A stretch of 64,000 bases of DNA from a virus, in the IMG/VR virus record IMGVR_UViG_3300023181_000025, positions 1 through 64,000 of that record; one strand, given 5' to 3'. Position numbers and translations under genes: made by a program. Of this stretch, positions 1 to 64,000 are shown one piece after another (within the stretch, counting starts at the first letter, position 1; every line of letters begins with the position of its first letter). The notes under the pieces were generated by a model. The model saw only the letters and a list, made by a program, of their open reading frames with translations. It was not told the DNA's origin and searched no databases.

Positions 1-47
1 GTATTTCGGGCCGGACCAATAAAAACTAAACAAATCTAAACAAAGTT

Positions 48-74
48 GAGCGGCTCGCCCCCGCTCTTTTTTTT
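48..74 (+). terminator. Rho-independent terminator
   Basis: A 6-bp G+C-rich stem (GAGCGG at 48-53 with CCGCTC at 61-66) and a 7-nt loop are followed by eight T residues (67-74). This is a textbook + strand intrinsic terminator and implies a + strand gene ending just upstream of the window. Confidence 0.85.
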
Positions 75-90
75 GTGCCTGTATCAAAAA

Positions 91-102
91 ATTGCATGCA
101 AT
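91..102. repeat. 12-bp perfect palindrome
   Basis: ATTGCATGCAAT is a perfect palindrome in the long non-coding leader. It could be a protein-binding site; no partner can be named. Confidence 0.35.
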
Positions 103-180
103 ATTAATGATTGGGGAAATTGATAGTGTAAGCTATTTGTAAACGTATGTTAGATTTAAACAAACATAAGATATTCAAAC

Positions 181-196
181 TTAGCCTAACCTAAGA
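181..196. promoter_or_regulatory. Iron-box-like (DtxR/IdeR-type) site 1
   Basis: TTAGCCTAACCTAAGA has a 5-bp inverted repeat (CTTAG/CTAAG at 180-195). It matches the right-hand 14 positions of the DtxR/IdeR operator consensus TTAGGTTAGCCTAACCTAA exactly, while the left arm matches poorly. A near-copy lies at 257-272. Regulation by a host metalloregulator is inference. Confidence 0.35.
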
Positions 197-256
197 ATTT
201 AAAAAGTATCTAAAAATTCTAATTAAATGAAACAATGATAGGCGCGGGTAAATAAG

Positions 257-272
257 TTAGCCTTACCTAAGA
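257..272. promoter_or_regulatory. Iron-box-like (DtxR/IdeR-type) site 2
   Basis: TTAGCCTTACCTAAGA differs from the 181-196 element at one base. By eye the 19-bp window ending at 270 matches the DtxR/IdeR consensus at 16 positions. The two copies are 76 bp apart in non-coding DNA. Confidence 0.35.
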
Positions 273-300
273 TTTTTTTTGTTTATCTAATTTTTATTGT

Positions 301-527
301 TCTTTTGAACACTGTTCTGCAAGAGAGTAATCATTTGAACACCTATTGTTTATTTTTTGAGTTTTATTTAAGATTGGCATATCTATTGCGGCGCATGCCG
401 CATGCCAACGTTTTCTGTTAGACTGAAATTCGTTTAAAATCTTCAGTGGATAGACTATACCTAAAACGCCCCCGGCGCGTCCTAGGGCTATTTCCGGCGA
501 TTCTAGCGCGATGTTCATTTGAACACC
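301..527. repeat. Three copies of a T(C)(A/T)TTTGAACAC operator-like repeat
   Basis: TCTTTTGAACAC lies at 301-312, TCATTTGAACACC at 331-343 and the same 13-mer at 515-527. The last copy sits in a perfect dyad, TGTTCA-TT-TGAACA (512-525). Repeated half-sites with one full dyad in a non-coding leader look like binding sites for a dimeric repressor. The regulator is unknown. Confidence 0.45.
374..408. repeat. TTGGCA hairpin element A
   Basis: An outer stem TTGGCAT/ATGCCAA (374-380 with 402-408) encloses an inner stem GCGGC-GCAT-GCCGC (388-401). A related element lies at 2026-2061 with the same outer arms, nearly the same length and a GCAT in the inner loop. It may be a structured RNA or a binding site; the functional strand is unknown. 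Confidence 0.4.
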
Positions 528-641
528 CATAAAAAATGACATTTTGCACTATTAAGGGTATTATTTATGCGGAATTTCTTTTTCTGTTTTAGTTAAAAAG
601 GTATTGCGGGAATCAATTCAATATGGTTTCCTTTTGTTGTC

Positions 642-662
642 GGGAGGCACTAAGGCCTTCCC
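642..662 (+). other. Leader hairpin upstream of the DUF932 gene
   Basis: GGGAGGC (642-648) pairs with GCCTTCCC (655-662) with one bulged base and a 6-nt loop. There is no T-tract, so it is not a terminator. It lies about 40 nt upstream of the ATG at 703 and could affect the mRNA leader. The rest of 543-702 shows nothing else I can support. Confidence 0.3.
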
Positions 663-702
663 GCCTCGCTAGAAAAAAATAGTCTCAAAAATTATTACCA
701 CT

Positions 703-1686
703 ATGAATGCTGCACAAGTTGCCAATCAAGCCCTGCTTACCCGCTTCAATACCCGCAATGCAATCGGGTTTTCCGAAATGAAACCGGAAAAAATCGAAAC
801 CCTTCCTTGGGACGCGCCTGTGCGTGTTGAGCGTCTGGTGTCCGCATCCGGTATTGCCTCTAATCTCTTCGGGATTATTGCCGAGCCCGAGGGGATGGAA
901 GCTCGCGTGGTGGGACAATACTCCAAAGAAAACACCCTTCTTAAGAACGTGGATGTTATCGCTCAGACTGAGGCGGCGCTTGCCTCGCTTGGCATGACCT
1001 ATGATCGCAAAATGCGCGTGGTCCGGGAGGGTGGCGGTCTGGAAGTCACCTATACCATCCAAAACTATGACCTTGGCCAGATTGGCCACTCCAAGGCACT
1101 CCCGCAGATTGTTATCCGCAATTCATATGATGGCAAATGGAAGCTTTCCGGTGAATTCCGCGTGGTCATGCTGGTTTGCTTGAATGGTCTGGAAGGTATG
1201 GCATCGGTCGCCAGCCTTACTCAGAAGCACAGTGCCAAGCTCAACCTTGCGGCCTTGTCGGAATCCATCGCCGGGATCGTGCAAGAAGGTGCCACACACG
1301 CGCAATCTCTTCAGAATCTGACTGAGGTGCCGTTCAAGGATGATATTATGGCCTTTAACTTCTTTTCCAACGTGGCACGCTATTCCAAGGGTGCTATCAG
1401 CAAGCGCAATGCCGCTCAGATGTTCGACTACTATCTTGCACCGGATGAGAATGAAGCGGCACTTGCGCCTAGCATGTGGAGGGGATACATGGCTGGCACC
1501 CGTGCTATGCGCGACTATGCGGAAGTGAGGCCTACCGCCGCACAAGCTGCTAACACTGCGTTCGGTAAGATTGCCTACCTCGCCGCAAACCCTACGTGCT
1601 CCGCATGGGCCGGTAAGGCGCGCAAAGAGCTGCTTGCCAAGCCTCCCGCTGACGCTCTGCTCGTGGAGGCGGAAGTGCTGGCCTAA
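703..1686 (+). CDS. DUF932-family phage/plasmid protein
   Basis: A 327-residue soluble protein. The N-terminal part (residues 1-90: 'Q..LLTRFNTRNAIGFSEM', 'LVSASGIASNLFGIIAEPEG') and the long helical C-terminal half match my memory of the DUF932/phage-plasmid-like family. Members occur on phages and plasmids; their biochemical function is not established. Codon use is much richer in G and C, especially at third positions, than in nearly every other gene here, so recent acquisition or unusually strong expression is likely. No Shine-Dalgarno precedes the ATG at 703. A strong terminator follows 20 bp after the stop, so the gene is its own transcription unit. Confidence 0.7.
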   Translation: MNAAQVANQALLTRFNTRNAIGFSEMKPEKIETLPWDAPVRVERLVSASGIASNLFGIIAEPEGMEARVVGQYSKENTLLKNVDVIAQTEAALASLGMTYDRKMRVVREGGGLEVTYTIQNYDLGQIGHSKALPQIVIRNSYDGKWKLSGEFRVVMLVCLNGLEGMASVASLTQKHSAKLNLAALSESIAGIVQEGATHAQSLQNLTEVPFKDDIMAFNFFSNVARYSKGAISKRNAAQMFDYYLAPDENEAALAPSMWRGYMAGTRAMRDYAEVRPTAAQAANTAFGKIAYLAANPTCSAWAGKARKELLAKPPADALLVEAEVLA

Positions 1687-1705
1687 CCCCTAGCATCCAT
1701 CCATG

Positions 1706-1745
1706 ACCCGCGCGTCTAACCGGCGCGCGGGTTTCTTTTTTATTT
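1706..1745 (+). terminator. Rho-independent terminator after the DUF932 gene
   Basis: A perfect 9-bp stem (ACCCGCGCG at 1706-1714 with CGCGCGGGT at 1724-1732) and a 9-nt loop are followed by a T-rich tract. It separates the DUF932 gene from the small genes that follow. Confidence 0.9.
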
Positions 1746-1791
1746 AATTATTAGGTGTTGACTCTGGCACGGTGCGAGCTATTACTTGGGC

Positions 1792-2001
1792 ATGTCTGAC
1801 CAATCTATCTCCCGATCCATCCGTCGAATGTTCGCCACGCAAGAGGCGGACAGAAAACTATTCGCCGAATTGGATGCAATAGACCGTCACAATGCCGAAA
1901 TTGATGCCCGGCGGGAATTGCATGCCATGAGCTACCCACACGCTTGCTATGGCGGGGATTATGGCCCTATCAGGTATGATGAAGAAGGGAACTCAGTCTA
2001 A
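1792..2001 (+). CDS. Small hypothetical protein
   Basis: About 69 residues from ATG 1792; an in-frame TTG lies 6 nt upstream. The first half is charged and helical (residues 1-45, rich in Arg, Glu, Asp and Ala). The tail is rich in Tyr, Gly and His (HACYGGDYGPIRYDEEG). No family recognised. A weak sigma70-like pair (TTGACT 1758-1763, ATTACT 1781-1786, 17-bp spacing) sits immediately upstream; if used, the mRNA would be almost leaderless. Confidence 0.5.
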   Translation: MSDQSISRSIRRMFATQEADRKLFAELDAIDRHNAEIDARRELHAMSYPHACYGGDYGPIRYDEEGNSV

Positions 2002-2025
2002 AGCCGCGATCATTTTTATTTATTT

Positions 2026-2061
2026 TTGGCACGCTTTATGACCCCGCATAGGGCGTGCCAA
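2026..2061. repeat. TTGGCA hairpin element B
   Basis: A perfect 9-bp inverted repeat TTGGCACGC/GCGTGCCAA (2026-2034 with 2053-2061) has an 18-nt loop containing CCC-CGCATA-GGG. It shares outer arms, overall spacing and inner-loop GCAT with element A at 374-408. On the minus strand both elements run into a similar AAATAAAA stretch. Apart from this and the 2196-2208 repeat, the non-coding interval 2002-2234 shows nothing else I can support. Confidence 0.4.
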
Positions 2062-2195
2062 CACCGCATGTTTCTTTCCCGTGCCAAGTTAAGGGTGAAA
2101 GACCCCCACCCCATTCCTTGATATTTCGGAAATGTTAAATAAAAAATACGGGCCGGGGGAGGCGACGAATATAACCGCAATCTCTCAAAATCCAA

Positions 2196-2516
2196 ATTAT
2201 TCAGAAACACAAAAAGCGGTCGCATCAAAATTGATTGACATTATTCAGAAACCATGATAAAACAACCCCATGAAAACTAAACTACATTTATTCTGCAAAC
2301 CACTAGGATGCACTCTTCAAGAATACCGAACTCATATTGAATCCCAATTTACTCCACTTATGGACTGGTCAAACTATAACGTATATTGGGCAATCTACCA
2401 TATCGACGGCGACCTCATCCATAACAACCACAAAAAACTCAAACCAATTCCCATACCCGCGCCCGGTGCCGCCATTATTAAACGACTAAAAGATTCTGCG
2501 GAATTATTCAGAAACC
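2196..2516 (+). repeat. Three copies of ATTATTCAGAAAC
   Basis: The 13-mer ATTATTCAGAAAC occurs at 2196-2208, 2240-2252 and 2503-2515. Copy 2 starts on the last base of a TTGACA box and fills most of the promoter spacer. Copy 3 is in the coding end of the following gene. Three exact copies within 320 bp suggest an operator or recombination-derived repeat. Confidence 0.45.
2235..2263 (+). promoter_or_regulatory. Sigma70-like promoter
   Basis: TTGACA (2235-2240), a 17-nt spacer and TAAAAC (2258-2263) lie just before the ATG at 2270. The -35 is perfect and the -10 partial. The spacer holds one ATTATTCAGAAAC repeat, so a binding protein could block the promoter. Confidence 0.5.
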
Positions 2517-2542
2517 GTGTAAATACTAATGCCACTAACTAA
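2270..2542 (+). CDS. Hypothetical protein, 90 residues
   Basis: A small protein with an aromatic middle (residues 30-50, DWSNYNVYWAIYHIDGD) and a basic, proline-rich second half (KKLKPIPIPAPG). It has no recognised motif, signal peptide or membrane segment. It is the first gene after the promoter at 2235 and is followed 9 nt later by the zinc-motif gene at 2552, so the three small genes to 2979 look like one operon. Confidence 0.55.
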   Translation: MKTKLHLFCKPLGCTLQEYRTHIESQFTPLMDWSNYNVYWAIYHIDGDLIHNNHKKLKPIPIPAPGAAIIKRLKDSAELFRNRVNTNATN

Positions 2543-2551
2543 TTAATTTAT

Positions 2552-2746
2552 ATGAAAATTGATAAACTATGTAAAAAATGTAATACCGTCCAACCCATTA
2601 CTGATTTCCCGCCAATGGCCAAATCAAAGGATGGGCACGGTCCTTGGTGTCGCAAGTGTAAGCGAATTGACAGTCGAAATAAATATAAACAAAACAAAGA
2701 ATACTATATTAAGAAAGCCGCCGAATGGAAAGCCAAACAAAAATGA
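2552..2746 (+). CDS. Small zinc-finger protein
   Basis: A 64-residue basic protein with two CxxC pairs (CKKC at residues 7-10 and CRKC near 33-36) that can form one zinc site, followed by a Lys-rich helix. This layout, with 'DFP..AKSKDGHGPWCRKCKR..SRNKYKQN', is typical of small phage zinc proteins resembling the N-terminal part of recombination endonuclease VII/HNH proteins. No catalytic His-Asn motif is present, so it probably binds nucleic acid rather than cutting it. Confidence 0.6.
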   Translation: MKIDKLCKKCNTVQPITDFPPMAKSKDGHGPWCRKCKRIDSRNKYKQNKEYYIKKAAEWKAKQK

Positions 2747-2979
2747 TTGCCGCCGCCCCTTTACCTCCCAATGATGCGGCTAGAATTCCTCAGCCTGATT
2801 ATGGAGATTTATGGGAGGCCTTTGTCGCTGGTGTAAAATCTGGACAAAAACACCCCAGTGCAACCGAATATCAAATCAACCGTAGCGCGGATGCATATTG
2901 TAAGTTTTTTCATTTAACCAAGGATTCTGAGAGTTTTTACGCACTTGGCACGACAAGTGCTTATTCATGTTCATCATGA
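2743..2979 (+). CDS. Hypothetical protein coupled to the zinc-finger gene
   Basis: A protein of about 78 residues. ATG 2743 overlaps the previous stop codon in an ATGA arrangement (2743-2746), so I prefer it over the in-frame ATG at 2725. 'DLWEAFVAGVKSG...HPSATEYQINRSADAYCKFF' resembles small phage proteins of unknown function seen near early operons. It ends in a Ser/Cys-rich tail. The bidirectional terminator at 3055 follows. Confidence 0.55.
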   Translation: MIAAAPLPPNDAARIPQPDYGDLWEAFVAGVKSGQKHPSATEYQINRSADAYCKFFHLTKDSESFYALGTTSAYSCSS

Positions 2980-3054
2980 ATTTACAAAATCACGCACTAA
3001 TAGTTATCGCCTCTTTGTTCTTTCTTTTTGCGCTCGCTCTGTTTCTATAAAAAG

Positions 3055-3081
3055 AAAAGCCCCGGATTTCCGGGGCTTTTT
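3055..3081. terminator. Bidirectional rho-independent terminator
   Basis: An 11-bp stem (AAAAGCCCCGG at 3055-3065 with CCGGGGCTTTT at 3070-3080) and an ATTT loop. A T-run follows on + and, by symmetry, on -. It sits between convergent genes ending at 2979 (+) and 3105 (-) and can serve both. Confidence 0.92.
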
Positions 3082-3104
3082 GTTAAACGGGTATTAGTAG
3101 TATA

Positions 3105-3491
3105 TTATTCTTCGTTGCTGCTTTCTGATTGTTCTTCAACAACAAATAATCCTAATTCACTGTTATATACAATGTCCGCGCGTCCTTGTGTAACAGGGGC
3201 GCGTAATTTATAGATTGTTTTACTTGCATCTACCAAGTCTAAGCTTTCGTTTACGGCTCCGCCTAATACGGTATTGGCGGAAAATATGTTTTCTATTCTT
3301 TGCACTCCAATGTGGTTCATTAAAGCAAGTAATCTTTCTGTGGGCAAGCCCCATAAACGAACATTTACATCAATAAGGGTTGAGGCCAAAAGGTTGGTGG
3401 CGGAAGCAACCGTAGAGATAGACCTTTTATAAAAATTCACATCTTCTTCAAGCTGCGTTGTTTCTGGGGCGATTACATTAGGGAGGTTCAT
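3105..3491 (-). CDS. Hypothetical protein, 128 residues
   Basis: No family recognised. It has a helical N-terminal part (residues 10-60) and an acidic Gln/Ser/Glu-rich tail. It lies 25 bp downstream of the GT25/pyruvyltransferase gene, with no promoter or terminator between, so the two are probably co-transcribed from the promoter at 4900-4928. It ends at the bidirectional terminator. It could be a tail-associated or glycan-related accessory protein; nothing in the sequence decides. Confidence 0.6.
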   Translation of the reverse strand: MNLPNVIAPETTQLEEDVNFYKRSISTVASATNLLASTLIDVNVRLWGLPTERLLALMNHIGVQRIENIFSANTVLGGAVNESLDLVDASKTIYKLRAPVTQGRADIVYNSELGLFVVEEQSESSNEE

Positions 3492-3516
3492 ATATATTTT
3501 TTGTATTGTTTTAATA

Positions 3517-4890
3517 TTACTTTTTAAGCGGTTCTTCTTGTAAGGTTACACCTAAATCTTTTAACCAAGTGTCATACATTGATTCATTTTTATGGTATGC
3601 GCATTTTATTAAAGTGATTTTTCGGCCATATATTAAGCCTGCAATTGCAAAGTGCAACCTATCTGTTTCTATCTCTGTATGTTGGCTAGCCAACTTAAGA
3701 TAATCATTTGGAGTGGGACATATAAACACAGGATCCCCCAAATCATTTTCTATATCTACAAAATAGGATTCTATATCTTTTCTAATATATTTCCCCGCCC
3801 CCTTCGTCGGTTCAGGCGAAGTTAATTTAGGAATAGCTAAAGCTAAGTCCGGCATAAGTAATAGATTTGGATGGTTTCCTTTTGCTATTTCAAAAGATTT
3901 TTTTTCACGAACGATTAAAAGACTGGCTAAATTTAAATGATCTCCATACTCCTCAATGGATTGTGGCATTACAATAAAAGGCTTGTTTGCTGCTTTGAGG
4001 AACTTTCCTATTTTTGAGAACAATTCATTATGCTTCCACCTCCCAGAGACGCCGCCGCCGCCCGCCCAACAATAAATATCACAATCTTCTGAGGGGATCA
4101 TCGTTTCTATTGGGTAGAACTCGTGCTCTATTCCATGTCTGTTCAACAACATTCGGGTTCCTTGATAAATAAGGCCATCCCCCACATTACATTTTGGAAC
4201 CAAAATGGCCACTTTTTTATTTCTAAGTATTTTTAATAAGTCCTCCCATTTGCTGTCAGAAATCAGACCTTCTTTTCCGGATTGTAGCCGAGGCATCATC
4301 TCCTTGCCGGTTCTATCTGATATTCCTCCAATCGTTCCAAACAACATCTTATCCAAACACAAAAGTTTTAGCTCCGACTTTTCCAACGCCAAATGTAACA
4401 GGGATTCATAGCAAAACCCTTGGTCAGAAAGGTCAACAAGTGCCGCAAGTCTATAAGCTATTTCTAAAAAACCCTTTTCTTTCAAAAGTTTTGTGTTGTA
4501 TAGCACTGCGTGAGAACCATAATAAGGTAAGAGAACTTCTTTTGTCTCTCCGTCTCCTGTAGGGATTATTTTTGTTATCTCTGCTCCCAACAATATCGCT
4601 CCGCAATCTTCTGGAAATTCAGGTAAATCTATATTAATATCCACCCCTTCAAAAACTGTTACGTCATCTTCAAGAACCAATACTGGACCTTTGGATTTTT
4701 TTATAATCTCCAAATGACTTAAAGAACAACCTCTGATAGCCCTAGAGTCTCTTTTAGTCTCCCAGATAGGGCAAATAGCTCTAAATATTTTGGTCTTCCT
4801 TAAAGATTTACGGATATTTCCAATACAGTCTTCTCTATCTATACGTTTGTCGTCGTGGATTATTTGGCATTCGAAATCTTTTAAAAACAT
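3517..4890 (-). CDS. Fused GT25-like glycosyltransferase / polysaccharide pyruvyltransferase
   Basis: A 457-residue two-domain protein. Residues 1-205 are family-25-like (LPS biosynthesis type): the GCSLSH motif at 54-59 and VLVLEDDV at 70-77 match the family's signature, but the usual start motif is degenerate. Residues 220-457 are a polysaccharide pyruvyltransferase-type domain (PF04230-like), with NVGDG at 235-239, AGGGGV at 276-281 and a Glu/Asp-rich C-terminal region. The family adds pyruvyl ketals to sugars in surface polymers; some members have other activities. It is read from its own sigma70-like promoter, opposite the structural genes and next to the tail fibre. Modification of host surface or of phage tail is inference. 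Confidence 0.75.
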   Translation of the reverse strand: MFLKDFECQIIHDDKRIDREDCIGNIRKSLRKTKIFRAICPIWETKRDSRAIRGCSLSHLEIIKKSKGPVLVLEDDVTVFEGVDINIDLPEFPEDCGAILLGAEITKIIPTGDGETKEVLLPYYGSHAVLYNTKLLKEKGFLEIAYRLAALVDLSDQGFCYESLLHLALEKSELKLLCLDKMLFGTIGGISDRTGKEMMPRLQSGKEGLISDSKWEDLLKILRNKKVAILVPKCNVGDGLIYQGTRMLLNRHGIEHEFYPIETMIPSEDCDIYCWAGGGGVSGRWKHNELFSKIGKFLKAANKPFIVMPQSIEEYGDHLNLASLLIVREKKSFEIAKGNHPNLLLMPDLALAIPKLTSPEPTKGAGKYIRKDIESYFVDIENDLGDPVFICPTPNDYLKLASQHTEIETDRLHFAIAGLIYGRKITLIKCAYHKNESMYDTWLKDLGVTLQEEPLKK

Positions 4891-4899
4891 AATTCACAA

Positions 4900-4928
4900 T
4901 TAATAATACATTTTCCCGGTTTTGTCAA
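4900..4928 (-). promoter_or_regulatory. Sigma70-like promoter for the GT25/pyruvyltransferase gene
   Basis: Reading the minus strand, TTGACA (4928-4923), 17 nt, then TATTAA (4905-4900), just before the start at 4890. It overlaps the last codons of the tail-fibre gene. It differs from the late-type element of the structural genes, so this gene can be expressed independently of late transcription. Confidence 0.6.
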
Positions 4929-7462
4929 GAAATTACGTCCCAAACATTTGAACCGACATATATTAAAGTGAATGTTCCTAATGATGGAATAGTAGTAGTT
5001 CCATTTAGCGTAAGTCCCGTAGGGGATAGGGTAATATCGTAAAGACTTGCATTCCTAATAATAATCCTTGATCCTGTAGGAATTGTCATTACCCCCATTT
5101 CAATAGTTGATGCTGATGTATGTGTATGGCGCAGATATTTTCCTATATAATCAGAAGTTAACGATAATGTTGCGCCAGATCTTTCTTCAATTATTTCCGC
5201 TTCTATAGATAAGGCTTTTCTCCATTTTGCAGCCCAATTAGATCCTAGTGTTACATTTTCATACCCGCCCGCATCAGGCAAGTAAAAATTACCATTATTT
5301 ATTTGAAGCGCAAGCTGGTTAAAGCTTTTATCCCATACGCCATCTGTCGCTACGTCTTCTGCGCTATTAAAAAAATGAACTCTTGAATATAGGTATTGAA
5401 ATTCTTCCCTAAATTGAGCTACAACCGTTTGAGATGGTGGGATAGTCGTCGAAAGTTGAGAAGCAAGAGTATTTATAACAGACGTAAGGATATTATCGGG
5501 GATATCAAGCGCGGTTTTCCACGCTTCTTGCCAGTCGCCTTCCAATGTTACAGTTGCTTCGCTTTCGCCAGTGTCCTTTAGAGTGAGTTCACCATCTACA
5601 ATGGACATCCCATTTTGGGATAAGCTCGTGTCCCAAACCCCATCGGCATATGTTTCTGTGTCTTCTCTGTGGAGATTTTCTATTTTTTGATACCCTTCGG
5701 GAGAAAGAAAACCTGCGTCATCTTCAGAAGCTAAGCCATGAGAACCCCCTACAGAGCCAACGTGTGCGTCGAAATCTACTTTATCCGCCTTTTCGTTAAG
5801 ATCCGAAATTGGTAAAAATTCAATATAATAATTTAATTCTCCAAGTTTTCTTACCCAAAACCTTGTTCTTTCAACTATTTCTGAAGTATCTAAATCAGTT
5901 TCTTCATATGTGTAATAAAAGAATTGTCCTGGTTTACCAATAGTCCCTCCTCCATATTCGAAATCTAATTCAAGTTGACCTTCTGCGTCATCACCAGGTT
6001 CCCAAATTTCAACCTCATCAATTTCGTTTCCCTCTCCAAACCAAAATTGATCAATACCCGTTCTTCTAATTTCCCATCTGGACTCATCGGAAGACCAAGA
6101 GGCGGTTACTCCATTGCCGTCATCATAATATGGTTTTCCATTTATAGTATCTTCGGGAACCTCTTCAAAATAAGTTTCGAATATAGAATCTGCACCGGAA
6201 CCCGTAAAAGATAATACCCTGTCCTCAACTATAGGTGCATTTAATTCAATGGGATCAGGAATAGAGCCTAAATTATTTTTTGCTTGGGCTTGCTCTTCGC
6301 TCGTTAAAATTTGATAGTCATCAAACCTTAAGGCGGAATTATTAATAAATCCGCCCAATATAAAATTGTTAGGAACTAACTGCCAGTAAACCGGACTTTC
6401 CTTCAGACAGATAAATAGTTCGTTTTTATAGACGATAACATCCCCTAATTTGCCCGCAGTTCCTACTTCGTTATAGGGTGTTAGTTCTACATTAATCGGC
6501 TGCAAATTAGACATATTAATCCATCCAGGATCTTCGTCATAAAAATCATCTGTTGTCGTTTGATATAAAAACGAGGTATCACCAAGAAAAAAATTAATTT
6601 GCCATACTTGAAGATCCAAACTGTAAGCTAAAGATATATTGTAGTAAGTTCCTAGCCCATACTCTCCTGTATCGCTATAATTTATTTTGCCATCACTATC
6701 AGGTATATCGCTAGTTCCTGCGTTTAAAAGAACAACTTTCGCAAAATATGGCACATCGCCGCCCAAAACGAATCCTTGTCCGCCGTTTACAGGCTCGGAA
6801 TCCGCTAAAACAGGTTTATTGGTTTTTATATCAAATAAATTTTTTCCCTGCTTTGCAGATAAAGGTCTCGTGGCGGAACTAGAGTCTAGCGCGTCTACGG
6901 GAACTATATCAAGAGTATTTCTCCAAGCTGATATCCAAGAAGAAGCCATTGTGACCGTTATCCCTTCTCCGTAAAGGTGAAAATCGCCTCCGACAACCTT
7001 TAAAGAGGGCGAGCTTGTTACAGTGTTCCATAATCCTATTGAATAGGACTCAGAAGATGACACATATATAGAATTTATTTTAATTTTATCAGAAGAAGAT
7101 AAAAATCCATTTTGAGTGGTAGTCGCGGCTGCGTGAGCCGCCCCCCCAGACCCAACGTGTGTCGTATAAACCGATGTATTTAATTTCTGTGCCAATTCTT
7201 CTTCAAGGCCGTCAATTGAACTCAAAGATAAGCTCCCTATGGTTTCTTCGACAATTGCTGGCAACTGTTCTTCTATTTCCTCTATGATAGATTCTACAAT
7301 GGCGCTATCGCTAAAATCTTTTATAGCTTTTGCAAATGTGGGGTAAACCCCGGAATCGGTCGTTACCGTTTCCGTGTCTCCACCATCGGTGAATTTATAG
7401 GCTTTGTCCGAAGAACGTATAAACTTTGCGATGCTTTCTGATAATTGACTGATGCTTGGCAT
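4925..7462 (-). CDS. Tail fibre / receptor-binding protein
   Basis: An 845-residue repeat-built protein. Fibre-type modules occur near residues 95-205 (HVGSGGAAHA...GFLSSSDKIKI, then GLWNT...W.SAWRNTLDI), near 555-660 (HVGSVGGSHGLA...GFLSPEGYQKI, GVWDTS...W.EAWKTALDI) and, shortened, near 700-755 (GVWDKS...WAAKWRKALSI). The HVGS/GxAHA...GF(L/M)S motif is characteristic of phage tail fibres. The C-terminus is beta-rich with short Thr/Ser runs, as in fibre tips. It is transcribed away from the structural block, with a 62-residue gene just upstream. No chaperone-cleavage motif is visible. Confidence 0.82.
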   Translation of the reverse strand: MPSISQLSESIAKFIRSSDKAYKFTDGGDTETVTTDSGVYPTFAKAIKDFSDSAIVESIIEEIEEQLPAIVEETIGSLSLSSIDGLEEELAQKLNTSVYTTHVGSGGAAHAAATTTQNGFLSSSDKIKINSIYVSSSESYSIGLWNTVTSSPSLKVVGGDFHLYGEGITVTMASSWISAWRNTLDIVPVDALDSSSATRPLSAKQGKNLFDIKTNKPVLADSEPVNGGQGFVLGGDVPYFAKVVLLNAGTSDIPDSDGKINYSDTGEYGLGTYYNISLAYSLDLQVWQINFFLGDTSFLYQTTTDDFYDEDPGWINMSNLQPINVELTPYNEVGTAGKLGDVIVYKNELFICLKESPVYWQLVPNNFILGGFINNSALRFDDYQILTSEEQAQAKNNLGSIPDPIELNAPIVEDRVLSFTGSGADSIFETYFEEVPEDTINGKPYYDDGNGVTASWSSDESRWEIRRTGIDQFWFGEGNEIDEVEIWEPGDDAEGQLELDFEYGGGTIGKPGQFFYYTYEETDLDTSEIVERTRFWVRKLGELNYYIEFLPISDLNEKADKVDFDAHVGSVGGSHGLASEDDAGFLSPEGYQKIENLHREDTETYADGVWDTSLSQNGMSIVDGELTLKDTGESEATVTLEGDWQEAWKTALDIPDNILTSVINTLASQLSTTIPPSQTVVAQFREEFQYLYSRVHFFNSAEDVATDGVWDKSFNQLALQINNGNFYLPDAGGYENVTLGSNWAAKWRKALSIEAEIIEERSGATLSLTSDYIGKYLRHTHTSASTIEMGVMTIPTGSRIIIRNASLYDITLSPTGLTLNGTTTIPSLGTFTLIYVGSNVWDVIS

Positions 7463-7468
7463 ATTAAA

Positions 7469-7657
7469 TTATGATAAGAATGATTGGATTTCCGGAGAAT
7501 CCTCTGAATGGCCGTAAAAATCTTCAATATAAAGCTCTAAAATATCAAAAGCTTCATCCCATTGTTCTGAAAATTTGTGTTGAAAGACAAACCCAATAAT
7601 ATCTAGATCACTATTGGGGATTCCTTGCGGGAAAGATATTATTTCTGACTTAGCCAT
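7469..7657 (-). CDS. Small hypothetical protein upstream of the tail fibre
   Basis: A 62-residue acidic protein without recognised motifs (aromatic and acidic helix, residues 25-50). Its stop lies 6 bp before the tail-fibre start, so the two form an operon. Upstream is a GTGTAA element on the minus strand (7674-7679) that resembles the -10 half of the late promoter motif. A small fibre-associated or assembly protein is possible. Confidence 0.55.
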   Translation of the reverse strand: MAKSEIISFPQGIPNSDLDIIGFVFQHKFSEQWDEAFDILELYIEDFYGHSEDSPEIQSFLS

Positions 7658-7673
7658 TTCTATATGCCCTTAT

Positions 7674-7679
7674 TTACAC
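7674..7679 (-). promoter_or_regulatory. Possible late -10 element for the tail-fibre operon
   Basis: On the minus strand, AATAGTGTAAATAAGG precedes the start at 7657. It matches the -10 part of the late motif, but no TTC(A/T)CA box is at the right distance (ATGCGC is there). Weak on its own. Confidence 0.3.
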
Positions 7680-7709
7680 TATTTTTAAAAACGCGCATTA
7701 AAAATTAAC

Positions 7710-7736
7710 TTCTCTTTTTAATAAATTGTATGTAAT
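7710..7736 (+). promoter_or_regulatory. Putative late promoter P7747
   Basis: TTCTCT (7710-7715), 14 nt, then ATGTAAT (7730-7736), 10 nt before the ATG at 7747. A one-mismatch member of the TTC(A/T)CA-N13/14-GTGTAA family, at the head of the + strand late block. Confidence 0.45.
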
Positions 7737-7746
7737 ATCTTAATAT

Positions 7747-7944
7747 ATGAAGAGTGACACTATTTTGGCAAGTCCCGACGAATCGGGTTGGTATTGGTTT
7801 AAAAAGAACAAGAAGTCTGACGTAGTTATTGTTTTTGTAAATGATGACGGAGAGGCAACAGCGACGACAGAAGATGGCTTTTCTTATATTTTAGATGATT
7901 TAATTGGTCTATGGAGTCTAATTAACCTCCCGGACGATTTTTAA
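7747..7944 (+). CDS. Small hypothetical protein, 65 residues
   Basis: An acidic protein with a beta-rich pattern ('SGWYWFKKNKKSDVVIVFVNDDGEA'), resembling small phage proteins with a 'GWYWYR..GG....V.V' motif whose function is not known. It has no signal peptide or TM segment. It is the first gene of the rightward block, 17 bp before the putative spanin. Confidence 0.55.
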   Translation: MKSDTILASPDESGWYWFKKNKKSDVVIVFVNDDGEATATTEDGFSYILDDLIGLWSLINLPDDF

Positions 7945-7961
7945 TAAAATAAATTAATAAT

Positions 7962-8639
7962 ATGAAAAAAATAATTTTAGCCGCATTTTTCTGCGTATGC
8001 ACTTTTTCTTGCTCCCAAAAGGTTTCCCCTATTATTGGAATTCCTCCGGCCCCAGCTCAATCTCAGAGTGCCAGACCTAACGTGGAGAAAACCCAAGAGA
8101 GAATTGACAAGAGCCTTAATAATAATACCTCTATACAAAAAAATCTAAAGGAGCAAAATGACGCTCTCTTACAACAAAAAATTAATATTTCTGCGGCCCT
8201 TGCTCAAGCTGAAAAAATGAAGGAAAGGGCGCTTGCAAAACAAGCCATAACTGAATTAGAGGCCGAAAAGCACATTACGGAAATTAAAGCTATGGAAAGT
8301 CGCAATCTTTTTCTTGAGGGTATAAATAAAACAATGGCTGATACAGTTGTAGAACAAGCGTCTGAGTTACAGTCCGCCAAACAGGAGAACTCAAAAGCTC
8401 GGGAGCTTTTAATTTTAAGCGATAATGAAAAACTCGCACTTCGAGAACAAAATCTATTTTTATCTAAGTCTTTAGAGTTAAAGAATAAAGAAGTCGTGGA
8501 CCTTTCAGAAGAAAACAATAAAATTAACCAAAAATTAGCCAATGCAAAGGTATATAAAGGGTGGATTATTGGCGGAGCTTCATTGCTTTTAGTTGGAGGC
8601 GTGGTATTTGTCCTTTTAAAGATTTATAGACCTTTTTAA
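7962..8639 (+). CDS. Putative unimolecular spanin (u-spanin)
   Basis: A 225-residue protein with the topology of u-spanins such as T1 gp11. The lipoprotein signal peptide (residues 1-16) ends in a lipobox-like TFSC with the lipidated Cys at 17. A Pro-rich linker (23-38) precedes a long charged coiled-coil-like periplasmic region (40-195). One C-terminal TM helix (about 200-219) and a short IYRPF cytoplasmic tail complete it. U-spanins link outer and inner membranes and fuse them in the last step of lysis; T1 gp11 is much shorter as I recall it. No Rz/Rz1 pair is visible nearby. The neighbouring gene encodes a membrane PAS protein. The lipobox is not ideal (Phe-Ser-Cys). Confidence 0.65.
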   Translation: MKKIILAAFFCVCTFSCSQKVSPIIGIPPAPAQSQSARPNVEKTQERIDKSLNNNTSIQKNLKEQNDALLQQKINISAALAQAEKMKERALAKQAITELEAEKHITEIKAMESRNLFLEGINKTMADTVVEQASELQSAKQENSKARELLILSDNEKLALREQNLFLSKSLELKNKEVVDLSEENNKINQKLANAKVYKGWIIGGASLLLVGGVVFVLLKIYRPF

Positions 8640-8688
8640 TTATTATTTTGCATAAAAATACAAATTAAAGGTATTATTAAATAAGTAA

Positions 8689-9396
8689 ATGTTATTTGAC
8701 TTCCTTAAAGAACAGTCTGCAAATTTTAATTGGCTTCCCGAAGCTCTGGGCGTTCTCGCCGCAGTTTCTTTGGTGTTTAAGACGGTTAGAAAGTGGATTT
8801 TTGCAGCCTTTCGAGCCATATGCTCCTTTTTTACTTCCCCCTCAAAGACATATAAACTGGTCAATGATTTAACAACTAAATTGGCCAATGTTGAAGCAGT
8901 TTCAAATAATTCAGCAGGCAAAATACAAAATCTAGAAGATTTAATTGGTTATAATGGTGGGTCCGGCCTAATGGATAAGGTTGGTTATTTGCTAGGATAT
9001 CAGGCAAATGACTTTTGGTTTCGCGACCAACCCGGATTTATTTGTTCAGAACTAGGGGAAAACTTAGATACAACTCATTGCTATTGTAAGCTTTTAGGGG
9101 TTACTAATAGAACCGATTTAAATAATCGTAATTGGCAGGGCTTTGTAGATAAAGATCAGAACAAAGGCTATTACGAAGAATTTTTGGAAGTCGCCAAAAG
9201 ACGGGAAACATTTCGGCGCACTATTGGGTTTAAAGACTCAAATGGTAATGATACTGGAGTTTGGTTGGTTGTCGCTAATCCGATATCCTCAGATAAGGCA
9301 AAAGTGGCAAGATATATTGGATTATTGTATCCCTTTGACCCCACTTCAAAGCAAATAGCGGAAAAATATAAATGGCCGCTTATGCCTCCCTTATAA
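8689..9396 (+). CDS. Membrane-anchored PAS-domain protein
   Basis: A 235-residue protein. Residues 15-50 are hydrophobic, with one or two short membrane segments (LPEALGVLAAVSLVF and WIFAAFRAICSFF). Residues 55-85 look like a signalling-helix linker. Residues about 95-225 read as a PAS_3-like fold: 'FWFRDQPGFICSELGENL', 'CKLLGVTNRTDL..RNWQGFVDKDQ', 'ETFRRTIGFKDSNGNDTGVWLVVANPI' and 'ARYIGLLYPFD' follow the PAS core closely. PAS domains sense ligands, redox or light. There is no kinase or cyclase output, so the membrane part is the only obvious effector. Being next to a putative spanin, it could be a regulated holin or antiholin, which is inference only. Confidence 0.6.
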   Translation: MLFDFLKEQSANFNWLPEALGVLAAVSLVFKTVRKWIFAAFRAICSFFTSPSKTYKLVNDLTTKLANVEAVSNNSAGKIQNLEDLIGYNGGSGLMDKVGYLLGYQANDFWFRDQPGFICSELGENLDTTHCYCKLLGVTNRTDLNNRNWQGFVDKDQNKGYYEEFLEVAKRRETFRRTIGFKDSNGNDTGVWLVVANPISSDKAKVARYIGLLYPFDPTSKQIAEKYKWPLMPPL

Positions 9397-9404
9397 AAAT
9401 TCAT

Positions 9405-10142
9405 ATGAATAAAAAACAAGCTCGAAAACAGTCTAGTAATAAGGAAGATAAAAGTCCCTACGCTTTTCAGGGTAAAAAGCAAGATTTTAATATACCAATT
9501 ACAGAAAAAATACCTTGGACTGAAAAACAGTTGAGGTTTAATGAATTAGCTCAAAGTAAAGAATGCAAAATATTATTTGTGTCTGGTGTAGCGGGAACTG
9601 GAAAGTCGCTTTTAAGTGTCTATGCTGCCCTTAATGCAATTAATGCAAAGAAGGTCTCAGACTTGGTCTATCTTAGGTCCGCTGTAGAAAGCTCATCAAG
9701 TAAGCTTGGTTTTCTTCCCGGAACGGCGGAAGATAAGCTTTCTCCTTATCTTGAGCCCCTTATGGATAAACTTTCTGAGTTAATTGGCGAAGGGAATACA
9801 CAAGAAATCATAAAAAGACAATTAGTTTCCGCCCGGCCCATTAACTACTTAAGAGGTTGCCAATTTTCTGGTAAGTATGTTATTCTCGATGAAGCGCAAA
9901 ACCTCACTTTTACTGAAATGCAAACTTTTCTTACGAGGGTTGGCGAATTTAGTAAAGTTATTATTGCTGGTGACCCTATGCAAAGCGATATTGGAAACAG
10001 AAGCTGCTTTACAAAGGTTTTTGACTCGTTTGATAATGAAACTGCGCAAGAAAACGGAATCTATACCTTTAAATTTGGTAAAGAAGACATTGTTCGTTCT
10101 AAAATATTAAAATTTATTGTAGAAGTATTAGAAAATATTTAA
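9405..10142 (+). CDS. phoH: PhoH-like ATPase
   Basis: About 245 residues from ATG 9405; an in-frame ATG at 9372 would overlap the previous gene. Walker A GVAGTGKS is at residues 61-68, Walker B VILDEAQN at 159-166, and a sensor-like IIAGDPMQSD follows near 190. These are diagnostic of the PhoH family, which is common in phages and related to superfamily 1 helicase cores. The cellular role is unsettled; RNA-related ATPase or helicase activity is suggested for relatives. Residues 1-40 are basic and low-complexity. No Shine-Dalgarno is visible. Confidence 0.9.
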   Translation: MNKKQARKQSSNKEDKSPYAFQGKKQDFNIPITEKIPWTEKQLRFNELAQSKECKILFVSGVAGTGKSLLSVYAALNAINAKKVSDLVYLRSAVESSSSKLGFLPGTAEDKLSPYLEPLMDKLSELIGEGNTQEIIKRQLVSARPINYLRGCQFSGKYVILDEAQNLTFTEMQTFLTRVGEFSKVIIAGDPMQSDIGNRSCFTKVFDSFDNETAQENGIYTFKFGKEDIVRSKILKFIVEVLENI

Positions 10143-10151
10143 TAAAAATCA

Positions 10152-10177
10152 TTCTCATTAGTATTATTATAGTGTAT
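10152..10177 (+). promoter_or_regulatory. Putative late promoter P10188
   Basis: TTCTCA (10152-10157), 14 nt, then GTGTAT (10172-10177), 10 nt before the ATG at 10188. It matches the late family with the last -10 base changed. Confidence 0.5.
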
Positions 10178-10187
10178 AGAAAACATT

Positions 10188-10595
10188 ATGAAAGTATTAG
10201 AGAAGATAAGATTTCAAAAGGAATATGTCGAAAAGCGTATCAAGCCCAAGTGTTTTTTTAATCCAGATGGGTCTGTTGCGGTTTTCGCAATTACTCAAGA
10301 AGATCAGTTGGTTCAAAAGTGGGTTTATGAAAAGGGCGCTGCCTTGAAAAACGAAGGTTTTTCTTTAAATAGCGAGACATACGATCAAATTCTGAAATTT
10401 ATAATGGAAGGCGGCTCCTTTAACGAGGCTCCGCCTGAAATTATTTTAGAACCTGAGGAACAAAAGCCTATCGTTCAAGAAGGCGTTAAAACGCCTTCTC
10501 AAGGCAATCGCTCCGAGATTATTGAGTTGTTAAAATCTAAAAAACTTAAAGTGGCAGAACTTCAAGAGATTTTGATTAAAATTTTAGAATTATGA
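10188..10595 (+). CDS. Hypothetical protein, 135 residues
   Basis: No family recognised. Residues 1-75 look like a small alpha/beta domain, followed by a Pro/Glu-rich linker (80-108) and a short helical C-terminus (110-135, charged leucine-rich) that may oligomerise or bind a partner. Its stop overlaps the next start (ATGA at 10592-10595), so it is translationally coupled to the zinc-ribbon gene, two genes before the putative late sigma factor. A transcription-related accessory role is possible but unsupported by any motif. Confidence 0.6.
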   Translation: MKVLEKIRFQKEYVEKRIKPKCFFNPDGSVAVFAITQEDQLVQKWVYEKGAALKNEGFSLNSETYDQILKFIMEGGSFNEAPPEIILEPEEQKPIVQEGVKTPSQGNRSEIIELLKSKKLKVAELQEILIKILEL

Positions 10596-10855
10596 ACCTT
10601 TATTGTCAAGAATGCGGTTCCAAAAACGTTTATTGTGGAGCGGAAAATAAGCCTATTGAATGTGAAGGTTGCGGAAACTTTTTTGTTACGGTAAAAGTCT
10701 CTATTGGGAAAAAAAATAAAAAAGAGGTCGTGGCAAACACTGAATTGGATATTTTTAGCGTTAGTGATCTTGTTGATCTTGTTGAAATTTCAAATATCGA
10801 AGAACCTAACCAACCTCGTTCCAGAAAACGTGCGCCAAGACAAAAAAAGAAATAA
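10592..10855 (+). CDS. Zinc-ribbon protein upstream of the sigma-like gene
   Basis: An 87-residue protein. Four Cys in CxxC...CxxC (residues 6-9 CQEC and about 24-27 CEGC) form a zinc-ribbon-like N-terminus. The C-terminal third is acidic, then ends in a basic tail (RSRKRAPRQKKK). Such ribbons occur in small nucleic-acid-binding and transcription factors. It starts inside the previous stop codon and ends 1 nt before the sigma-like gene, so co-expression with it is near certain. A co-activator of late transcription is a reasonable hypothesis. Confidence 0.65.
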   Translation: MNLYCQECGSKNVYCGAENKPIECEGCGNFFVTVKVSIGKKNKKEVVANTELDIFSVSDLVDLVEISNIEEPNQPRSRKRAPRQKKK

Positions 10856-10856
10856 T

Positions 10857-11543
10857 ATGTTTTCATTCGAAGAGAAAATTGAAGAAATTAACTTAGAAAT
10901 CTCCAAGAGGAAAAATAAGTGGAGACTTAATGCTTTGTCTTATATAGATTTTGAGGACGTTTCTCAGATCTTAAGAATTCATATATTCAATCAGTGGTCT
11001 AAATGGGATCAGGCTCGACCTCTGGCTCAGTGGCTTAATAAATTGATATCTAATCAAATAATTAATCTAATTAGAAATAATTATAGCAAGGTTGCTCCTC
11101 CTTGTAATAGTTGCGCTTATAATATGGGCGGAAATTCCTGTTCTTATACCCCTAGCGGCGAGAGGTGTAACGATTGTCCGTTGTATAAGGCTTGGTCTAA
11201 GAAAAAGAAATCCGCTTACAACCTAAAGCTGGCTGTCTCTTCTGACGCCGAAGATTATATTGAACCAAAGTCTTCTTCTTCCCAATTTGGCGATCAAATT
11301 GATTATGACGCATGTATGGAAAAAATTCATCTTTATATGAAACCAAAACTTACTTCCGCTCAATGGCGAATTTATGAGATGCTCATTATTAAGGGCATGG
11401 CGGACGAAGAAGTCGCCACGATTCTAAAGCTTAAAACAGTTGAAGAAAAAAGGGGGGCAGGCTATAGGCATTTTGCCAAGATGAGGGAGATTTTTTCTGT
11501 TTTTGCGAAGCAAATCATGGAAGAACAAGATATTTTGTATTAA
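10857..11543 (+). CDS. Putative late RNA polymerase sigma factor with zinc cluster
   Basis: 228 residues from ATG 10857, which follows the previous stop by one base. The frame is open from 10704, but that start lies inside the zinc-ribbon gene. Residues 27-76 resemble sigma region 2 (FEDVSQILRIHIFNQW, KWDQARPLAQWLNKLISNQI, INLIRNNY). Residues 165-210 resemble the region 4 helix-turn-helix (LTSAQWRIYEMLIIKGMADE, EVATILKLKTVEEKRG). Between them is a Cys cluster (C83, C86, C95, C104, C107) that probably binds zinc and is not normal for sigma70 proteins. It resembles small phage late sigma factors such as T4 gp55 in size and layout, and would suit the TTC(A/T)CA/GTGTAA motif of this genome. It contains no region 3 or region 1. 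Confidence 0.62.
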   Translation: MFSFEEKIEEINLEISKRKNKWRLNALSYIDFEDVSQILRIHIFNQWSKWDQARPLAQWLNKLISNQIINLIRNNYSKVAPPCNSCAYNMGGNSCSYTPSGERCNDCPLYKAWSKKKKSAYNLKLAVSSDAEDYIEPKSSSSQFGDQIDYDACMEKIHLYMKPKLTSAQWRIYEMLIIKGMADEEVATILKLKTVEEKRGAGYRHFAKMREIFSVFAKQIMEEQDILY

Positions 11544-11552
11544 TTGTAAAAT

Positions 11553-12638
11553 ATGAAGAGGGACGAAAAGGATGAAGTTTATTTTTATGGGACAATTGAT
11601 CAGTCGAAATATGACCTGACTTTTGTTCAGCAAGATTTTATTAAGAAGAACATAGATAAGTTAGGCTTGGTAGATTTAATGCGAGCCACTTTTAAAGAGG
11701 ACTCCCTTACAGAGAGAAGTATAGAATACGACCAAATTCGTAAATACGTTGCAAAAATTAAGCGCGGCGTCCCTTCTCCGAAAATATCTCCCGAGCAAAT
11801 ATTGTTTATTGAGAATAATGCTCATGCAATGAAGCCTTTTGAGTTGGCTAAAACTCTTTTCCCCGACAAAGAAGTTAAGCCATTGTCGGCAGAAACTCAA
11901 ATTATAAGCGATTATTTAAAAGCCGTAGGTATTTCCACAAATGGAGATTCACAAGGGGACGAATATCGTGCTCCAAAAGCCGCCGCATCCTTATGTAAAA
12001 AGATAAATTCAGCGGATCAATTAGCTAATTTTGATGCCAACGATTTGTCTCCGATTCAAAGAAAGTGTGTTGATTCTCTTCGTCATTATATGTCATCGGC
12101 TAGATTTTCTAGATTTATTACTACTTATGACAAAGAATTAAGAGAACTTTTTGAAGAAGAGTTTATTAAGGCAACCTATAGCAAACACGATTTAAATACT
12201 GAAGAACTTAATGCCTATATTAATTTGTGCGCGGAATATGTTCATATGCACCAAATTGTAGAGAGCAAATATATTCTTGACGCTAAAATAAATACTTGTT
12301 TGGGGGACACGGAAGACTCTTCAAAGCTATATATGACATATGTTGACTTGGCCCAGAGCAAAGAAAACCAACTAAACAATTGCAAAACCCGCGTTCAAAA
12401 GCTTCAAGAATCTTTGAGTTCCACTAGGGCCAAGCGTTTAAAAGACCAATCGGAAGTAAATGACTCGCTTACTAAGTTTGTGGAAGAATGGAAGTCAAAA
12501 GAGGGACGGGATCGCGCTCTTGCAATGGCCGAAAGACAAAAGTTATTAGTTATTGAAGAAGTTAAGCGAATTGAGGACGCGGACGAATATATCGCGAATG
12601 TAATGGGAATTAGCATGGATGAACTTACCAGAAATTAA
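11553..12638 (+). CDS. Hypothetical protein; possible small-terminase-like DNA-binding protein
   Basis: A 361-residue, largely helical charged protein of unknown family. Residues 1-60 look like a DNA-binding region ('FIKKNIDKLGLVDLMRATF'), repeated in form near 85-110 ('ILFIENNAHAMKPFELAKTLFP'), which may be two HTH-like units. Residues 250-350 are coiled-coil-like. It lies directly before a nuclease and the large terminase. Small terminases have N-terminal HTHs and a helical oligomerisation core, so position and layout fit, but it is longer than most. The next gene starts inside its 3' end (20-nt overlap). Confidence 0.45.
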   Translation: MKRDEKDEVYFYGTIDQSKYDLTFVQQDFIKKNIDKLGLVDLMRATFKEDSLTERSIEYDQIRKYVAKIKRGVPSPKISPEQILFIENNAHAMKPFELAKTLFPDKEVKPLSAETQIISDYLKAVGISTNGDSQGDEYRAPKAAASLCKKINSADQLANFDANDLSPIQRKCVDSLRHYMSSARFSRFITTYDKELRELFEEEFIKATYSKHDLNTEELNAYINLCAEYVHMHQIVESKYILDAKINTCLGDTEDSSKLYMTYVDLAQSKENQLNNCKTRVQKLQESLSSTRAKRLKDQSEVNDSLTKFVEEWKSKEGRDRALAMAERQKLLVIEEVKRIEDADEYIANVMGISMDELTRN

Positions 12639-13557
12639 ATGTCAGTTATGCGGAAAGGAATTTTCGTCTTATGCGGGATTACATGGTCATTTGAGCAAGG
12701 CTGAGAAGCTTTCTCAAGAGGACTATTACATAAAGTTTTTTCCGCGTTTCGATTTAAGGAGTGGGAAGCCCATCCCTTTTAAAAACTTCGACGACTATGT
12801 AAACCGTAAGTTCGTTGATAAGAGAAGCGAATTTAGTTATATTAAGGAAAATGGTTTCGTCGGGGAATCACGCGAAATCCTTTTAAAGCAATTAAAAGTA
12901 ATTAAAACTAAAACAAATTACTTCCCCGGCTATGTAGAATGGCGCTCATCTAAGAACATTAGATATGATTGGATGTATAAAGGGGGATTCTTCTATGAGT
13001 TTGAAAACGCCGCTCTTACAGACCCTTCAATTGCATTACTTCATAAAGAATCTTTTAATATAGAAGGGGCGCGAAAATTAATTGTAGGTGACTTAGATTG
13101 TGATATTCTTGTAGACACAAGGGAGCAAAAGCCTTTGTTCGACGGAAAAAAAACTTCAATTAACGTTGGGGACTATACATTTTCCGCAAAAGGTTATAAT
13201 TCTATTCATGTGGATCGCAAATCGCAGGCAGATTTTATATCCACTTTCACCAGTGGTCTAGAAAGATTTAAAAAAGAGTGCAAAAAGGCCCAAAAGCTGG
13301 GAATAACTTTGGTAGTTTTGATAGAATCTTCTTTTTCTGATTGTTTTAATTATAAACCATTAAGGTTTACCGGCCAAAGAGTGACGGGAGACAGTGCATT
13401 TAATGGGGTGCGGCGCATTATTAGAGAATATGGTGTTGACTTTCTTTTTGTTAATGATAGAATTGAGGCTAAACAGTATGTCAAGAAAATACTTTCTAAT
13501 AAAGATTTAGTTTTAAACTATGATTTACAGTTTTTATATGAGTTGGGAGAATTTTAA
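12619..13557 (+). CDS. ERCC4-type nuclease with N-terminal zinc finger
   Basis: A 312-residue protein. Residues 8-24 carry a C2H2-like finger (CQLC ... HGH). Residues about 160-290 are an ERCC4/XPF-type nuclease: VDTREQ at 165-170, GDYTF at 184-188 and VDRKS at 198-202 are the conserved metal-binding and catalytic motifs. ERCC4 enzymes cut structured or flap DNA. The middle (60-155) is unassigned. The gene is sandwiched between a TerS-like candidate and TerL, 2 bp before the TerL start. The place is often filled by HNH or other nucleases that assist packaging; role in branched-DNA trimming before packaging is inference. Confidence 0.75.
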   Translation: MNLPEIKCQLCGKEFSSYAGLHGHLSKAEKLSQEDYYIKFFPRFDLRSGKPIPFKNFDDYVNRKFVDKRSEFSYIKENGFVGESREILLKQLKVIKTKTNYFPGYVEWRSSKNIRYDWMYKGGFFYEFENAALTDPSIALLHKESFNIEGARKLIVGDLDCDILVDTREQKPLFDGKKTSINVGDYTFSAKGYNSIHVDRKSQADFISTFTSGLERFKKECKKAQKLGITLVVLIESSFSDCFNYKPLRFTGQRVTGDSAFNGVRRIIREYGVDFLFVNDRIEAKQYVKKILSNKDLVLNYDLQFLYELGEF

Positions 13558-13559
13558 TT

Positions 13560-16298
13560 ATGTGGACACCGGGATATCATTGTAGGACAGATAAGTTTAT
13601 CGACACAAATACTAAGTTGTCGGAGATTGAGGGGGACATAACTACAAAAGAGGCTCAGGTTGCTTTTGCGAAATTTTGTTGCGCGAACCCTCATTGGGCC
13701 GCAAAGATTTTAATGGGAATTGACTTATATCCTATTCAGGATGTCATGATTAGGGCGATGATGCAAAAGGATTTCTTTTTAGGTGTTTGTGGGCGGGGAT
13801 TCGGCAAATCTACAATTGCAGGGGTATTCTTGCCCTTATATGCTATATTTAATCCCGGAGTTAAGATAGGAATAACATCACAGACATTCCGTCAGTCGAG
13901 AAATATCTTCGAAAAAATCGAAGAAGCCATTGCCTCCCCCAAAGGAAAATTCCTAAAACAATGCCTGAATGGCCCCCCAAAGCACAACAATGATGCTTGG
14001 AGCATGAAATTTGGCACATCTGAAATTGTCGCCCTACCGTTAGGCTGTGTAACTGGAAATACCCTTATTCGAACTTCAAATGGTCTCAAACGCATCTCCG
14101 CGCTCGAACCAGAAATGCATACATATGAATACGGTGTAACTTATAAACCTTGGAAAAGGGGCTTATGTTGGGCCAATATAGATGAGCAGGTTGATACACT
14201 TGACGGTGTCTCACGATGCACAAATGTGCTATATAAAAGAGAAGAGGAGTGCCTTGAGCTTGTCTTGCGCGGGGGATTTGGCCTTCAGGGATCTAAAAAA
14301 CACAAGGTGTTGGTTTATTCTAAGGATGGAGAGCATCTATGGAAAGAATTATCACGAATTACACTAAAGGATTACGTCGCAATTGATGTCCGCGAAAGAT
14401 TCTCAAAACAACCAGAATTTAATTTAACTTCCGAAATTGGATATAAATACGGGTGCCAACAAGTATTTTCTAAAGCTACTGATGAAAGAATTTTAAACTG
14501 TTCTGAAAATTTCGGGCGTGGGTTCTTTGCGGGCATTTTCGAATCTGCCGGAGAATATTCGAGCAATGGATATGGTAATAAACCCTGTATTTCCGTAGCC
14601 ATGAAGAGTGAAGATATAGCTAAGGACGTTCAAATTGCGTGCCTGTCTTATGGTTTTGTAATTAAAAGAATGAAAAATAAACTATTTATTACTAAATTTA
14701 AACTTAGAAGTTTTCTTGAAAAGTTTCCCACTGTAAAGAAGAATTTAAAAAGTATACTCCCGGATATTCCCACGCCTTCTTATGGAGCCATTAGCTCTTC
14801 GGAAGCAGAAAAATATGACAAGGGGTTTATGTTTTGCAAAATCATTAGCAAAAAGAAGCTGGGGAAAGTTCCAGTATATGATTTGCGCGTCCCTGCTTAT
14901 AATAACTATATCTCGAATGGCTTCGTCTCCCATAATTCCGGGGATAAAATTCGGGGCTATCGTTTTAATTTGCTTGTTATTGACGAACTTTTGCTTCTTT
15001 CCGAGAAGGTTATTAATGAAGTTTTAATGCCTTTCATGGCTATTCAGGCTAACCCCCGCGAAAGGCAAAAAATAAGGGATGAAGAAACGGCTATGATTAA
15101 TGCGGGGGTCATGACTGAAGACGAACGCACAGTATTTTCTAGCAATAAACTTATAGGTCTTACTTCCGCGAGCTATCAATTTGAATATCTATACAAGATG
15201 TTCCAAGATTACAAAGACCAAATTTGTGACAAAGAAGCCAAGAATGTTTCACATGCCGTAATGCAACTGTCTTGCGAAATAGCTCCAATTGGTCTTTATG
15301 ACGAAAAGAATATTGAAATGGCTAAAAAAACCTTTAGTCAGTCGCAATACGACCGAGAGTATATGGCGCATTTTACCGGAGATAGCTCTGGATTCTTTTC
15401 CGCCAAGTCTTTACACGCTGTATCCTTAGAAAAGGGAGAGTTTCCAACTGTTTTGGTTAAAGGGGATAGAGTAAAAGACTATATATTGGCTATTGACCCT
15501 AACTATGACTCATCAGAAACCTCTGACGATTTCGCTATGTGCCTAGTAGAATTGGATCATGACGCTAGAACCGCAGTGATGGTTCACGGCTATGCGCTTG
15601 CAAGCTGCACCCTTCAAGAACGCATGGGATATGTAAAATATCTATTTGATAATTTTAATATTATATATATGATTGTAGATAGAGCGGCGGGAGCTAAATT
15701 TATTAAGGATATTAATGATTTAGAAGTTCTTGATTTCAAACTTGGCATCTTTGAGGCCGATTTTGATACCTTCAGTGAGGAAGAGTTGTTTGAAGCTCGA
15801 AAAAGCTATTCTAATGACACAAAAGTGAAAAATATAGTTCACGCGCAAAACTTCTCAGCCCAATGGATTAGATACGCTAACGAAACTCTGCAAGGGGCTA
15901 TAGAAAATAGAACAATCATGTTTGGTTCGCCTGTGGACGCCGAAGAAATATCTGTTGATTCATTGGCCCCGATAATTAAAGAGCTTAAATTTGACGATAC
16001 CGAATATAAGAATGATAGGGACAGTCTGAAAATGAAATTGGGCGATTTCGTAGATAGGCAAGCTATAATTATTGGAAAAACAAAACGCCAATGCGCTTTA
16101 ATTGAGGCGAGTAGTGGGGGCGGGGCAATGAAATTTGACTTGCCCCAATCCCTTAAAAAGCAAACTGGTCCCGATAAGGCCCGTAAAGATAGCTATTCTG
16201 CCTTATTGTTGGCCAACTGGGGTAAAGAATGCTATTTTAATATGATGAGCGCGCCTGTTAAGAAAAAAAATAGGATTTTACCTAGATTTTTGGTGTAA
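13560..16298 (+). CDS. terL: Large terminase (TerL) precursor with intein
   Basis: A 912-residue precursor. ATPase: Walker A GVCGRGFGKS (75-84) and Walker B LLVIDE (471-476, after the intein). C-terminal RNase H-like nuclease: ILAIDPNYDSS near 640, IVDRAAG near 700, and KMKLGDFVDR with DSYSALLLANW near the end. Residues 163-459 are an intein with a C-terminal HN and +1 Ser, so the spliced enzyme has about 615 residues, normal for TerL. TerL powers DNA translocation into the prohead and makes the headful or site-specific cut. It is followed 9 bp later by the portal gene. Confidence 0.93.
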   Translation: MWTPGYHCRTDKFIDTNTKLSEIEGDITTKEAQVAFAKFCCANPHWAAKILMGIDLYPIQDVMIRAMMQKDFFLGVCGRGFGKSTIAGVFLPLYAIFNPGVKIGITSQTFRQSRNIFEKIEEAIASPKGKFLKQCLNGPPKHNNDAWSMKFGTSEIVALPLGCVTGNTLIRTSNGLKRISALEPEMHTYEYGVTYKPWKRGLCWANIDEQVDTLDGVSRCTNVLYKREEECLELVLRGGFGLQGSKKHKVLVYSKDGEHLWKELSRITLKDYVAIDVRERFSKQPEFNLTSEIGYKYGCQQVFSKATDERILNCSENFGRGFFAGIFESAGEYSSNGYGNKPCISVAMKSEDIAKDVQIACLSYGFVIKRMKNKLFITKFKLRSFLEKFPTVKKNLKSILPDIPTPSYGAISSSEAEKYDKGFMFCKIISKKKLGKVPVYDLRVPAYNNYISNGFVSHNSGDKIRGYRFNLLVIDELLLLSEKVINEVLMPFMAIQANPRERQKIRDEETAMINAGVMTEDERTVFSSNKLIGLTSASYQFEYLYKMFQDYKDQICDKEAKNVSHAVMQLSCEIAPIGLYDEKNIEMAKKTFSQSQYDREYMAHFTGDSSGFFSAKSLHAVSLEKGEFPTVLVKGDRVKDYILAIDPNYDSSETSDDFAMCLVELDHDARTAVMVHGYALASCTLQERMGYVKYLFDNFNIIYMIVDRAAGAKFIKDINDLEVLDFKLGIFEADFDTFSEEELFEARKSYSNDTKVKNIVHAQNFSAQWIRYANETLQGAIENRTIMFGSPVDAEEISVDSLAPIIKELKFDDTEYKNDRDSLKMKLGDFVDRQAIIIGKTKRQCALIEASSGGGAMKFDLPQSLKKQTGPDKARKDSYSALLLANWGKECYFNMMSAPVKKKNRILPRFLV
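14046..14936 (+). mobile_element. Intein in TerL with degenerate LAGLIDADG domain
   Basis: 297 residues (TerL 163-459). It starts with Cys163 in CVTGNTLIRT (block A) and ends with VPVYDLRV...ISNGFVSHN before Ser460, matching the classical N- and C-terminal splicing blocks. The middle holds one LAGLIDADG-like motif, FAGIFESAG (323-331), in which the catalytic second Asp is Ala330 and the first Asp is Glu. No second motif is obvious. Splicing should work; the homing endonuclease is probably inactive. The insertion sits between Walker A and Walker B of the ATPase. Confidence 0.9.
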
Positions 16299-16307
16299 AC
16301 AAGCCTT

Positions 16308-18137
16308 ATGAAGGTTACAGAAGAAGTTTCTACAGCAATTAAGGTAAAACCTAAGATGGTATATGCCTCGGGAGAAAAGCCCTCCAGAGGTCGTGGCGGT
16401 CATTCATCCTCTTCAGGTGGAGATATAAGCGGCCTTTTATGCAACATTAAAGACGGTGTGTCGCCTTTTCGTCACCAATCAGGTGACGTAGATGTAAAAG
16501 AAGCTATAGAATTGTGCCAAAAAGCTTACTGGAACGTATCTATTTTTAAGTTGACTATAGATATCATGTCTGAGTTTGCCAATTCCAACATTCATTTTAA
16601 AGGGAAAAACAAGTCCACCGTTAAGTTTTTTGAGAATTGGGACAAAAAAATAAATGGATCTAATCTAAGGGATCAGTTTTTTCGCGAACTCTTCAGAAGT
16701 AGTAATATATTCCTATATAGATTGAAGGGTCAAATTTCTAGAGTCGGGAAAGGTGCATTTGTTGACATTCCTTTAAAATACATTGTATTGAATCCTGCGG
16801 ATATGCGGGCCGTTTCTTCTGCTTCTTTTAGCGAAGGGGCTAACTATAGCAAGGTTCTAAATCCTTATGAAGTTACTGTTTTGAGGGAGAGCACAGACAT
16901 TAAGAACATAGAATTAAAAAAATCTTTACCGCTAAAAACACAAAAAGAAATAGAAGATGGAATTTCTGAAGTTTCCATACCAATTCCTACTGATGATTTA
17001 GTATCTATATTCTTTAAGAAACAAGATTACGAAGCTCTTGCGGTTCCTTTGTATTTTCCTGTATTATTTGATATAAATTTAAAATTAGAATTCAAAAAAG
17101 CAGAACAAATTATTGCCCGCGCATGTGAATATATGATCCTGTTGATTAATGTGGGGGACAAAGATGATGGGACAGATCAGGCTGTTGTGGAGAGTATTGA
17201 GCAACTCTTTTCTACCGAGAGTGTGGGTCGTGTCATGATTACGGACTGGTCAACTAAAATGTCCTTTGTCATGCCTGAGCTTGATAAAATCTTAGGGCCT
17301 GAAAAATACGTGGCCGTAAACCAAGATATTGCGAACGGTTTAATGAATATCTTCTTTGGAGATTCTAAATATGCCGACTCCATGGTTAAGATAAAAGTTT
17401 TCTTAGAAAGATTGAAAGAAGCCAGAAAAATTTATTTAAGTCAGTTTTTAATCCCAGAAATGGACGCTATTTGTGAAAAAATGGGGTTTAGGGAGTGCCC
17501 TGAGCCATTCTTTGAGGAAATTAATTTAAATGATGAATTGGAATATAAAAAGATTTACAACCGTTTGTCGGAACTTGGAATTCTTACCCCAGAAGAGGTT
17601 CTTAAAGCTTATGATACGGGAGTCTTGCCGGAGCCATATGATAGCGTCATATCTCAAGAGGCTTTCAAGAAACAGAAGGACGATGGTTTATATATACCTG
17701 TTTCTTTGGCTCAAGTTGAAGACCCCAATGCAACAATTCCCGGACAATCTGGCAGACCTACGGGCACACCTCAAAAACAAAAACAAAAAAAGGTTACTCC
17801 CGTTGGAGCTTCTGCTACATTCTCTGCCGAAAAACTTGCCGAGGTATCAAAAACAGCAAATCTATTGATCGCAGCCGCCACCGTAGAGGTTAAATCTAAA
17901 TTCAAAGTCGAACGAATTAGTAAAAAGAATAAGGACTTTGCAAAAAATATAGCGTTTACAATTATGCAAAACGAAGAAATCGACAATTGGTTTGTAAAAC
18001 TTCGTGATTATTTGGACAATCCTACTCAATTGGGGCCTATTTATAATGAGGTTGCTGATTTGGCTGGTTATCATCAAATTGATTTTAATAGTGCCGCACT
18101 TCTTTATCAGGCTAGAATAACTTCTCAAAGTGAATAA
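16308..18137 (+). CDS. Portal protein
   Basis: A 609-residue protein directly after TerL, as expected for a portal. It has the family's mixed alpha/beta wing ('VKEAIELCQKAYWNVSIFKLTIDIMSEF', with a beta-rich part near 130-200), a long helical stem/crown region (about 270-400, including 'IANGLMNIFFGDSKYADS') and a charged C-terminal tail. The portal is the dodecameric DNA channel of the head and docks TerL. Residues 20-45 are a Gly/Ser-rich linker, and the C-terminal 100 residues are Lys/Pro/Gln-rich. It lacks the SPP1 or T4 variants' obvious motifs, so the call rests on position, size and pattern. Confidence 0.8.
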   Translation: MKVTEEVSTAIKVKPKMVYASGEKPSRGRGGHSSSSGGDISGLLCNIKDGVSPFRHQSGDVDVKEAIELCQKAYWNVSIFKLTIDIMSEFANSNIHFKGKNKSTVKFFENWDKKINGSNLRDQFFRELFRSSNIFLYRLKGQISRVGKGAFVDIPLKYIVLNPADMRAVSSASFSEGANYSKVLNPYEVTVLRESTDIKNIELKKSLPLKTQKEIEDGISEVSIPIPTDDLVSIFFKKQDYEALAVPLYFPVLFDINLKLEFKKAEQIIARACEYMILLINVGDKDDGTDQAVVESIEQLFSTESVGRVMITDWSTKMSFVMPELDKILGPEKYVAVNQDIANGLMNIFFGDSKYADSMVKIKVFLERLKEARKIYLSQFLIPEMDAICEKMGFRECPEPFFEEINLNDELEYKKIYNRLSELGILTPEEVLKAYDTGVLPEPYDSVISQEAFKKQKDDGLYIPVSLAQVEDPNATIPGQSGRPTGTPQKQKQKKVTPVGASATFSAEKLAEVSKTANLLIAAATVEVKSKFKVERISKKNKDFAKNIAFTIMQNEEIDNWFVKLRDYLDNPTQLGPIYNEVADLAGYHQIDFNSAALLYQARITSQSE

Positions 18138-18146
18138 AAAGTGTAA
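18122..18146 (+). promoter_or_regulatory. Putative late promoter P18159
   Basis: TTCTCA (18122-18127), 13 nt, then GTGTAA (18141-18146), 12 nt before the ATG at 18159. It lies over the end of the portal gene. A full match to the late-type consensus. Confidence 0.6.
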
Positions 18147-18158
18147 ATAAAAATTATT

Positions 18159-19631
18159 ATGGCACATAGAGATTTTAAATATACGAGACGGTTTGAGTCA
18201 AAGGCTAGATTTGACTTGGGAACTTGGAGGGAGGCTTCGGCTAGCAAGTCAATTATTGCTAAAGCTAGCTTAGAGGATTTGAGATCCTTACTTCCGGCTA
18301 ATGAGGTTATTGAAGACGACAACGATCTTCTTTATACCGCTTTTAATGCCGCTGTTGTAAACCTTATCAATGCAAACGATCATGGTATTGGGACCGAAAC
18401 CGCTCTTGCCGTATCAAAATACTTTGTAAAAAGGCACTTAAATCTTGAACACGACCGCAATAGTGTGGTTGGCCATATTATTACACAGGGGTTTAGTTCT
18501 TTCGGAGATAATAAAATCCTTCAGGCCGAAGAGATTTCGGGGAATGACCCTTTTAATATTTGCTTGGGAGGGATTGTTTATAGATATGTGCGAGACTATG
18601 TTGCCCAATTTATTGAAGAGGCCGCTGACGAAAAAAGCCCTTGGTATCAAGAGGTAGCGTCGTCTTGGGAAATTGGATTTAATGATTTTGATATTGTTCT
18701 TGGCTCTAAAAGGGTAAAGGACGCAGAGATAATTTCAAATCCAGAACAAGTTAAAGAATTTACTCCGCTATTGGCTTCTGAGGGCGGAGAAGGCTTTACT
18801 AAAGACGGGGTTCCAGTTTATATGCTAATTAAAGGTGATGATGCAAGGCCTGTTGGTTGCGCCTTTACTACAACTCCTGCTGCTGCGGTTAAAGGAGTCT
18901 TAGTTGCATCGTCTAAACTAGAAAGTCTTGAAAATAAAAATTCTCAAGAAATTATAACTCTTTCCAGCTCAATTTTGGAGAAATTGGCAGAAACGAATAA
19001 AACAATTGAAAAACTAAGCATTTCTACTTCACAAAATAAAATAATTAATGTAACTAAAAATAGCATGAAAATTAAATCTATTGACCAAATTACTCCAGAC
19101 TTCTTGAAAGAAGCTGAAGCAAGCGACGTTAGAGATTTCATTACTCAAACACTTGCAGATAAAGCTTCCGAATTTTCTACTCAAGTTTCCGAAAAGGAAA
19201 CCGAGAAGAAAGGCATTCAGTCCGAATTGGAAGAAGCTAAAGCAAAGGTCACTGAATTGGAATCTAAAGTTGCTTCTCTTAATGATATCATCTCCGCTAA
19301 GGAAAAGGAAGAAGCTTTCAATGTCCGTATGGATGAGATTGATTCTACCTTTAAGCTTACTGAAGAACAAAAAAAATCAGTTGCCTCAAAAATCAAAACT
19401 CTCGACAGCGATGAGTCCTATAAGACTTGGAAGAAAGAATTCTCTCTTTTCGCTACCTTTAAGGGCGACGAAGTTGATGAAACTGAAAGTGACGACGAAG
19501 AAGACGAGGTCAAGAACCTAAAAGAAGCCAAGGCTTCCAAAGGAAAACTTCCTAATGCCGCTGATTCGAAAGCAAATAGTGATATTGACGAATTGGCAAG
19601 TGGATTAGAAATCCTTTCTTTCAGAAAATAA
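18159..19631 (+). CDS. Prohead protease / scaffold fusion
   Basis: A 490-residue protein between portal and capsid. Residues 1-290: prohead-protease-like region with HLNLEHDRNSVVGHI (near 91-105), which resembles the catalytic His region (conserved 'xHD...VxG' context) of phage maturation proteases. The remaining catalytic residues cannot be assigned. Residues 303-490: Lys/Glu-rich coiled coil and an acidic tail, typical of scaffolds. An in-frame ATG at 19065 (Met303) is preceded by a late-type promoter element (19028-19053), so the scaffold could also be made alone, like lambda Nu3. Scaffold is removed during head maturation. Confidence 0.68.
   Translation: MAHRDFKYTRRFESKARFDLGTWREASASKSIIAKASLEDLRSLLPANEVIEDDNDLLYTAFNAAVVNLINANDHGIGTETALAVSKYFVKRHLNLEHDRNSVVGHIITQGFSSFGDNKILQAEEISGNDPFNICLGGIVYRYVRDYVAQFIEEAADEKSPWYQEVASSWEIGFNDFDIVLGSKRVKDAEIISNPEQVKEFTPLLASEGGEGFTKDGVPVYMLIKGDDARPVGCAFTTTPAAAVKGVLVASSKLESLENKNSQEIITLSSSILEKLAETNKTIEKLSISTSQNKIINVTKNSMKIKSIDQITPDFLKEAEASDVRDFITQTLADKASEFSTQVSEKETEKKGIQSELEEAKAKVTELESKVASLNDIISAKEKEEAFNVRMDEIDSTFKLTEEQKKSVASKIKTLDSDESYKTWKKEFSLFATFKGDEVDETESDDEEDEVKNLKEAKASKGKLPNAADSKANSDIDELASGLEILSFRK
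19028..19053 (+). promoter_or_regulatory. Putative internal late promoter in the protease/scaffold gene
   Basis: TTCACA (19028-19033), 14 nt, then ATGTAA (19048-19053), 11 nt before the in-frame ATG at 19065. The first 9 bases (TTCACAAAA) are shared with the elements at 24184 and 36704. Located inside coding sequence. Confidence 0.5.
19065..19631 (+). CDS. Possible nested scaffold product (internal start)
   Basis: In-frame Met303 of the 18159-19631 gene, giving 188 residues that cover exactly the scaffold-like coiled coil and acidic tail. The start follows a late-type promoter element by 11 nt, a spacing similar to that at 18141-18159. No Shine-Dalgarno is visible, as for many genes here. 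Nested scaffolds are known in lambda (Nu3 in C). The call is inference. Confidence 0.4.
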   Translation: MKIKSIDQITPDFLKEAEASDVRDFITQTLADKASEFSTQVSEKETEKKGIQSELEEAKAKVTELESKVASLNDIISAKEKEEAFNVRMDEIDSTFKLTEEQKKSVASKIKTLDSDESYKTWKKEFSLFATFKGDEVDETESDDEEDEVKNLKEAKASKGKLPNAADSKANSDIDELASGLEILSFRK

Positions 19632-19653
19632 TAGATAAAGACAAGAACAAAAT

Positions 19654-20235
19654 ATGAACATTACTCAAGTTCCTAACTTAAAACCACTTCGCTCTTACGA
19701 TGAGCACGATGTTATCGAATTCTTCTCGCACCAAGATGCGAGCGCGAATAAAGGTTCCCTTGTCTCTATCGTAACCGCCAATGGTAATACAAACGTTGGC
19801 AAAAACGCCAATGTTCCGCCTACTCCACATGTTGGAGTTCAGGGTCCGATGTCCAACGTTCCTAGCCGTGCTGCTGCATTCCGCTATGAAGTTAAATGGA
19901 AAGTTAAAACGGCTACAGTTGGCGATACCCCACTCGGTTTCCTTCTATTTGACGTTCGTAACGTAAACCAATACGGCGAACAATATATTTTCCGCCCTCA
20001 CCAAGAAAGAATCGACAAGAATCTTGTAGTTTCTGGTGAAGCTGTGCCAATCGTTACCAAAGGTCTGTTTAAGATCAACGGTATTGTTGGAACTCCTGGT
20101 CCTAACTCTGGTGCCATTCCTGCTTCTGGCGGATATGTCCAAGTTGTGGCCAATGTAACCGGAGCCAACAACGTAGGTAAATTCCTCACAACAAAAGATG
20201 CGGACGGTTACGCATTATTCAAACTTGAACTGTAA
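19654..20235 (+). CDS. Putative capsid decoration protein
   Basis: A 193-residue beta-rich protein with no signal or TM segments, placed directly before the major capsid gene. Small beta proteins there are often capsid decoration (gpD-like) proteins that stabilise expanded heads. The Gly/Pro/Asn-rich loops, 'GTPGPNSGAIPASGGYVQV' region and 'NKGSLVSIV' opening fit a surface beta-barrel. Codon use shifts toward C-ending codons shared with the capsid and tail-tube genes, suggesting high expression. Assignment is from position and composition only. Confidence 0.6.
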   Translation: MNITQVPNLKPLRSYDEHDVIEFFSHQDASANKGSLVSIVTANGNTNVGKNANVPPTPHVGVQGPMSNVPSRAAAFRYEVKWKVKTATVGDTPLGFLLFDVRNVNQYGEQYIFRPHQERIDKNLVVSGEAVPIVTKGLFKINGIVGTPGPNSGAIPASGGYVQVVANVTGANNVGKFLTTKDADGYALFKLEL

Positions 20236-20243
20236 TCCTATAT

Positions 20244-21368
20244 ATGATTAAATTAGAAATTAAAAACGATCCTGCAAAGGTTCAAAAGTTAGCAAGTTTG
20301 CTTAAATTGGCTGCGGGTAGTGAGGGTGATAACAAGGCTGGTAAAGCTCGCGAGGCGATTGCTAAGTTTGTTGGACCTACGATTACTCAAGTTCTTAATC
20401 AGCAAGCAACTCACCGCGCATTATTTACCAAATATGTTTATGATTTCGGGTCCGCCCCAGAAATCCCTATAGACTACTTTGACGGTAATGATGAAGGTCT
20501 ATTGGATGTTTGGTCTACCTCCGTTCCCGGTGGTCTTGCTACCAACCAAGTTGTTGGTGGGGAGTTCTACCGTATGTCAACATTTCGTCTTGATTCGGCT
20601 CTCGCTATGTATAAGAGCCAAGCTCTTCAAGGCAGATTCGAAGCTCTTACCAAGGCAATCGAACGTATGGCTCAAGAGGTCATGCTTAAGGAACAATATC
20701 AAGCATGGGCAACTATTCTTGGTGCATTAGGCGGAGCAAGAACTAACGGTTCTGCACAGCTTATTGACTCCAAAGTTGAAGGAGTTATTCAAGTCGATGA
20801 CTTCAATACTCTTAGAACAAAGGTTTCTCGTTTCAGAAACTCTTGGACAGGTGGAACTCCAACCTCTTCGGTTGGTCGTGGGATTACTCACTTTATCATC
20901 AGCCCTGAGATTCGCGGACAAATTAACTCTTGGGCTTACGAGCCTCAGAACACACGTCCCGGTTCTATAACAACTTCAGGAGCAACAGCAATTCCTCTTC
21001 CGGATCAAATCCGTATGAACATCTTCAATCAATCTGGTCTTCCTGAGATTCCGGGCATTGGAGCCTTCATTGAGCTAAGAGAATTTGGTGTAGGCCAAGC
21101 GTATAACGCAATGTTTGATGATGCTTATACTCCAGGTGGAGGCGACCCAGCGTTCAACGCTGCTAGCGATGAAATCGTAATCGGTATTGACCTTAGTGTC
21201 GATGGTGGTGTTCAAGCGGTTGCATCTGACAGCGACAGAACAACTGAATTGGTTCTTGAAGAAGACGACCAATGGGTTAAGCGTTCCGGTAAATTTGGAT
21301 GGTTTGGTGGTCTTGAAACCGGCTTCGGCTGGACTGACACCAAGACTCTTTCGGGTATCATTATCTAA
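20244..21368 (+). CDS. Major capsid protein (HK97-fold)
   Basis: 374 residues. A helical N-terminus (1-50) precedes the HK97-like pattern: an E-loop-like extended segment (about 60-100), a long spine helix ('SALAMYKSQALQGRFEALTKAIERMAQEVMLKEQYQAWATIL', 112-155), a beta-rich P-domain and a Gly-rich C-terminus. It is next to protease/scaffold and decoration genes and followed by a strong terminator, as expected for the most expressed structural gene. Cleavage site of the N-terminal part is not predicted. Confidence 0.82.
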   Translation: MIKLEIKNDPAKVQKLASLLKLAAGSEGDNKAGKAREAIAKFVGPTITQVLNQQATHRALFTKYVYDFGSAPEIPIDYFDGNDEGLLDVWSTSVPGGLATNQVVGGEFYRMSTFRLDSALAMYKSQALQGRFEALTKAIERMAQEVMLKEQYQAWATILGALGGARTNGSAQLIDSKVEGVIQVDDFNTLRTKVSRFRNSWTGGTPTSSVGRGITHFIISPEIRGQINSWAYEPQNTRPGSITTSGATAIPLPDQIRMNIFNQSGLPEIPGIGAFIELREFGVGQAYNAMFDDAYTPGGGDPAFNAASDEIVIGIDLSVDGGVQAVASDSDRTTELVLEEDDQWVKRSGKFGWFGGLETGFGWTDTKTLSGIII

Positions 21369-21396
21369 ACACAAGAAATAAAAACTTAAAACATTG

Positions 21397-21423
21397 ATGG
21401 GGAGCTTTTCGCTCCCCATTTTT
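21397..21423 (+). terminator. Rho-independent terminator after the capsid gene
   Basis: A 9-bp stem (ATGGGGAGC at 21397-21405 with GCTCCCCAT at 21411-21419), 5-nt loop TTTTC and a T-run. It is 29 bp after the capsid stop and immediately before a late promoter, separating capsid from connector genes. Confidence 0.9.
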
Positions 21424-21424
21424 G

Positions 21425-21450
21425 TTCTCATAATTATAATTAAAGTGTAA
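21425..21450 (+). promoter_or_regulatory. Putative late promoter P21459
   Basis: TTCTCA (21425-21430), 14 nt, then GTGTAA (21445-21450), 8 nt before the ATG at 21459. With a start site about 7 nt beyond the -10, the mRNA would be nearly leaderless. It directly follows a terminator. Confidence 0.6.
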
Positions 21451-21458
21451 AGGCTAAT

Positions 21459-21776
21459 ATGAAATTTAAATATGTAAGAGACGGTAATATAGATAACCCT
21501 AGAACTATAGATGAGGCCATGGGTTTTAGGAAGTCTCCAGTTATTGGGGGATATACTTCTGTTGCGGAGTTGCAAAACGCTTTAAAGACCATGAATTTAG
21601 TTGATATGCAAGACTTGGCAATTAAACTTGGAATTAAGCCGGTAGGCGAAAGACAGCGCATGATTCGCTCTATGTGTGACCAATTTAAAAGACTTACGAG
21701 AACCTATGGAAATGCCATTAACGCGCCCGTTAACGAAGAAAAAGAAAGCCAAGATTTCGACCCTTCTAAATTCTAA
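21459..21776 (+). CDS. Small head-associated protein with SAP/HeH-like segment
   Basis: 105 residues. Residues 35-75 ('TMNLVDMQDLAIKLGIKPVGERQRMIRSMCDQF') have the helix-extension-helix pattern of SAP/HeH/Rho-N-type DNA-binding segments. The C-terminus is acidic and disordered. It lies between capsid and connector genes and its stop overlaps the next start by one base (TAATG). A DNA-contacting head-completion protein is plausible. Confidence 0.5.
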   Translation: MKFKYVRDGNIDNPRTIDEAMGFRKSPVIGGYTSVAELQNALKTMNLVDMQDLAIKLGIKPVGERQRMIRSMCDQFKRLTRTYGNAINAPVNEEKESQDFDPSKF

Positions 21777-22315
21777 TGAGCAGAATAACTCCGGCGATGC
21801 AATCCGGTTGGGCCGGAGACATAATTGAATCCTTGCAAGACACGGCATTATCGACCGGGTCTGTTGTCGGCTGGTTAAGAAGTAATTTAGGCCATTTAAA
21901 TTTGTTAATCAGAAGTTCGTATATCTTGGAAGAGGAAGATATTGTTCCCGAAATGACGGACATTCAAAGCGGTATTTACAATGAATTGTATTGGTGTTTT
22001 TGGCTTAAAAGAAAAGCGAAAAACACTTTAGGGGCAGCAAATTATGATTGGATTGAAATCTCTGGAGCAGAACAAGGAACTGTGAGGAAGGTAAGTGATA
22101 CTCAAAAAGCCGTAACGTTTCAAAGTATGGCCCGCGACTGTGATGAAAATTTAAAAAATCTTATTAAACAATATAAAGGTGGAGAATTCTCTTCACCCAG
22201 ACAAATAACCTTTAATAATCGCCGCTCTGTTCCTGATAATATTTATTGTGTGAGTGATTATTGCTGGACAAACCCAATGACCATTGTTTATGAGGAGCAA
22301 ACCGAAGAATTATAA
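21776..22315 (+). CDS. Putative head-tail connector (adaptor)
   Basis: A 179-residue protein without recognised catalytic motif, helical in the first half. Its place directly after the capsid group and before neck genes is where siphophages encode the adaptor that sits on the portal (lambda/SPP1 gp6/gp15-type). The 'YNELYWCFWLKRKAKNTL' and 'VRKVSDTQKAVTF' strings are helix-rich, as in adaptors. It starts on the last base of the previous stop and ends directly before the next ATG, so all neck genes are tightly coupled. The function is by synteny. Confidence 0.5.
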   Translation: MSRITPAMQSGWAGDIIESLQDTALSTGSVVGWLRSNLGHLNLLIRSSYILEEEDIVPEMTDIQSGIYNELYWCFWLKRKAKNTLGAANYDWIEISGAEQGTVRKVSDTQKAVTFQSMARDCDENLKNLIKQYKGGEFSSPRQITFNNRRSVPDNIYCVSDYCWTNPMTIVYEEQTEEL

Positions 22316-22765
22316 ATGATCCCTCCCGACTTAAAAGCGCAAGGAATGGCGGCAATGGATTTTATCTTTGATTTTTTTAAAAGAGAAAACAAGGTTACTT
22401 TCTACAAATCGGCAAGTGAGGTTATTATCTCTAATGACCCTGAATGGAATTCAGATTTCGGCGATAGTTATAGTAATAATATTGTAAAAACCGTTGAGAA
22501 AGCAGAATTTGAATGTCGTATCTGGTATGTAAAAAACGCTCCTGAACTTAAATTTGTGGACGGAACCGAAAATGTTTCATTAGCGGTAGCATATCCAAAA
22601 GGAAAAGTAAAAATACAAATGAGAAGAGACGCTTTTGATTGGCTAAATGAGGTTAAAAGCTTTTGGGTTGAGGGGGAAAAGTATGACAACGTGACCGATA
22701 AAAGAAGAATCGGAATTTTTGGCGAATACCAATTCTATGAGATAACCTTAGAAAAAAATCAATAA
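22316..22765 (+). CDS. Putative neck / head-closure protein
   Basis: A 149-residue beta-rich protein. The C-terminal half ('GKVKIQMRRDAFDWLNEVKSFWVEGEKYDNVTDKRRIGIFGEYQFYEITLEK') resembles the small beta-barrel stopper proteins of siphophage necks. It overlaps the next gene by one base (TAATG). Assigned by position and fold pattern. Confidence 0.45.
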   Translation: MIPPDLKAQGMAAMDFIFDFFKRENKVTFYKSASEVIISNDPEWNSDFGDSYSNNIVKTVEKAEFECRIWYVKNAPELKFVDGTENVSLAVAYPKGKVKIQMRRDAFDWLNEVKSFWVEGEKYDNVTDKRRIGIFGEYQFYEITLEKNQ

Positions 22766-23349
22766 TGGCTTCGAAAAGTCCTAGAAATACGTTATTTGAG
22801 ATTCTTTCTCGCAGAGTTAGGAAAAAATTTGTTGACCTTACTGAGCAAAAGTATCACGAAGCCTTGGATTGGCTTATTGGGGCTGTTCAATCGCACCCCT
22901 TTTCAATTGATCTACTTTCGCATTCACCCTCTTCTAGGCTGGGTGGATCTAAATCGGGAACATTATTTGGATTTATGGGTTTTCAGAGCGGTAGTAATCC
23001 TATTGACGAACTCACAAAAACTTTAAAATCCAATATAAAATATAGTGTATTAAAGGGAAGAAAGAAGAATGAACTGGCATCAGTTACAATTTCTATTCCT
23101 ACTAAATCAGCATTTTCCTCACTTCAAAGGCTTCCTTGGACTCAAGAATCTTGGCCGTTTTTAGTTGAAAAGGGGATTTCTGGACTTCAATTTTATATTA
23201 ATGATGGAAAATTCCCAGATAGCAGCCGTTCTGGAGAGGGAAATCAAGTTAATCGTGTAATAAGGAATGCGGATTTTGCGAGAGAGGATTATTTAACACC
23301 TTTATTCTCAGAATTTAGAAAAAGACTCTTATTGGGGAGACGAAGATAA
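22765..23349 (+). CDS. Putative neck / tail-completion protein
   Basis: A 194-residue protein. 'LPWTQESWPFLVEKGISGLQFYINDGKFPDSSRSGEGNQV' near residues 112-155 matches the Trp...GxxG...SRSG pattern of neck proteins with HK97-gp10-like or T4-neck-like relationships in my experience; this is not confirmed. Residues 45-80 form a Ser/Gly-rich loop. The C-terminus is basic. The next gene starts 1 bp after its stop. Confidence 0.45.
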   Translation: MASKSPRNTLFEILSRRVRKKFVDLTEQKYHEALDWLIGAVQSHPFSIDLLSHSPSSRLGGSKSGTLFGFMGFQSGSNPIDELTKTLKSNIKYSVLKGRKKNELASVTISIPTKSAFSSLQRLPWTQESWPFLVEKGISGLQFYINDGKFPDSSRSGEGNQVNRVIRNADFAREDYLTPLFSEFRKRLLLGRRR

Positions 23350-23350
23350 A

Positions 23351-24172
23351 ATGACTTTTGACCATTACTTATTTAGCAGTTTTAAGGAGTATTTAGATCG
23401 TAAGGTAACTGAAAAGTTAGCTGCTTGGAGAACTGCGACAATCCCCTTGTTTGCGCAAAATGATAATAGAAAAAAAGAATATAAAATCGTTGGGGCCGGG
23501 CCAAAACAATGGGTCTTTGATTCTGGAATTACTTCGGATATAGTAAAAAACAATGGCCTTAATGGGGACTGGGCAAACGCCAAGGTCGATTATAGGAATG
23601 CTAGGTTAATCATCCCTAAAAACGGGATAGGAACCGCTCCAGCATCTATTGTAGGCTCCTATAAACTATTTAATTCATATATATCAACAAGTTCAGATGA
23701 GGATCTATTTCTTAATACAAATTGGGACGAAGCTCCTGAAATTATTTCACCTAATAATTCCTCAAAGCCATATAGTTATCATGCTCCATGTTATTTTATT
23801 AAATTGGGTGCGACATATAATAGGGGTCTAGAATTGGGGGGGAGAGATAAAACAACCTATGATATTAAGGTTCCGGTTTTCTGTAAGTCAGAAGGGGATT
23901 TGTATGCGATTGCTGGGGTTTTCCGCGACCTGCAAAATACCGTAGCGTATGTGTTGGATTCTACTCCTTTAGATGAGTTTAATGACTTAAAAGAAGAGGG
24001 CTGGACTTTTTACGATAAAATGGCTGAGATGAAAGAGTTAGGTTCACCTAAAATCTATATCGAAAAAGTATTGTTTACCCCAATTCAAGGGGTTGCGATT
24101 AAACAAGATTTTCCACAAGCTGCAATTGGAATAGCTACCTTTACAATTTTTGTTGGAAGAATGTCACACTAA
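23351..24172 (+). CDS. Putative tail terminator / completion protein
   Basis: A 273-residue protein placed immediately before the tail-tube gene, where siphophages encode the tail terminator. It is larger than the usual 120-200 residues. No domain is recognised; the C-terminus ('GVAIKQDFPQAAIGIATFTIFVGRM') is beta-rich. It ends before an independent late promoter, so it closes the neck operon. Confidence 0.45.
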   Translation: MTFDHYLFSSFKEYLDRKVTEKLAAWRTATIPLFAQNDNRKKEYKIVGAGPKQWVFDSGITSDIVKNNGLNGDWANAKVDYRNARLIIPKNGIGTAPASIVGSYKLFNSYISTSSDEDLFLNTNWDEAPEIISPNNSSKPYSYHAPCYFIKLGATYNRGLELGGRDKTTYDIKVPVFCKSEGDLYAIAGVFRDLQNTVAYVLDSTPLDEFNDLKEEGWTFYDKMAEMKELGSPKIYIEKVLFTPIQGVAIKQDFPQAAIGIATFTIFVGRMSH

Positions 24173-24183
24173 TTCTTATCAAC

Positions 24184-24208
24184 TTCACAAAATAACAAAT
24201 AAGTGTAA
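24184..24208 (+). promoter_or_regulatory. Putative late promoter P24236
   Basis: TTCACA (24184-24189), 13 nt, then GTGTAA (24203-24208), 27 nt before the ATG at 24236. A full consensus match. The longer leader has no clear Shine-Dalgarno. Confidence 0.6.
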
Positions 24209-24235
24209 TTATTGCTAACAGAACAATTTTAAAAA

Positions 24236-25354
24236 ATGGCTAGAATCAGAACAATTTATGGCAACGAAGCCCTGTTAGTTGGCCCTTCGCCTGCTACGGG
24301 GGCACAACCAGCTACAGGCATCAAAAGAATTCACAGGGTTCAGACTTTGGGGAATACATTTGATTATGGCCTTGAAACTGTAAACGAATACGGCAAAGCT
24401 AACGCCATCGACCGTATTAACCTTGAAGGAACAACCAATACTGTTGAATTCAGTTATTTGGCTGTTGACTTTGAAAATGAAAAAAACCTTGGCTTTACTA
24501 TTGGGAGTAATACTTCTGCAATTGCTGATATTTTAAATAAATCTCAAGACGATAGAAACTACTATCGTTTTGTTGCCCCTGAAGGCCTTGACGCCGAGGG
24601 TCTCGCTGCTTCTGCGGGTGCAGTTATGGCTGTTGGTAATGGCTTCCTTTCTAGCTATTCTTTCGAAGCTGCTGTTGGGGCCTTCCCAACCGCAACTATT
24701 TCAGTTTCCGGCCTTAATACTGCAACTTATCTTAATGGTGTCGCCCAAGATACTCCTGCTGTTGATCCTACCACAGGTCGTAAGGCTGCTGGAGCATTTA
24801 CGCTCCCTACAATTGCTGCCCCTAGCGATTCCAAACCTACGGTGATCCAACCGGGTGGAGTTAAAGTCGTATTCTCTAATCCTGATGCAGGAGTTTTCCA
24901 AAGCTTGGCTCCTAACGATCTTATCGTTCAAAGCGCCAGTGTAAGCTTCGACCTTAATTTAGAAGAAATTAGAGGACTAGGAAGCAGACTTGTTGTTTCT
25001 AGAGAAGTTGAATTTCCTGTTGACGTAACGGTTACTATTGAGGCTCTTATGAGCGATCTTCAAGAAGCCAATCTTGTTAACTTGCTTTGCGAAGAGGAAC
25101 CTACAGACATTACCATTAACCTTTACACAAGTGATTGTGATGAAGACGGCCCGGTTCTTGACGATATCTATGCAAAAATTATTGTAAAGAATACAAAGAT
25201 TACCAATCAAGACCTTTCTGGAACAATCGGTCCTAGCCACACAGTTAGCATGACTTTCCTTGGGCAAATTGGTGCCGCTAACGATAGCGGAAATGGAGTT
25301 TCTTTCAGCGGCGTTTATGGATATTCTGGATCTACGCCTTTGTTTAGCGCATAA
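24236..25354 (+). CDS. Major tail tube protein
   Basis: A 372-residue beta-rich protein with its own promoter and terminator and codon use like the capsid gene, so it is probably made in large amounts. Its order (after neck proteins, before two overlapping chaperone-like genes and the tape measure) is the canonical place for the siphovirus tail tube. Regions near 205-245 and 265-310 read as repeating beta-sandwich strands with 'EVEFPVDVTVTIEALMSDL', typical of tube proteins. No tail-sheath gene accompanies it. Confidence 0.75.
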   Translation: MARIRTIYGNEALLVGPSPATGAQPATGIKRIHRVQTLGNTFDYGLETVNEYGKANAIDRINLEGTTNTVEFSYLAVDFENEKNLGFTIGSNTSAIADILNKSQDDRNYYRFVAPEGLDAEGLAASAGAVMAVGNGFLSSYSFEAAVGAFPTATISVSGLNTATYLNGVAQDTPAVDPTTGRKAAGAFTLPTIAAPSDSKPTVIQPGGVKVVFSNPDAGVFQSLAPNDLIVQSASVSFDLNLEEIRGLGSRLVVSREVEFPVDVTVTIEALMSDLQEANLVNLLCEEEPTDITINLYTSDCDEDGPVLDDIYAKIIVKNTKITNQDLSGTIGPSHTVSMTFLGQIGAANDSGNGVSFSGVYGYSGSTPLFSA

Positions 25355-25379
25355 TAAATAATTATAAATATTTCAGACG

Positions 25380-25404
25380 AGCCCGCAAGAAATTGCGGCT
25401 TTTC
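25380..25404 (+). terminator. Rho-independent terminator after the tail-tube gene
   Basis: An 8-bp stem with one bulge (AGCCcGCAA at 25380-25388 with TTGCGGCT at 25393-25400), GAAA tetraloop and a TTTCT tract. It lies 26 bp after the tube stop and immediately before the next late promoter. Confidence 0.8.
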
Positions 25405-25416
25405 TGTTTGGCGGGG

Positions 25417-25441
25417 TTCACATTTTTGTTAATTCGTGTAA
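25417..25441 (+). promoter_or_regulatory. Putative late promoter P25462
   Basis: TTCACA (25417-25422), 13 nt, then GTGTAA (25436-25441), 20 nt before ATG 25462, with an AGGAATAAGG ribosome-binding-like stretch in the leader. Confidence 0.6.
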
Positions 25442-25461
25442 CCATAATCAGGAATAAGGTT

Positions 25462-25731
25462 ATGAACGACTATAGAAGTATTGTCAAGGACGCGGCGAAA
25501 AGAAAATTAGTTGATCTAACTAAGGCCTTTTTAGAAATTATTGACGAATTAAAGAAAGAAGACGGCGAAAAACTTAAAAATTTTTCTTCTATTTCATCTA
25601 AATGGATGAATAGCGAGGAAGTTGAGGTTTTGATGCCGTTTTTAGCGTTAATGACAGACTGTAAAAAAGATATTCTTCGAAAAAGGATACTTGATAAAGC
25701 TGGCGAACTTAGTCGGGAATTAGATAATTAA
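25462..25731 (+). CDS. Small tail protein, 89 residues
   Basis: 89 residues from ATG 25462. The frame is open upstream to 25393, but that part lies across the terminator and promoter and is rejected. The purine-rich AGGAATAAGG precedes this start. The protein is helical and charged (residues 5-35 Lys/Glu/Asp-rich, 50-85 amphipathic). It is placed between tail tube and chaperone-like genes; no family recognised. Confidence 0.6.
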   Translation: MNDYRSIVKDAAKRKLVDLTKAFLEIIDELKKEDGEKLKNFSSISSKWMNSEEVEVLMPFLALMTDCKKDILRKRILDKAGELSRELDN

Positions 25732-25741
25732 AGGAACAAGG

Positions 25742-26431
25742 ATGAAAATATTATATACATTTAAACTTAAAAAGCCGTCCAATGGCGAAGAAATTGAACT
25801 GGCTATCAGAAAGCCAACTCGATCAGAAACAGATGAAGCAGACATGCTTGTGAGTGTCTTTCAATCTGAGTGTATCAGACGCGGAGTGTTAACCAAGGAA
25901 ATGATGCTTAAAGCATATAAAAACTTTGGTGGGGCAATGTCTGAAACAGAAGCAAAAAAATACAGAAAACTCAGCGATAATTATGCTGAGGTTGTATTTA
26001 AAATGCAAAAAACTCAAAATAAAAAAGAACTCGCAAAGCTTCAAAAGCAATATGACATTATTTGGGCGGCTCTTTCCGAAATAAATAATGAACACGAGCA
26101 TCTTTTCAATAGGACCGCCGACGTAATTGCGCGGAATAAGGTTATACTTCATCTCGTATTGCTTTTGGGTTTGCAAAAAAAAGACGATCAGTGGGTCAGC
26201 GTCTTTCAAGGGGTGGACTTCGAGGATAGATATGAATCATTTGCTGCTTACGAAGAGATAGAACCCGATGATGCAGAAGCTATTCTTGGCAAAATTTCTT
26301 CCTTTGTAACATTTTGGTATTATGGCGACAAATCCCTTACTGAAAACGATTTCAAAGAATGCGAAAGGTTGATTTATGGAGAAGAAGAGCAGCCTATACC
26401 TGTCGAAACTGAATCAAATCCAGAAGGGTAA
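25742..26431 (+). CDS. Putative tail assembly chaperone (first ORF)
   Basis: A 229-residue, helical, acidic protein located between the tail tube and the tape measure, with the next ORF overlapping by 56 nt. This is the classic place of siphophage chaperones (lambda G/GT). An AGGAACAAGG sequence before the ATG is a good ribosome-binding site. Residues 85-125 are a Lys/Gln/Glu coiled-coil-like stretch and the C-terminus is acidic (EEEQPIPVETESNPEG). Assigned by position. Confidence 0.5.
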   Translation: MKILYTFKLKKPSNGEEIELAIRKPTRSETDEADMLVSVFQSECIRRGVLTKEMMLKAYKNFGGAMSETEAKKYRKLSDNYAEVVFKMQKTQNKKELAKLQKQYDIIWAALSEINNEHEHLFNRTADVIARNKVILHLVLLLGLQKKDDQWVSVFQGVDFEDRYESFAAYEEIEPDDAEAILGKISSFVTFWYYGDKSLTENDFKECERLIYGEEEQPIPVETESNPEG

Positions 26432-27302
26432 AAGCCCTGTCCGGGCCTATTGGATACGACACCCTCGAATTCAGGACGAAGCTATTTTAGAGGAACTTTA
26501 TGAAAAGTTCCTTAATTTAGCTATTAGTAGGAAGGTCAAAACCAATGAGCAGGTTCTTGCCGAAGCCAAGGAAAGCGGCTTGTGGACAGACAAACTAGAG
26601 GGAGAGTTGGCCCAACAAAGGGCTTATTTAAAAAAACTTCAAGAAAGTTTCGAAAAAGCTCTTACGATGCAGAAAAATTCCATCCAAGAGAGTATCGAAA
26701 AATCCTCTAAGAAAATTCAAGAACTGTCTCAAAAGAAGTCTGCCGTTTTAGGTAAAACCGCCGAAACATGGGCAGATAAAATGTCTATTGAAAAATATGT
26801 AGTTTCTCTTGTTTTTAAAGATGAAAATTTGACAGAATTAATGTGGAGCGAGGAAGAGGCGGACTATTTAGATGAGGATCAAATGAATTTTCTATATGAT
26901 TTATTTATAGAATTTAAACAAACATTTTCAGAGAAGGATGTGAAATCTTTAGCCGTTGAGCCCTTTTGTCAAAACCTATTTGATTGTTCATCAGGTTGTA
27001 TTGATTTTTACGGAACTCATGTTTTGAGCCTTACTTATTTACAACAAAGATTGTATTTTCATCTAAAAAATTATAATACAATTATTGGCATGATAGGCGG
27101 CAAAGTTTCTCCTGAAACACTATCTAACTGGGAGAAAATGGACGAATGGGCAAGAGCCTCTGAAAAGGCTCGTGAACAATTGGAAAATATGTGGACACGT
27201 AACACTAATAACTCTGTTACAATGGATTCTATAAAGAAAAGCGCCGAAAAGAAGGGTTCTCGTCTCGAAAACGCTAAAAATATTAAGAAGCTTCTAAGTT
27301 AA
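26376..27302 (+). CDS. Putative tail assembly chaperone (second, overlapping ORF)
   Basis: A 308-residue helical protein in the +1 frame relative to the preceding ORF, starting 56 nt before its stop. Residues 60-120 are coiled-coil-like (KKLQESFEKALTM, IEKSSKKIQELSQKKSAVLG). An ATG at 26376 allows independent initiation. Fusion by frameshift would need +1 or -2 slippage, and I see no clear slippery site. It runs to 45 bp before the tape measure gene. It could be a tape-measure chaperone; no family recognised. Confidence 0.5.
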   Translation: MEKKSSLYLSKLNQIQKGKSPVRAYWIRHPRIQDEAILEELYEKFLNLAISRKVKTNEQVLAEAKESGLWTDKLEGELAQQRAYLKKLQESFEKALTMQKNSIQESIEKSSKKIQELSQKKSAVLGKTAETWADKMSIEKYVVSLVFKDENLTELMWSEEEADYLDEDQMNFLYDLFIEFKQTFSEKDVKSLAVEPFCQNLFDCSSGCIDFYGTHVLSLTYLQQRLYFHLKNYNTIIGMIGGKVSPETLSNWEKMDEWARASEKAREQLENMWTRNTNNSVTMDSIKKSAEKKGSRLENAKNIKKLLS

Positions 27303-27314
27303 TTGCTTATTTTA

Positions 27315-27320
27315 GTGTAA
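27315..27320 (+). promoter_or_regulatory. Possible late -10 element before the tape measure gene
   Basis: TTTAGTGTAAATATAG matches the late -10 element, but the -35 region at N13/14 (AAGTTA) does not match. A good ribosome-binding site (GGAAAGGAATT) follows before ATG 27347. Weaker than the other members. Confidence 0.35.
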
Positions 27321-27346
27321 ATATAGCATAGGGTCGGAAAGGAATT

Positions 27347-30300
27347 ATGGAAGACAATTTTAATGTAAATTTAGGGCTGGTTACAACCCGTGCTGAATCG
27401 GCGGCTTTTGCTGCTGCGGATAGAATTGAGAAAAGATTTTCGAACATTAAAATTGGAACTACTTCCAAGAATTCTTTTGGAGCCTTAAATAAGGACGCAG
27501 CCAACTTTAATAGGACTCTCGCGGGAGTAAATGATAGATTCATTGCTTTTGCGGCTTCAGCTAGTGTAATTTACGGGCTTTCTAACGCTTTTAAATCTTT
27601 ATATGCTAACTCTATTAAGGTTGAAATGGCTATGGCCCAAATCCAAGTCAACATCAGAGCTACAAGCAAAGAACTTGGAAGCTTGGAAAGTGGACTATTT
27701 TCTGTTGCCTCTTCTACTGGACAATCATTCTTTGCCGCTGCTGATGCCGCTGCTGAGTTCGCTCGTCAAGGTCTTAAGGCAAACAAAATTCTAGAGGCTA
27801 CTAATGCAGCCCTTGTTCTTACGCAAACTACAGGTCTTGATACCGTTAATAGTGTTAAGTCTCTCACCGCTATCGTTAACACCTTCGGTGAGGCCGCTGG
27901 CTCTTATGCAGATATTGTTAATAAGATGGCCGCTGCCGATACAAGCTTCGCTGTGTCGTCTAAAGACCTTGCTGAGGGCGTCAGTCGAGTTGGTTCAGTT
28001 GCCTTAGATGCGAATGTAAGCTTCGAAGAGCTTCTTGCCACTATCACAGCCATTCAACAAAGAACATCTCGTGGAGGTAACACTATTGGTAACTCCTTGA
28101 AGAGTATTTTTACCCGTCTTCAACGCGACGACAACTCAACCGCTATCGGAAATCTTGGAATTGAAACTAAAAACGCAGACGGTTCCTTTAAAAACCAAAT
28201 TGAGGTATTAAAACAACTATCTCTTGCTCTTAATAATGCCACGGATACGCAGGCCGCTCAAATCGCTGAAATGGTTGGTGGCGTTTATCAAATTAACATC
28301 GTTAAGTCTCTATTCCAAGATTTAGGTCAAGAGGTAAGCGTTTATTCGGAAGCACTTAATACGGTTAGAAATGCACAGAATGAAGCTTTCGTAAAAAGTA
28401 ATTTCTTAAGTGAAACGAATGTTTCTACTATTGTTAAAGCGAAAAACGCCTTTGTTGAATTGAGTTCTGCGGTTGGAAAGCTAGGCCTCAATGAGGCTTC
28501 TAAGGGTTTAGTTGGAAGCCTTACCGAGATTACTCAAGGGGCCACCAAACTACTTAAGCCAATCGAAGGAGCTAATGGCGGAGATGCCACTATAGGTGAA
28601 AAATTCAAGGATATTGAATCTGGGGTCGCAACGATTTCGCAATCAGTTGTTAAAGGATTTATTGATGCTCTTAGCGGGCCGGGTCTTGCTATTTTAATTA
28701 AAGCTTTTGCTCAAATTTCTGGAAGCGTAATCGGTAAACTCAAAACCGACTTAGGAAGTAGTATTTATTCAAATAATAGTGGATCTCAATCCAGACTTAA
28801 AGCTCTTCAAGAACAAAATGCAGCCGTTTTAAGAATTACTGAAGCCGAGTCTCGCGAAAACGTCCTTTTGCAGCAGGGAAATTCTGAATTGTTAAAAAGA
28901 CTTGTTATTGTGCGTGATATAGCTTTAGCCCAGTCCGCTATGGGGCTATCTGCTAGCTTTGCCGGACCTTATAGAAAATCTTCGCCTCCAGTAGCTCCTA
29001 GAAAAAACTTTGCCGGTGGGTTCTCGCCTTTCAGTAGGGAAGCTTATGATATAGCTAATGGTGTTGGGGGTGCAAGCAAAGGAGCAAGGCCTGTCGATGC
29101 ATACATCAAAACCTCTCCAAGAAAATCTGAAAAAGTTGTTCTTAACTCAGACGAATATATTGTAAAAGATTATATGGGGTCCGGCGCGGATGCTGTATTT
29201 AATAAAAATATGGTTCGTGACGCCGGGGGAATTAATAATGTTCGCTCTATGGGTGACGTAAGAAGGGCTTTTGCGGGAGGAAGAATTCCAACTCAAAGCC
29301 TCGCAAGAGGGAGTGTCCCTTTCGGCCAAAGAAGTGATGAAGAGTTGAGAAAAATTATTGAAAGGGGCTCTAATAAAATACAAGTTCAGGGAGCTATCCG
29401 CGAACTCCAAAAAAGAGGGGTAAATACGGCTAGTCTTCGACTGAAAGCTCCTAAGTCAGAAGTTTATCGCAGAAATCAAGATAGACCTTCAGTAAACTTG
29501 ATAAGAAGCAATAAAGATCAAGAGGCTATTCCTTTGGGATATGACCCTCTTCGGGGGGTGGCTTCACCGACAAGCCAACAATTCTTGCAAAAGCAAGCGG
29601 AAAGAGAAAGATTGATAAGAATCAACTCGGAGTATGAAAGAGCCAATAGGAAACCTTTGGAGGCTGTTCCTGCGTATGTTGCGCCTTCAAAACCATCAGA
29701 TAGACTCTCTTCGGAACAAAAAAGATTATTGCACGAAAAAATAAGCAATAAGACAAGCTATCAGGACCGCATAAACAATGCTTTCAGCGGAAATAAACCC
29801 GTAAGAGATCAGGCGTTAAAAAATGCTATAAGTGGATCGTCTTCTTCTAAAAAAATAGATTCATTAAATGCAGAGAATCAAAATGCTTTTATTCAAGCAG
29901 TTCAAAATACGCCCAATATCAACAAAGCAAAGATTGATGAGTTAGCTTCTCAGTATAACGTTCCTAAAAACAGCGGCATTGTAAAGGACGTAAAAAAAGA
30001 TATCCGCTCGCAAACTAATTCTAGAATTTCTGCAAAATTCGACAAATATGCTTTTGGCGCAGCTTTTGCGGGAAGCTCTATTGGTAATGCTGCCGGGAGT
30101 GAACGCTTAGGAACTGCGGTAAGCGATATAGCTACATTTTCGTCTTTGGGTTCGGCATTTGGACCAATAGGAATTGCGGCGGGAGCTTTAATTGGAACAT
30201 TCAAGGCTCTTGGATCGGAAATACAAAGCTCTGCAATTCCGCTTGAAAGTTTTTCGAAAGAGATAGAAAAGTTTGGAGCACAAACAGAAAAAGAAAGCAA

Positions 30301-33199
30301 TAGTATCGCTTCGTATTTCTCTTCCAGAGAGAGCCTTAAAAATTTAACAAGTGATCCAAATGCCTCTGAATCTAGTATATCTAATGCGGCTCAAGCTCGC
30401 GCAGACGCACTGATAAGTCTCCCAGATAAACTTAGGGAAGCCTTAATTGATAGTGAAAACTCAGACGATCCAAAAAGTTTTGAGAAATCAATGAAATTGG
30501 CTCAAGATTCTCTTAGAAAAACATCTCAACAGTCTAATTCTGCTACCGCTATTGGTAGTTTAATGGCTGAGGCGGAAAAAAGCAATAATGCTTTTGGGCT
30601 TCTTTACAGAAAGGTCGCCTTTTCTGGAAAAGACGACTCTACTCTTAAATTTGAAAATAAAGATAATGTAAAGGCCGCACTTTCTTCTATTATAAGTAAT
30701 ATTGATTTAGACTCGCTTCGTAAACAGTCTTCTGACTTGGGTAACCCACAAAGCGGACAGGCTCAAAGTGCGCTTAGTTCTCTTTCTAGAGGGGACATTG
30801 GGGCATTCTCTCGTCAGGTTAAAGGGCTTGGGGTTGTTGCTGAAGAATCCAGATCGGCTCTTGAAAAATTTTCCCAAAATGTTACTGGAAAAGAGCTTAT
30901 TTATTTTAACCAAGAAGTTAAAAATTCTTTTGAGTCTATTCAAAAATTAAATAAGATACGAGACATTGAAATTGAAAAATCGAAGTCCGTTGCCGCTGCT
31001 TTTTCTGATTTTAAGGTTTTTTCCGATAATGTAATTCGCAAAAACCAACTTTCTACAGCTATAGATGTCACTAAATCTGATATTCAGTCATCTAGATTGG
31101 GTTTTCTTTCGGACGTTCCCGGATTATCTGGGGGTGCTAGAAATTCTATATCCACTGCCCAATCTTTAATCGGAATAAATGAAAAAAGAAGGTCTATAGA
31201 TAATTCAGCCTTTATAGAGTCTCAAAATATTTTTAAAGACTTATTTGATAAAATAGGTGTTGGAAAGCTTAACTCTGCAAGTGGTGGTGATTTTGTTGGA
31301 AATTTTTTAAAAACATCGGAAGGTGGGGCTTCAAATGCAGACGCTCTTTTATCTCAATTAAGTGAGGTAACTAAAAAAGTTGGTCCCGGAGATAAGGCCA
31401 TTCTGGGAAAGCTTCAAGATACAATAACTGAGCATAAAATAGAAAATTTGAAATTAACCACTGAAGAAACATTGCTTCAGGAGACCCTTCAGGTATTACA
31501 AAAGCTTGAGAGAAAAACTAAATTTGACGAACTTATTAGCAATCTTATTGGGGCTGATAGCGGTAAGAATGTTGGAGAAGATATTGAATTTCAAAGGCTG
31601 AAGGAGGACTTTTCCACGGTTACTCGTGAAGAGCAAAAAAGATTAAATTCCGCTAAAAATAATTTCAAAAATACCGGAAATGCTTCGGCAGCTCTTGATT
31701 TAGTAAGTGAAAACAGACAAAGATCTCAAAGGCTTCTTGATAGTAATTCAGAAAGAGTGAAACGGGGACTTCCTTCTCTTAGCTCTAAAATAATTGCTGA
31801 GGCTCAAGAAGCGTCTATTCGAGGGGGAAATATTGAAGAGTTCTCTCTTCAGTCTGAAAGAAGAATAAGCGAAGGAAGGGGAACTAAAGGAGGGGCGTTT
31901 TCCGCAAGAGCAATGTTAGAGGCAAGAAACCAAGTTATTCTTGGTGGAGGCTCCGCAGCGTCTTTAATAGAATCTATAAAAATATTAAGAAAAGCTGCAA
32001 ATCAGCTTGACCCAGAAAATTCAAATAAAACTAGCTTGGAAAGCTTTGCCAATATTATTGAAGATAAAATTCTCTCACTTCAAAATAGTGCTCCTAACCA
32101 AAACGCGATCAATGGTGATATGATGGTAGCAAAAGAGTTGGCTAAACTTAACTCTTCGGGAAATAGCAATGACAACAAAAAGGCTGGAGAACTTATAAAG
32201 GCACAGGATTTGATTGCAAAGGGGCAAATTAACGAAGGTAAAAGGGTTCTTCTTGGACTCGGCTATGGGGATATAGCTAATCAATACAATAATTCTGGTC
32301 TTGATAAAAATATAAAAAACGGGCTAAATGGCTCTTCTGGTGTTGAATTTGGAAATATTTTAAATGGCGACGCTTCTGGAGCTGGAGGCCCAATTGTAGA
32401 GTCGCAAGAAAGGCTAAAAACCTCTCTTGATGTTTTAAATTCTTCCATTGTTTTACTTAACGCAAGAAATTCTGTAGAGGGGGGTATCTCTTCAAAAAGT
32501 TCTGAAGCTTCTCTTATTGCTGAAGAGAAAAAAAATAAGTCAATCGAATTAAATAGATTAGAAATAGAAAGGGATAAAAAAATAGCAATTTCTGGGGAAG
32601 AAAAGTCTAACGCTTCAAAATCTTTGCCGGGCGTTTTAAACAATTTAAATGGACTTAAAAGCTCTCCCCTGGAATCTGTAAGAAATTCTGCGGACATTTT
32701 GGGTAGATCATTCAAAAATAATGAAAAAGTAGTTTCAAAAGATAAAGAAGACTCTGCAATAGAAAGCATTCGCTCGATACTGGATGCTAGAACGCGCTTA
32801 GGGAGACCAAACGCAGTCAAAGAAAAACAAGAATTTGAAAATGCCGTGTCTATAAGAAAGAAGACATTTCAAGAAAATGATAATGTTCCTGAATTAAACG
32901 CTAAAATAGAAGAGCTGTCAAAAGTAATTTCTCAATTATCTGAAAAGATAAACAATGCTAACCAGGGGGTTGGCGATGCACGAAAGCAGGGTGAACAAGA
33001 TATAAAAAATCTTGAAGATCTAAATCCATCTAATACTAATTTTAAAAATATTTTTGATATTAATCTCAATGGTGTTGATGAAAGCCTTGGAGATAAATTA
33101 AAACCTGTTTTTATGGACTGGATTTTCCAAAAAATTCAAGAAAATAAAACTAACCCTGCCGCATTTGACGCCTTTGGCAAGAATACCGGAATAGCATAA
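27347..33199 (+). CDS. Tail tape measure protein
   Basis: 1,950 residues. Residues 1-330 contain the TP901-type tape measure core: a hydrophobic Ala-rich helix near 65-85, then 'SSTGQSFFAAADAAAEFARQ' and 'AVSSKDLAEGVSRVGSVALD', a near-diagnostic pattern. Residues 400-460 and 850-960 have further hydrophobic, Gly/Ala-rich helices of the kind that enter the host membrane. The rest is long helical coiled-coil and Ser/Asn/Lys-rich segments. The protein measures tail length during assembly and is ejected with DNA. At about 0.15 nm per helical residue a tail near 290 nm is expected. Antisense ORFs inside it are rejected. Confidence 0.92.
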   Translation: MEDNFNVNLGLVTTRAESAAFAAADRIEKRFSNIKIGTTSKNSFGALNKDAANFNRTLAGVNDRFIAFAASASVIYGLSNAFKSLYANSIKVEMAMAQIQVNIRATSKELGSLESGLFSVASSTGQSFFAAADAAAEFARQGLKANKILEATNAALVLTQTTGLDTVNSVKSLTAIVNTFGEAAGSYADIVNKMAAADTSFAVSSKDLAEGVSRVGSVALDANVSFEELLATITAIQQRTSRGGNTIGNSLKSIFTRLQRDDNSTAIGNLGIETKNADGSFKNQIEVLKQLSLALNNATDTQAAQIAEMVGGVYQINIVKSLFQDLGQEVSVYSEALNTVRNAQNEAFVKSNFLSETNVSTIVKAKNAFVELSSAVGKLGLNEASKGLVGSLTEITQGATKLLKPIEGANGGDATIGEKFKDIESGVATISQSVVKGFIDALSGPGLAILIKAFAQISGSVIGKLKTDLGSSIYSNNSGSQSRLKALQEQNAAVLRITEAESRENVLLQQGNSELLKRLVIVRDIALAQSAMGLSASFAGPYRKSSPPVAPRKNFAGGFSPFSREAYDIANGVGGASKGARPVDAYIKTSPRKSEKVVLNSDEYIVKDYMGSGADAVFNKNMVRDAGGINNVRSMGDVRRAFAGGRIPTQSLARGSVPFGQRSDEELRKIIERGSNKIQVQGAIRELQKRGVNTASLRLKAPKSEVYRRNQDRPSVNLIRSNKDQEAIPLGYDPLRGVASPTSQQFLQKQAERERLIRINSEYERANRKPLEAVPAYVAPSKPSDRLSSEQKRLLHEKISNKTSYQDRINNAFSGNKPVRDQALKNAISGSSSSKKIDSLNAENQNAFIQAVQNTPNINKAKIDELASQYNVPKNSGIVKDVKKDIRSQTNSRISAKFDKYAFGAAFAGSSIGNAAGSERLGTAVSDIATFSSLGSAFGPIGIAAGALIGTFKALGSEIQSSAIPLESFSKEIEKFGAQTEKESNSIASYFSSRESLKNLTSDPNASESSISNAAQARADALISLPDKLREALIDSENSDDPKSFEKSMKLAQDSLRKTSQQSNSATAIGSLMAEAEKSNNAFGLLYRKVAFSGKDDSTLKFENKDNVKAALSSIISNIDLDSLRKQSSDLGNPQSGQAQSALSSLSRGDIGAFSRQVKGLGVVAEESRSALEKFSQNVTGKELIYFNQEVKNSFESIQKLNKIRDIEIEKSKSVAAAFSDFKVFSDNVIRKNQLSTAIDVTKSDIQSSRLGFLSDVPGLSGGARNSISTAQSLIGINEKRRSIDNSAFIESQNIFKDLFDKIGVGKLNSASGGDFVGNFLKTSEGGASNADALLSQLSEVTKKVGPGDKAILGKLQDTITEHKIENLKLTTEETLLQETLQVLQKLERKTKFDELISNLIGADSGKNVGEDIEFQRLKEDFSTVTREEQKRLNSAKNNFKNTGNASAALDLVSENRQRSQRLLDSNSERVKRGLPSLSSKIIAEAQEASIRGGNIEEFSLQSERRISEGRGTKGGAFSARAMLEARNQVILGGGSAASLIESIKILRKAANQLDPENSNKTSLESFANIIEDKILSLQNSAPNQNAINGDMMVAKELAKLNSSGNSNDNKKAGELIKAQDLIAKGQINEGKRVLLGLGYGDIANQYNNSGLDKNIKNGLNGSSGVEFGNILNGDASGAGGPIVESQERLKTSLDVLNSSIVLLNARNSVEGGISSKSSEASLIAEEKKNKSIELNRLEIERDKKIAISGEEKSNASKSLPGVLNNLNGLKSSPLESVRNSADILGRSFKNNEKVVSKDKEDSAIESIRSILDARTRLGRPNAVKEKQEFENAVSIRKKTFQENDNVPELNAKIEELSKVISQLSEKINNANQGVGDARKQGEQDIKNLEDLNPSNTNFKNIFDINLNGVDESLGDKLKPVFMDWIFQKIQENKTNPAAFDAFGKNTGIA

Positions 33200-33204
33200 A
33201 ATAT

Positions 33205-35076
33205 ATGTTGGCTTTTAAACACGCTCAAACTCTTTCTTTGTCCCATAAATTGGAATATTTGGGGGACGCTTTTGCCTATAGGGCGGTTCAGGATATTGTT
33301 ATTCGGGGCAAAATGATTAGTGACCGGGCTTATGATAATTCATTGGGGAGTTATTTTTCTATTGTATATACTGACCAATCCGGGGACAATCAATTTGTGG
33401 CTGTGGAAGGAGAAGATTATGATTTTGTAGATGATGATTGGATAGTTGAGAATAAATGGTTTCCTATTGAGAGTGCCCAAAACATTGAGACTCCAGAGCA
33501 GAATTCATTTTTTGATATTACACCTTTTGCATCTACAGTTTCTGAAGGTGGAACTATTTCGGGGGCAGACCATTATTCTCCACTTTACGATATTTGGGAT
33601 GGGGCTAATAAAATAAAGAAAGCCTTTGGAGAATTTCAAGAAATAATTTTAAATGGTGTTTCTTTGGGGTCTGGTAGAGTTGTGTCTGCAAGTTTTCCAG
33701 AGTCTAGAGACTTTCGAAAAGGCGAATATGAAATAACTTTAGAAATTTATAAACCAGTCGATCTATATAATTGGGAAGGAACTGGTTATTTTGATAAGCC
33801 AGACCCCGAGCTAATGAAGCTTGTTCAAAATCTTGATAGCACTTTTTCCTTCGACAAAGATAAAAACAATGTAATTTCTTATTCTAAAAATTTAGGGTTT
33901 AGTTTGATTAACTCAGGATTAAGCGAAGAGAGCTACTTAAATACTGCAAAGACCATTGCCTCGGGACTCTTTTATAAAGACCCAAATTTTAATAATTTTA
34001 TATCTCAGTATCCTGATTTTTATGAAAATAATGGAAATCGGGTGTTTAACGAAAGTTATAATCCATTAGAGGGTTCATTTTCCTTTTCGGAAATTTTCCA
34101 AGGTCCAACTAGTGGAAAAAAATATTTTTGGGACGTATCTTACTCGCTCACAACTCAACAAAATGGCGCAACTAGGGCTACTGAGAACGGAACTATTCGT
34201 GGCGTTTCGAAGAATAGTTTTGAAGTCGCTAATTCTGGTTACAATTCAATAAAGGGTTCGCGGGAACAAAGAATTAAAGATTTTTATGGATCTTACAAGG
34301 ATTCTTTGTGTGAAGATACTCTTATATTTAAAGCAGCTTCAAAAGCTAGCGATATTCCCGCAGGAATTATTACATATTCATTTAATTATGAAGAAGATCC
34401 TTTTGGCGAACTATGCTATGATATTGTGAGGGCTTCCGATATTCAAAAAGATGCAGACGGTGAATACACACTAACAGAAAATGGTTCTGTTAGAAATACT
34501 TGTGAATTAACTACTTCTGGAAAGTTACAAAAAGCTGTAGATTATTTTAAAAATAATATAGAAACTGGAATTAAAAGTAGGTTATACTCTGACTATGAGG
34601 CGGCCTCTTTTGGTTGTGGATGTAGCGGGGCCGCAAATATAGCAGATTTATCCCTAATTTCCACCGAAGAGGAGTATTCTAGCTTTCGAGGCGCATTTGA
34701 CTATGCGTATACATACAAAACGAGTTGCGGATTTGCTATTAATGATTATTTTTTAACGTCAAAAGAAAGGCAGGTCAAAGACACTCTTCATAATGTTGGG
34801 TTGCAAATAACCCCCTACAGCGGAGAGATAGCACAAAAACAAAATACTTCCTCTTTGATAGAGGAGACTCAGACAATTTCTGTAATTGGGAGAGAAGAAA
34901 ATATAGAAATAGAGCAATATCTGGAAGAGTGTATATCTAATATTACTCCGCCGGTTTCCTCTACATTTTTTATGAATAATGCTAGTTATTTTTTTGATCC
35001 TGATAACTCAAAAATGGAAATGAGTGTAATTTACCAATACACCGGATTTAGAAACTTCCTAGATATTAATGTTTAA
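33205..35076 (+). CDS. Distal tail protein (paralogue 1)
   Basis: A 623-residue beta-rich protein following the tape measure by 5 bp, where distal-tail (Dit-like) genes lie. It contains a GSGRVVSASFPES...YEITLEIYK segment near residues 158-190 and a VSYSLTTQ...ENGTIRGVS segment near 310-335. The next protein has similar segments in the same order, suggesting duplication. It has a Cys-rich stretch (FGCGCSG). It overlaps the next gene by 8 nt. Confidence 0.6.
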   Translation: MLAFKHAQTLSLSHKLEYLGDAFAYRAVQDIVIRGKMISDRAYDNSLGSYFSIVYTDQSGDNQFVAVEGEDYDFVDDDWIVENKWFPIESAQNIETPEQNSFFDITPFASTVSEGGTISGADHYSPLYDIWDGANKIKKAFGEFQEIILNGVSLGSGRVVSASFPESRDFRKGEYEITLEIYKPVDLYNWEGTGYFDKPDPELMKLVQNLDSTFSFDKDKNNVISYSKNLGFSLINSGLSEESYLNTAKTIASGLFYKDPNFNNFISQYPDFYENNGNRVFNESYNPLEGSFSFSEIFQGPTSGKKYFWDVSYSLTTQQNGATRATENGTIRGVSKNSFEVANSGYNSIKGSREQRIKDFYGSYKDSLCEDTLIFKAASKASDIPAGIITYSFNYEEDPFGELCYDIVRASDIQKDADGEYTLTENGSVRNTCELTTSGKLQKAVDYFKNNIETGIKSRLYSDYEAASFGCGCSGAANIADLSLISTEEEYSSFRGAFDYAYTYKTSCGFAINDYFLTSKERQVKDTLHNVGLQITPYSGEIAQKQNTSSLIEETQTISVIGREENIEIEQYLEECISNITPPVSSTFFMNNASYFFDPDNSKMEMSVIYQYTGFRNFLDINV

Positions 35077-36700
35077 AATTCTTTATAATGGCGACGAGGT
35101 TTTCGACGGTTTATCCCCTACGCCTTTCGTCGAAAGGAACTCAGAAAGCATATACAACTCTAAAAAGTATATGGAGATGGATTCTATTACCCTTAATGGG
35201 GTAATTACGGGAGAATGCGTGCAAAATGATAATGAATTTGAGGGATTTTACAATAAAGCCAGCCTTTTAATAGATAGGTTTTCAAAATCTTTTGGAGACC
35301 TTGCGATTCTTGAGGAGCTACCGGACCATTTATCTTATCTATATTCAGGGCGAGCTATTGTGCGAGCTATTGATTTCCCAGAAAGTTATTTTGCAGGATT
35401 ATTGCCTTATTCTATAACTTTTGACCTCTACAAAGAAGAGGATTTTATAAATTATGGAATTTTAGATCCAAGCCAAGAAATTCAATTTCAACAAAATGAT
35501 AATGGCACCGTTACGATTAATAAATCTACATCCGCTAGGGGCTTAAATACAGATTTAAAGGCGTTAGATAACGCACGTAGTTTTGTCCAGCAATTGAAAG
35601 GTTGGAACTCTTCTTTGTCTCCACTATTCATTGACTCCACCAACGTTTCCGAGGCTCTTTTAATTAAAGAGGATGAAGAAGTTGACCGTGCCAACTGTGT
35701 TTATAGCCTTAACGAAACTTGGTTATATGACCCATACGGTCAACAAACTGAAAATTCTTTCTATCGAGTTACAACAACAATAAACTCGGGGGCAGAGGGA
35801 AATGCTATTTCCCTAGAGGGAACCCTAGAAGGCCGAGCTATGTCTTCGTGGTTAGACTTAAGACAGGAATTTACTGAAATAAATTTTTTGCAGATTGCTG
35901 AAGAAGCTTATTTTGATGCGGGTTTTGAAGGCGAGCTTTTTATAAGACCTATAGGCAAAAGCATATCGGAAAATGCCAACGAGAAAAGCATATCTTTTTC
36001 TATGGAATATTCTGATACTATACTAGAAGATCCTTATATAACAGATAATTTTAGGGTTACTTGGGACATACAAAATAATAAAAAATGCGCATCAGCACAA
36101 GTTTTAATTTCTTCTATTGATGAGTGTTATTCTGCTAGATGGAATAAAGTCAATGATTTTTACGAGACTTTTCAATTAAAAGATTGGATTGATCAAAGAT
36201 GGCAAGACTACGGATATGAGGGAAATCTTTCCAATTCTTTCCAATCTAAGTCTGTTTCATTTGATCAAAAATCTTCCACCATTAGTATTTCTGCGACCTT
36301 GTGTGAAAAAAAGATTGTAATCCCTGCACATTTAGACGACATAAATTATAATGTGCAAATTATTCCCTCTATGCCTACTTATATTCCTTTTCAGGGTTTA
36401 GATTGTGGGGGGGCATTCACAGTTCAAAAGCTCAAGGGCCTGAAAAGACAATCTATTACAATTCAAGGAGACGCCCTGATATCTGACTGTTCTACCAAAG
36501 AGCAGGCTTTAGAGAGTTTAAAACTATATATAAACTCATTAAAATTTCAATATTTAAATGGGGGAGATGCTTTTATGAGTGGAAACGATATACGTTACGG
36601 GTCTGGTGCGGCTTCTAAAAAGATATATTTTAGTTTTTCTTGGAATGAAAAAAAATCCACAAGTTTATTTGGAGAAGAGCTTCTAAATTCCCCTATTTAA
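35069..36700 (+). CDS. Distal tail protein (paralogue 2)
   Basis: A 543-residue beta-rich protein, starting inside the previous gene's 3' end. YSGRAIVRAIDFPES...YSITFDLYK (near residues 91-123) and FYRVTTTINS...EGTLEGRAMS (near 230-258) correspond to segments in the previous protein. It probably forms part of the tail tip or baseplate ring. No catalytic motif is visible. Confidence 0.6.
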   Translation: MFKILYNGDEVFDGLSPTPFVERNSESIYNSKKYMEMDSITLNGVITGECVQNDNEFEGFYNKASLLIDRFSKSFGDLAILEELPDHLSYLYSGRAIVRAIDFPESYFAGLLPYSITFDLYKEEDFINYGILDPSQEIQFQQNDNGTVTINKSTSARGLNTDLKALDNARSFVQQLKGWNSSLSPLFIDSTNVSEALLIKEDEEVDRANCVYSLNETWLYDPYGQQTENSFYRVTTTINSGAEGNAISLEGTLEGRAMSSWLDLRQEFTEINFLQIAEEAYFDAGFEGELFIRPIGKSISENANEKSISFSMEYSDTILEDPYITDNFRVTWDIQNNKKCASAQVLISSIDECYSARWNKVNDFYETFQLKDWIDQRWQDYGYEGNLSNSFQSKSVSFDQKSSTISISATLCEKKIVIPAHLDDINYNVQIIPSMPTYIPFQGLDCGGAFTVQKLKGLKRQSITIQGDALISDCSTKEQALESLKLYINSLKFQYLNGGDAFMSGNDIRYGSGAASKKIYFSFSWNEKKSTSLFGEELLNSPI

Positions 36701-36703
36701 AAG

Positions 36704-36729
36704 TTCACAAAATACCTTATTTGCTGTAA
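36704..36729 (+). promoter_or_regulatory. Putative late promoter P36756
   Basis: TTCACA (36704-36709), 14 nt, then CTGTAA (36724-36729), 26 nt before the GTG start at 36756. The leader carries a strong purine-rich ribosome-binding stretch (AGGAAAGGTAAGG). Confidence 0.55.
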
Positions 36730-36755
36730 TAAGATGCAGGAAAGGTAAGGGTTAG

Positions 36756-37454
36756 GTGGATTTTCGTCAAAAATATTTAGATTTTAAAATACCAGAGGAG
36801 TATCTTCTTTCTTTTTTAGATTTTAGTAAAAAGAACTCCCTCCAAACTGTTGTTCATTTTCCCTTTTCTAAAAACTTTTTAAATGAGGGTTGCGCACATT
36901 TTGTAAACGATAAAATTACCCTAGCTACAGAAGCCAATTTGGATAGTTTTTCTGTATTTTTCGATTTTGAAAAGGAAAATATTAATGAGACGCAGATTGT
37001 ATTTTCCAATATAGCTGATGAAGGGGGTTTCTTTTTTGGAAATGCGGTTGCGGGTCGGTTTTTTGTGGGGTATGAATTAAATGGAGAGGATTTTATTTGC
37101 TTTTTTGATGAAATCAAAGTTCCAAAACGAGCCATTTTAATATTCAAAAAATGTTTTAATTTTTATTCTTTGGGTTATTTTGATCAGAGTGACGATACTT
37201 TAATTTTTCAATCGTTCGCTCTCCCTAAGGATTTTTCAAACAAATTCGTTTGTATCGGGGGAGATATGAATGACAATTTGTCTCCTGTCCAAAATTTTAA
37301 ATTATATAGCGCCGCAATTATTAAAGATTCTTTGCCGGGATTCATGGAAAAGGATCTTTGCAAAACATTAATTAGAAGCGAGGGCGACTACCCTAAAGAG
37401 GTTTATAGATTAAGTGAAAGTCTCATTGCATCTAGAAACTTAAAAGATTTATAA
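36756..37454 (+). CDS. Tail protein with LamG/ConA-like pattern
   Basis: A 232-residue protein from GTG 36756, chosen because AGGAAAGGTAAGG lies 8-20 nt upstream. The middle (residues 60-190) shows the alternating beta pattern and 'FSVFFDFEKEN...GGFFFG...FFVGYELNGEDF...FNFYSLGYFD' organisation of jelly-roll carbohydrate-binding (LamG/concanavalin-like) domains. Glycan binding at the tail tip is inference. It is read from its own late promoter; the next gene begins 2 bp after its stop. Confidence 0.5.
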   Translation: MDFRQKYLDFKIPEEYLLSFLDFSKKNSLQTVVHFPFSKNFLNEGCAHFVNDKITLATEANLDSFSVFFDFEKENINETQIVFSNIADEGGFFFGNAVAGRFFVGYELNGEDFICFFDEIKVPKRAILIFKKCFNFYSLGYFDQSDDTLIFQSFALPKDFSNKFVCIGGDMNDNLSPVQNFKLYSAAIIKDSLPGFMEKDLCKTLIRSEGDYPKEVYRLSESLIASRNLKDL

Positions 37455-37455
37455 T

Positions 37456-39966
37456 ATGGCTGTTAAAAATATAAATGAAATTTCGATTACTGGGTTTTCC
37501 CATTTAATTCTTTATGCGTTTTCTTATCAGCCGGGGTTCGCAGATTCATACGGAACCGTGGAGGCTCAATTTATCTCTGAAAACGGTGTTTTTCCTTCAG
37601 TAAATGTAATGGATCATAGTTATTTTCCTATATATTTTAAAAATGATGCGGGAACACAACAGCTCTTGGGAAATTTTACTGTAATTACTTCTACGGAATC
37701 TGCTGATGGAAAACTTAAAACATTGTCTGTGAAATTTGCGGATAGATCTGTTGAATTAGATAGATACATTGTTGCTCTACGGGGAGAGACGGGTTATGAT
37801 TCATTAGAATATAACTCATTGTCGGCAAAAGAAAAGACACGGATTATAGGCGCAATTTCTCCCGGAGGAAGGGTTTTATGGGTTGGAGAAAGCGACGAAA
37901 ACTGTAAAGAAGAAATCTCCGGTGGAGATGGAACGGATTTATGTGATCCATGTCCAGAGAAATTAACTCATGCCATGTATAGGCAACTTGATTGCGAGCA
38001 ATATTATCTTAACAATAGAAGAATATACAAATACAATTCTACTGATTTAGCTACAGCGGCGGCGGCAACTGGATTAGCGTTTGTTGGCTTTCCTTCTTCT
38101 GGTTTATATAAATTTCAATATTCAGGAACACTTAGACAAGTATTAAATAATATATGCTCTGAATTAGGCTATAGTTTTTGCTATAATCCTTCTACTAACC
38201 AGCTAAATTTTTTAAGAACTAGTGCGGGTATTTCTATAAATATAAAAAATCTTGAAAGCCCTGAAAATAAATGTAAAATACTTTCAAAACAAGTAACTAA
38301 ATCTCGTGAATCCTCAAAAAGCGTTTGGGGGGTTGCTGGTTTCAGTAGAGATTCGGAGGAAAAGAGATATACCTGTGGTCTTAATACGTGCCGCAAAATT
38401 CAATTAATGCCATTTACTCTGACGGATATCCTACCCAATGCTGCGCATTTTTCGGGCTCTGCAAATGGATTTTCACGATTGGAATTTTACTCTATGCTCA
38501 ATCATAGACTGGGAAAAGGTATTAGAGATCTAATGGTTTGGGCACAAGAGTATCAAATAAGGACTGATGTTACGACAGAAGCAAAAATTGGACAAAAATT
38601 AAACTACTTAAATGGTATGACCATTAAAAAGGTTTTTAGCGTCAATTCCGCAGATGAGCAAAGTAAATATGTTTATAGGTTAATGCTAAGGATTTTATCT
38701 GCTAAGGATTTTGATGCAATGAGAAATATTTCCGCCACCAAAAAATCATTTTTCTTTGTGGCGGAAACTAATGAAAAATATGAAGAAAAGATTAATAACT
38801 TAGAAACCTCTATAGCTGGAAATTTTCTTGGGCAATATTGGATAAGAAGGTTTAAGGAGCATTGGAATAGTCTTAGTTATCAAACAGTTTCCCCCGATGG
38901 TTCTATAAACTATTATGACTTTAAAGCGCCAATTAATCTACCATTTTCTGATATAGTTTTTGAAGCTTATGAGACATTAAACGGAAGCCCATTACTTGAC
39001 TTAGCCTCGGGATCAACTCCCGATGGATTAGAGGCCAAGGATACATTTTTTCTTATGAGTAGGCCCGCTGCCGCATGGCCAGTTAATTATAGCGATGCAT
39101 TATTAGGCCAAATTGAGTCACAAGTTTCAAAATATCTATTCAAAGAGATTTCTGTTCCAAGCGGAATAAGCAACTATATTAAAGACATCGTGCCTACTTA
39201 TGATCCGACTACACATAAATTATTTATTGTGGAGTCTCCGCTTGAAGATGTTACTGTATCTTTAGCTATTGGAAACTCTGATCATCCGGGCGAAGAGGAA
39301 AATCTGAATTTACCTACAGTTGTTTGTAATAAACGAACATCTTACGGTTTAAGAAGCTCAAATACGAAAAGATTTTCAGTTACATTGGGCTCCGTAAGTT
39401 TTGAAATATATTTACCTGCTCAATCAAGTGTTGATGGCAACAAATCAGGATATAATGCAATTTTAGAAAAAACTGGAGAGGACGGAACCTATGTTATTCC
39501 AAAAATAGAGGCTTTTGCTTCTTCTCCGGTTCCTACATATTCTTCCCCAAGTTTAACGGGAGAACTTAATCTATACAATGCAACAGAAAATGATTTAAGC
39601 TTATTGTCCGTTGAATCAGGAATAGGCTATTGTGACATGGACCCCGGAAAAATACAAAACTTACTTAATCCCTTGAGGTCTTTAAACACATATACTATTG
39701 GACAAACTGAAGAGAGGCAATACACAATTGAAGGTTTCCCAAAAGATTTTTACTACCCTATTGACGGGCTTAAGTCTATAAATGTAAGCTTGGGGTCTGA
39801 AGGACTTAAGACAACTTTATCTTTTAGCAATTCTTTTCCATTTAAACTCACCTCTGAACAATATATAAAAACTCTGAACAATTTGAGACTTAGAAATCTT
39901 GAAAAAACTCCTTCCGGCTCCTATAACCACGTTATCTCTACTGATTTACCTGAGGTTGACTATTAA
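37456..39966 (+). CDS. Tail tip / baseplate hub protein
   Basis: An 836-residue protein in the position of tail-hub (Tal/gpJ-like) proteins. The N-terminal 220 residues are beta-rich. Residues 160-190 hold a Cys cluster (ENCKEE...DLCDPCPE...DCEQYY). 'LRQVLNNICSELGYSFCYNPSTNQLNFLR' (near 230-258) is a phage hub-like domain pattern. No cell-wall hydrolase motif is visible. The C-terminal 250 residues are beta/Ser-rich. It overlaps the next gene by 1 nt (TAATG). Confidence 0.6.
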   Translation: MAVKNINEISITGFSHLILYAFSYQPGFADSYGTVEAQFISENGVFPSVNVMDHSYFPIYFKNDAGTQQLLGNFTVITSTESADGKLKTLSVKFADRSVELDRYIVALRGETGYDSLEYNSLSAKEKTRIIGAISPGGRVLWVGESDENCKEEISGGDGTDLCDPCPEKLTHAMYRQLDCEQYYLNNRRIYKYNSTDLATAAAATGLAFVGFPSSGLYKFQYSGTLRQVLNNICSELGYSFCYNPSTNQLNFLRTSAGISINIKNLESPENKCKILSKQVTKSRESSKSVWGVAGFSRDSEEKRYTCGLNTCRKIQLMPFTLTDILPNAAHFSGSANGFSRLEFYSMLNHRLGKGIRDLMVWAQEYQIRTDVTTEAKIGQKLNYLNGMTIKKVFSVNSADEQSKYVYRLMLRILSAKDFDAMRNISATKKSFFFVAETNEKYEEKINNLETSIAGNFLGQYWIRRFKEHWNSLSYQTVSPDGSINYYDFKAPINLPFSDIVFEAYETLNGSPLLDLASGSTPDGLEAKDTFFLMSRPAAAWPVNYSDALLGQIESQVSKYLFKEISVPSGISNYIKDIVPTYDPTTHKLFIVESPLEDVTVSLAIGNSDHPGEEENLNLPTVVCNKRTSYGLRSSNTKRFSVTLGSVSFEIYLPAQSSVDGNKSGYNAILEKTGEDGTYVIPKIEAFASSPVPTYSSPSLTGELNLYNATENDLSLLSVESGIGYCDMDPGKIQNLLNPLRSLNTYTIGQTEERQYTIEGFPKDFYYPIDGLKSINVSLGSEGLKTTLSFSNSFPFKLTSEQYIKTLNNLRLRNLEKTPSGSYNHVISTDLPEVDY

Positions 39967-40586
39967 TGAAAACGTATTTAAGAAATTTTTACCCACAAGA
40001 TTCTTCTCTTATCGCGGAAATGAATTATATTGACTTGGGATCAAAGTTTTCGAATTTTGGGCTAATTGGAGAAGAGTATAGCATTATATTTAATTTAGTA
40101 AATAGGAATCTTTTTTTTGAAAATAGTTTTATAGGGTCTTTGGGAAATAGTAATTCAGTGCATTTAAAGGTATTATGTGAAAATTCTGTTATATACATAC
40201 TATTGAATGAAATTCCAGTTAAAAATATTAATAAGAAATTTAAATTTTACAAAGTTTTTTGTGAATCGGAAGATAATTTTAATTTCATAGAAAATATTAA
40301 AGGTATTATACCTAAAATTGAATTAAATTTTTCGGAATGGAAAAAAGATGGCAGTGGAGAGATAAGTATAAATATAGATTTGGAGCATGATCTTGAAATA
40401 TATAATCTTGGTTCGGATTCACTCTATGCAAATATATTAAACTATCCTAGAACAGTATCAAAAAAAAATCCAGGAAAAATAATAATAAATTACGAAGGTA
40501 AAAGAAAATTTTGCTCTGAAGAAACTATAGTTTTCTATACTTCTGCTGGAATCTATAAAACAAACTTAAAGATAGACTATAAATAA
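39966..40586 (+). CDS. Hypothetical tail protein, 206 residues
   Basis: A beta-rich, Asn/Ile/Phe-rich protein with no recognised domain or membrane segment. It lies between the hub-like protein and the adhesin-like protein and is coupled at both ends (TAATG before, adjacent ATG after). Probably a minor tail-tip component. Confidence 0.55.
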   Translation: MKTYLRNFYPQDSSLIAEMNYIDLGSKFSNFGLIGEEYSIIFNLVNRNLFFENSFIGSLGNSNSVHLKVLCENSVIYILLNEIPVKNINKKFKFYKVFCESEDNFNFIENIKGIIPKIELNFSEWKKDGSGEISINIDLEHDLEIYNLGSDSLYANILNYPRTVSKKNPGKIIINYEGKRKFCSEETIVFYTSAGIYKTNLKIDYK

Positions 40587-42176
40587 ATGAGTTTAAAGAA
40601 TAGTGCATCCTTTTCTTCTAATAGGCAGTCTCTTCAGTCCGATTCTTCTTTCGGCCCTTTTGAAGTAATCGACATGGGTGGGGGAAAAGTTGGAGTTAAT
40701 CAAGGCGTTATAATAAATAAAAGTGGGACTTTTTATATTGACTCTGATGACTTTTTAAGTCCAGCGAAACCGCAAAATTTATTGAGCGGTCCTGTTGTAG
40801 GGGCACAATTGCTAACCGTTCAAAATAACGGATTTGTTTGCATATTAATTTCGCCTAAAGCAACAGAAGACCCGGCCAAGCATGAGTATGAGGCCAGACT
40901 TGTTTATAGGTCTCCTGCCGATTTGCAAGGGGAATCCGGGCAAGTAATAAAATTGGCTAAAATCAGATCAATAGATTCTAGTTCTCCTGGGCAGGCTATA
41001 GATGTTGAAAATCTTTATGTTGGAAATATAATTATAAACGAGGGATCTTATCATGCATATCAAGTCATAGTTGATTCTGGAGTTCAGAAAGTTTATGTTG
41101 CAAATGGAAGCGTGGCAGCAACGATGCTTTGTGGTGATGAGGTGGTTACCGAGCCAATGATACCATACATTGGGGATGGCGGAGAAACAGAAAGTGGCGG
41201 ATTTATGGGATCTTGGGGTTTTGGAGGTTTCGATACCTCTTCTTCTTATGGAGTTTATGTTAAATTCGACTTTAGGGGTGCGGTGGTAGAAATTGTAGAA
41301 AACGACGAGGAATTAGAGCTTAAAGACTGTGAACGGGCATTTCAAGTTGCTAGGTTTAAATTGAAGAACGCAAGCTCTGGAGGAGGTTTGGTTGCGGATT
41401 ACATCACACAATATTGGCATAGTGATGTTTACTCTATGTTTGAAAAGTTTAATGAAAGTGAGGGCGGATGTTGTAATTCGAATGATGACTCTGGGGGTTC
41501 AGACGACGGCTCAGATGATTCAAGTGGTGGTGGCGATGGAAGCTCTGGCGATTCAGATGGCGATTCGGGTGATTCAGAAGGTTCTGAGGGTTCAGAAGGT
41601 GATAGTTCAGATGACGATTCGGATGATGATTCTTCGAGAGAATGTGATGATTTACTTGTGATGTCAAATTTAAGAGTTGTTGATGAAAATTATTATGGAT
41701 TTGGATGGAGTGGAAAATGTTTTGATGATCCTAGTGCCTCAAGTGCTCAGGGATCTATTGAAGTTGTTGTTGATTATGCTCCACTATGCACAAATTGTGC
41801 CAAGCATACTTATGTAGAAATTACGTGTAGTGGATTAGGAACTAAAAGACAAGTTGTCCCAATTGGTTCTTTTGGCGGAGTTCCGGGAGGAATGACTCCG
41901 GGAGGGTTTATAAAAGTAAAATTTGATTTCAGCTTAATTTTTCCTTGCACTGATTATGTTATAAGAGCTGTATTTTACCTCGTAAATGGGCCAAACTTAG
42001 ATACTCAGTTCCCATGCGAGGCAGAAAGCCCTGATCCCGATGATTTTGTTTATGAGAGTCTTATGAAAACAATATCTTGGAAATCAAGGGGTTATTGTGG
42101 AGATGGGATTGATTGCGAGAGTGGAGTTGATTCTTTAGTTTCCGATGAAGACGAAGAAGATCTTCCGTGGGCTTAA
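40587..42176 (+). CDS. Tail-tip adhesin-like protein with Asp/Ser/Gly linker
   Basis: A 529-residue protein. Residues 1-280 are beta-rich with Gly-rich loops. Residues 293-348 are a nearly pure Ser/Asp/Gly/Glu tract (for example DDSGGSDDGSDD), which is extended, highly charged and likely Ca2+-binding or flexible. Residues 350-500 form a beta-rich C-terminal domain with Cys pairs (CTNC, CDD) that could be disulfide- or zinc-linked. Flexible acidic linkers between two globular beta domains suit a surface receptor-binding protein. It is the last gene of the late block; the sigma70-like promoter at 42186 follows. Confidence 0.55.
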   Translation: MSLKNSASFSSNRQSLQSDSSFGPFEVIDMGGGKVGVNQGVIINKSGTFYIDSDDFLSPAKPQNLLSGPVVGAQLLTVQNNGFVCILISPKATEDPAKHEYEARLVYRSPADLQGESGQVIKLAKIRSIDSSSPGQAIDVENLYVGNIIINEGSYHAYQVIVDSGVQKVYVANGSVAATMLCGDEVVTEPMIPYIGDGGETESGGFMGSWGFGGFDTSSSYGVYVKFDFRGAVVEIVENDEELELKDCERAFQVARFKLKNASSGGGLVADYITQYWHSDVYSMFEKFNESEGGCCNSNDDSGGSDDGSDDSSGGGDGSSGDSDGDSGDSEGSEGSEGDSSDDDSDDDSSRECDDLLVMSNLRVVDENYYGFGWSGKCFDDPSASSAQGSIEVVVDYAPLCTNCAKHTYVEITCSGLGTKRQVVPIGSFGGVPGGMTPGGFIKVKFDFSLIFPCTDYVIRAVFYLVNGPNLDTQFPCEAESPDPDDFVYESLMKTISWKSRGYCGDGIDCESGVDSLVSDEDEEDLPWA

Positions 42177-42184
42177 TAATTAAA

Positions 42185-42201
42185 CTTGACAAATTGTCAA
42201 G
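42185..42201. repeat. 17-bp palindrome over the GT-cassette promoter
   Basis: CTTGACAAATTGTCAAG is a perfect 8+1+8 inverted repeat that contains the -35 box (42186-42191). A protein bound here would block the promoter. It could instead be a weak 3' hairpin of the upstream gene, but no T-run follows. Confidence 0.5.
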
Positions 42202-42214
42202 AATAATATAATAT
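42186..42214 (+). promoter_or_regulatory. Sigma70-like promoter for the glycosyltransferase cassette
   Basis: TTGACA (42186-42191), 17 nt, then TAATAT (42209-42214), just before ATG 42222; a TATAAT at 42207-42212 gives 15-bp spacing instead. It differs from the late element of the genes before it, so the cassette can be expressed early or constitutively. Confidence 0.65.
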
Positions 42215-42221
42215 ATTTATT

Positions 42222-43985
42222 ATGATATTTGATGAGTATTTTGATAGAGTCGTTATATTAAGTCTTAATAACGAAGAAGGAAAGAAACGTTCCGAAAGAG
42301 CTATTAGAGAGTTAAAAGATAAAAATTTAAGCCAGAATGCTATAGTTTACCGTGCGGTAGACGGTAGAATATGCCGCCCACCTGATTGGTGGCCTGCCGG
42401 TCAAGGAGCTTGGGGGTGTCTCCAAAGCCATAACAGAATGGTTCAGGATGCTCTTCAAGATCAATGTAAATCTATTCTTATAATTGAGGATGACGCTATA
42501 TGGCAATCGAATGCTTATGATTTAGCAAAACAAGTTCTAGAAGAATTGCCAGATGATTGGGGTCAACTTTATTTAGGTGGGCAGCATCGGGGAGCTTTTG
42601 GTCCAACTAAAATACCCGGAAAAGATTCTATTGTAGTCGCAAATAGTATTCATAGAACTCATTGCTATGCACTAAACGCAAAAATTATGAGAAAATTCCT
42701 TAAACATATAATGGATTTCCCTGAGTATTCGAGAGCATTTAAGGAAAGCGACCAAAGAAGACATATCGACCATCAATTAGAGGAGGCGCACAGAAATAAA
42801 CTATGGAAAACTTATGCCTCTTCATGGTGGCTTGCAGGTCAAGGAGAAAATAAGAGTCATATAAATCTTAAAGAAAATACTGATAAATGGTGGCATTTTG
42901 TATGGGAGGATAACCACAGGGGAATTCCAATAATTATTATGGATCGCACCCCGACTAACCATGAGTTAAAATATTTACATTTTGGATATAATTTAACAGA
43001 AGAAGATCAAACTATAGATATCGGTGTAAGCGGCGCGAAGGACGCCAAGGCTTTAAACAGAGCTATTGAGTTTATTGCTATAGAGGGGTATAAGTTACAA
43101 AGGTTTCCTTGTGTTAATGTAAATGATAATAAGGACAAAATTGGTTGGATAAATGGTTTTTGGAAAGCCGGGGTTATAAATCTATCTTCCGGTCCAGACT
43201 TGGAAAAAATGTCAGATTTTGTAAATTCGAAAATAATTAACCATTACTGGATTAACCCACCTAAGGTTTTATCTGATGTTTTCTACTTGGATGAAAGTGA
43301 GTTTGAAATAATACCCAACAAAACGATCCACCAAATTTCATTAGATAGCAATCATTATAGAGACGATCTTAAATTTTGTTCTGAATCCGTAAAAACATGT
43401 TTTTTTCAGAATCCTTATAAACTATGGCAAGAGCGCGATATTCTTCATGGACTTGTGGGGAAATCTATTGCTCCAGAAGTAATTATAAATAAAGACAATT
43501 ATTATAGTCCCGAAGTTAGATCGGCTTTTATAAAATTAGAAATACTAAGACAGTTTGGGGGGTTGGTGTTAGATTTGGATATAGCCATATATAAGCCTGA
43601 GATTTCTCAGATTTTTAATGGGGATAAATTTATCTATTCTGATAGCGATATAGGAAAATGCTCTAATTCAATTATGTATGCTAGAAAAAATAATTTATTA
43701 GTGGAACTGTATTTAAGGAGAATGAGTGTTCAATTGCTGGATAACGGGGATGTTGATCCTATTAAATCTATGAGAGAATCTTTAGACTTTTATGTAAATA
43801 AGTGGAATGTTGAATCCACTTTAGAAATTTCTGGACAGTTGGTTGGCAATATATACAAAAACGGAAATGTTGTATTTTTACCTCATCAATCCTTTTTTCC
43901 TTATCAAAGAAAAACAGATTCAATGGAGACGTTTAAATTAGAAAATTACACTAAGGCATTTGCTGCCAAACATTGGAGAATATAA
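42222..43985 (+). CDS. GT25-like / GT32-like fused glycosyltransferase
   Basis: A 587-residue protein. Residues 1-235: family-25-like transferase (VVILSLNNEEGKKRSERA at 10-27; GAWGCLQSHN 62-71; IIEDDA 87-92; LYLGG 116-120). Residues 360-570: GT32/OCH1-like or capsular transferase domain with 'NPYKLWQERDI', 'FIKLEILRQFGG' and DLD at 451-453 (DXD metal-binding motif), plus the family's 'IMYARKNN'. The middle (240-350) is unassigned. Both domains transfer sugars from nucleotide donors. It has its own promoter, unlike its structural neighbours. Target (host glycan, phage tail or DNA) is unknown. Confidence 0.75.
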   Translation: MIFDEYFDRVVILSLNNEEGKKRSERAIRELKDKNLSQNAIVYRAVDGRICRPPDWWPAGQGAWGCLQSHNRMVQDALQDQCKSILIIEDDAIWQSNAYDLAKQVLEELPDDWGQLYLGGQHRGAFGPTKIPGKDSIVVANSIHRTHCYALNAKIMRKFLKHIMDFPEYSRAFKESDQRRHIDHQLEEAHRNKLWKTYASSWWLAGQGENKSHINLKENTDKWWHFVWEDNHRGIPIIIMDRTPTNHELKYLHFGYNLTEEDQTIDIGVSGAKDAKALNRAIEFIAIEGYKLQRFPCVNVNDNKDKIGWINGFWKAGVINLSSGPDLEKMSDFVNSKIINHYWINPPKVLSDVFYLDESEFEIIPNKTIHQISLDSNHYRDDLKFCSESVKTCFFQNPYKLWQERDILHGLVGKSIAPEVIINKDNYYSPEVRSAFIKLEILRQFGGLVLDLDIAIYKPEISQIFNGDKFIYSDSDIGKCSNSIMYARKNNLLVELYLRRMSVQLLDNGDVDPIKSMRESLDFYVNKWNVESTLEISGQLVGNIYKNGNVVFLPHQSFFPYQRKTDSMETFKLENYTKAFAAKHWRI

Positions 43986-43986
43986 T

Positions 43987-44622
43987 ATGATACCAATAGA
44001 CTCCATACAAGTTATTAGTTTGCCAGAAAGGCATGATAGAAGAGAGATTCTTATTCCACTAATTAAACGAGCCATTAAATTAGGAATTTTTCCTGATATT
44101 GAGATAGAAATTATTAATAGGTTCCCTGTTGATGTTACAATGGTTCCTTCTTGGTGGAAGGATACTGAGGGGTATTATAGGTCTACACGAGAGCATATAG
44201 AAATATTACAAAATCTTTATCAACGAAAATCGAGTTTGGCTATGATTTTTGAAGATGACGCTTTGATACATGAAAATTTCTATTCCGGTGTAGAAGAATT
44301 TTATCAAGATATAAATAATTTGCGTCCCGATTGGGCTGCTTTATTTTTAGGGGGAAGAGACGAGAAAATGAAAGGAAGATTTCCAATTAATGCAATATCG
44401 TCCTTAAATAGAGGTTGTCTTGGAAGTCATGCTTATATTGTAAATCCTTACGGAATAAGAACTCTCCATGACAAGGCTTCAAAATGCGAAGAAATTATTG
44501 ATTGGTCTTATATGCGTTTAATGGGATCTATGTCCTGTTTTTATTCTCCGAGAAATTACATGGTAGGAACCCAAGCAGGGTGGTCAGATAATATGAAAAA
44601 ATACGTTCAAGAAGAAAATTAA
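43987..44622 (+). CDS. GT25-like glycosyltransferase
   Basis: About 211 residues from ATG 43987, one base after the previous stop; an in-frame ATG at 43960 would overlap it. 'QVISLPERHDRRE' (8-20), 'MIFEDDA' (86-92), 'ALFLGG' and 'GCLGSHAYIVNP' reproduce the family-25 (LPS biosynthesis) signature in order. It is a stand-alone paralogue of the N-terminal half of the preceding protein. Confidence 0.72.
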   Translation: MIPIDSIQVISLPERHDRREILIPLIKRAIKLGIFPDIEIEIINRFPVDVTMVPSWWKDTEGYYRSTREHIEILQNLYQRKSSLAMIFEDDALIHENFYSGVEEFYQDINNLRPDWAALFLGGRDEKMKGRFPINAISSLNRGCLGSHAYIVNPYGIRTLHDKASKCEEIIDWSYMRLMGSMSCFYSPRNYMVGTQAGWSDNMKKYVQEEN

Positions 44623-44624
44623 AA

Positions 44625-45830
44625 ATGAGTGAAATCAATAGATTTTATGAAATTTATAAAAATAAAATTAACCAAAACGAGTCTTCAACTGCTCTAATAA
44701 ACTTTCTTGATGAAAATTTATCATATAAATGTAAAACCGTATTAGATTTAGGTTGTGGGAATTTAGAATGGATTTCCAAGTGTGAGAGCATTAAAAACGC
44801 AAATTTATATTACTTGGGTGTAGATATAATTCCCGAACTAATAAAATATAACGAAGCTTTATATCCTTGGTTTAATGGTGTATGTGAAGATTTAGAGAGT
44901 TTTATTAAATGGCCAAAAGCGGATATAGTTATATTAAGAGATGTTTTAAAATATCATTGTAATAATACCGCTCGCGATATTATAATGTATTCCCTTTATA
45001 ATAAATGGGAATATTTAATTATATCAACCACTAAAAATGATATATCTAATTTTAAAAGAAAAAAAATAAGGGGCGGGAACTCTGAAGAATTTAATATTTT
45101 AGAGAGTTTTAAGTTTTTTGAATTTCCTATAATGAGAATAGAAAGAAAAAATTGTATGGATCTGGTTATAGCAAGGGGTGAAGGGCATTTTGATTATATT
45201 GAAATTGGGATATCTCACTTTGATACCATTCTACATAAGTCAATAAGGAATCATAAATCCCATAACCCTCCTTGGAAAGGAATTAGTATGGATGGTGTTT
45301 CATTCTTTTTGGATAAACTTCCCACTCAACAGGAAAACATTAAAGTTTTAGGTTGTATGGGATTACAAGAAGGATGTGGGGAGATATATTATATAGACCC
45401 TGACCAATATAAGCCGAAAAGAATTCCGGTTTATTTAAGTGGTTACTCTAAACTTAATTCTCTACATGAAGTTTGTGTTGATAATTTAAATTCCCTATCA
45501 ATCTCCCCTGAAGAAGTTGTCTTAAAACAGGAGACCCCTATAATTTCTGCGGAATATTTAATAAAAAAATATAGCATCAAAACAATTGGTTATTTGAAGC
45601 TACAAACCAATGATAATGATTTAGAAATTTTATCTTATTTTATTGAGTGCTTCAAAGATAATTATGATTTACTTCCGGGAAAAATATCTCTCAGAATGCC
45701 AAGAAAAGACAGGTATAAACAAAGCTTATTTATACAAGTCATGAATTTTTTTAAGCTGAAGGGGTATATAATAGACGAGGCAAATAATTTAGATATTATA
45801 TTCACAAGGTATATTTCATATATACCCTGA
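44625..45830 (+). CDS. SAM-dependent methyltransferase with second FkbM-like half
   Basis: 401 residues. Residues 20-180 form a class I methyltransferase: VLDLGCGN (motif I, 39-46), a LGVD acidic-loop motif near 64-67 and DIVILRDVLKY near 102-112. Residues 190-401 resemble a degraded FkbM-type methyltransferase ('YIEIGISHFDT', 'IGYLKLQTNDNDLEILSYFIE'), with the SAM-binding glycines not clear. Sugar O-methylation fits the cassette. The 3' end overlaps the convergent gene by 15 bp (45816-45830). Confidence 0.65.
   Translation: MSEINRFYEIYKNKINQNESSTALINFLDENLSYKCKTVLDLGCGNLEWISKCESIKNANLYYLGVDIIPELIKYNEALYPWFNGVCEDLESFIKWPKADIVILRDVLKYHCNNTARDIIMYSLYNKWEYLIISTTKNDISNFKRKKIRGGNSEEFNILESFKFFEFPIMRIERKNCMDLVIARGEGHFDYIEIGISHFDTILHKSIRNHKSHNPPWKGISMDGVSFFLDKLPTQQENIKVLGCMGLQEGCGEIYYIDPDQYKPKRIPVYLSGYSKLNSLHEVCVDNLNSLSISPEEVVLKQETPIISAEYLIKKYSIKTIGYLKLQTNDNDLEILSYFIECFKDNYDLLPGKISLRMPRKDRYKQSLFIQVMNFFKLKGYIIDEANNLDIIFTRYISYIP
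45808..45826. other. Weak hairpin at the convergent gene end
   Basis: GGTATAT (45808-45814) and ATATACC (45820-45826) form a 7-bp AT-rich inverted repeat with a 5-nt loop, across the overlapping 3' ends of the + and - transcription units. Neither side has a convincing T-tract. It is the only terminator-like structure there. Confidence 0.25.
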
Positions 45831-46562
45831 GAACCTGTCTTTTTCAGATACATAGTCTGAAAGAATTAAATTGACTGGAGTTCCTAGTGCTATGCTTGGA
45901 AGATATACATGGAGTCTCGAAGTGTTTACTTGTGAAGCCTGAGATATAAAATTTACTCTTTTTAAAGCTAAATCTATTCTTTCTTGGAAACCTTTTCCTT
46001 TTAGGTTATTATCAATTTGCTGAATTGAACTTGAATATGTTTTATAATTTAAAAGATTATCTATATCGTAAGAGCCTTCTCTTTGTCCTGTATATTTTGG
46101 GAATGTCAAAGATATGCAGCCTCCGAATTCCGCATCGACTCCGCATTTCCTTAAAAAATCTCTGGTAGCTATATCCCGGCACATCGCGGGAAAACCTTGT
46201 TGCTTTACCATAGATTTGAACCACTCTCTTTTAGCATAGGCATTTTTTTGCCTAATGTCTCGGCAGTGATAACTTGCTATAATAACGTCTGTTTTACATG
46301 GCAGAACGTCTCTTCCTATCCATCCACACAAGAGAACAAGAGAATCTTTCGGCCAAGTAGAAAATTCGTCCCTTGAGACAAAATTATTGACGCCAAAAAA
46401 ACTTGAAGCAGCTAGTGATTGAATATCATCCCCTAAATTATTAGAACCTAATGCAATTGGAATATGGGTGACTTGATTTAAAAAAGATTCCCGCAACCAA
46501 GATAAATTCATTGGTTGCGGGAAAGTATTTTCGTTTATATCGTTTTGAAGGATCTTAATCAT
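45816..46562 (-). CDS. Polysaccharide-pyruvyltransferase-like protein
   Basis: A 248-residue protein. 'ALGSNNLGDDIQSLAASSFFG' at about 37-57 and 'LLCGWIG' near 81-87 match the N-terminal NxGD and Gly-rich motifs of the PF04230 family. 'ISQASQVNTSRLHVYLPSIALGTP' near 205-228 matches the C-terminal conserved segment (family: TxRLH). It is shorter than the typical 350 residues and probably compact. It is the last gene of the minus-strand operon; it overlaps the upstream phosphatase gene by 4 nt and the + strand methyltransferase by 15. Confidence 0.7.
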   Translation of the reverse strand: MIKILQNDINENTFPQPMNLSWLRESFLNQVTHIPIALGSNNLGDDIQSLAASSFFGVNNFVSRDEFSTWPKDSLVLLCGWIGRDVLPCKTDVIIASYHCRDIRQKNAYAKREWFKSMVKQQGFPAMCRDIATRDFLRKCGVDAEFGGCISLTFPKYTGQREGSYDIDNLLNYKTYSSSIQQIDNNLKGKGFQERIDLALKRVNFISQASQVNTSRLHVYLPSIALGTPVNLILSDYVSEKDRFSGYI

Positions 46563-47269
46563 TCAAATTCTTCTTTATCCGCCGCTTCGATGATGGAAAT
46601 TCTGTCTTCCTGATATTGGAAACTATGGCGGGGACCATCATAGTAAGCAAGGGGGCTTTTTAGAGAGAACTTCTGGTTCTCTATATCGAACTCTAACTCT
46701 ATAATTTCACAGTTTTTAGGGTTTCTTATAAGCTCAAACTCTTCAACAGATAAGTTCAAAAGGCTCATTAAGTGAACCCTTATGAACATACCATGACTTA
46801 CAATCCCTATATTTGGAGGGCAATCCTTTTCGTTAAGTCGATTTATTAATTCTGTTAAATTAAATAACTCCGCTCTTTCATAAACATCTGCGCAACTTTC
46901 GCCTCCCGGAAACCTATAATGGAAAACTCCCCATTTAAGCCGTTCCCTTTCGAGATCCATATTGGAGTGTGTCCCTACACTGTTAGTCCACTCTTGTTCC
47001 CTAATTAAAGGGGTTTCTTTTTTTCGTATTACTTTATTTTTTAAAGTTTTCGAAATATTGAAAAAGGTCTGTCTTGTCCTGTGGTGCGTAGAAACGAAAA
47101 AATCAAATTCGCCATCAATTTTAGATAAGATTTTTCCCGCTTTTTGAGCTTGTTCTGTTCCCCTTTTGGTAAGTTTTATGGCATAGTCAGGTGTATCGCT
47201 ATAAATATTATGATTAATATTTCCTTCGCTTTCTGCATGTCTCACCAAAAGTATTCTTTTATTCTTCAT
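46559..47269 (-). CDS. Histidine-phosphatase (phosphoglycerate-mutase-like)
   Basis: 236 residues from ATG 47269 (after the upstream stop; ATG 47284 is an in-frame alternative). 'ILLVRHAESEGN' (6-17) holds the catalytic RHG-type motif with His11. 'LTKRGTEQAQKAG' and 'VSTHHRTRQT' follow, and 'GIVSHGMFIRVH' carries the second His, all in canonical order. Such enzymes dephosphorylate sugars, lipids or proteins. Next to a metallophosphoesterase and pyruvyltransferase gene, a sugar-phosphate step is possible. Confidence 0.8.
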   Translation of the reverse strand: MKNKRILLVRHAESEGNINHNIYSDTPDYAIKLTKRGTEQAQKAGKILSKIDGEFDFFVSTHHRTRQTFFNISKTLKNKVIRKKETPLIREQEWTNSVGTHSNMDLERERLKWGVFHYRFPGGESCADVYERAELFNLTELINRLNEKDCPPNIGIVSHGMFIRVHLMSLLNLSVEEFELIRNPKNCEIIELEFDIENQKFSLKSPLAYYDGPRHSFQYQEDRISIIEAADKEEFE

Positions 47270-47270
47270 A

Positions 47271-47933
47271 TTAATGGTGGTCATAGATTTTAACTGGCTT
47301 GCTTTTCATAATTTTGTCAATTTCATCAAGCCAGAAAAAACTTCTACTCGTATGCTTAATTGCGTTTTCAACCCCACAATCCAACATTTTCCCAAAGTCC
47401 TTTTCTTCTGGGTTTAGTTGAGGGCAATTTGAGTGGCTATGCCCAAAGAGGGCCGGTAACTCGTATTTCATTTTATCCCAAATAAGTGGCGCAAAATGCG
47501 AGCAAAAATATGTCCTTTTATTGGCGACCATGAAAAACTGATCCCCTAAAATATATTTACCCTCTTCAATTTCAATTGGGAAAATGTCTTGTCTGACTCC
47601 CAGAACGTTTTGCGGGTTTTGAAACTTGACTGCTTCATCATACATTTGTTTAATACCTGATGGATGATTTCCAAAAAGAAACAATGTTCTACATGGTATT
47701 TCTCGAACTAGATTCGCTACATCTGTATTGTCGGCATTGAGAGCAAAATCCCCTAAAGAAATTAAAATGTCATCTGGCTTTAGTAGCTTCCAGTCTTCGC
47801 GAATCTTAGATAGATTTTCTTCTCTATTTTTAAAACCTCTTGGGCAATAAAGAAATTCTTTGTTGTGGTAAGCATGTTGATCCGATTGGACCGCTATACG
47901 GCCAAATTTTAAATTGTCTAGATTGATCTTCAT
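47271..47933 (-). CDS. Metallophosphoesterase
   Basis: A 220-residue calcineurin-like phosphoesterase: 'SDQH' near 17-20, 'SLGDFALNADNT' near 60-71, 'LFGNHPSG' near 86-93, 'FCSHFAPL' near 150-157 and 'LFGHSH' near 167-172 are the D.H, GDxx, GNH, H and GHxH metal-binding motifs. The substrate is unknown (nucleotide, sugar phosphate or DNA). It has its own sigma70-like promoter. Confidence 0.85.
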   Translation of the reverse strand: MKINLDNLKFGRIAVQSDQHAYHNKEFLYCPRGFKNREENLSKIREDWKLLKPDDILISLGDFALNADNTDVANLVREIPCRTLFLFGNHPSGIKQMYDEAVKFQNPQNVLGVRQDIFPIEIEEGKYILGDQFFMVANKRTYFCSHFAPLIWDKMKYELPALFGHSHSNCPQLNPEEKDFGKMLDCGVENAIKHTSRSFFWLDEIDKIMKSKPVKIYDHH

Positions 47934-47940
47934 GCCACGA

Positions 47941-47969
47941 TTATCGTTCGAAGATCGGCAATAGTCAAG
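47941..47969 (-). promoter_or_regulatory. Sigma70-like early promoter
   Basis: On the minus strand, TTGACT (47969-47964), 17 nt, then GATAAT (47946-47941), immediately before the start at 47933. The 173-bp gap 47934-48106 otherwise contains only a short hairpin. Confidence 0.7.
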
Positions 47970-48106
47970 GATTTTTTTCTCCAGTATTGCCTGATTTCAG
48001 GCTTTCTGAATTTTGTTTAATTTCGTAAAGAAATCTGTCCGGTATGGAACCGACTTCAAAAATACTTATTGGGTATCCAAACCAATAGTAATAAGAGTTG
48101 TCCCCT

Positions 48107-48436
48107 TTAGGGAAGAGTGTCTTCGATGCTAGAAGTTTCATTATTTTTTAATTTAATGGTCATAAAATTTTTAGGTATCTCAAAAACAAGCTGTTTGTTT
48201 GTGTAAAAATCTATATGCTCCCCTATATCTGAGGAAATATCTATTTCCGAAAATTTTTCTAAAAATAAAGCAGTCTCATTAAAATAAATGGATTCTTGAT
48301 GAAAAGTTTCTTTCAAGCCTTCTAGTTTACGAGAAGCTTCGTCAATCGCACTCAAAATCCTCTTTAATCTTTTTCCTCTTTCATAAAAGTTTACAAGAGA
48401 AGATTGTAATATAAAATCAGGGATTTGCAGTGCCAT
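48107..48436 (-). CDS. Hypothetical protein, 109 residues
   Basis: A helical protein with a coiled-coil-like stretch (residues 15-65) and a C-terminal beta/acidic tail. No family recognised. It overlaps the previous gene by 20 nt and is followed by the 173-bp gap with promoter. It may act with the single-strand-annealing-like protein encoded before it. Confidence 0.5.
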   Translation of the reverse strand: MALQIPDFILQSSLVNFYERGKRLKRILSAIDEASRKLEGLKETFHQESIYFNETALFLEKFSEIDISSDIGEHIDFYTNKQLVFEIPKNFMTIKLKNNETSSIEDTLP

Positions 48437-49232
48437 CGGTTTTTTCTTTCTTTTTTGTTGATTTGGTTACGATTGTCTCATGAATAAGAAGACAGTCATT
48501 CGTTGGAATATCTTTAAAATCATTCCAAGCTTCGTGTCCATCCCACTCTTTTTTAAGAAGTGCGTCTTTTAGGTCGGCAAAGGTCTTCCCTTTTGCTGCA
48601 AGAACATTTTTTAAACTGTCTTGTGGGCTTTTTGGCGCTTCATCTAATAATGAGCTAGTTATTTCCTTTGGTGAACTATTAATTTCTTCCGCACCTAAGA
48701 TATTAATATTTAGACCAGACTTAACCGCCCGAATAAATGCTCTGTTTTCGGCCATACTCTCAAGGAATAACTTGAAAGGGTAAACCGTATTCTCGTCTGT
48801 AGCATTCGCTAGGCCAGAAAATGATTGTGGCCGAAAATTAACCCCATCAATTTCTACTTCATCAAAATCAATATTGCATTTTACTGCTACATAGCCCTCT
48901 TCCGTATTAAAACGATGATGTTCCACCTTTGATAACCCCCTTAGGTGGGCAATATGTTTGAATCCAGCCAATCTAATAAGAAGATTCTCGTCTCCTGCCA
49001 AACTTTTAAGAGAGTTCTTTTCTTCTTGCGGAAGATCATCATAATTAGAAATTTCGTTTTTTGCCAGCCACGATGAATTTATTTCAATATACTTATCTGG
49101 GACTTTACTTTTCCAATCGAATAAGGCTGCATTGGAATATACTTTCTTTTCAGGGACGGATTCTTGTTCAACGATTTTTTTTGTCCTTGTCTTCTTTGCG
49201 GCAATTTCTTTTGTGTTTTCTTGGTCTGACAT
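48417..49232 (-). CDS. Possible recombination mediator (Erf/Rad52-like)
   Basis: 271 residues. The Lys/Glu-rich N-terminus is followed by a conserved-looking core (residues 75-175): 'GLSKVEHHRFNTEEGYVAVKC', 'FDEVEIDGVNFR' and 'LESMAENRAFIRAVKSGLNI', with 'GAEEI'. The 'AE..A..RA.....G......EE' pattern is what I associate with phage single-strand-annealing or Erf/Rad52-like proteins. The C-terminal third has Lys/Ser-rich segments. Placed in the replication operon. No strict signature is present, so this is tentative. Confidence 0.35.
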   Translation of the reverse strand: MSDQENTKEIAAKKTRTKKIVEQESVPEKKVYSNAALFDWKSKVPDKYIEINSSWLAKNEISNYDDLPQEEKNSLKSLAGDENLLIRLAGFKHIAHLRGLSKVEHHRFNTEEGYVAVKCNIDFDEVEIDGVNFRPQSFSGLANATDENTVYPFKLFLESMAENRAFIRAVKSGLNINILGAEEINSSPKEITSSLLDEAPKSPQDSLKNVLAAKGKTFADLKDALLKKEWDGHEAWNDFKDIPTNDCLLIHETIVTKSTKKKEKTDGTANP

Positions 49233-49235
49233 AAT

Positions 49236-50279
49236 TTATTTTTTAATGTAATATAGAAAAACTTCAGCCTCTTCCAGAAAATCTTTATCTTCCGCTCCGG
49301 CTAAAATGTTGTTTCCTCGTGGGTCGCTAGATTTTATGTTATTCTTTAAGTGGAATAAACTATTAAACGTTCCATTTTTAGAAACTATTTTTCTTTTTGA
49401 TTCTATGTAAGTATCATGCCTTAAACCAAGTAATTTGTCAACATTATTTTTCCCCCAATTTTCGCTTACTTGAATTGGTTTAAAATCAAAGAATTGGAAT
49501 TTTAGCTCTTCTACATTTTGGTCATCGTAACATACCAATATATAAGGGATTCCTAATTTTTCTATCTCTCTCACTGACTCAGGCTCTATTCCCTTACCTA
49601 GAAATATGTCTATCCTTTCGCAGCCTTTTAGAAATGGCAAAATGGACGTAGGGATTTTACTTGATATACTTATAATGGGTTTGGTCCCTGCACTTACCGC
49701 ATCCATAGCAAATTTCCAATTTTTAAATAAGTCACATCTAATCCCAATTGGGGATTTAGGCAACCGGCTAATTGTATGGAAATTAAAATCTGGAATTATT
49801 TCTATAACCTCTACCCCAAAATCTGGCCCGACTAAAACAGTTTCGATATTAACATTTATATCAATTTTACATTTATCAAAAATGTATTGGGCTACGACTT
49901 CAGGGTTTTCATCATTTATCTTTAAATGGTTTAGGTTTTTTGACAATTCTAGTATCCACTCATTATCAGAAATTAAACATATCGCATTTTTCGCAAGATA
50001 TGCGTAGTGTCTTATATTTTTTGTATTAACTGGAAATGAACCATTCAAAGGGTTTCCACCATTAAGGTTAATATTGCATATGTAAATATCTTTTTGGGCA
50101 AGAATTGGTGCCGTTATGTCAATAACTTGTTTCCAATATGGAAACCCTCCGTCATTTGAGACTATTATGTATTTTTCAAACGGGAGAGGAAAATAATTAT
50201 AATTTATTTTTTCTACCTCTTCTTGTGGGTTTCCATACAAAGAAAATTTAATATTTTCTATTTCAGTTATTGATCTCAT
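49236..50279 (-). CDS. Hypothetical protein, possibly a GT-B-type transferase
   Basis: 347 residues from ATG 50279; a TTG immediately upstream is an alternative. It is alpha/beta with repeated hydrophobic strands ('KYIIVSNDGGFPYWKQVIDITAPIL', 'ICLISDNEWILELSK', 'IPYILVCYDDQNVEELKFQFFD') that suggest two Rossmann-like domains. It overlaps the preceding glycosyltransferase by 17 nt, so a glycan-related partner is likely. No family recognised with certainty. Confidence 0.45.
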   Translation of the reverse strand: MRSITEIENIKFSLYGNPQEEVEKINYNYFPLPFEKYIIVSNDGGFPYWKQVIDITAPILAQKDIYICNINLNGGNPLNGSFPVNTKNIRHYAYLAKNAICLISDNEWILELSKNLNHLKINDENPEVVAQYIFDKCKIDINVNIETVLVGPDFGVEVIEIIPDFNFHTISRLPKSPIGIRCDLFKNWKFAMDAVSAGTKPIISISSKIPTSILPFLKGCERIDIFLGKGIEPESVREIEKLGIPYILVCYDDQNVEELKFQFFDFKPIQVSENWGKNNVDKLLGLRHDTYIESKRKIVSKNGTFNSLFHLKNNIKSSDPRGNNILAGAEDKDFLEEAEVFLYYIKK

Positions 50280-52131
50280 CAAATATTTTGTTGTTTTTAA
50301 AGATTACCTTTTTAAACCTAAATTCCTCATTTTTATTTTTTACTTCAGAAAGCCAAATGGGGTCTATTGATTTACTTGATTTCGGAATAATTTTATAACT
50401 ACCGCACTCTAAATAAATTTGTTCATCTACTTCATCCGCTACAATATAAACTTTTTCATTTTCGCAAAGGTCTTTTACAAATTTAAGACAGGCTAGTCGT
50501 TGCTCAATTTTTGGAGGGGATATAAAAGCTACAAATCCTTTATCCGTATCGTTTTCGAAATAGGTGGTGATTTCTGTTTTTTTTCTATTCGTGTTATTTT
50601 TTCGGGCGAATTCAGTAGTTGTTTTATAAACATTCTCTTTTGTATCACCGAATTCTATTTTTTTAAGAAGTTTTTTAATAACTTGACTATCTTTTGTCTC
50701 GTCTTGATTCAGAACACCTTTTATTAGGTCTATACACCAGTCCGTAGTATCTTCTATATCTTGGAATGGGTAGCTTGGATTAAATTCAAATCTATTAATT
50801 GAATAATTATTATCCGGTTCTGGACAACTATCTATCCAATCTTCAATTAATCCGCAAATGCGCTTTACATTAAATCGTTCACTTGCCCAAGATGAACCAT
50901 CCTTTGATCTAGAGTCTATATTATTTGATTCACAGAAGTTTTTAATTAGCTCGGCAATATGATTTGGTGAGGGTTGGGCTTTTTTGAATTGACTTTGGCA
51001 CTCCCTGTATTCTGTATGGGTTATTGTATCAACAAATGGTTGTTCGCAGAACTCTTCTCCACAGGAATAATTAACGGTGGCTACTGGCGTTCCTGCCATT
51101 AGGCTTTCTACGATTGGCATTTCTAGGCCGCCTGATGTTACCGGATGAACATAGTAATCAATAACATTGTAGATTTCGTTCATTTGGGGGTCCGAAACGC
51201 CCTTGTAGCTCTTTACAGTATATTGGGATTTTTCGCTGCCGCAATGTTGACAGTTTTCTTTATCTGTAATAAACGGTTTTAATGAATAGCCTCCACAATT
51301 ATTACATACATAAGTGGCTAGAACATCTTCGTTGTTTATATTATATTCTTCCAGAAATGAGGGGATATCCCACTTGCCTTCTTCGACCCAATTAGTGTGA
51401 AGCAAGAGTTTTGCTTTAATATTTGGATTTGAGTTTTTAAAAATTGAAAAGGCCTCAATTAGTGTTCCTACTAATTTACGAAGCTGATTTCTAAAAACAA
51501 AACCTACAATAACAGTGTTTGAGTCAAGATTATTTTTTTTCTTAATTGCTAATTTATCCAGCGGTTTAAAATTTTCTGTATCAATTGCTCCCGGAATTGT
51601 TTTGACATGAGTGTGACCGAGTCTCTTAAATTCATTTTCCGCGAATTTACTCCAAACCCATAAATTTTTAATTTTGTGGGCGTTTTCTCTGGCCTCTTTA
51701 TATAAAGGTAAAGAGTCTGCGGTAGCCCATATAGCACAATTGACTTTGTTCCACCAAGGCTTGTCGGTATATCCATCAAATGCCCAGAAATCATTGACAC
51801 CGATATAAATATCTGGCCGTTCTTTTTCTATTATATCGTCTATATAAAGTCCACCGTATTTACTTATACTATTTAAATACTCAGATTCTTCAAGGGCATT
51901 TTTTGCCCCTCGTTCTTCCGGCATGGCCCCATAGGCCCGCCACGGAACCGCTGAAAGCCTTTTATCTTTATAGGTGAATGGGGCGCAAGCAAATTCAATT
52001 ATCTCATATTTCCCCGTAGCATATAAATACGACAAAACAGCTTTGGCGTTTTTACCAAAGCCGGATGGAGTTTTACAAAAATCACTAGCCCAAAGAATTT
52101 TTTTCTTTTTGCTGTTACTTGTTTCCATCAT
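50263..52131 (-). CDS. GT4-like glycosyltransferase with zinc-ribbon insertion
   Basis: 622 residues. Residues 1-200: N-terminal GT-B Rossmann domain (KILWASDFCKTPSGFGKNAK at 11-30; ADSLPLY at 138-144). Residues 205-400: C-terminal domain with 'GLEMPIVESLMAGTPV' (335-350), the GT4 donor-binding signature. A CxxC...CxxC zinc-ribbon (C276, C279, C294, C297) is inserted between. A similar ribbon occurs in some phage-encoded GT4 proteins in my memory. Residues 450-622 are unassigned. It starts on the last base of the previous stop (TAATG). Confidence 0.75.
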   Translation of the reverse strand: MMETSNSKKKKILWASDFCKTPSGFGKNAKAVLSYLYATGKYEIIEFACAPFTYKDKRLSAVPWRAYGAMPEERGAKNALEESEYLNSISKYGGLYIDDIIEKERPDIYIGVNDFWAFDGYTDKPWWNKVNCAIWATADSLPLYKEARENAHKIKNLWVWSKFAENEFKRLGHTHVKTIPGAIDTENFKPLDKLAIKKKNNLDSNTVIVGFVFRNQLRKLVGTLIEAFSIFKNSNPNIKAKLLLHTNWVEEGKWDIPSFLEEYNINNEDVLATYVCNNCGGYSLKPFITDKENCQHCGSEKSQYTVKSYKGVSDPQMNEIYNVIDYYVHPVTSGGLEMPIVESLMAGTPVATVNYSCGEEFCEQPFVDTITHTEYRECQSQFKKAQPSPNHIAELIKNFCESNNIDSRSKDGSSWASERFNVKRICGLIEDWIDSCPEPDNNYSINRFEFNPSYPFQDIEDTTDWCIDLIKGVLNQDETKDSQVIKKLLKKIEFGDTKENVYKTTTEFARKNNTNRKKTEITTYFENDTDKGFVAFISPPKIEQRLACLKFVKDLCENEKVYIVADEVDEQIYLECGSYKIIPKSSKSIDPIWLSEVKNKNEEFRFKKVIFKNNKIFDEINN

Positions 52132-52619
52132 TAAGAATTATCTTGTTTGTCTTTAAAAAGCTTCTTTTCTTCGGTATAGTCGGCAACAAAAATCCTATTA
52201 AGGCCAAATCTAAACCACTCACATAACAATAGAGCTTCCGCGAAAGTAAATGGAACCGAAGCCTTCTTTTCCCCTTTGGAAACCGATAAAGCTATCCCTT
52301 TTGGGGTCAGAGCCTCACCTTCCTTAAAAGGATAAACTCCAAACGTAATTTGAGAGCTAGTATCACCTGTAGTATGGAAAAACTTGGCTTGTCCCTTTTT
52401 CTTTTGGCAAATTTCCATCATACCGGCTATCTCCGTTGGAGAAAATTTTAAGTTTATCTTATTTTCAGGGTTTTTATCAAAGGAGCCTGTTTTGTTTTTA
52501 TCGTCCCATCCGGTTTGTTTAACTAGCTGAATGTAAAATCCTTGCGCTTTACCTGTTGATGTAACTGAAAAACTACATGCTGCACCGCCAACCTTTGGAT
52601 TTGGTTTATAAAATTTCAT
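52131..52619 (-). CDS. Putative ssDNA-binding protein (PC4/Whirly-like pattern)
   Basis: 162 residues. It has basic and aromatic beta strands (residues 10-40 and 65-115), then a 'VPFTFAEALLLCEWFRFGL' helix (122-140), resembling the beta-sheet plus C-terminal helix of PC4/Whirly-type ssDNA-binding proteins. An acidic C-terminal stretch ends the protein (DKQDNS). It is placed next to the polymerase genes and driven by its own strong promoter, as expected for an SSB. The similarity is pattern-level only. Confidence 0.4.
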   Translation of the reverse strand: MKFYKPNPKVGGAACSFSVTSTGKAQGFYIQLVKQTGWDDKNKTGSFDKNPENKINLKFSPTEIAGMMEICQKKKGQAKFFHTTGDTSSQITFGVYPFKEGEALTPKGIALSVSKGEKKASVPFTFAEALLLCEWFRFGLNRIFVADYTEEKKLFKDKQDNS

Positions 52620-52627
52620 AAGCCAGA

Positions 52628-52656
52628 ATATTAGCTTAAATCAGAATATATGTCAA
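52628..52656 (-). promoter_or_regulatory. Sigma70-like early promoter for the SSB-like gene
   Basis: On the minus strand, TTGACA (52656-52651), 17 nt, then TAATAT (52633-52628), 9 nt before the start at 52619. One of the best sigma70-like promoters in the window. Confidence 0.8.
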
Positions 52657-52690
52657 CAATAATTATTAACTTTCAATGAGAAAGTATAAT

Positions 52691-55273
52691 TTATTCTTTT
52701 ATTCCTTTTAAATCAGCTAAGGAAATGCAAATTTTGTAATTCTGAATTTTCATACTATTCACCCAAGTGATATCCCCGTTTGCACTACCTACAATAAATA
52801 AAACATCTCCCTCTTTTGGGTCTAAATGACCATCTTGAGCATAATTTTCATATTTATCGCCAAGCATCATGGCATCAAAAGAGCCAGTTTCATCAAATAA
52901 ATTCATTTTAATATATTTATTTCCGGCCTTGGATGTCCCCTTTTTAACCTCTCCAACCTGATACACGCCTTCAACTTTCCATCCCGGTTCGAAACTTTTT
53001 ACTTCTAGCGCATTTTTAAGGGTAGATTTTGAACCAATGAAAACTTTTTTAAGTGTTGTCGTGAAGCTATATCCCAATAGGGTTTTTTCGTAATACCAGC
53101 TTGCAAATAATGGATGCTTGATGTTTTGATGATAAATTTCCTTATATTTGACTGAGCCTTTGCGAATTGTTTCCAATCTAGTTTTACCGGCGACTCTTTT
53201 GCCGGTAGAGTCAACCCAAGAGTCTATGTTCTTTACCATCATAAGAAGATCGAAATCATAGGATTGGCCATTTTCCAAGCAAAAAGCTTGCTCTTTTGGC
53301 TTAAGAAGGTTCCAAATCTGACCTTCAAAGACCGTTCTTTCTCTATTTGGGGAAACAGAGTTCAACATGCCAGCTTGAATAAGCGCACAAACGACCCCTA
53401 TATTCAGTTTACTCTGTTTTGCCGCATTAAATACTTCAAATTTATTAGTTTTATTTATTGAAAGGAAATTAGTTAGCGACTCTAAGGATTTTTGGCTCAC
53501 CCCTTTAATACTACTAAAACCATAACGAATATCTGAACCCTCTAGCGAGAAATCTGGTTTGCTTTTTATTAAGTCGGGGGGCAATAGCTTAATTCCAAAG
53601 AAATTAAGTTCTTGTTGAATAAGGCTGATATGGTCTTGCGTGTCAGACTTATTTTGCGCCATTCTTAAGCATTCACAATAAAATACTTGAGGATATTTAT
53701 ACTTATAATATAAAGTTAGGGCCGATAGATAACTATATGCGGCGCTGTGAGATTTATTGAACGAATAGTTGGCGGATTCTTCAAGAAGGTTCCAATAAAA
53801 ATCTGCAATTTCTGTCGGAAGGCTTTTGGATTTTTGGGCTTCGTAAATCCTCTCTTTCCACTTTGCTACTTCTTCTGCCTTTTTTTTACCAATCGCACGC
53901 CTCAGACCTTCAGAGTCCTCAAGACTAAAGCCAAAGACCTTGTGGCCTATGCTGAGGGCTTGTTCTTGATAGATGGGGATATTATGGGTTGGCGCAAGAA
54001 TTTCTTGCATTTCTTTTGTCCCCCAATATTCTTTATATTCATTCTTTACATAGTCTCCTACATAGGCCATTGCACCCGGACGAGCAAGGGCAATAACGTC
54101 ACTTAGTTCGCTCCAATTTTTTGGCTTTACCTCTTGAAATACTCTATAGTTTGCGCTTGCTCCAATTTGGAATAGTCCATACGGCAAGTCACCAGTTTGA
54201 GAGACTTGATAGATCCAAGGATCATCAGGGCTAAAATGTTTTATATCAAATTTTACTCTTTCGTCGTCTAGTGATTTTTCATCAATGACTTTTAGTGATT
54301 TTTCGATTCTGTCAATAAGAGTTACACCATGTAGCCCAAGCAAATCTAATTTAATAGATTCTTGTTGGGCATAGTTCATATCAAATGAGCTAATTACCTC
54401 ACCTTCGCCGTCAAGTTCGCAAGGAAGAAAGTCGTCTAATGGATCATAGCTAACCAAAAAAGCTGAAGCATGAGAACCCTTTTGCCTCATTAATCCTTCA
54501 ACTTTTGAAGCAATCCTAACAACTTCAGAATGTTCCTTGGCAAACGCTGCAAAATCTTCGCTTTCTTCTTGAGATTTTTTTAAAGATAATGGTTGACCGA
54601 ACTTTGTAGGAATGCTTCTTGTCCCTTGCATAAGGGTCTCTTCTGGTAAATTTGCTACAATTTTTCCACAATCTTTTAAAGCTATTCTGGACGCCAATGT
54701 AGAAATTGTCGGCAGCTTACAGAATTTTCCCCTATATTTATTTTTTAGGTGTTCAATTACTTCAAATCTTCTGTCAGTGCATATATCAAGGTCCACATCC
54801 GGGGCAAGATTTCCGTCCAAGTAAACAACGCCATCAACTGTTTTTGATTTAGCTCTTGCCCTTGAAATGAAACGCTCAAAAATTAGACTGTTTTCTACTG
54901 GGTCGATCCCAGTTACCCCAATCAAATACATAACTAGACTGCCCGCCGCCGATCCTCTTCCGGCCCCAGTAGGGATATCCTTTTCGTGACAAAAATTAAT
55001 AACATCCCAAATTAGGAGGAAATAATCTGTGAATTTAAGCTCATCAATTACCTCTAGTTCTTGCTTTGCGCGATTTACGTAATCGACATTATTTCTTACG
55101 CCCCTTTCCTTCATTCCTTTTACACAGAGTGCTTTCAGGAACTGAATATTAGAAACTTCCGGGGAAATGTTATTATCCCGGTAGTAATGTTCATCAATTT
55201 TAATTTCTGGCAGTCTAACGCCATGAATTTTAATCTCCAAATCGGAGAACTTATTTAGAAAGGACTGTTCCAT
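52691..55273 (-). CDS. dnaE: DNA polymerase III alpha-like catalytic subunit (lacks PHP)
   Basis: An 860-residue family C polymerase core. Residues 100-112 'IPTGAGRGSAAGS' match the conserved palm motif. 'APDVDLD' (157-163) and 'SIKLDLLGLH' near 315-325 carry the catalytic Asp residues. 'YQEQ' near 415 and the 'SYLSALTLYYKYKYP' helix belong to the fingers and tail. An OB-fold-like stretch ('VEGVYQVGEVKKGTSKAGNKYIKMNLFDETG') is near 760-790. The usual N-terminal PHP domain (about 270 residues) is absent here and supplied by a separate gene at 55862-56596. It overlaps the exonuclease gene by 23 nt. Confidence 0.93.
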   Translation of the reverse strand: MEQSFLNKFSDLEIKIHGVRLPEIKIDEHYYRDNNISPEVSNIQFLKALCVKGMKERGVRNNVDYVNRAKQELEVIDELKFTDYFLLIWDVINFCHEKDIPTGAGRGSAAGSLVMYLIGVTGIDPVENSLIFERFISRARAKSKTVDGVVYLDGNLAPDVDLDICTDRRFEVIEHLKNKYRGKFCKLPTISTLASRIALKDCGKIVANLPEETLMQGTRSIPTKFGQPLSLKKSQEESEDFAAFAKEHSEVVRIASKVEGLMRQKGSHASAFLVSYDPLDDFLPCELDGEGEVISSFDMNYAQQESIKLDLLGLHGVTLIDRIEKSLKVIDEKSLDDERVKFDIKHFSPDDPWIYQVSQTGDLPYGLFQIGASANYRVFQEVKPKNWSELSDVIALARPGAMAYVGDYVKNEYKEYWGTKEMQEILAPTHNIPIYQEQALSIGHKVFGFSLEDSEGLRRAIGKKKAEEVAKWKERIYEAQKSKSLPTEIADFYWNLLEESANYSFNKSHSAAYSYLSALTLYYKYKYPQVFYCECLRMAQNKSDTQDHISLIQQELNFFGIKLLPPDLIKSKPDFSLEGSDIRYGFSSIKGVSQKSLESLTNFLSINKTNKFEVFNAAKQSKLNIGVVCALIQAGMLNSVSPNRERTVFEGQIWNLLKPKEQAFCLENGQSYDFDLLMMVKNIDSWVDSTGKRVAGKTRLETIRKGSVKYKEIYHQNIKHPLFASWYYEKTLLGYSFTTTLKKVFIGSKSTLKNALEVKSFEPGWKVEGVYQVGEVKKGTSKAGNKYIKMNLFDETGSFDAMMLGDKYENYAQDGHLDPKEGDVLFIVGSANGDITWVNSMKIQNYKICISLADLKGIKE

Positions 55274-55865
55274 AGGCTAAGTGTTTAAATACGTCTGCGT
55301 TAATTGTAACATCATAAAGAGCGTCATGCAACTTCTTTTCGTCAACTGGGATATTGAAGCTTTTCGCCACGTCAATTAATTTTCCCTTAAAGGCCTTGTC
55401 ATACCTACCAAGCATTTTATACATGAATGAAAGACGCTCTCGCTCATCGGCGGGTAATTGAACCTCAAAGAATCTTCCTCTCGCCATACAAAGCGTATCA
55501 ATACACCTATAGATAAAATCTCGAAAATCTAACTTGCGGCCAACATAATTATACAGATTCATAAGGATATAAATGTCATACCCCAATATATTGTGACCAA
55601 CAAGTAAATCATCAGTTTCAATAAAATCTTTTTGGATGATATCTACTACATGATCGGCTGGAAGTTTTTTCTTATTATAAATCTCCCAAGAGAATCCAGT
55701 AACCTTGGCTGCGTCTGGGTTTACCTTTAGATTGTGAATATCTATATAAAGATTTTGTCTATCTACAATTTTATTGTTTTTAAGTTTTACATAGGCTAGT
55801 TGCCATGGTCGAGTTAGACTTAAGTTAAGGGATTCCGTTTCCATGTCCCAGATAGTTGCGTTCAT
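55251..55865 (-). CDS. DEDDh 3'-5' exonuclease (proofreading subunit)
   Basis: A 204-residue protein of the DnaQ/RNase-T type. D7/E9 in 'WDMETES', D97 in 'GHNILGYDIYIL' and H180/D185 in 'LHDALYDV' give the DEDDh set. It is encoded between the PHP-like and polymerase genes, overlapping both (4 nt and 23 nt). It most likely provides proofreading for the split polymerase. Confidence 0.88.
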   Translation of the reverse strand: MNATIWDMETESLNLSLTRPWQLAYVKLKNNKIVDRQNLYIDIHNLKVNPDAAKVTGFSWEIYNKKKLPADHVVDIIQKDFIETDDLLVGHNILGYDIYILMNLYNYVGRKLDFRDFIYRCIDTLCMARGRFFEVQLPADERERLSFMYKMLGRYDKAFKGKLIDVAKSFNIPVDEKKLHDALYDVTINADVFKHLAYGTVLSK

Positions 55866-56596
55866 ACTTTATTTATATTTTCCTTCCAACTTTCAAAACA
55901 AAATTCTTTACTGTGGCAATGTTCAAAATTCGGTGAGTCTAAACTTCTTTTGCGTCCCTTGTAATTCAGGTTTAATGAGCATTTGTAGGTTTGCCAAACC
56001 TTAAAGTCTTCGCGGTTCTTATAATAAATGGATTTGGTCTTTACTTTATTGTTTCCAATTTTTGAGGAAACTAAATCGTCAAACGGAAGTGCATTATCCT
56101 CCCAAAAGAAGGTATGTTCAATGTCATTAAATTCCGGGAGACAATTTGTTCCATTAATGACGTTCCTAAAGATATAAGAATCATAAAAGGGAACGACAAG
56201 TTCAAGATTTCTTGTCCACAAATTCTTCAAGACATTAGTGTCCACATAAGATTCGTTATGTATATTACTAAAGTTATGAAGTTTAATAAGATCCTTGTAT
56301 CCCTCTGTGTTTTTGCAGAAAATTAGAATCTTGCTCCAGTTTGGCTTGTTTTCTTCGCTAACTTCGTTAAGAAATATTCGAGTAAGACCAAATCTAGGAT
56401 TTAACTTTGCTTCTGTGAAATTTTCATACATTTCTAGAAACCCAGTCATCTTGGACTCAATGACGAAAGGATTTTTTATATCGTTATCTAAGCAGATATC
56501 AATGATGCTATCTTTGTTGTATTTCGCTGCATCTTCTGACGTATCGAACGTAAGCACACTTTTGCCGCTATAGTGACTAGTGAAAAGTGGAATCAT
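55862..56596 (-). CDS. Detached, degenerate PHP domain of polymerase III alpha
   Basis: A 244-residue protein. 'ILIFCKNTEGYKDLIKLHNFSN' near 89-110 matches the DnaE PHP signature ('LLAKN..GY.NL.KL.S'). 'IFLNEVSEENK' and the following 'VLKNLWTRNLELVVP' also follow DnaE order. The expected metal ligands are altered: no HxH at the N-terminus ('FTSHYSG') and a 'CLDNDIKN' in place of TDHgN. It is therefore probably a structural PHP without metal activity. The remaining polymerase is encoded two genes downstream. Confidence 0.72.
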   Translation of the reverse strand: MIPLFTSHYSGKSVLTFDTSEDAAKYNKDSIIDICLDNDIKNPFVIESKMTGFLEMYENFTEAKLNPRFGLTRIFLNEVSEENKPNWSKILIFCKNTEGYKDLIKLHNFSNIHNESYVDTNVLKNLWTRNLELVVPFYDSYIFRNVINGTNCLPEFNDIEHTFFWEDNALPFDDLVSSKIGNNKVKTKSIYYKNREDFKVWQTYKCSLNLNYKGRKRSLDSPNFEHCHSKEFCFESWKENINKV

Positions 56597-56598
56597 AA

Positions 56599-56829
56599 TT
56601 AAAATAAGGGTTTCTCGGTTGTCAATAGTTGAGGTTGAAGAAGGGATCTAAAAGTGTCAATTTGGTGCCAAATACATTTGGTTTTAATGACTTCCTCTAA
56701 CTCTTCGTCACTAAGCTTCCAACAACAAGTAACTCTGCCATGTTCGCTAACATGAGCGGGCAGGGGATTATATTCTGGCTGATTCTTGGCAAAGATTACT
56801 GTTTGCTCTTTAAATTCTATAGTTTCCAT
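56599..56829 (-). CDS. Small conserved-looking phage protein
   Basis: About 76 residues from ATG 56829, 2 nt after the upstream gene's stop; ATG 56850 is an in-frame alternative inside that gene. 'FAKNQPEYNPLPAHVSEHGRVTCCWKLSDEELEEV' and 'SLLQPQLL' match a small phage family I recognise by eye ('..kNQpeY.pLPa......CWkLs..E'), whose function I do not know. Confidence 0.6.
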   Translation of the reverse strand: METIEFKEQTVIFAKNQPEYNPLPAHVSEHGRVTCCWKLSDEELEEVIKTKCIWHQIDTFRSLLQPQLLTTEKPLF

Positions 56830-56831
56830 AT

Positions 56832-57815
56832 TTATTTTAAATTCATCCACGCCGGACAGCCCAAATAAAGCTTTTCCTCTATTGTATCCCCTTCTTTCAT
56901 TTTGTCAACCATATCCTGTTCTATTTTGGATGTCCCAATTATCTTCCCCTCTTTATTTTTAAGCTCGTAATATACGAATGGATATTTTAATGAGCAAACC
57001 CAAGCTGGAGACCCATCTTTTTTAAGAGCACCCTTTTCTTTTCCACATAAAAAATAGCTATCATTAAATCTAGCAAAATTAGAAGTAGCCTTTTTGGTAT
57101 TAAAATCTTTTAAATATAAGTATATTTCAGAAAGATAAACCTCGAAGCCTTTGAGGTGCTTGTCGGTAAACTTAAATCTTTGCCATGGGTCTTTAGGAAA
57201 TTTAAGAAAAAGGAAATTTACATCGACTTCTTCTAAATCAAGTTCTTTCCATAAAGCTAAAGCATACATAAGACCTTGAACGTTAAAATCCTTGTCTTTC
57301 CCTGTAAATTTTGCTTTACTGGTTTTATAGTCATCAACTCGACCTTTCTTTCCGCAGCAAGAGATCGCGTTTTTATCAATAAAGCCTAAAATTTTATATT
57401 CAGGGTTTTCTGATTCAATTTGAAATTTCTTTTCCGGTTTTTGAAGTTCCCAAAACTTTTCTCCATTGTGGTTTGGATCTTGAACTTCTTGGCAGAAATA
57501 ATCTGCTTTTAAACCCGTGGAAATGAAACCCTTGATCAGTTTCAGGTTCGCATCGTCGTCAACTTGCAAAATCTTTGCATGTTTAAGAACTAAACGCCAA
57601 ACGGAAGGGATTGAGTCAGTTCCATTCGCAACAATTTCAACAATATATTTTTGATGGCGAGGGTTTAATAATACTTCTAAAATTAAATGGCAAATGGTTC
57701 CCCGTTTTGCTCCATCATTAGACCCATCAATATCTCTAAGACCAAGGTGATACTGTGCATGGTAAAGCCATGAACAGGTATTGTATGTTTTTATTCTAGA
57801 GGCGCTTAAGAACAT
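56832..57815 (-). CDS. PD-(D/E)XK exonuclease (RecB/Cas4-like)
   Basis: 327 residues. 'GAKRGTICHLILE' (35-47), D147 in 'ILGFIDKN', 'VDDYKTSK' (160-167) with D162 and K164, and Q180 in 'NVQGLMYA' are the ordered PD-(D/E)XK motifs of the RecB/AddB/Cas4 group. An N-terminal C14 and late C-terminal Cys could form a Fe-S cluster as in Cas4; this is not certain. Likely a 5'-3' or 3'-5' exonuclease in recombination. It overlaps the phosphoesterase gene by 10 nt. Confidence 0.82.
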   Translation of the reverse strand: MFLSASRIKTYNTCSWLYHAQYHLGLRDIDGSNDGAKRGTICHLILEVLLNPRHQKYIVEIVANGTDSIPSVWRLVLKHAKILQVDDDANLKLIKGFISTGLKADYFCQEVQDPNHNGEKFWELQKPEKKFQIESENPEYKILGFIDKNAISCCGKKGRVDDYKTSKAKFTGKDKDFNVQGLMYALALWKELDLEEVDVNFLFLKFPKDPWQRFKFTDKHLKGFEVYLSEIYLYLKDFNTKKATSNFARFNDSYFLCGKEKGALKKDGSPAWVCSLKYPFVYYELKNKEGKIIGTSKIEQDMVDKMKEGDTIEEKLYLGCPAWMNLK

Positions 57816-59065
57816 GCGGGGCGAGAGTATATAATAGATTCTAATCCATCTTCTTTATCGAAAATAAACCCTTGACCAACTCTAATGTTCCCAACATAGC
57901 CTCTATCATAATGATAAACATCATTCCCAGAAAGAGAAGGAACAACCCTAACTTTGACTCCATTAAACTCTTTAACAATCTCATGATGAAGGTGCCCAAC
58001 TCTAATTTCTCTATATTTTGAATTAGCCCAAAGAGCGGGCTCTTCTGTTGCTGCAATTAGAGGTAGCTTTTCCATTTTTTCTTTATCTCCATGTGTATAA
58101 AGAATTAAATTTTCTCCATAGGAATAATATTTGCGAGATTTAATTCCGTTGTCAACCGTTACATTTTCATCGTTATGATACCAACATTCCAAGGCGTCTC
58201 CGATATGGAACATTCCGTTCGAATCGTGATTACCACATACCACAACTACATCTACTGGAGCATATATTTTTAAAGTATCTATGGCTTGAATAAGTAGCTT
58301 CCGGCCTTCTCTGAAGATGAATGGGAACGTGGAGTCACAATCTTGTGGTGTTCCTGCCGTTGTCGTCCTAAATGAATTATCTACATTAAGGTAATCGTTA
58401 CCCACGGGGAAACAAATTCTGTCTATCTTGCCGCCTTTAAGTGTTTTCTGAACAATGTCAACTAAAGCTTCTAGATATAGCTTTTTTGCAATCTCAATTG
58501 AATAATTATTTCCGACTTGATCCTTAAATCCAAGCTTTCCTAAATGAAGGTCAAATAAACAAATTTCAAGTAAACGTGATCCATCGTTTTTCGCACTTAC
58601 ATGAATTCGTGGAACTTTTAGTGAGGATTTCTTTAAATCTTCTTTAAGATCGTCAATGTTTATACGGGTTTTTTTTGAGATTTTACGCTCTAAATATGCT
58701 TTTACTTGAGAAAAAATAACTACTCCATCACAAGTATTCGCAGGCCATGAATTGGGCCTGAACGACTTAACTTCCCAATCTTCTTTATTTATATTGCAGC
58801 GATCAAGAAGCTCATCCAAGGTTTTCAGGCCGTAATGCTTTGCGTTTATCTCAATGTTATCATCGTCTAGGTCTATCGCAGAAATCTCTTCTTCGCTCGT
58901 TTCTTTATAATCTAGATTTTTAATTTCATTAAAATTTTGATTAACTTGGGTTTTCCCCAGCCCCGTATTGCTACGGATGTAATTTTTAATCGTTACTGTA
59001 TTCTCTCCTATTTTCAGGAGATGTTTTACAGTTTTAATTATTATATTATCAATTTTTGGACTCAT
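57806..59065 (-). CDS. Metallophosphoesterase (SbcD-like) with N-terminal HTH
   Basis: 419 residues. Residues 1-50 look like an HTH. The phosphoesterase begins near 165 ('CLFDLHLGKLG', D/H), with 'PVGNDYLNVD' (GND), 'VVVCGNHDSNG' (GNHD), 'ILYTHGD' and 'RVGHLHHE' (GHxH) in family order. SbcD/Mre11-like enzymes act as DNA nucleases and need an ATPase partner (SbcC), not seen in this window. The C-terminus overlaps the exonuclease gene. Confidence 0.8.
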   Translation of the reverse strand: MSPKIDNIIIKTVKHLLKIGENTVTIKNYIRSNTGLGKTQVNQNFNEIKNLDYKETSEEEISAIDLDDDNIEINAKHYGLKTLDELLDRCNINKEDWEVKSFRPNSWPANTCDGVVIFSQVKAYLERKISKKTRINIDDLKEDLKKSSLKVPRIHVSAKNDGSRLLEICLFDLHLGKLGFKDQVGNNYSIEIAKKLYLEALVDIVQKTLKGGKIDRICFPVGNDYLNVDNSFRTTTAGTPQDCDSTFPFIFREGRKLLIQAIDTLKIYAPVDVVVVCGNHDSNGMFHIGDALECWYHNDENVTVDNGIKSRKYYSYGENLILYTHGDKEKMEKLPLIAATEEPALWANSKYREIRVGHLHHEIVKEFNGVKVRVVPSLSGNDVYHYDRGYVGNIRVGQGFIFDKEDGLESIIYSRPACS

Positions 59066-59951
59066 TTAATTGTTCGATTATACTTTCTTTTGGGGTCATT
59101 CCCCAATCGTTCAATTGAGGTAGTTTGATTGATATCATATCATCATTTACAAGTAGGGTCAAGCTTTTTCGAATTTTTTCGGCTCCTTGTAGCCCCCAAT
59201 TTTGCTCTGAATCGAAATCGTTATTTGTTGATATTATTATTTCTCCGCCTAGAGCCGAAAGAAAGTTTACTAGTTTAGGACTTATGTTTGTTCCAAATGT
59301 AACAATTACATTAAAAAATCCAGCGTTTCTTAATGCAAGCATGTCTCCTATACTTTCGACCAGATAAACCCTTTTTTCCTCTAGGATATGGTCTATGGCA
59401 CAAAGAGGGTAGATCCATTCTCTGCTAAATCCTATTTTTTTCCACTTAGCCTCACGACTTAACAAGTCTCGTCCGGTCAGCCCGATAATATCATCATATT
59501 CATCCCTAATTACAAAAACAAATCGGTTATTTAGTCTTCCAGACATTTGTAAGCCACATTCTAAGCCTTTTAAAATCTTTTCGTCTATATTCCTTTTGTC
59601 ACTAGTATAAAAAGAGTAGTTAGGCAACAGATCGTAAACATCTACGGGGTTTATTTTACTTTTTGTTTTTAGCTTAGGCTTTTTATATACATATTCTACA
59701 AAAAGCTCGTTATTGTTAAGCCACTTGTCGGCTTCTTTATAAGTTTCTAAATTTAGGGTGAGTTTAACTAAATGTTTCAGCCCTCCCTTTTCTCCGCTCA
59801 CAAAGTCATTGAAATAACCTGTTTCCTTATTTATTCTGAGGGCATTATTATTATCCCCTTGCCTATAAATAGCTTGTGCCCGCCAATATTTTGAATTCTC
59901 GGTTTTGAGATTGTATCCTAATTTAGATAAAACTTCTTCTATGTTGTTCAA
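59049..59951 (-). CDS. DnaG-like primase without zinc-binding domain
   Basis: 300 residues. The N-terminal region (1-80) resembles the beta-sheet core of DnaG-type zinc domains ('ALRINKETGYFNDFVSGEKGG', typical 'F..G.GG...') but lacks the CHC2 Cys/His set. The Toprim domain shows 'YLVESIGDMLALRNAGF' (E near 197) and 'IIISTNNDFDSEQ' (DxD). Together with the DnaB-like helicase just upstream, it forms a primosome. Overlaps neighbours by 4 and 17 nt. Confidence 0.78.
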   Translation of the reverse strand: MNNIEEVLSKLGYNLKTENSKYWRAQAIYRQGDNNNALRINKETGYFNDFVSGEKGGLKHLVKLTLNLETYKEADKWLNNNELFVEYVYKKPKLKTKSKINPVDVYDLLPNYSFYTSDKRNIDEKILKGLECGLQMSGRLNNRFVFVIRDEYDDIIGLTGRDLLSREAKWKKIGFSREWIYPLCAIDHILEEKRVYLVESIGDMLALRNAGFFNVIVTFGTNISPKLVNFLSALGGEIIISTNNDFDSEQNWGLQGAEKIRKSLTLLVNDDMISIKLPQLNDWGMTPKESIIEQLNESKN

Positions 59952-61459
59952 AGTAATTCCTCTCTTTCGATTTCTTTATCTTTATCCCCATAAGAGGATT
60001 TTTTTCGACCTCTTTTTGGTTTGTCCTCGTCTGGTTCTTCTAGGTCAATTTGTTTCTTTAGATGCTCTATAACATCAGCCCTTGTTCCGGCCTCTTTCAT
60101 TGCGAAATTCTTAACAGAGATATTTAACCAATTTGGATTCCAAACCGTTCCCTTTTCCTTTTCTTGTTTAACAAACTCTTCTTCTTCCCAGTCAGCCCCT
60201 TGATTTCTCAGGGCAAACGGCTGAATCACATGGGTTCCAAATTGATCCCCGTGTTCCGCAAGCTCTTCGGACGTTTTCCGTCTAAATAGATAAATATTTG
60301 ATGCAAACCACTTAATCCGCTGAGACATTGCTACATCATTTGCTGCGTTACTTTGCACCGCTGCAACCCCGCACAATCCAAGTTCAGCCATAAGGTGCTT
60401 AAGAGTGTCGCATTTTTCCCCCATGACTTGATATTCTTTGTTGGAATCATCAATTTTTTCACCAGTTATTTTTAAGTAATCATAAATAACAACGCATTCG
60501 TCATCTGGATCTGTGTGAACAGCTTTCCATCTTTTGATAATTCTACAAACCTTATCAATCGGTATATTCGCTACGTATCTATGATAAATTTTTCCTTTAC
60601 GAGCAGAGAACTTGGGAAACTGGCTTGTAACCTTTTCTACCATTTCGGAGCTTTTGGCCCATTTACCATCTTTAATGTAGCACTCATTTACTTGGGACAT
60701 AGAAGCCACCTTCCGGGTTCTTACCCGGAAAGATTCAAGTTCAGTGTCTAAAATCAGAACTTTAATTTTTTTGTCTTTATTTGCAAGAATAAAGGGCGCG
60801 TCGGCTATCCAGTTTAAAATAGTGGACTTTCCGGTTTTCGGCGGAGCGACAATGACATGAAAATCCCCTTTAGTTAATGGTCCCCACCATCTATTCCAAG
60901 TCTTGAAAGGCAAATAAACACCCTCTGGGGTCTCTCTCTCAGCAATGTTCTCAACCATTTCATCAAGCCCCTCGTATACGTCTACAAAGGTGTCATCGTC
61001 CTCTTCAGAGGCTGTTGAAGATAGGGCCATCCCCTTCTCCATTGCTGCAATGATCGTCGAAATTGGCTGATTTAAATTACTGTGAATTTCTTTAATAGTA
61101 TTTTGACAGCTAATTACGCCCGCTCTAGCAATTTTATATTTATAGCATTCTTTAAAATAGGTGTCGATTTTATCTTCCGTAACGGAGTTCATCCTTACAA
61201 TTGTTCGAATATAGTCAGGAATATCCGTCCCGTCTTGACTGGCAAGACCAATGTTTGTTACGTGATTAGCTAAGATAGTTATATCGACAGTTTTCTTGTT
61301 CTTAAACTCGTGCCTGATTGAGCCTAATATTATTTTATGAACATCGTTATGAACAAGGTCATCTCCAAGCCGTTCTAGATAATCTGGAATAACTTGAGGA
61401 TGTTTAATTATAGATGCGAGAAAAACTCGCTCAATTTCATAGGATGCTGGTATTTTCAT
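59948..61459 (-). CDS. DnaB-like replicative helicase
   Basis: 503 residues. N-terminal domain 1-140 ('ERVFLASIIKHPQVI', 'HKIILGSIRH'). RecA-like domain: Walker A 'APPKTGKST' (205-213), Walker B 'VVIYDYLKI' near 320 and 'AAVQSNAAND' (sensor/arginine region) near 355. C-terminal tail is acidic and Lys-rich. DnaB helicases unwind the fork and recruit primase, here encoded next. Confidence 0.9.
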   Translation of the reverse strand: MKIPASYEIERVFLASIIKHPQVIPDYLERLGDDLVHNDVHKIILGSIRHEFKNKKTVDITILANHVTNIGLASQDGTDIPDYIRTIVRMNSVTEDKIDTYFKECYKYKIARAGVISCQNTIKEIHSNLNQPISTIIAAMEKGMALSSTASEEDDDTFVDVYEGLDEMVENIAERETPEGVYLPFKTWNRWWGPLTKGDFHVIVAPPKTGKSTILNWIADAPFILANKDKKIKVLILDTELESFRVRTRKVASMSQVNECYIKDGKWAKSSEMVEKVTSQFPKFSARKGKIYHRYVANIPIDKVCRIIKRWKAVHTDPDDECVVIYDYLKITGEKIDDSNKEYQVMGEKCDTLKHLMAELGLCGVAAVQSNAANDVAMSQRIKWFASNIYLFRRKTSEELAEHGDQFGTHVIQPFALRNQGADWEEEEFVKQEKEKGTVWNPNWLNISVKNFAMKEAGTRADVIEHLKKQIDLEEPDEDKPKRGRKKSSYGDKDKEIEREELL

Positions 61460-61790
61460 TTAGTAGTCGCTCTTTAAAAGAGAGGGTGCGGGAAGTTGTT
61501 CTAGTATACTCTGGATTGTCGAAGTTAACAACAGTTTTCTTCGTTTTCGATCTTGTTAATCTTTCAAGGCTCGCGTTAATTTCTTTTATGCCGTTTTCGG
61601 TATTAAAAAAGGCCATAGAATTTAAACTATAGCCTAAAACCATAAAAACCCATATTTCTTTTGGGTATTTCATAGATAGGGCGTTTAAAATTTTTATTTC
61701 GCGCGCCCAGTTTATTTTTTCTGGTTTTACAAATTTTAATATTGCGAACTCTTTTTCTTCTTTAGTCAGGGTGCTCGTCGTCTTCTCCAT
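61437..61790 (-). CDS. Hypothetical protein, early operon
   Basis: About 117 residues from ATG 61790; an in-frame ATG at 61811 gives 124. It is basic and helical ('ILKFVKPEKINWAREIKILNALSMKYPKEIWVFMVLGYSLNSMAFF'), with a hydrophobic stretch that is not long enough for a confident TM. It overlaps the helicase start by 23 nt and could be a helicase loader by position only. Confidence 0.5.
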   Translation of the reverse strand: MEKTTSTLTKEEKEFAILKFVKPEKINWAREIKILNALSMKYPKEIWVFMVLGYSLNSMAFFNTENGIKEINASLERLTRSKTKKTVVNFDNPEYTRTTSRTLSFKERLLNENTSIL

Positions 61791-62037
61791 CTTCTTCATT
61801 TTCGGTTTCAAATGCTTCTGATTCGTAAAAATTCAGGCTTTCAATTTCGTCCACAGTTCTTAAAGTTTCAAGGAAATTCTCAGTTTTTTTTAGAATGGCT
61901 AAGTAAGCCATTTCATGATCAAAATCGGCATGGGTTTGAACATTGCCGTCCATATCTATTCTAACAAATAAATACCCTCCCGCTGTATGTTCCTCTAAAG
62001 CTGCTCTCATCTCACTGGGTAATTGATTTTTATTCAT
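61762..62037 (-). CDS. Hypothetical acidic protein
   Basis: A 91-residue protein with an alpha/beta N-terminus ('YLFVRIDMDGNVQTHADFDHE') and an acidic C-terminal tail (EENEEDGEDDEHPD-like). Overlaps the upstream nuclease gene by 4 nt. No family recognised. Confidence 0.55.
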   Translation of the reverse strand: MNKNQLPSEMRAALEEHTAGGYLFVRIDMDGNVQTHADFDHEMAYLAILKKTENFLETLRTVDEIESLNFYESEAFETENEEDGEDDEHPD

Positions 62038-62441
62038 ATGACGCCTTGTTCCTGTAAAAATTCTTTGGTTAGTGGAAGGTCTTCAGGATAGATCTCCACC
62101 ATTGTCCAGCCATTGGCTTCGCAATATTTTTTCTTTTCCATATCTCTCTCAATCTGAGCATAGAAATTCATTTTATTTCCTTTGTGGAAATGTTTGTTTG
62201 GTGTTCTGTGTTGTTCACCCTGAATTTCTATTGCAACCTTATATGTAAGGTTTAAAAGATCAATGGTCATTCGAGTTCCGGCGACAGGAAACTCTTCATA
62301 TACAATATGGTTTTTCCAAAATGGGTATAGGAAAAATTTAACTGAATCTTGAAACTTACTGCGGGTTTTCTTATTCCATTTAATTAAATATTTTGAAACG
62401 GCCTTTTCTATTTTGTTTCCTTGGGGGGTGTAAAGGATCAC
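62034..62441 (-). CDS. PD-(D/E)XK endonuclease-like (Vsr/DUF559 pattern)
   Basis: 135 residues. 'MTIDLLNLTYKVAIEIQGEQH' (58-78) and 'IERDMEKKKYCEANGWTMVEIY' (97-118) match the D...ExxGxxH...D..K...G pattern of Vsr/DUF559 endonuclease folds. A branched-DNA or repair nickase is plausible. It overlaps the RecA-like gene by 4 nt. Confidence 0.65.
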   Translation of the reverse strand: MILYTPQGNKIEKAVSKYLIKWNKKTRSKFQDSVKFFLYPFWKNHIVYEEFPVAGTRMTIDLLNLTYKVAIEIQGEQHRTPNKHFHKGNKMNFYAQIERDMEKKKYCEANGWTMVEIYPEDLPLTKEFLQEQGVI

Positions 62442-63631
62442 AGATTTTCCTCTTCTTGAATTTCTATTTCTTCGTCAGAAGAAAGATCTATTTCATCGTT
62501 TGAAGCAAACTCGTTTAGATATTTTTTAATAGTAGGAAAAATGTCTGGTCTTGCCAAGAATACATTGCACTTGTTTTCTCCATTAACTTTATCTGGAAAA
62601 TCAAGTCCTCTTGCTCTCATTTCTTCTACGAAATAAGGCGAAAACTCATTGGCTGCTTTCTTAACCGTTAGAAGCCCATAACTAATAAGCATTCCTCTAA
62701 CCTCTAGTTCCGACCAAATGGCAGACCCATTTTTAACTTTATACTTAACTGGATATCTAACAGTCAAGCCAGTAGATTCATTTTCGCTCTTTCTGATCGT
62801 TACTTTGCACCAATGGCCAATTGTATTATTGGTTTCAAAATCCAACTTAACTTCTTTTTCTCCATTTTTGGTAATATAGTCAGATTTATTACGAGGCCTA
62901 TATTCCATAGAGATATTAGAGAAGTGGATTTGTGCATTCCCCCCTGAACCCCCAACACTAAGCTGGTCTTTAACATCATACTTAGGGGCAATGTGAGCAC
63001 TAACTTGAGCGATTAGAACGAGAACATGGCCGAAAGTGGCAATTGGAAGGCCTACTTGTTTTAAAAGTCTCTTTGTTAAGACTTGTGGTCCGGCAACCTT
63101 AACGCTTTCGTCTCCGTCAAAAGATTTCTTTACGTCCGCCTTTAGAATAAGGCCGTCCATACTATCAATTACAATAAGAAATTTAAAATCTTCCGGATTG
63201 TCTGTAACTAAATCGAAAATTAGTTGAGCAAGACTATCAAAAATATTTGACTTTAGAACTAGGCAGGTGCCTACATCCCATTTCGAGAAGTCTTCGGTAA
63301 ACTTAATTCCACAACGAGCCTTCATCTTTTCTGACAGCCTTCCCTCGGCTTTAATATAAAGAACTTTAGAGCGAGGAACAACTTCTAAAAAGTTCGCAGC
63401 CTCCTCTAGGGTGCTGGCGGATTTGCCGCCTTCAGAACTCCCTGATTTTCTTATGATTCCCGGACCATACCCGCCATCTAACGCGGCGTCTAGCTTAATG
63501 CTTCCACTAGAATACTTATAGGTAAAATCTTGAATTCCATTGTAATGGTCCTCCTTATGCTTTTCTCCATACCTTTCGATAACAGACTTAATCTTTGGTT
63601 TGGATTCTTTTTCTTCTTTAGTTTTTGCCAT
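62438..63631 (-). CDS. RecA/UvsX-like recombinase
   Basis: 397 residues. 'SGSIKLDAALDGGYGPGII' precedes the Walker A 'GSSEGGKS' (64-71; Glu-Gly where RecA has Ser-Ser). Walker B 'FLIVIDSMDGL' is near 149-159, and 'IAQVSAHIAPK' with the disordered 'GGSGGNAQIHFSN' loop follow in the L1/L2 region. The C-terminal tail is strongly acidic as in RecA. Catalyses ATP-dependent strand exchange in recombination-dependent replication. Confidence 0.88.
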   Translation of the reverse strand: MAKTKEEKESKPKIKSVIERYGEKHKEDHYNGIQDFTYKYSSGSIKLDAALDGGYGPGIIRKSGSSEGGKSASTLEEAANFLEVVPRSKVLYIKAEGRLSEKMKARCGIKFTEDFSKWDVGTCLVLKSNIFDSLAQLIFDLVTDNPEDFKFLIVIDSMDGLILKADVKKSFDGDESVKVAGPQVLTKRLLKQVGLPIATFGHVLVLIAQVSAHIAPKYDVKDQLSVGGSGGNAQIHFSNISMEYRPRNKSDYITKNGEKEVKLDFETNNTIGHWCKVTIRKSENESTGLTVRYPVKYKVKNGSAIWSELEVRGMLISYGLLTVKKAANEFSPYFVEEMRARGLDFPDKVNGENKCNVFLARPDIFPTIKKYLNEFASNDEIDLSSDEEIEIQEEENL

Positions 63632-63632
63632 G

Positions 63633-63836
63633 TTATAAATTTTCTTTTCTTATTTTGTAAAACGGGCATTCCTCACAATGCTCTTCATTCAAATCCTCTA
63701 TATTCCTATAGAAGCACAAGTATGCCATATGGAGGGTATCTTTGCAACAAGAAAATTCTCCAACCTCAACTTCTTCAAAGCTCCTATATTTACAGGAATG
63801 AAACTTTTCTTTTCCAGATAATTCTTCATTAGCCAT
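63633..63836 (-). CDS. Cys-rich putative zinc-binding protein
   Basis: About 67 residues from ATG 63836; an in-frame ATG at 63851 gives 72. Cys and His residues ('FHSCKYRS', 'FSCCKDTLHM', 'LCFYRN', 'HCEECPFY') suggest a zinc site. It ends 1 bp before the RecA-like gene and overlaps the end of the dehydratase-like gene by 8 nt. Confidence 0.55.
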   Translation of the reverse strand: MANEELSGKEKFHSCKYRSFEEVEVGEFSCCKDTLHMAYLCFYRNIEDLNEEHCEECPFYKIRKENL

Positions 63837-64000
63837 TTTGGGATAATGCACTTTCTACCATTTCTTTTACAAGTTTATCAAAATCATATTCGGGCTTCCA
63901 TCCCATATCTTTTCGAATAAGGTCGCTACTCCCTACGTTCTTAATCGTAGACTCGGAGGGTCGAAAAAACTTAGGATTTATTTTTACAAATATTATTTCT
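63829..64000 (-). CDS. gmd: GDP-mannose 4,6-dehydratase-like C-terminus (partial)
   Basis: Only the last 56 residues lie inside the window; the 5' part is beyond the right edge. The reading 'PKFFRPSEST', 'DLIRKDMGWKPEYDFDKLVKEMVESAL' matches the C-terminus of SDR sugar-nucleotide dehydratases/epimerases, best GDP-mannose 4,6-dehydratase ('FRP.E', 'LGWKP..SF..LV..M'). The family makes GDP-4-keto-6-deoxymannose for fucose or rhamnose. The gene links the early operon to the glycosyltransferases. Confidence 0.75.
   Translation of the reverse strand, partial: EIIFVKINPKFFRPSESTIKNVGSSDLIRKDMGWKPEYDFDKLVKEMVESALSQNG

Follow-up and report, generated by a model that had tools for sequence, protein, structure and literature searches.

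The DNA analysed here, a 64,000-nt window of the virus record IMGVR_UViG_3300023181_000025, carries a recurrent two-box sequence in front of several structural genes, which raises the question of whether this sequence is a promoter and what would read it. An earlier note had described seven copies, and all of them were found at the positions claimed, each with 13 or 14 nt between its two boxes and at distances of 8 to 27 nt from the start codon (gene calls and start codons are simple predictions). The seven putative late elements are as follows.

7710..7735, plus strand: TTCTCT-N14-ATGTAA, 11 nt upstream of ATG 7747
10152..10177, plus strand: TTCTCA-N14-GTGTAT, 10 nt upstream of ATG 10188
18122..18146, plus strand: TTCTCA-N13-GTGTAA, 12 nt upstream of ATG 18159 (protease-scaffold gene)
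21425..21450, plus strand: TTCTCA-N14-GTGTAA, 8 nt upstream of ATG 21459
24184..24208, plus strand: TTCACA-N13-GTGTAA, 27 nt upstream of ATG 24236
25417..25441, plus strand: TTCACA-N13-GTGTAA, 20 nt upstream of ATG 25462, with AGGA in the leader
36704..36729, plus strand: TTCACA-N14-CTGTAA, 26 nt upstream of GTG 36756

The second box also occurs without a first box.

16293..16298, plus strand: GTGTAA, 9 nt upstream of the portal ATG 16308
27315..27320, plus strand: GTGTAA, 26 nt upstream of the tape-measure ATG 27347, with AAAGGA in the leader
7674..7679, minus strand: GTGTAA, preceding a minus-strand run of genes (7657..3105)

The GTGTAA copies upstream of the portal and tape-measure genes had been missed in the earlier note, as had an internal element at 19028. 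Its remark that several elements sit immediately downstream of terminators held in part. In a scan of positions 7500 to 27000, the association was clear at 21425, weak at 25417 (stem 25383-25398) and absent at the other elements examined.

21396..21420, plus strand: intrinsic-terminator-like hairpin, directly 5' of the element at 21425

Across the 211-kb record, the exact form TTCWCA-N13/14-GTGTAA occurs six times (four copies in the window and two on the minus strand beyond it), compared to 0.07 to 0.1 in sequences shuffled by Markov models of order 1, 3 and 5, and a looser form occurs 10 times against 1.2 to 1.5 expected. The comparison with shuffled DNA that had been proposed as a check thus revealed a clear enrichment. 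Together with permuted hexamers and strand tests, the shuffles rule out a chance product of AT-rich DNA. When spacers of 0 to 40 nt were scanned, six of eight TTCWCA/GTGTAA pairs had a spacer of 13 or 14. In a dyad search covering all 348 upstream regions, the early TTGACA promoters prevailed, with CTCA-N12/13-AGTGT in second place. Ranking of hexamers without any prior motif placed AGTGTA/GTGTAA first or second at 7 to 12 nt upstream of ATG in G000, G004, G005 and G001, and AGTGTA/GTGTAT first at the same distance in G009; the T4 control yielded Shine-Dalgarno-like words. Distant groups agree with this signal. A second spacer class for the sites without a first box (TTCTAA-N17 and similar) was not supported, as TTC(A/C/T)C is not enriched at N16/17.

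The register of the boxes required a correction, because the natural -10 begins at TAA, within what had been taken as the second box. Read in this way, the sequence is TTCWCA-N16/17-TAAnnn with (G)TG directly upstream of the -10, and the late promoter would comprise a -35 box TTC(A/T)CA, a spacer of 16 to 17 bp with (G)TG as its last bases, and a -10 box beginning with TAA. This amounts to a modified sigma70 plan, and the statement that the element does not resemble sigma70 promoters was therefore too strong: TTCACA differs from TTGACA by one base and the spacing is equal. Measured against the canonical TTGACA-N16-18-TATAAT, geometry alone matches, since the element has TTCWCA and a TAA start. 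A T at -7 is present in only 3 of 26 TG-bearing sites.

The element recurs upstream of orthologous genes in related uncultured phages. Among 85 related loci, 12 exact matches were found on the strand of the query gene, none on the opposite strand and none in the shuffle. A box precedes 27 of 31 orthologues of those window genes that have a full element or GTGTAA, versus 9 of 78 orthologues of other structural genes (p ~7e-14). The copy at 7710 is weak by sequence alone, with 2.5 such scores expected by chance, and is supported by the orthologues of gene 7747, which are preceded by TTCCCA-N14-CTGTAA (G003, 64225) or GTGTAA (G002, 795). Exact elements were found at the orthologues of gene 10188 (TTCTCA-N14-GTGTAA in G002) and gene 18159 (G004/L017). 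Gene 21459 has orthologous elements in G004, G006 and G005, and gene 24236 in G005 and G001, with TACACA-N14-GTGTAA in G004, where TTCACT-N13-GTGTAA is found at the orthologue of gene 25462 and GTGTAA at that of gene 36756. GTGTAA or GTGTAT lies upstream of the portal gene in all six relatives, and GTGTAA upstream of the tape-measure orthologues in G004, G006 and G001. The first box is missing at many GTGTAA sites and has largely been lost in distant relatives, and no conserved -35 was discernible by eye in the distant groups. No relatives of the major capsid protein were found among 50,697 phage records searched. A portal scan aimed at the host, with one genome per species and 84,980 species, yielded no relative, and the tRNAs gave no hint of the host. 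From the enrichment, the fixed spacing and the conservation, we infer that the element has promoter activity.

An additional copy of the element lies within a structural gene.

18159..19631, plus strand: protease-scaffold-like fusion gene, assigned by domain layout, gene order and alignment
19028..19053, plus strand: putative internal late element TTCACA-N14-ATGTAA, inside 18159-19631 and 11 nt upstream of the in-frame ATG 19065
19065..19631, plus strand: nested in-frame open reading frame, predicted from alignment to encode a free scaffold protein

Gene 18159-19631 has no Pfam protease match. The internal element was present in all seven orthologous genes examined and sits in a poorly alignable linker, where the DNA is conserved and the protein is not: the linker codons differ (ACT, AGT, AAT or ATT), and all supply the terminal T that builds TTCACA. 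An internal promoter at this site would allow the nested scaffold protein to be produced separately from the protease. In phage lambda, the 3' end of the protease gene C doubles, in the same reading frame, as the scaffold gene Nu3, and Nu3 is made from an internal translation start. The nested in-frame arrangement is shared; the conserved two-box element at the nested start sets the present phage apart. Internal transcription and in-frame products are also annotated for T4 gene 17.

The earlier note had placed the element before structural genes. This was borne out, although not exclusively, as in other parts of the genome it also lies upstream of antisense homing-endonuclease genes. The early (right) arm has GTGTAA upstream of 8 of 13 minus-strand genes versus 1 of 269 plus-strand genes (p = 1e-11), and the minus-strand genes concerned include homing-endonuclease, lysis and fibre genes, which would share the late signal. 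For T4, endonuclease-specific promoters are described as middle or late and never early (PMC2988022). No promoter was found for the antisense T4 gene segD (PMC2988022), whereas the antisense endonucleases here have a putative one.

Early-type promoters have the form TTGACA-N16/17-TAnnnT, and 32 of 35 are located on the plus strand of the right arm. Both classes have equal geometry and end about 5 to 10 nt upstream of ATG. These similarities, and the single base that separates TTCACA from TTGACA, would fit ordinary, weaker host sigma70 promoters that act late through template copy number or an activator. We consider this improbable, since the classes differ in three linked features (C for G in the -35, TG before the -10 and no T at -7), with TG at 26 of 47 sites with the C-type -35 versus 5 of 95 with the G-type (p = 4e-11), are cleanly separated by strand and region, and are accompanied by a family-wide phage sigma factor.

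As both promoter classes end so close to ATG, many mRNAs are expected to have little or no leader. Transcription would start about 6 to 8 nt downstream of GTGTAA, and ATG usually follows 7 to 12 nt past this box, so that most late mRNAs are predicted to be (near-)leaderless. The start 7 nt past the second box assumed in the earlier note already implies this, a consequence that was not drawn out there. In phiEco32 and 7-11, sigma-dependent transcription starts 6 to 9 bp from the element (PMC8948821).

The same distances would also suit a translation-initiation signal, in which case GTGTAA would be a ribosome site of a non-Shine-Dalgarno type and not a -10 box: at 40 sites it lies 7 to 12 nt from ATG, often with no -35 box, and overall Shine-Dalgarno use is low (9%). 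This reading is very improbable, as the two boxes keep a fixed spacing of 13 or 14, early genes have TAnnnT in place of GTGTAA at equal distance, and GTGTAA is nearly absent from the right-arm plus-strand genes, which need translation too. Moreover, some GTGTAA sites lie 19 to 30 nt from the start, partly with Shine-Dalgarno-like leaders: AGGA, GGAG or GAGG occurs in 6 of 19 leaders of 19 to 30 nt versus 0 of 40 leaders of 7 to 12 nt (p = 6e-4). Some of the longer-leader late mRNAs may thus carry a ribosome-binding site.

A candidate reader of the promoter is encoded in the window.

10857..11543, plus strand: 228-aa sigma-70-family protein with region 2, a predicted helical C-terminal domain and four invariant cysteines

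The gene start was fixed by alignment, and identity across the family is 36 to 55%. Sigma70_r2 was detected in all 24 family members (best 1.5e-7), with the window copy at 2e-4, under the curated cut-off; 19 of the 24 match the sigma factor family phrog_1740. The gene is encoded in the same phage in all nine records. A Foldseek search with the AlphaFold model (pTM 0.40) returned nearly exclusively sigma factors as top matches, with a best E of 0.011 and none reaching 0.001. Region 4 has no Pfam match, which counts against this protein because a -35 box needs region 4; four C-terminal helices are predicted. Gene 10188, behind the element at 10152, opens a plus-strand run that reaches the sigma-like gene, suggesting possible self-feedback. 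Synthesis solely from its own promoter would leave the first synthesis of the sigma unexplained.

A second sigma-like gene (71466-71972) has a strong early-type promoter, TTGACA-N17-TATCTT, 8 nt upstream of ATG, and its product would therefore be made before the late genes. The protein matches Sigma70_r2 (E 1e-4; the G004 homologue at 5e-9, over the cut-off). It could read the late promoter, as could a host alternative sigma, leaving the 10857 protein with another role. We regard this as rather unlikely, because, within the set of six records searched, the gene was found in G000 and G004 alone, and further viral contigs had no copy, whereas the 10857 sigma and GTGTAA are family-wide; the absence elsewhere is weak evidence, as the other records are fragments.

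The 10857-11543 protein is the best candidate reader. The element very probably serves as a late promoter specific to the phage, most likely read by host core RNA polymerase that the 228-aa sigma would redirect to it. The original proposal of such a promoter is strongly supported by the enrichment, by strand and spacing, by the conservation at orthologues and by the gene content; it needed revision in the register of the second box and the dissimilarity to sigma70.

The T4 late promoter consists of a -10 box only, TATAAATA, and depends on gp55, gp33 and the clamp. A promoter of this type was rejected, as the sequence differs and a -35 box is present in the close clade. A phage multisubunit RNA polymerase of the phiKZ/AR9 kind was likewise rejected: PF00562, found in all 14 controls, had no match in G000 and G004, two long records that are possibly not complete, and this model can miss divergent phage subunits. 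The single-subunit polymerase model PF00940 gave no match, nor did it in the control.

The arrangement resembles that of phiEco32 and 7-11, with a recurrent element upstream of structural genes on the same strand and a sigma gene in the same phage. Phage 7-11, a phiEco32-like Salmonella phage to which no sequence link was found, encodes the sigma-70-family protein SaPh711_gp47, which acts with host core RNA polymerase on two-box late-gene promoters; its consensus, GTAAtg-(16)-aCTA, differs from TTCWCA/GTGTAA (PMC8948821). A near-leaderless rule, a nested scaffold promoter and use by endonucleases are not described for 7-11 in the accessible part of PMC8948821. In phiEco32, the phage sigma gp36 recognizes middle/late promoters that have a -10-like core with TGTA, and such a promoter lies upstream of the sigma gene; the phiEco32 promoter is a single element, tAATGTAtA, without a -35, and gp36 lacks region 4 (PMC8948821, PMC4331800).

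For the family, we tentatively propose that the early and late programmes both run on (near-)leaderless mRNAs, from two promoter classes of the same geometry that are split only by a phage sigma whose cysteine module directly follows region 2, at the place where the (G)TG upstream of the -10 would be read. The late signal would also act within the protease gene, yielding a separate scaffold, and on antisense homing endonucleases. The findings would amount to a promoter code for a family of uncultured giant phages, with early and late genes separable by sequence alone; they also name a sigma candidate and put forward leaderless translation as the rule in a large phage. The putative scaffold promoter within the protease gene, where the DNA is kept and the protein changes, would be an unusually clear natural test of promoter function, as would the putative late promoters upstream of the antisense homing-endonuclease genes.

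The virus record to which the window belongs is 211,168 bp long; the window is its initial 64 kb, and the remaining sequence was fetched too. Genes of the record were called with a simple codon-usage caller, and all start codons are predictions. G+C content at positions 1-2000 is 47%, against 37.5% for the whole record. The earlier note had described a two-box element, TTCWCA-N13/14-GTGTAA, in front of at least seven structural or late genes, and all seven elements that it listed lie exactly where it placed them. A pattern scan of the 211,168 bp yielded six exact copies, and a further element, absent from that note, was found within a gene:

18122, + strand: exact element, in the window
21425, + strand: exact element, in the window
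24184, + strand: exact element, in the window
25417, + strand: exact element, in the window
172276, minus strand: exact element, beyond the window
188776, minus strand: exact element, beyond the window
19028: additional element within gene 18159-19631; an in-frame ATG (19065) follows after 11 nt
16293: GTGTAA without first box, before the portal gene
27315: GTGTAA without first box, before the tape-measure gene

The proposed enrichment over shuffled DNA and the stable spacing were both borne out. Shuffles gave 0.07 to 0.1 exact matches compared with the 6 observed, and a looser pattern occurred 10 times in the whole record (1.2 to 1.5 expected from shuffles), each time with an ATG or GTG 8 to 27 nt downstream. 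When spacers of 0 to 40 were scanned, 6 of 8 box pairs were spaced by 13 or 14. On the sequence evidence as a whole, the element is likely a phage-specific late promoter. Because several tests were refined after inspection of the data, p-values should be taken as indicative; this concerns the strand test and the hexamer ranking least.

For a test independent of the noted consensus, every hexamer was ranked by its enrichment 7 to 12 nt before ATG. AGTGTA and GTGTAA took ranks one and two in the phage itself (G000) and in the related uncultured phage records G004 and G001, GTGTAA ranked first in G005, and AGTGTA/GTGTAT were top in G009; G006 had too few genes for ranking. In distant groups (~36 to 47% portal identity), AGTGTA or GTGTAA again ranked first. 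The same ranking applied to 50 kb of T4 as a control returned Shine-Dalgarno-like words, with GTGTAA not among the enriched ones. The first box, as TTC[ACT]CA at spacing 13 or 14, preceded NTGTAA at 20 of 143 sites near starts versus 6 of 1,138 elsewhere.

The major capsid protein had no match among 50,697 phage records and the terminase only distant ones, so the family has no close cultured relatives represented there. A portal scan of viral contigs revealed 80 loci. A scan of 85 related loci, 1.1 Mb in all, gave 12 exact matches on the query-gene strand, none on the opposite strand and none in one shuffle, although several loci are near-copies of one another and independent cases number fewer than 12. 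Longer records were fetched behind six loci, with locus L015 used as G002; G003 and G004 are near-copies and were counted once in orthologue comparisons. For each of the genes starting at 7747, 10188, 18159, 21459, 24236 and 25462, one or more relatives carry a two-box element before the orthologue, and the G004 orthologue of 36756 has GTGTAA upstream. Among orthologues of window genes that bear GTGTAA or the complete element, 27/31 have the box upstream, compared with 9/78 orthologues of other structural genes; portal and tape-measure genes were moved into the element-bearing set post hoc, and before this the figures were 18/22 versus 18/87 (p = 2e-7).

Gene 18159-19631 had no protease match in Pfam; from gene order and domain layout, we read it as a protease-scaffold fusion. 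In G000, G002, G004, G006 and G001, its internal element lies in the linker joining the conserved N-terminal domain to the coiled-coil C-terminal part, always with a spacer of 14 and an in-frame ATG 8 to 14 nt downstream. With TTCACA-N14-TTGTAA in G005 and TTCACC-N14-GTGTAA in G009, it is kept in 7/7 genomes; it was not seen in more distant protease genes. The surrounding protein aligns poorly. Before TCA, the codon specifies T, S, N, N or I, and before GTA it specifies N, T or H; the final base is T in every case. Conservation at this site is of DNA, not protein.

Early-type promoters (TTGACN-N16/17-TAnnnT) end 6 to 9 nt before ATG/GTG in 34/49 cases in G000 and 17/28 in G004, with almost none at 0 to 5. 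Examples are as follows:

71429, 85437, 101204 and 192187: early-type promoters, right arm of G000
L105-L113: stretches of G004 with further early-type promoters

With the phiEco32 element, transcription starts 6 to 8 nt after it (PMC8948821). If transcription here starts 6 to 8 nt after the -10 box, these early mRNAs would begin at or just before AUG, and so look leaderless. In this register, the predicted late element becomes TTCWCA-N16/17-TAAnnn, its TAA being immediately preceded by (G)TG. Sites with the late-element -35 (C-type) and the early-type -35 (G-type) have spacing and ATG distance in common but differ in features that go together. TG precedes the -10 box at 26/47 C-type versus 5/95 G-type sites (p = 4e-11), and T at -7 occurs at 64/95 G-type versus 3/26 C-type sites with TG. 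In six genomes, GTGTAA was found 7 to 12 nt before ATG at 40 sites, compared with ~4.5 predicted by permuted hexamers, and at none 13 to 15 nt before ATG. AGGA, GGAG or GAGG occurs in 6/19 leaders of 19 to 30 nt versus 0/40 of 7 to 12 nt, a contrast that is partly trivial, as short leaders have little room for these words. It agrees better with a promoter than with a ribosome site, without being proof. Near-leaderless mRNAs are probable on this sequence evidence.

The right arm of G000 (71-211 kb) is nearly all + strand, and 32/35 early-type promoters 5 to 10 nt before ATG lie on its + strand. GTGTAA 6 to 30 nt upstream was found for 8/13 minus-strand versus 1/269 plus-strand right-arm genes (p = 1.3e-11). 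Minus-strand genes and runs of this arm include:

188147-188778, minus: HNH endonuclease-like, matching HNH models below cut-offs
171743-172267, minus: HNH-like by cysteine/histidine pattern (by eye), no HNH model match
100167, minus: LAGLIDADG endonuclease, match above cut-off
85411 to 83342, minus: run with GIY-YIG endonuclease (above cut-off), ending in phage lysozyme (just below)
88832 to 86062, minus: fibre-like run

The trend is weaker in G004 (4/19 minus-strand versus 3/158 plus-strand genes, p = 0.003), where 3 of the 4 GTGTAA-bearing minus-strand genes are endonuclease-like or adjoin such genes. Promoters dedicated to endonucleases in T4 belong to the middle or late classes, never to the early one (PMC2988022). 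The antisense HNH-like genes 171743-172267 and 188147-188778 abut tRNA-Met (171668-171742) and tRNA-Leu (188068-188150), respectively, recalling T4 segB inside its tRNA cluster.

Outside the window, 20 tRNAs were found, including one with a CTA anticodon (91899-91973; L003:8599-8673), called Pyl by ARAGORN and possibly an amber suppressor. A recombinase/methyltransferase-like segment (92355-93691), adjoined by a TnpB-like gene (all names by eye), shares 95 to 100% protein identity with G004 96439-97271 in phages otherwise ~50% alike, and appears to be a mobile element acquired by recent transfer. The terminase large subunit (13560-16298) carries an intein with a LAGLIDADG domain, which is matched at the intein position in the G004 orthologue as well; it seems to be missing from the G002 gene, which is shorter.

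Two sigma-like genes are candidates for reading the late element. The product of gene 10857-11543, 228 aa long, is present in 9/9 records searched and in 37 distinct ORFs of the portal and sigma-scan loci, usually ~5 kb before portal. Sigma70_r2 matched all 24 aligned members and a PHROG sigma-factor family 19 of 24. AlphaFold gave a model of moderate quality (pLDDT 78.5, pTM 0.40); its top Foldseek matches are nearly all sigma factors, but with a best E of 0.011. C83, C86, C95 and C107 are invariant just past region 2, and we speculate that they bind zinc and help to read (G)TG. The second gene, 71466-71972 (L002:7966-8472), is sigma-70-like, has an early-type promoter directly upstream and has a homologue in G004 (64419-64874). 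Neither of the two long records, which may be incomplete, yielded a beta-subunit gene. Since the 10857 protein tracks the motif through the family, we somewhat favor it over the 71466 protein as the sigma factor that would read the late element.

Follow-up and report, generated by a model that had tools for sequence, protein, structure and literature searches.

The window analysed here is a stretch of 64,000 nucleotides (positions 1 to 64,000 of IMG/VR virus record IMGVR_UViG_3300023181_000025). Three consecutive genes on its minus strand encode a 244-aa PHP subunit (55862..56596), a 204-aa DEDDh 3'-5' exonuclease subunit (EXO; 55251..55865) and an 860-aa family-C polymerase core (POL; 52691..55273). 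The PHP stop and the EXO start share 4 nt (ATGA, 55862..55865), and the end of EXO overlaps the start of POL by 23 nt (55251..55273); both overlaps recur across loci, and the first probably reflects translational coupling. The open reading frames thus agree with a preliminary description of this DNA, which had given the same minus-strand order and protein lengths, overlapping genes and a polymerase without PHP.

The neighbouring genes lie on the same strand. A PD-(D/E)XK nuclease (56832..57815; Pfam PDDEXK_1, 4.2e-12) is the upstream neighbour conserved by synteny, and the same gene block includes a calcineurin-like phosphoesterase/exonuclease (phrog_704; 57806..59065; PHROG 1.1e-69), a DnaG-like primase with a Toprim domain (59049..59951; Pfam Toprim_4, PHROG primase 4.5e-21) and a DnaB-like replicative helicase (59948..61459; Pfam DnaB_C 1e-11, PHROG 6e-40), the last two also recognized by synteny. 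Immediately downstream of POL is a 162-aa protein (52131..52619) that is kept in several relatives by synteny (L004, L006, L018, L019, L021 and L026); from its sub-threshold Pfam Whirly match (E 0.053), binding of ssDNA might be guessed. No match to the beta clamp (PF00712) was found in the 211-kb record, which is possibly incomplete, and no clear beta-clamp binding motif was seen in POL by eye.

The Pfam PHP match of the 244-aa protein (E 8.9e-6) falls slightly above the cut-off; a chance result is ruled out by fold comparison. When its AlphaFold2 model (pLDDT 87.5, pTM 0.84) was compared with the PDB using Foldseek, the best 15 matches were all DnaE PHP domains, which upholds the PHP fold proposed in the preliminary description. 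E. coli DnaE (5fkw) matched with E 2.8e-10 and a TM-score of 0.70 over 261 columns, whereas PolC reached only E 7e-3 and 0.36. Profile-profile alignment with hhalign equates the protein with residues 12-246 of E. coli DnaE (probability 98.3%, E 1.8e-14). The predicted structure confirms that this protein carries a complete, contiguous PHP fold of the DnaE type. Scored against the ligand set of active PHP domains (HHDHEH[C/H]DH), however, it keeps none of the nine metal ligands, as assessed over 20 sequences, and with these missing the phage PHP would be catalytically dead.

EXO, which matches the Pfam RNase_T/DEDD exonuclease family (3.2e-10), fits the DnaQ/epsilon-like DEDDh pattern; the D-x-E, D and H-(4)-D elements of the active site are present, and D7, E9, D97, H180 and D185 are invariant in 19 sequences. 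With no PHP ligand kept but an invariant DEDDh site, the probable roles are scaffolding for PHP and proofreading for EXO. This agrees with the published rule that PHP, and not DnaQ, is the site that gets lost (PMC12926913).

POL yielded Pfam matches to DNA_pol3_alpha (PF07733, 7.3e-61), DNA_pol3_finger (PF17657) and HHH_6. Its closest PDB relatives by sequence search are DnaE proteins (1.2e-88, versus 2.5e-9 for PolC), and Foldseek comparison of its AlphaFold2 model gave the same preference (DnaE 1.5e-35, PolC 5.6e-16). The parts present are palm, thumb, fingers, HhH (HHH_6 at 560-646) and a C-terminal OB, for which strands 766-843 of the model match OB folds; there is no PHP, and D159, D161, D163 and D310 are invariant. 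C-terminal of the core, the proteins of the split clade have 184-230 aa, compared with about 10 in PolC. Ahead of the core, POL has 52-62 aa, compared with at least 292 in nearly all other complete DnaEs and 256 in Bas99. POL residue 13 aligns with positions 271-275 of the DnaE model and the PHP protein corresponds to DnaE 12-246, so no domain is missing: PHP and POL jointly make up a full DnaE whose break falls somewhere around residues 247-262. Fold and homology therefore support the earlier claim that the three pieces are parts of one family-C replicase split at domain borders.

In bacterial PolC, the exonuclease is inserted inside the PHP domain, and the preliminary description had drawn a parallel with PolC from the gene order PHP, exonuclease, polymerase. 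A broken-up PHP-exo-polymerase chain of PolC would account for that order and for the match of the EXO profile to the T. maritima PolC exonuclease in the PDB (2p1j, 2.8e-10); in an unrooted polymerase tree the split clade may also branch next to PolC (AU p 0.62), although this is a branch beside the outgroup and does not make POL a PolC. Against such an origin, core and PHP are of the DnaE type by sequence, profile and fold, the polymerase has the C-terminal OB region of DnaE but no PolC NTD, and EXO follows PHP instead of lying within it. In the EXO tree, the phage exonuclease groups with the exonuclease domain found at the N terminus of Bacteroidota DnaE1 (bootstrap support 99/94, or 94/92 with two poor rows taken out), and a clade of EXO with the PolC exonuclease is rejected (AU p 0.0012). 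We consider derivation from PolC extremely improbable, and the suggested kinship does not hold. With EXO placed after a whole PHP, a DnaE-type core and PHP, and an exonuclease grouping with Bacteroidota DnaE1, the sequences point to convergence as the source of the PolC-like gene order.

The locus sample comprised 151 non-identical loci from IMG/VR and two Flavobacteriales MAGs. PHP-EXO-POL order was found in 140 of these; the others are pieces at contig edges and one in-frame PHP-EXO-POL fusion (L409), a single chain that was located by a scan with the exonuclease profile and is present in four records. Such order and separateness in 140 non-identical loci are more than chance. Of 141 loci, 86 have overlapping PHP and EXO genes (ATGA in 29) and 97 have overlapping EXO and POL genes (ATGA in 66); gaps of more than 200 bp between the parts occur in 43 and 31 of the 141. 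Where gaps were inspected, the junctions contained unrelated SET, IMPDH, ClpP and glycosyltransferase genes. The products of these loci must therefore act in trans, adjacency of the genes is not essential, and frameshift read-through is excluded there. The overlap of the genes in different frames could point to a sequencing or assembly error, or to a programmed frameshift giving one chain; however, the identical split in 140 non-identical loci, and the cargo genes and stops that separate the parts, reduce the probability of either to a negligible level. As judged from sequence, a large family of uncultured aquatic phages has its replicase as three proteins.

The concatenated tree places L409 within the split clade with 98-99% support, which indicates a secondary re-fusion; the fusion as ancestral state is contradicted by the same tree. 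We infer that the common ancestor of this large phage clade was already in the three-gene state. The PHP-like protein might instead be a free-standing enzyme or regulator without a role in the polymerase, as it has a gene of its own that sometimes lies 1-4 kb from EXO or POL, and other members of the clade share 29-54% identity with the protein encoded in the window. Its constant linkage to EXO and POL, its DnaE-specific fold, its lack of metal ligands and its natural fusion in L409 make this very unlikely. Among 50,697 phage records, no close relative of the PHP protein was found (best E 0.06).

The preliminary description had also raised fission of a PolC-like or a DnaE ancestor. Domain bookkeeping supports the DnaE half of that proposal, and the DnaE-type parts argue against the PolC half. 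In the phylogeny of the core relative to DnaE and PolC, which had been put forward as a check, the split-clade polymerases form a single clade (100%). In a PolC-rooted tree POL branches deep, outside cellular DnaE1, but this position is long-branched and depends on the root; our argument for fission is consequently drawn from domain bookkeeping and not from a close fused sister. The deep position, and a split that is ancestral within the clade, could also be read as a primitive state, that is, a family-C replicase that was never fused and represents a third deep lineage next to DnaE and PolC; the re-fusion in L409 would then show a route to PolC-like order. The branch is a long one, however, the loss of the PHP metal site is derived, POL retains the PHP-palm linker region, and EXO falls with one particular domain of a cellular DnaE1; a primitive state therefore seems to us highly unlikely.

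A host origin, in which all parts come from a Bacteroidota EXO-PHP-POL DnaE1 that was broken and re-ordered as PHP, EXO, POL, is a possible but rather doubtful alternative. It is favoured by the EXO grouping given above, and the PHP site of Bacteroidota DnaE1 is degenerate too (e.g. HHQHEQNNY). The best PHP matches outside the clade are likewise Bacteroidota DnaE1s, though these were picked out of a set of 198 genomes, all of one phylum; a tree that groups PHP with Bacteroidota DnaE1s is slightly preferred (p 0.56). Two clade members occur in Flavobacteriales MAGs, although MAG binning is weak host evidence. POL, on the other hand, scores higher with CPR DnaE1s than with those of Bacteroidota, and its placement as sister of the Bacteroidota exo-DnaE1s is disfavoured (AU p 0.0099), a result to be weighed cautiously because of the long branches. 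This alternative addresses only where the parts came from and does not conflict with the mechanism that we regard as the best explanation.

We have considerable confidence in that explanation: the three genes would together constitute one phage replicase of the DnaE kind, with PHP as a separate subunit and EXO proofreading in trans. It draws on the fold, the motifs, the gene order and its conservation, and the fusion. In the assembly that we propose, POL would carry out DNA synthesis, and PHP, devoid of its metal site, would sit on the palm at the position of the DnaE PHP domain as a scaffold. EXO, a predicted intact DEDDh nuclease, would act as a trans proofreader whose docking site is probably PHP, by analogy with E. 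coli, where epsilon sits on the PHP domain of alpha. E. coli epsilon binds alpha by a long C-terminal tail that EXO does not have, so the docking must differ. All structure predictions are of single chains, and physical assembly, docking and activity are accordingly worded here as expectations. As to the direction and timing of the break, the DnaE chain was most likely broken at the PHP/palm linker, an exonuclease gene related to the Bacteroidota DnaE1 N-terminal exonuclease would have been inserted at the break, and in one lineage the three genes were later re-joined in frame.

PHP is seen as integral to bacterial family-C replicases, and the reason for keeping a dead PHP has long been obscure; to our knowledge, it is built into the polymerase chain nearly everywhere else. 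In the literature searched we found no paper that describes a phage PHP acting in trans, nor one on this phage group. Throughout a large clade of phages, PHP here persists as its own, apparently inactive protein alongside an equally separate exonuclease, and all three parts have once been rejoined. This natural split allows direct tests of the role of PHP in folding, polymerase stability and proofreader docking, and split and re-fusion illustrate how PolC-like module orders can come about independently. The three-gene replicase may also serve as a marker for an abundant group of uncultured phages, possibly of Bacteroidota.

Several known systems share features with this replicase. Bacteroidetes DnaE1 with its fused N-terminal exonuclease (Timinskas et al., PMC3919608) has the same modules, namely a DEDDh exonuclease, a PHP without metal site and a DnaE core. 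It is a single chain of 1404-1595 aa in the order EXO-PHP-POL, whereas the phage has three proteins in the order PHP, EXO, POL, and even the fused L409 is PHP-EXO-POL; phage EXO groups with its exonuclease domain, while phage POL is not its sister. The E. coli Pol III core (DnaE alpha with epsilon) likewise combines a trans DEDDh proofreader with an inactive PHP, but there PHP is covalent in alpha and epsilon is long-tailed, in contrast to the separate phage PHP and the 204-aa EXO. PolC resembles the phage in gene order, and in L409 in domain order too, but has its exonuclease within PHP and an N-terminal NTD and OB, and is distant from the phage parts in sequence and fold. Compared with DnaE-type Pol III alpha in general, POL has the core, the catalytic aspartates, HhH and OB, with PHP in the chain only in L409. 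Fused phage DnaE-like polymerases (phrog_405; Mildred21, Oliynyk, MTATph1, Pbunavirus) are also family-C phage replication genes, yet these cultured-phage genes have PHP and core in one chain, unlike the split clade. Fractured DnaE, as in the cyanobacterial split-intein form and in phages LC76P1, KLEB27-3 and phiST, is spread over at least two genes, but its cuts lie in palm or fingers and PHP is still joined to the start of the palm; in LC76P1 and KLEB27-3, a homing endonuclease is present.

Three minus-strand genes of the window encode a 244-aa PHP-like protein (PHP; 55862..56596), a 204-aa DEDDh exonuclease (EXO; 55251..55865) and an 860-aa polymerase core with no PHP domain in its chain (POL; 52691..55273); the coordinates agree exactly with those of the preliminary description, and the overlaps are 4 nt and 23 nt. 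The full virus record has 211,168 bases, of which the window is bases 1-64000, and the three genes lie in a minus-strand replication block in the order helicase, primase, phosphoesterase, PD-(D/E)XK nuclease, 83-aa ORF, PHP, EXO, POL and 162-aa protein. By eye, several glycosyltransferase-like genes flank this block (42222-52131), and a 622-aa protein (50263-52131) is kept downstream of POL in relatives. A large terminase-like gene (13560-16298, plus strand) appears to carry an intein, with a C-terminal splicing motif at residues 438-460 (E = 6.4e-7).

In Pfam, POL hits the families of the DnaE palm, finger and HhH regions. In sequence comparison with the PDB it matches DnaE structures at 1e-88 but PolC only at 2.5e-9; for its AlphaFold model (pLDDT 81.9) the values are 1.5e-35 with DnaE and 5.6e-16 with PolC. 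Residues D159, D161, D163 and D310 are invariant among 16 sequences, and as judged from sequence the polymerase site is intact. The PHP-like protein barely passes the Pfam PHP threshold (8.9e-6), and its earlier assignment to the PHP fold is borne out by its AlphaFold model (pLDDT 87.5, pTM 0.84), by structure search and by profile comparison. As DnaE PHP domains match the model over its entire length (E = 2.8e-10, TM 0.70; the first 15 matches are DnaE, with PolC at 7e-3) and the profile aligns to E. coli DnaE 12-246 (98.3% probability), the alternative that this is some other fold can be set aside. None of the nine metal ligands, HHDHEHCDH in most DnaEs, is left in any of 20 sequences; model and alignment thus show a PHP fold without metal ligands. 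EXO retains a complete DEDDh set, invariant among 19 sequences, which shows an intact site at the level of sequence.

The C-terminal end of PHP corresponds to about DnaE residue 246, and in DnaE family models POL residue 13 falls at position 271-275; thus between them PHP and POL account for the whole of a DnaE, with the cut falling in the PHP/palm linker. POL has 52-62 residues ahead of the core, against at least 256 in the other complete DnaEs, phage or cellular (excepting L203, a truncated Listeria contig). The polymerases examined from cultured phages either form a single chain that includes PHP or are cut at other places.

We scanned IMG/VR with POL (22 relatives), PHP (3), a PHP alignment (at least 526) and an EXO alignment (at least 243). 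PHP, EXO and POL lie in this order on one strand at 140 of 151 non-identical loci, eight of which have POL as two ORFs; the other 11 are one fusion and ten pieces, most of which lie at the end of a contig. PHP/EXO overlap at 86 of 141 loci and EXO/POL at 97 of 141, often by ATGA, which suggests translational coupling. Junctions exceed 200 bp at 43 (PHP/EXO) and 31 (EXO/POL) of 141 loci, and those read contain SET, IMPDH, ClpP, radical-SAM, glycosyltransferase, deaminase and homing-endonuclease genes; at such loci, therefore, the parts cannot be one chain. As predicted from the genes, the replicase across the clade would be a family-C enzyme of three subunits. Two loci come from Flavobacteriales MAGs, one bin of which also has an ordinary cellular DnaE, and no relative of PHP was found among 50,697 phage records. 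A published survey reports PF07733 in 51.9% of the marine jumbo phage cluster PGC_A (PMC9123017). The PHP/EXO and EXO/POL junctions of loci L003, L004, L006, L014, L115, L116, L123, L141 and L182 are hot spots at which unrelated genes sit, coding for SET domain, IMP dehydrogenase, ClpP protease, dCMP deaminase, radical SAM, LAGLIDADG, T5orf172 and glycosyltransferase proteins.

The split clade is monophyletic in the POL tree (100%), on a long branch, and by sequence and architecture its POL is on the DnaE side. Placement of POL as sister to Bacteroidota DnaE1s with an N-terminal exonuclease domain (exo-DnaE1s) was rejected (AU P = 0.0099). Attachment to the PolC outgroup branch was not rejected (P = 0.62); as the tree is unrooted, this means only that POL may be the deepest DnaE-side lineage. 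The sister of EXO is the exonuclease domain of Bacteroidota DnaE1 (99/94; 94/92 with two poor rows removed), grouping of EXO with the PolC exonuclease was rejected (P = 0.0012), and in the PHP tree a clade with the same exo-DnaE1s is slightly preferred (P = 0.56). These exo-DnaE1s, which carry the order EXO-PHP-POL in a single chain, have been described in a study which concludes that PolC and DnaE1 captured their exonucleases independently (PMC3919608). The phage case looks, from sequence, like another way of arranging the modules also present in exo-DnaE1s; a host DnaE1 could have supplied all three. A PolC-like order, and fission of a PolC-like or DnaE ancestor, had been proposed. The order and the separateness of the genes stand, and the three genes likely arose by DnaE fission; kinship with PolC is contradicted by the DnaE-type core and PHP and by the EXO result, and we regard the likeness of gene order as convergent.

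In one locus, L409, a single 1369-aa open frame joins PHP (18-260), EXO (276-471) and POL (500-1362). Its sequence occurs in four IMG/VR records (three identical, one 99.98% identical), which excludes a single assembly slip, although the records may be related samples. L409 is nested within the split clade (98-99%, tree of all three parts); thus the known clade started out split, and the fusion is a later event. This natural fusion in gene order is strong indirect evidence that the parts act together; linkage of the three genes is constant. In E. coli, epsilon docks on alpha through the PHP domain of the latter, and the structural matches of the PHP model include an alpha-epsilon chimera. Given this binding, and the published loss in family C of the PHP site, not the DnaQ site (PMC12926913), PHP would pack onto the palm of POL, as the PHP domain does in DnaE, and would keep EXO close to the primer end. 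E. coli epsilon has a long tail and the phage EXO does not, so the contact must differ from that of epsilon.

Two-ORF POL genes (L006, 5986-9467; L018, 5998-9906; L021, 5998-8956; L142, L178, L414, L418) are broken in the fingers, inside the conserved FNK/SH motif. Five of them were read: each N-part closes with the start of an intein (CLSPET...EHKFL), and each C-part opens with the end of one (HNFYANGIVVSN followed by SH). They look like split inteins, and lie three residues from the split-intein site of cyanobacterial DnaE. The L006 N-intein contains HNH/NUMOD4. Between the intein halves of L018 lies a free-standing 312-aa endonuclease-like ORF (7787-8725; weak MTES_1575 and NUMOD3 matches), as in 'fractured gene' arrangements.

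Other phage DnaEs are broken elsewhere. In phiST (L426), a cultured Flavobacteriia (Cellulophaga) phage, a stretch without a RefSeq gene (41632-45232) encodes DnaE in two overlapping frames of 526 and 677 aa; this break is inside the palm, unlike the linker cut of the split clade. In LC76P1 (L425, 3807-8353) and KLEB27-3 (L198, 2933-7303), a LAGLIDADG or HNH gene separates the pieces of a DnaE that is broken in the palm or the fingers; in LC76P1 all of these are annotated as hypothetical. L237-L241, from genomes of the phylum of G003, encode PolC without the inserted exonuclease, their TIGR01405 matches forming two blocks from which the exonuclease part is absent. In two Bacteroidota DnaEs (L323, L326) the fingers region is longer by about 400 residues, which are probably an intein.
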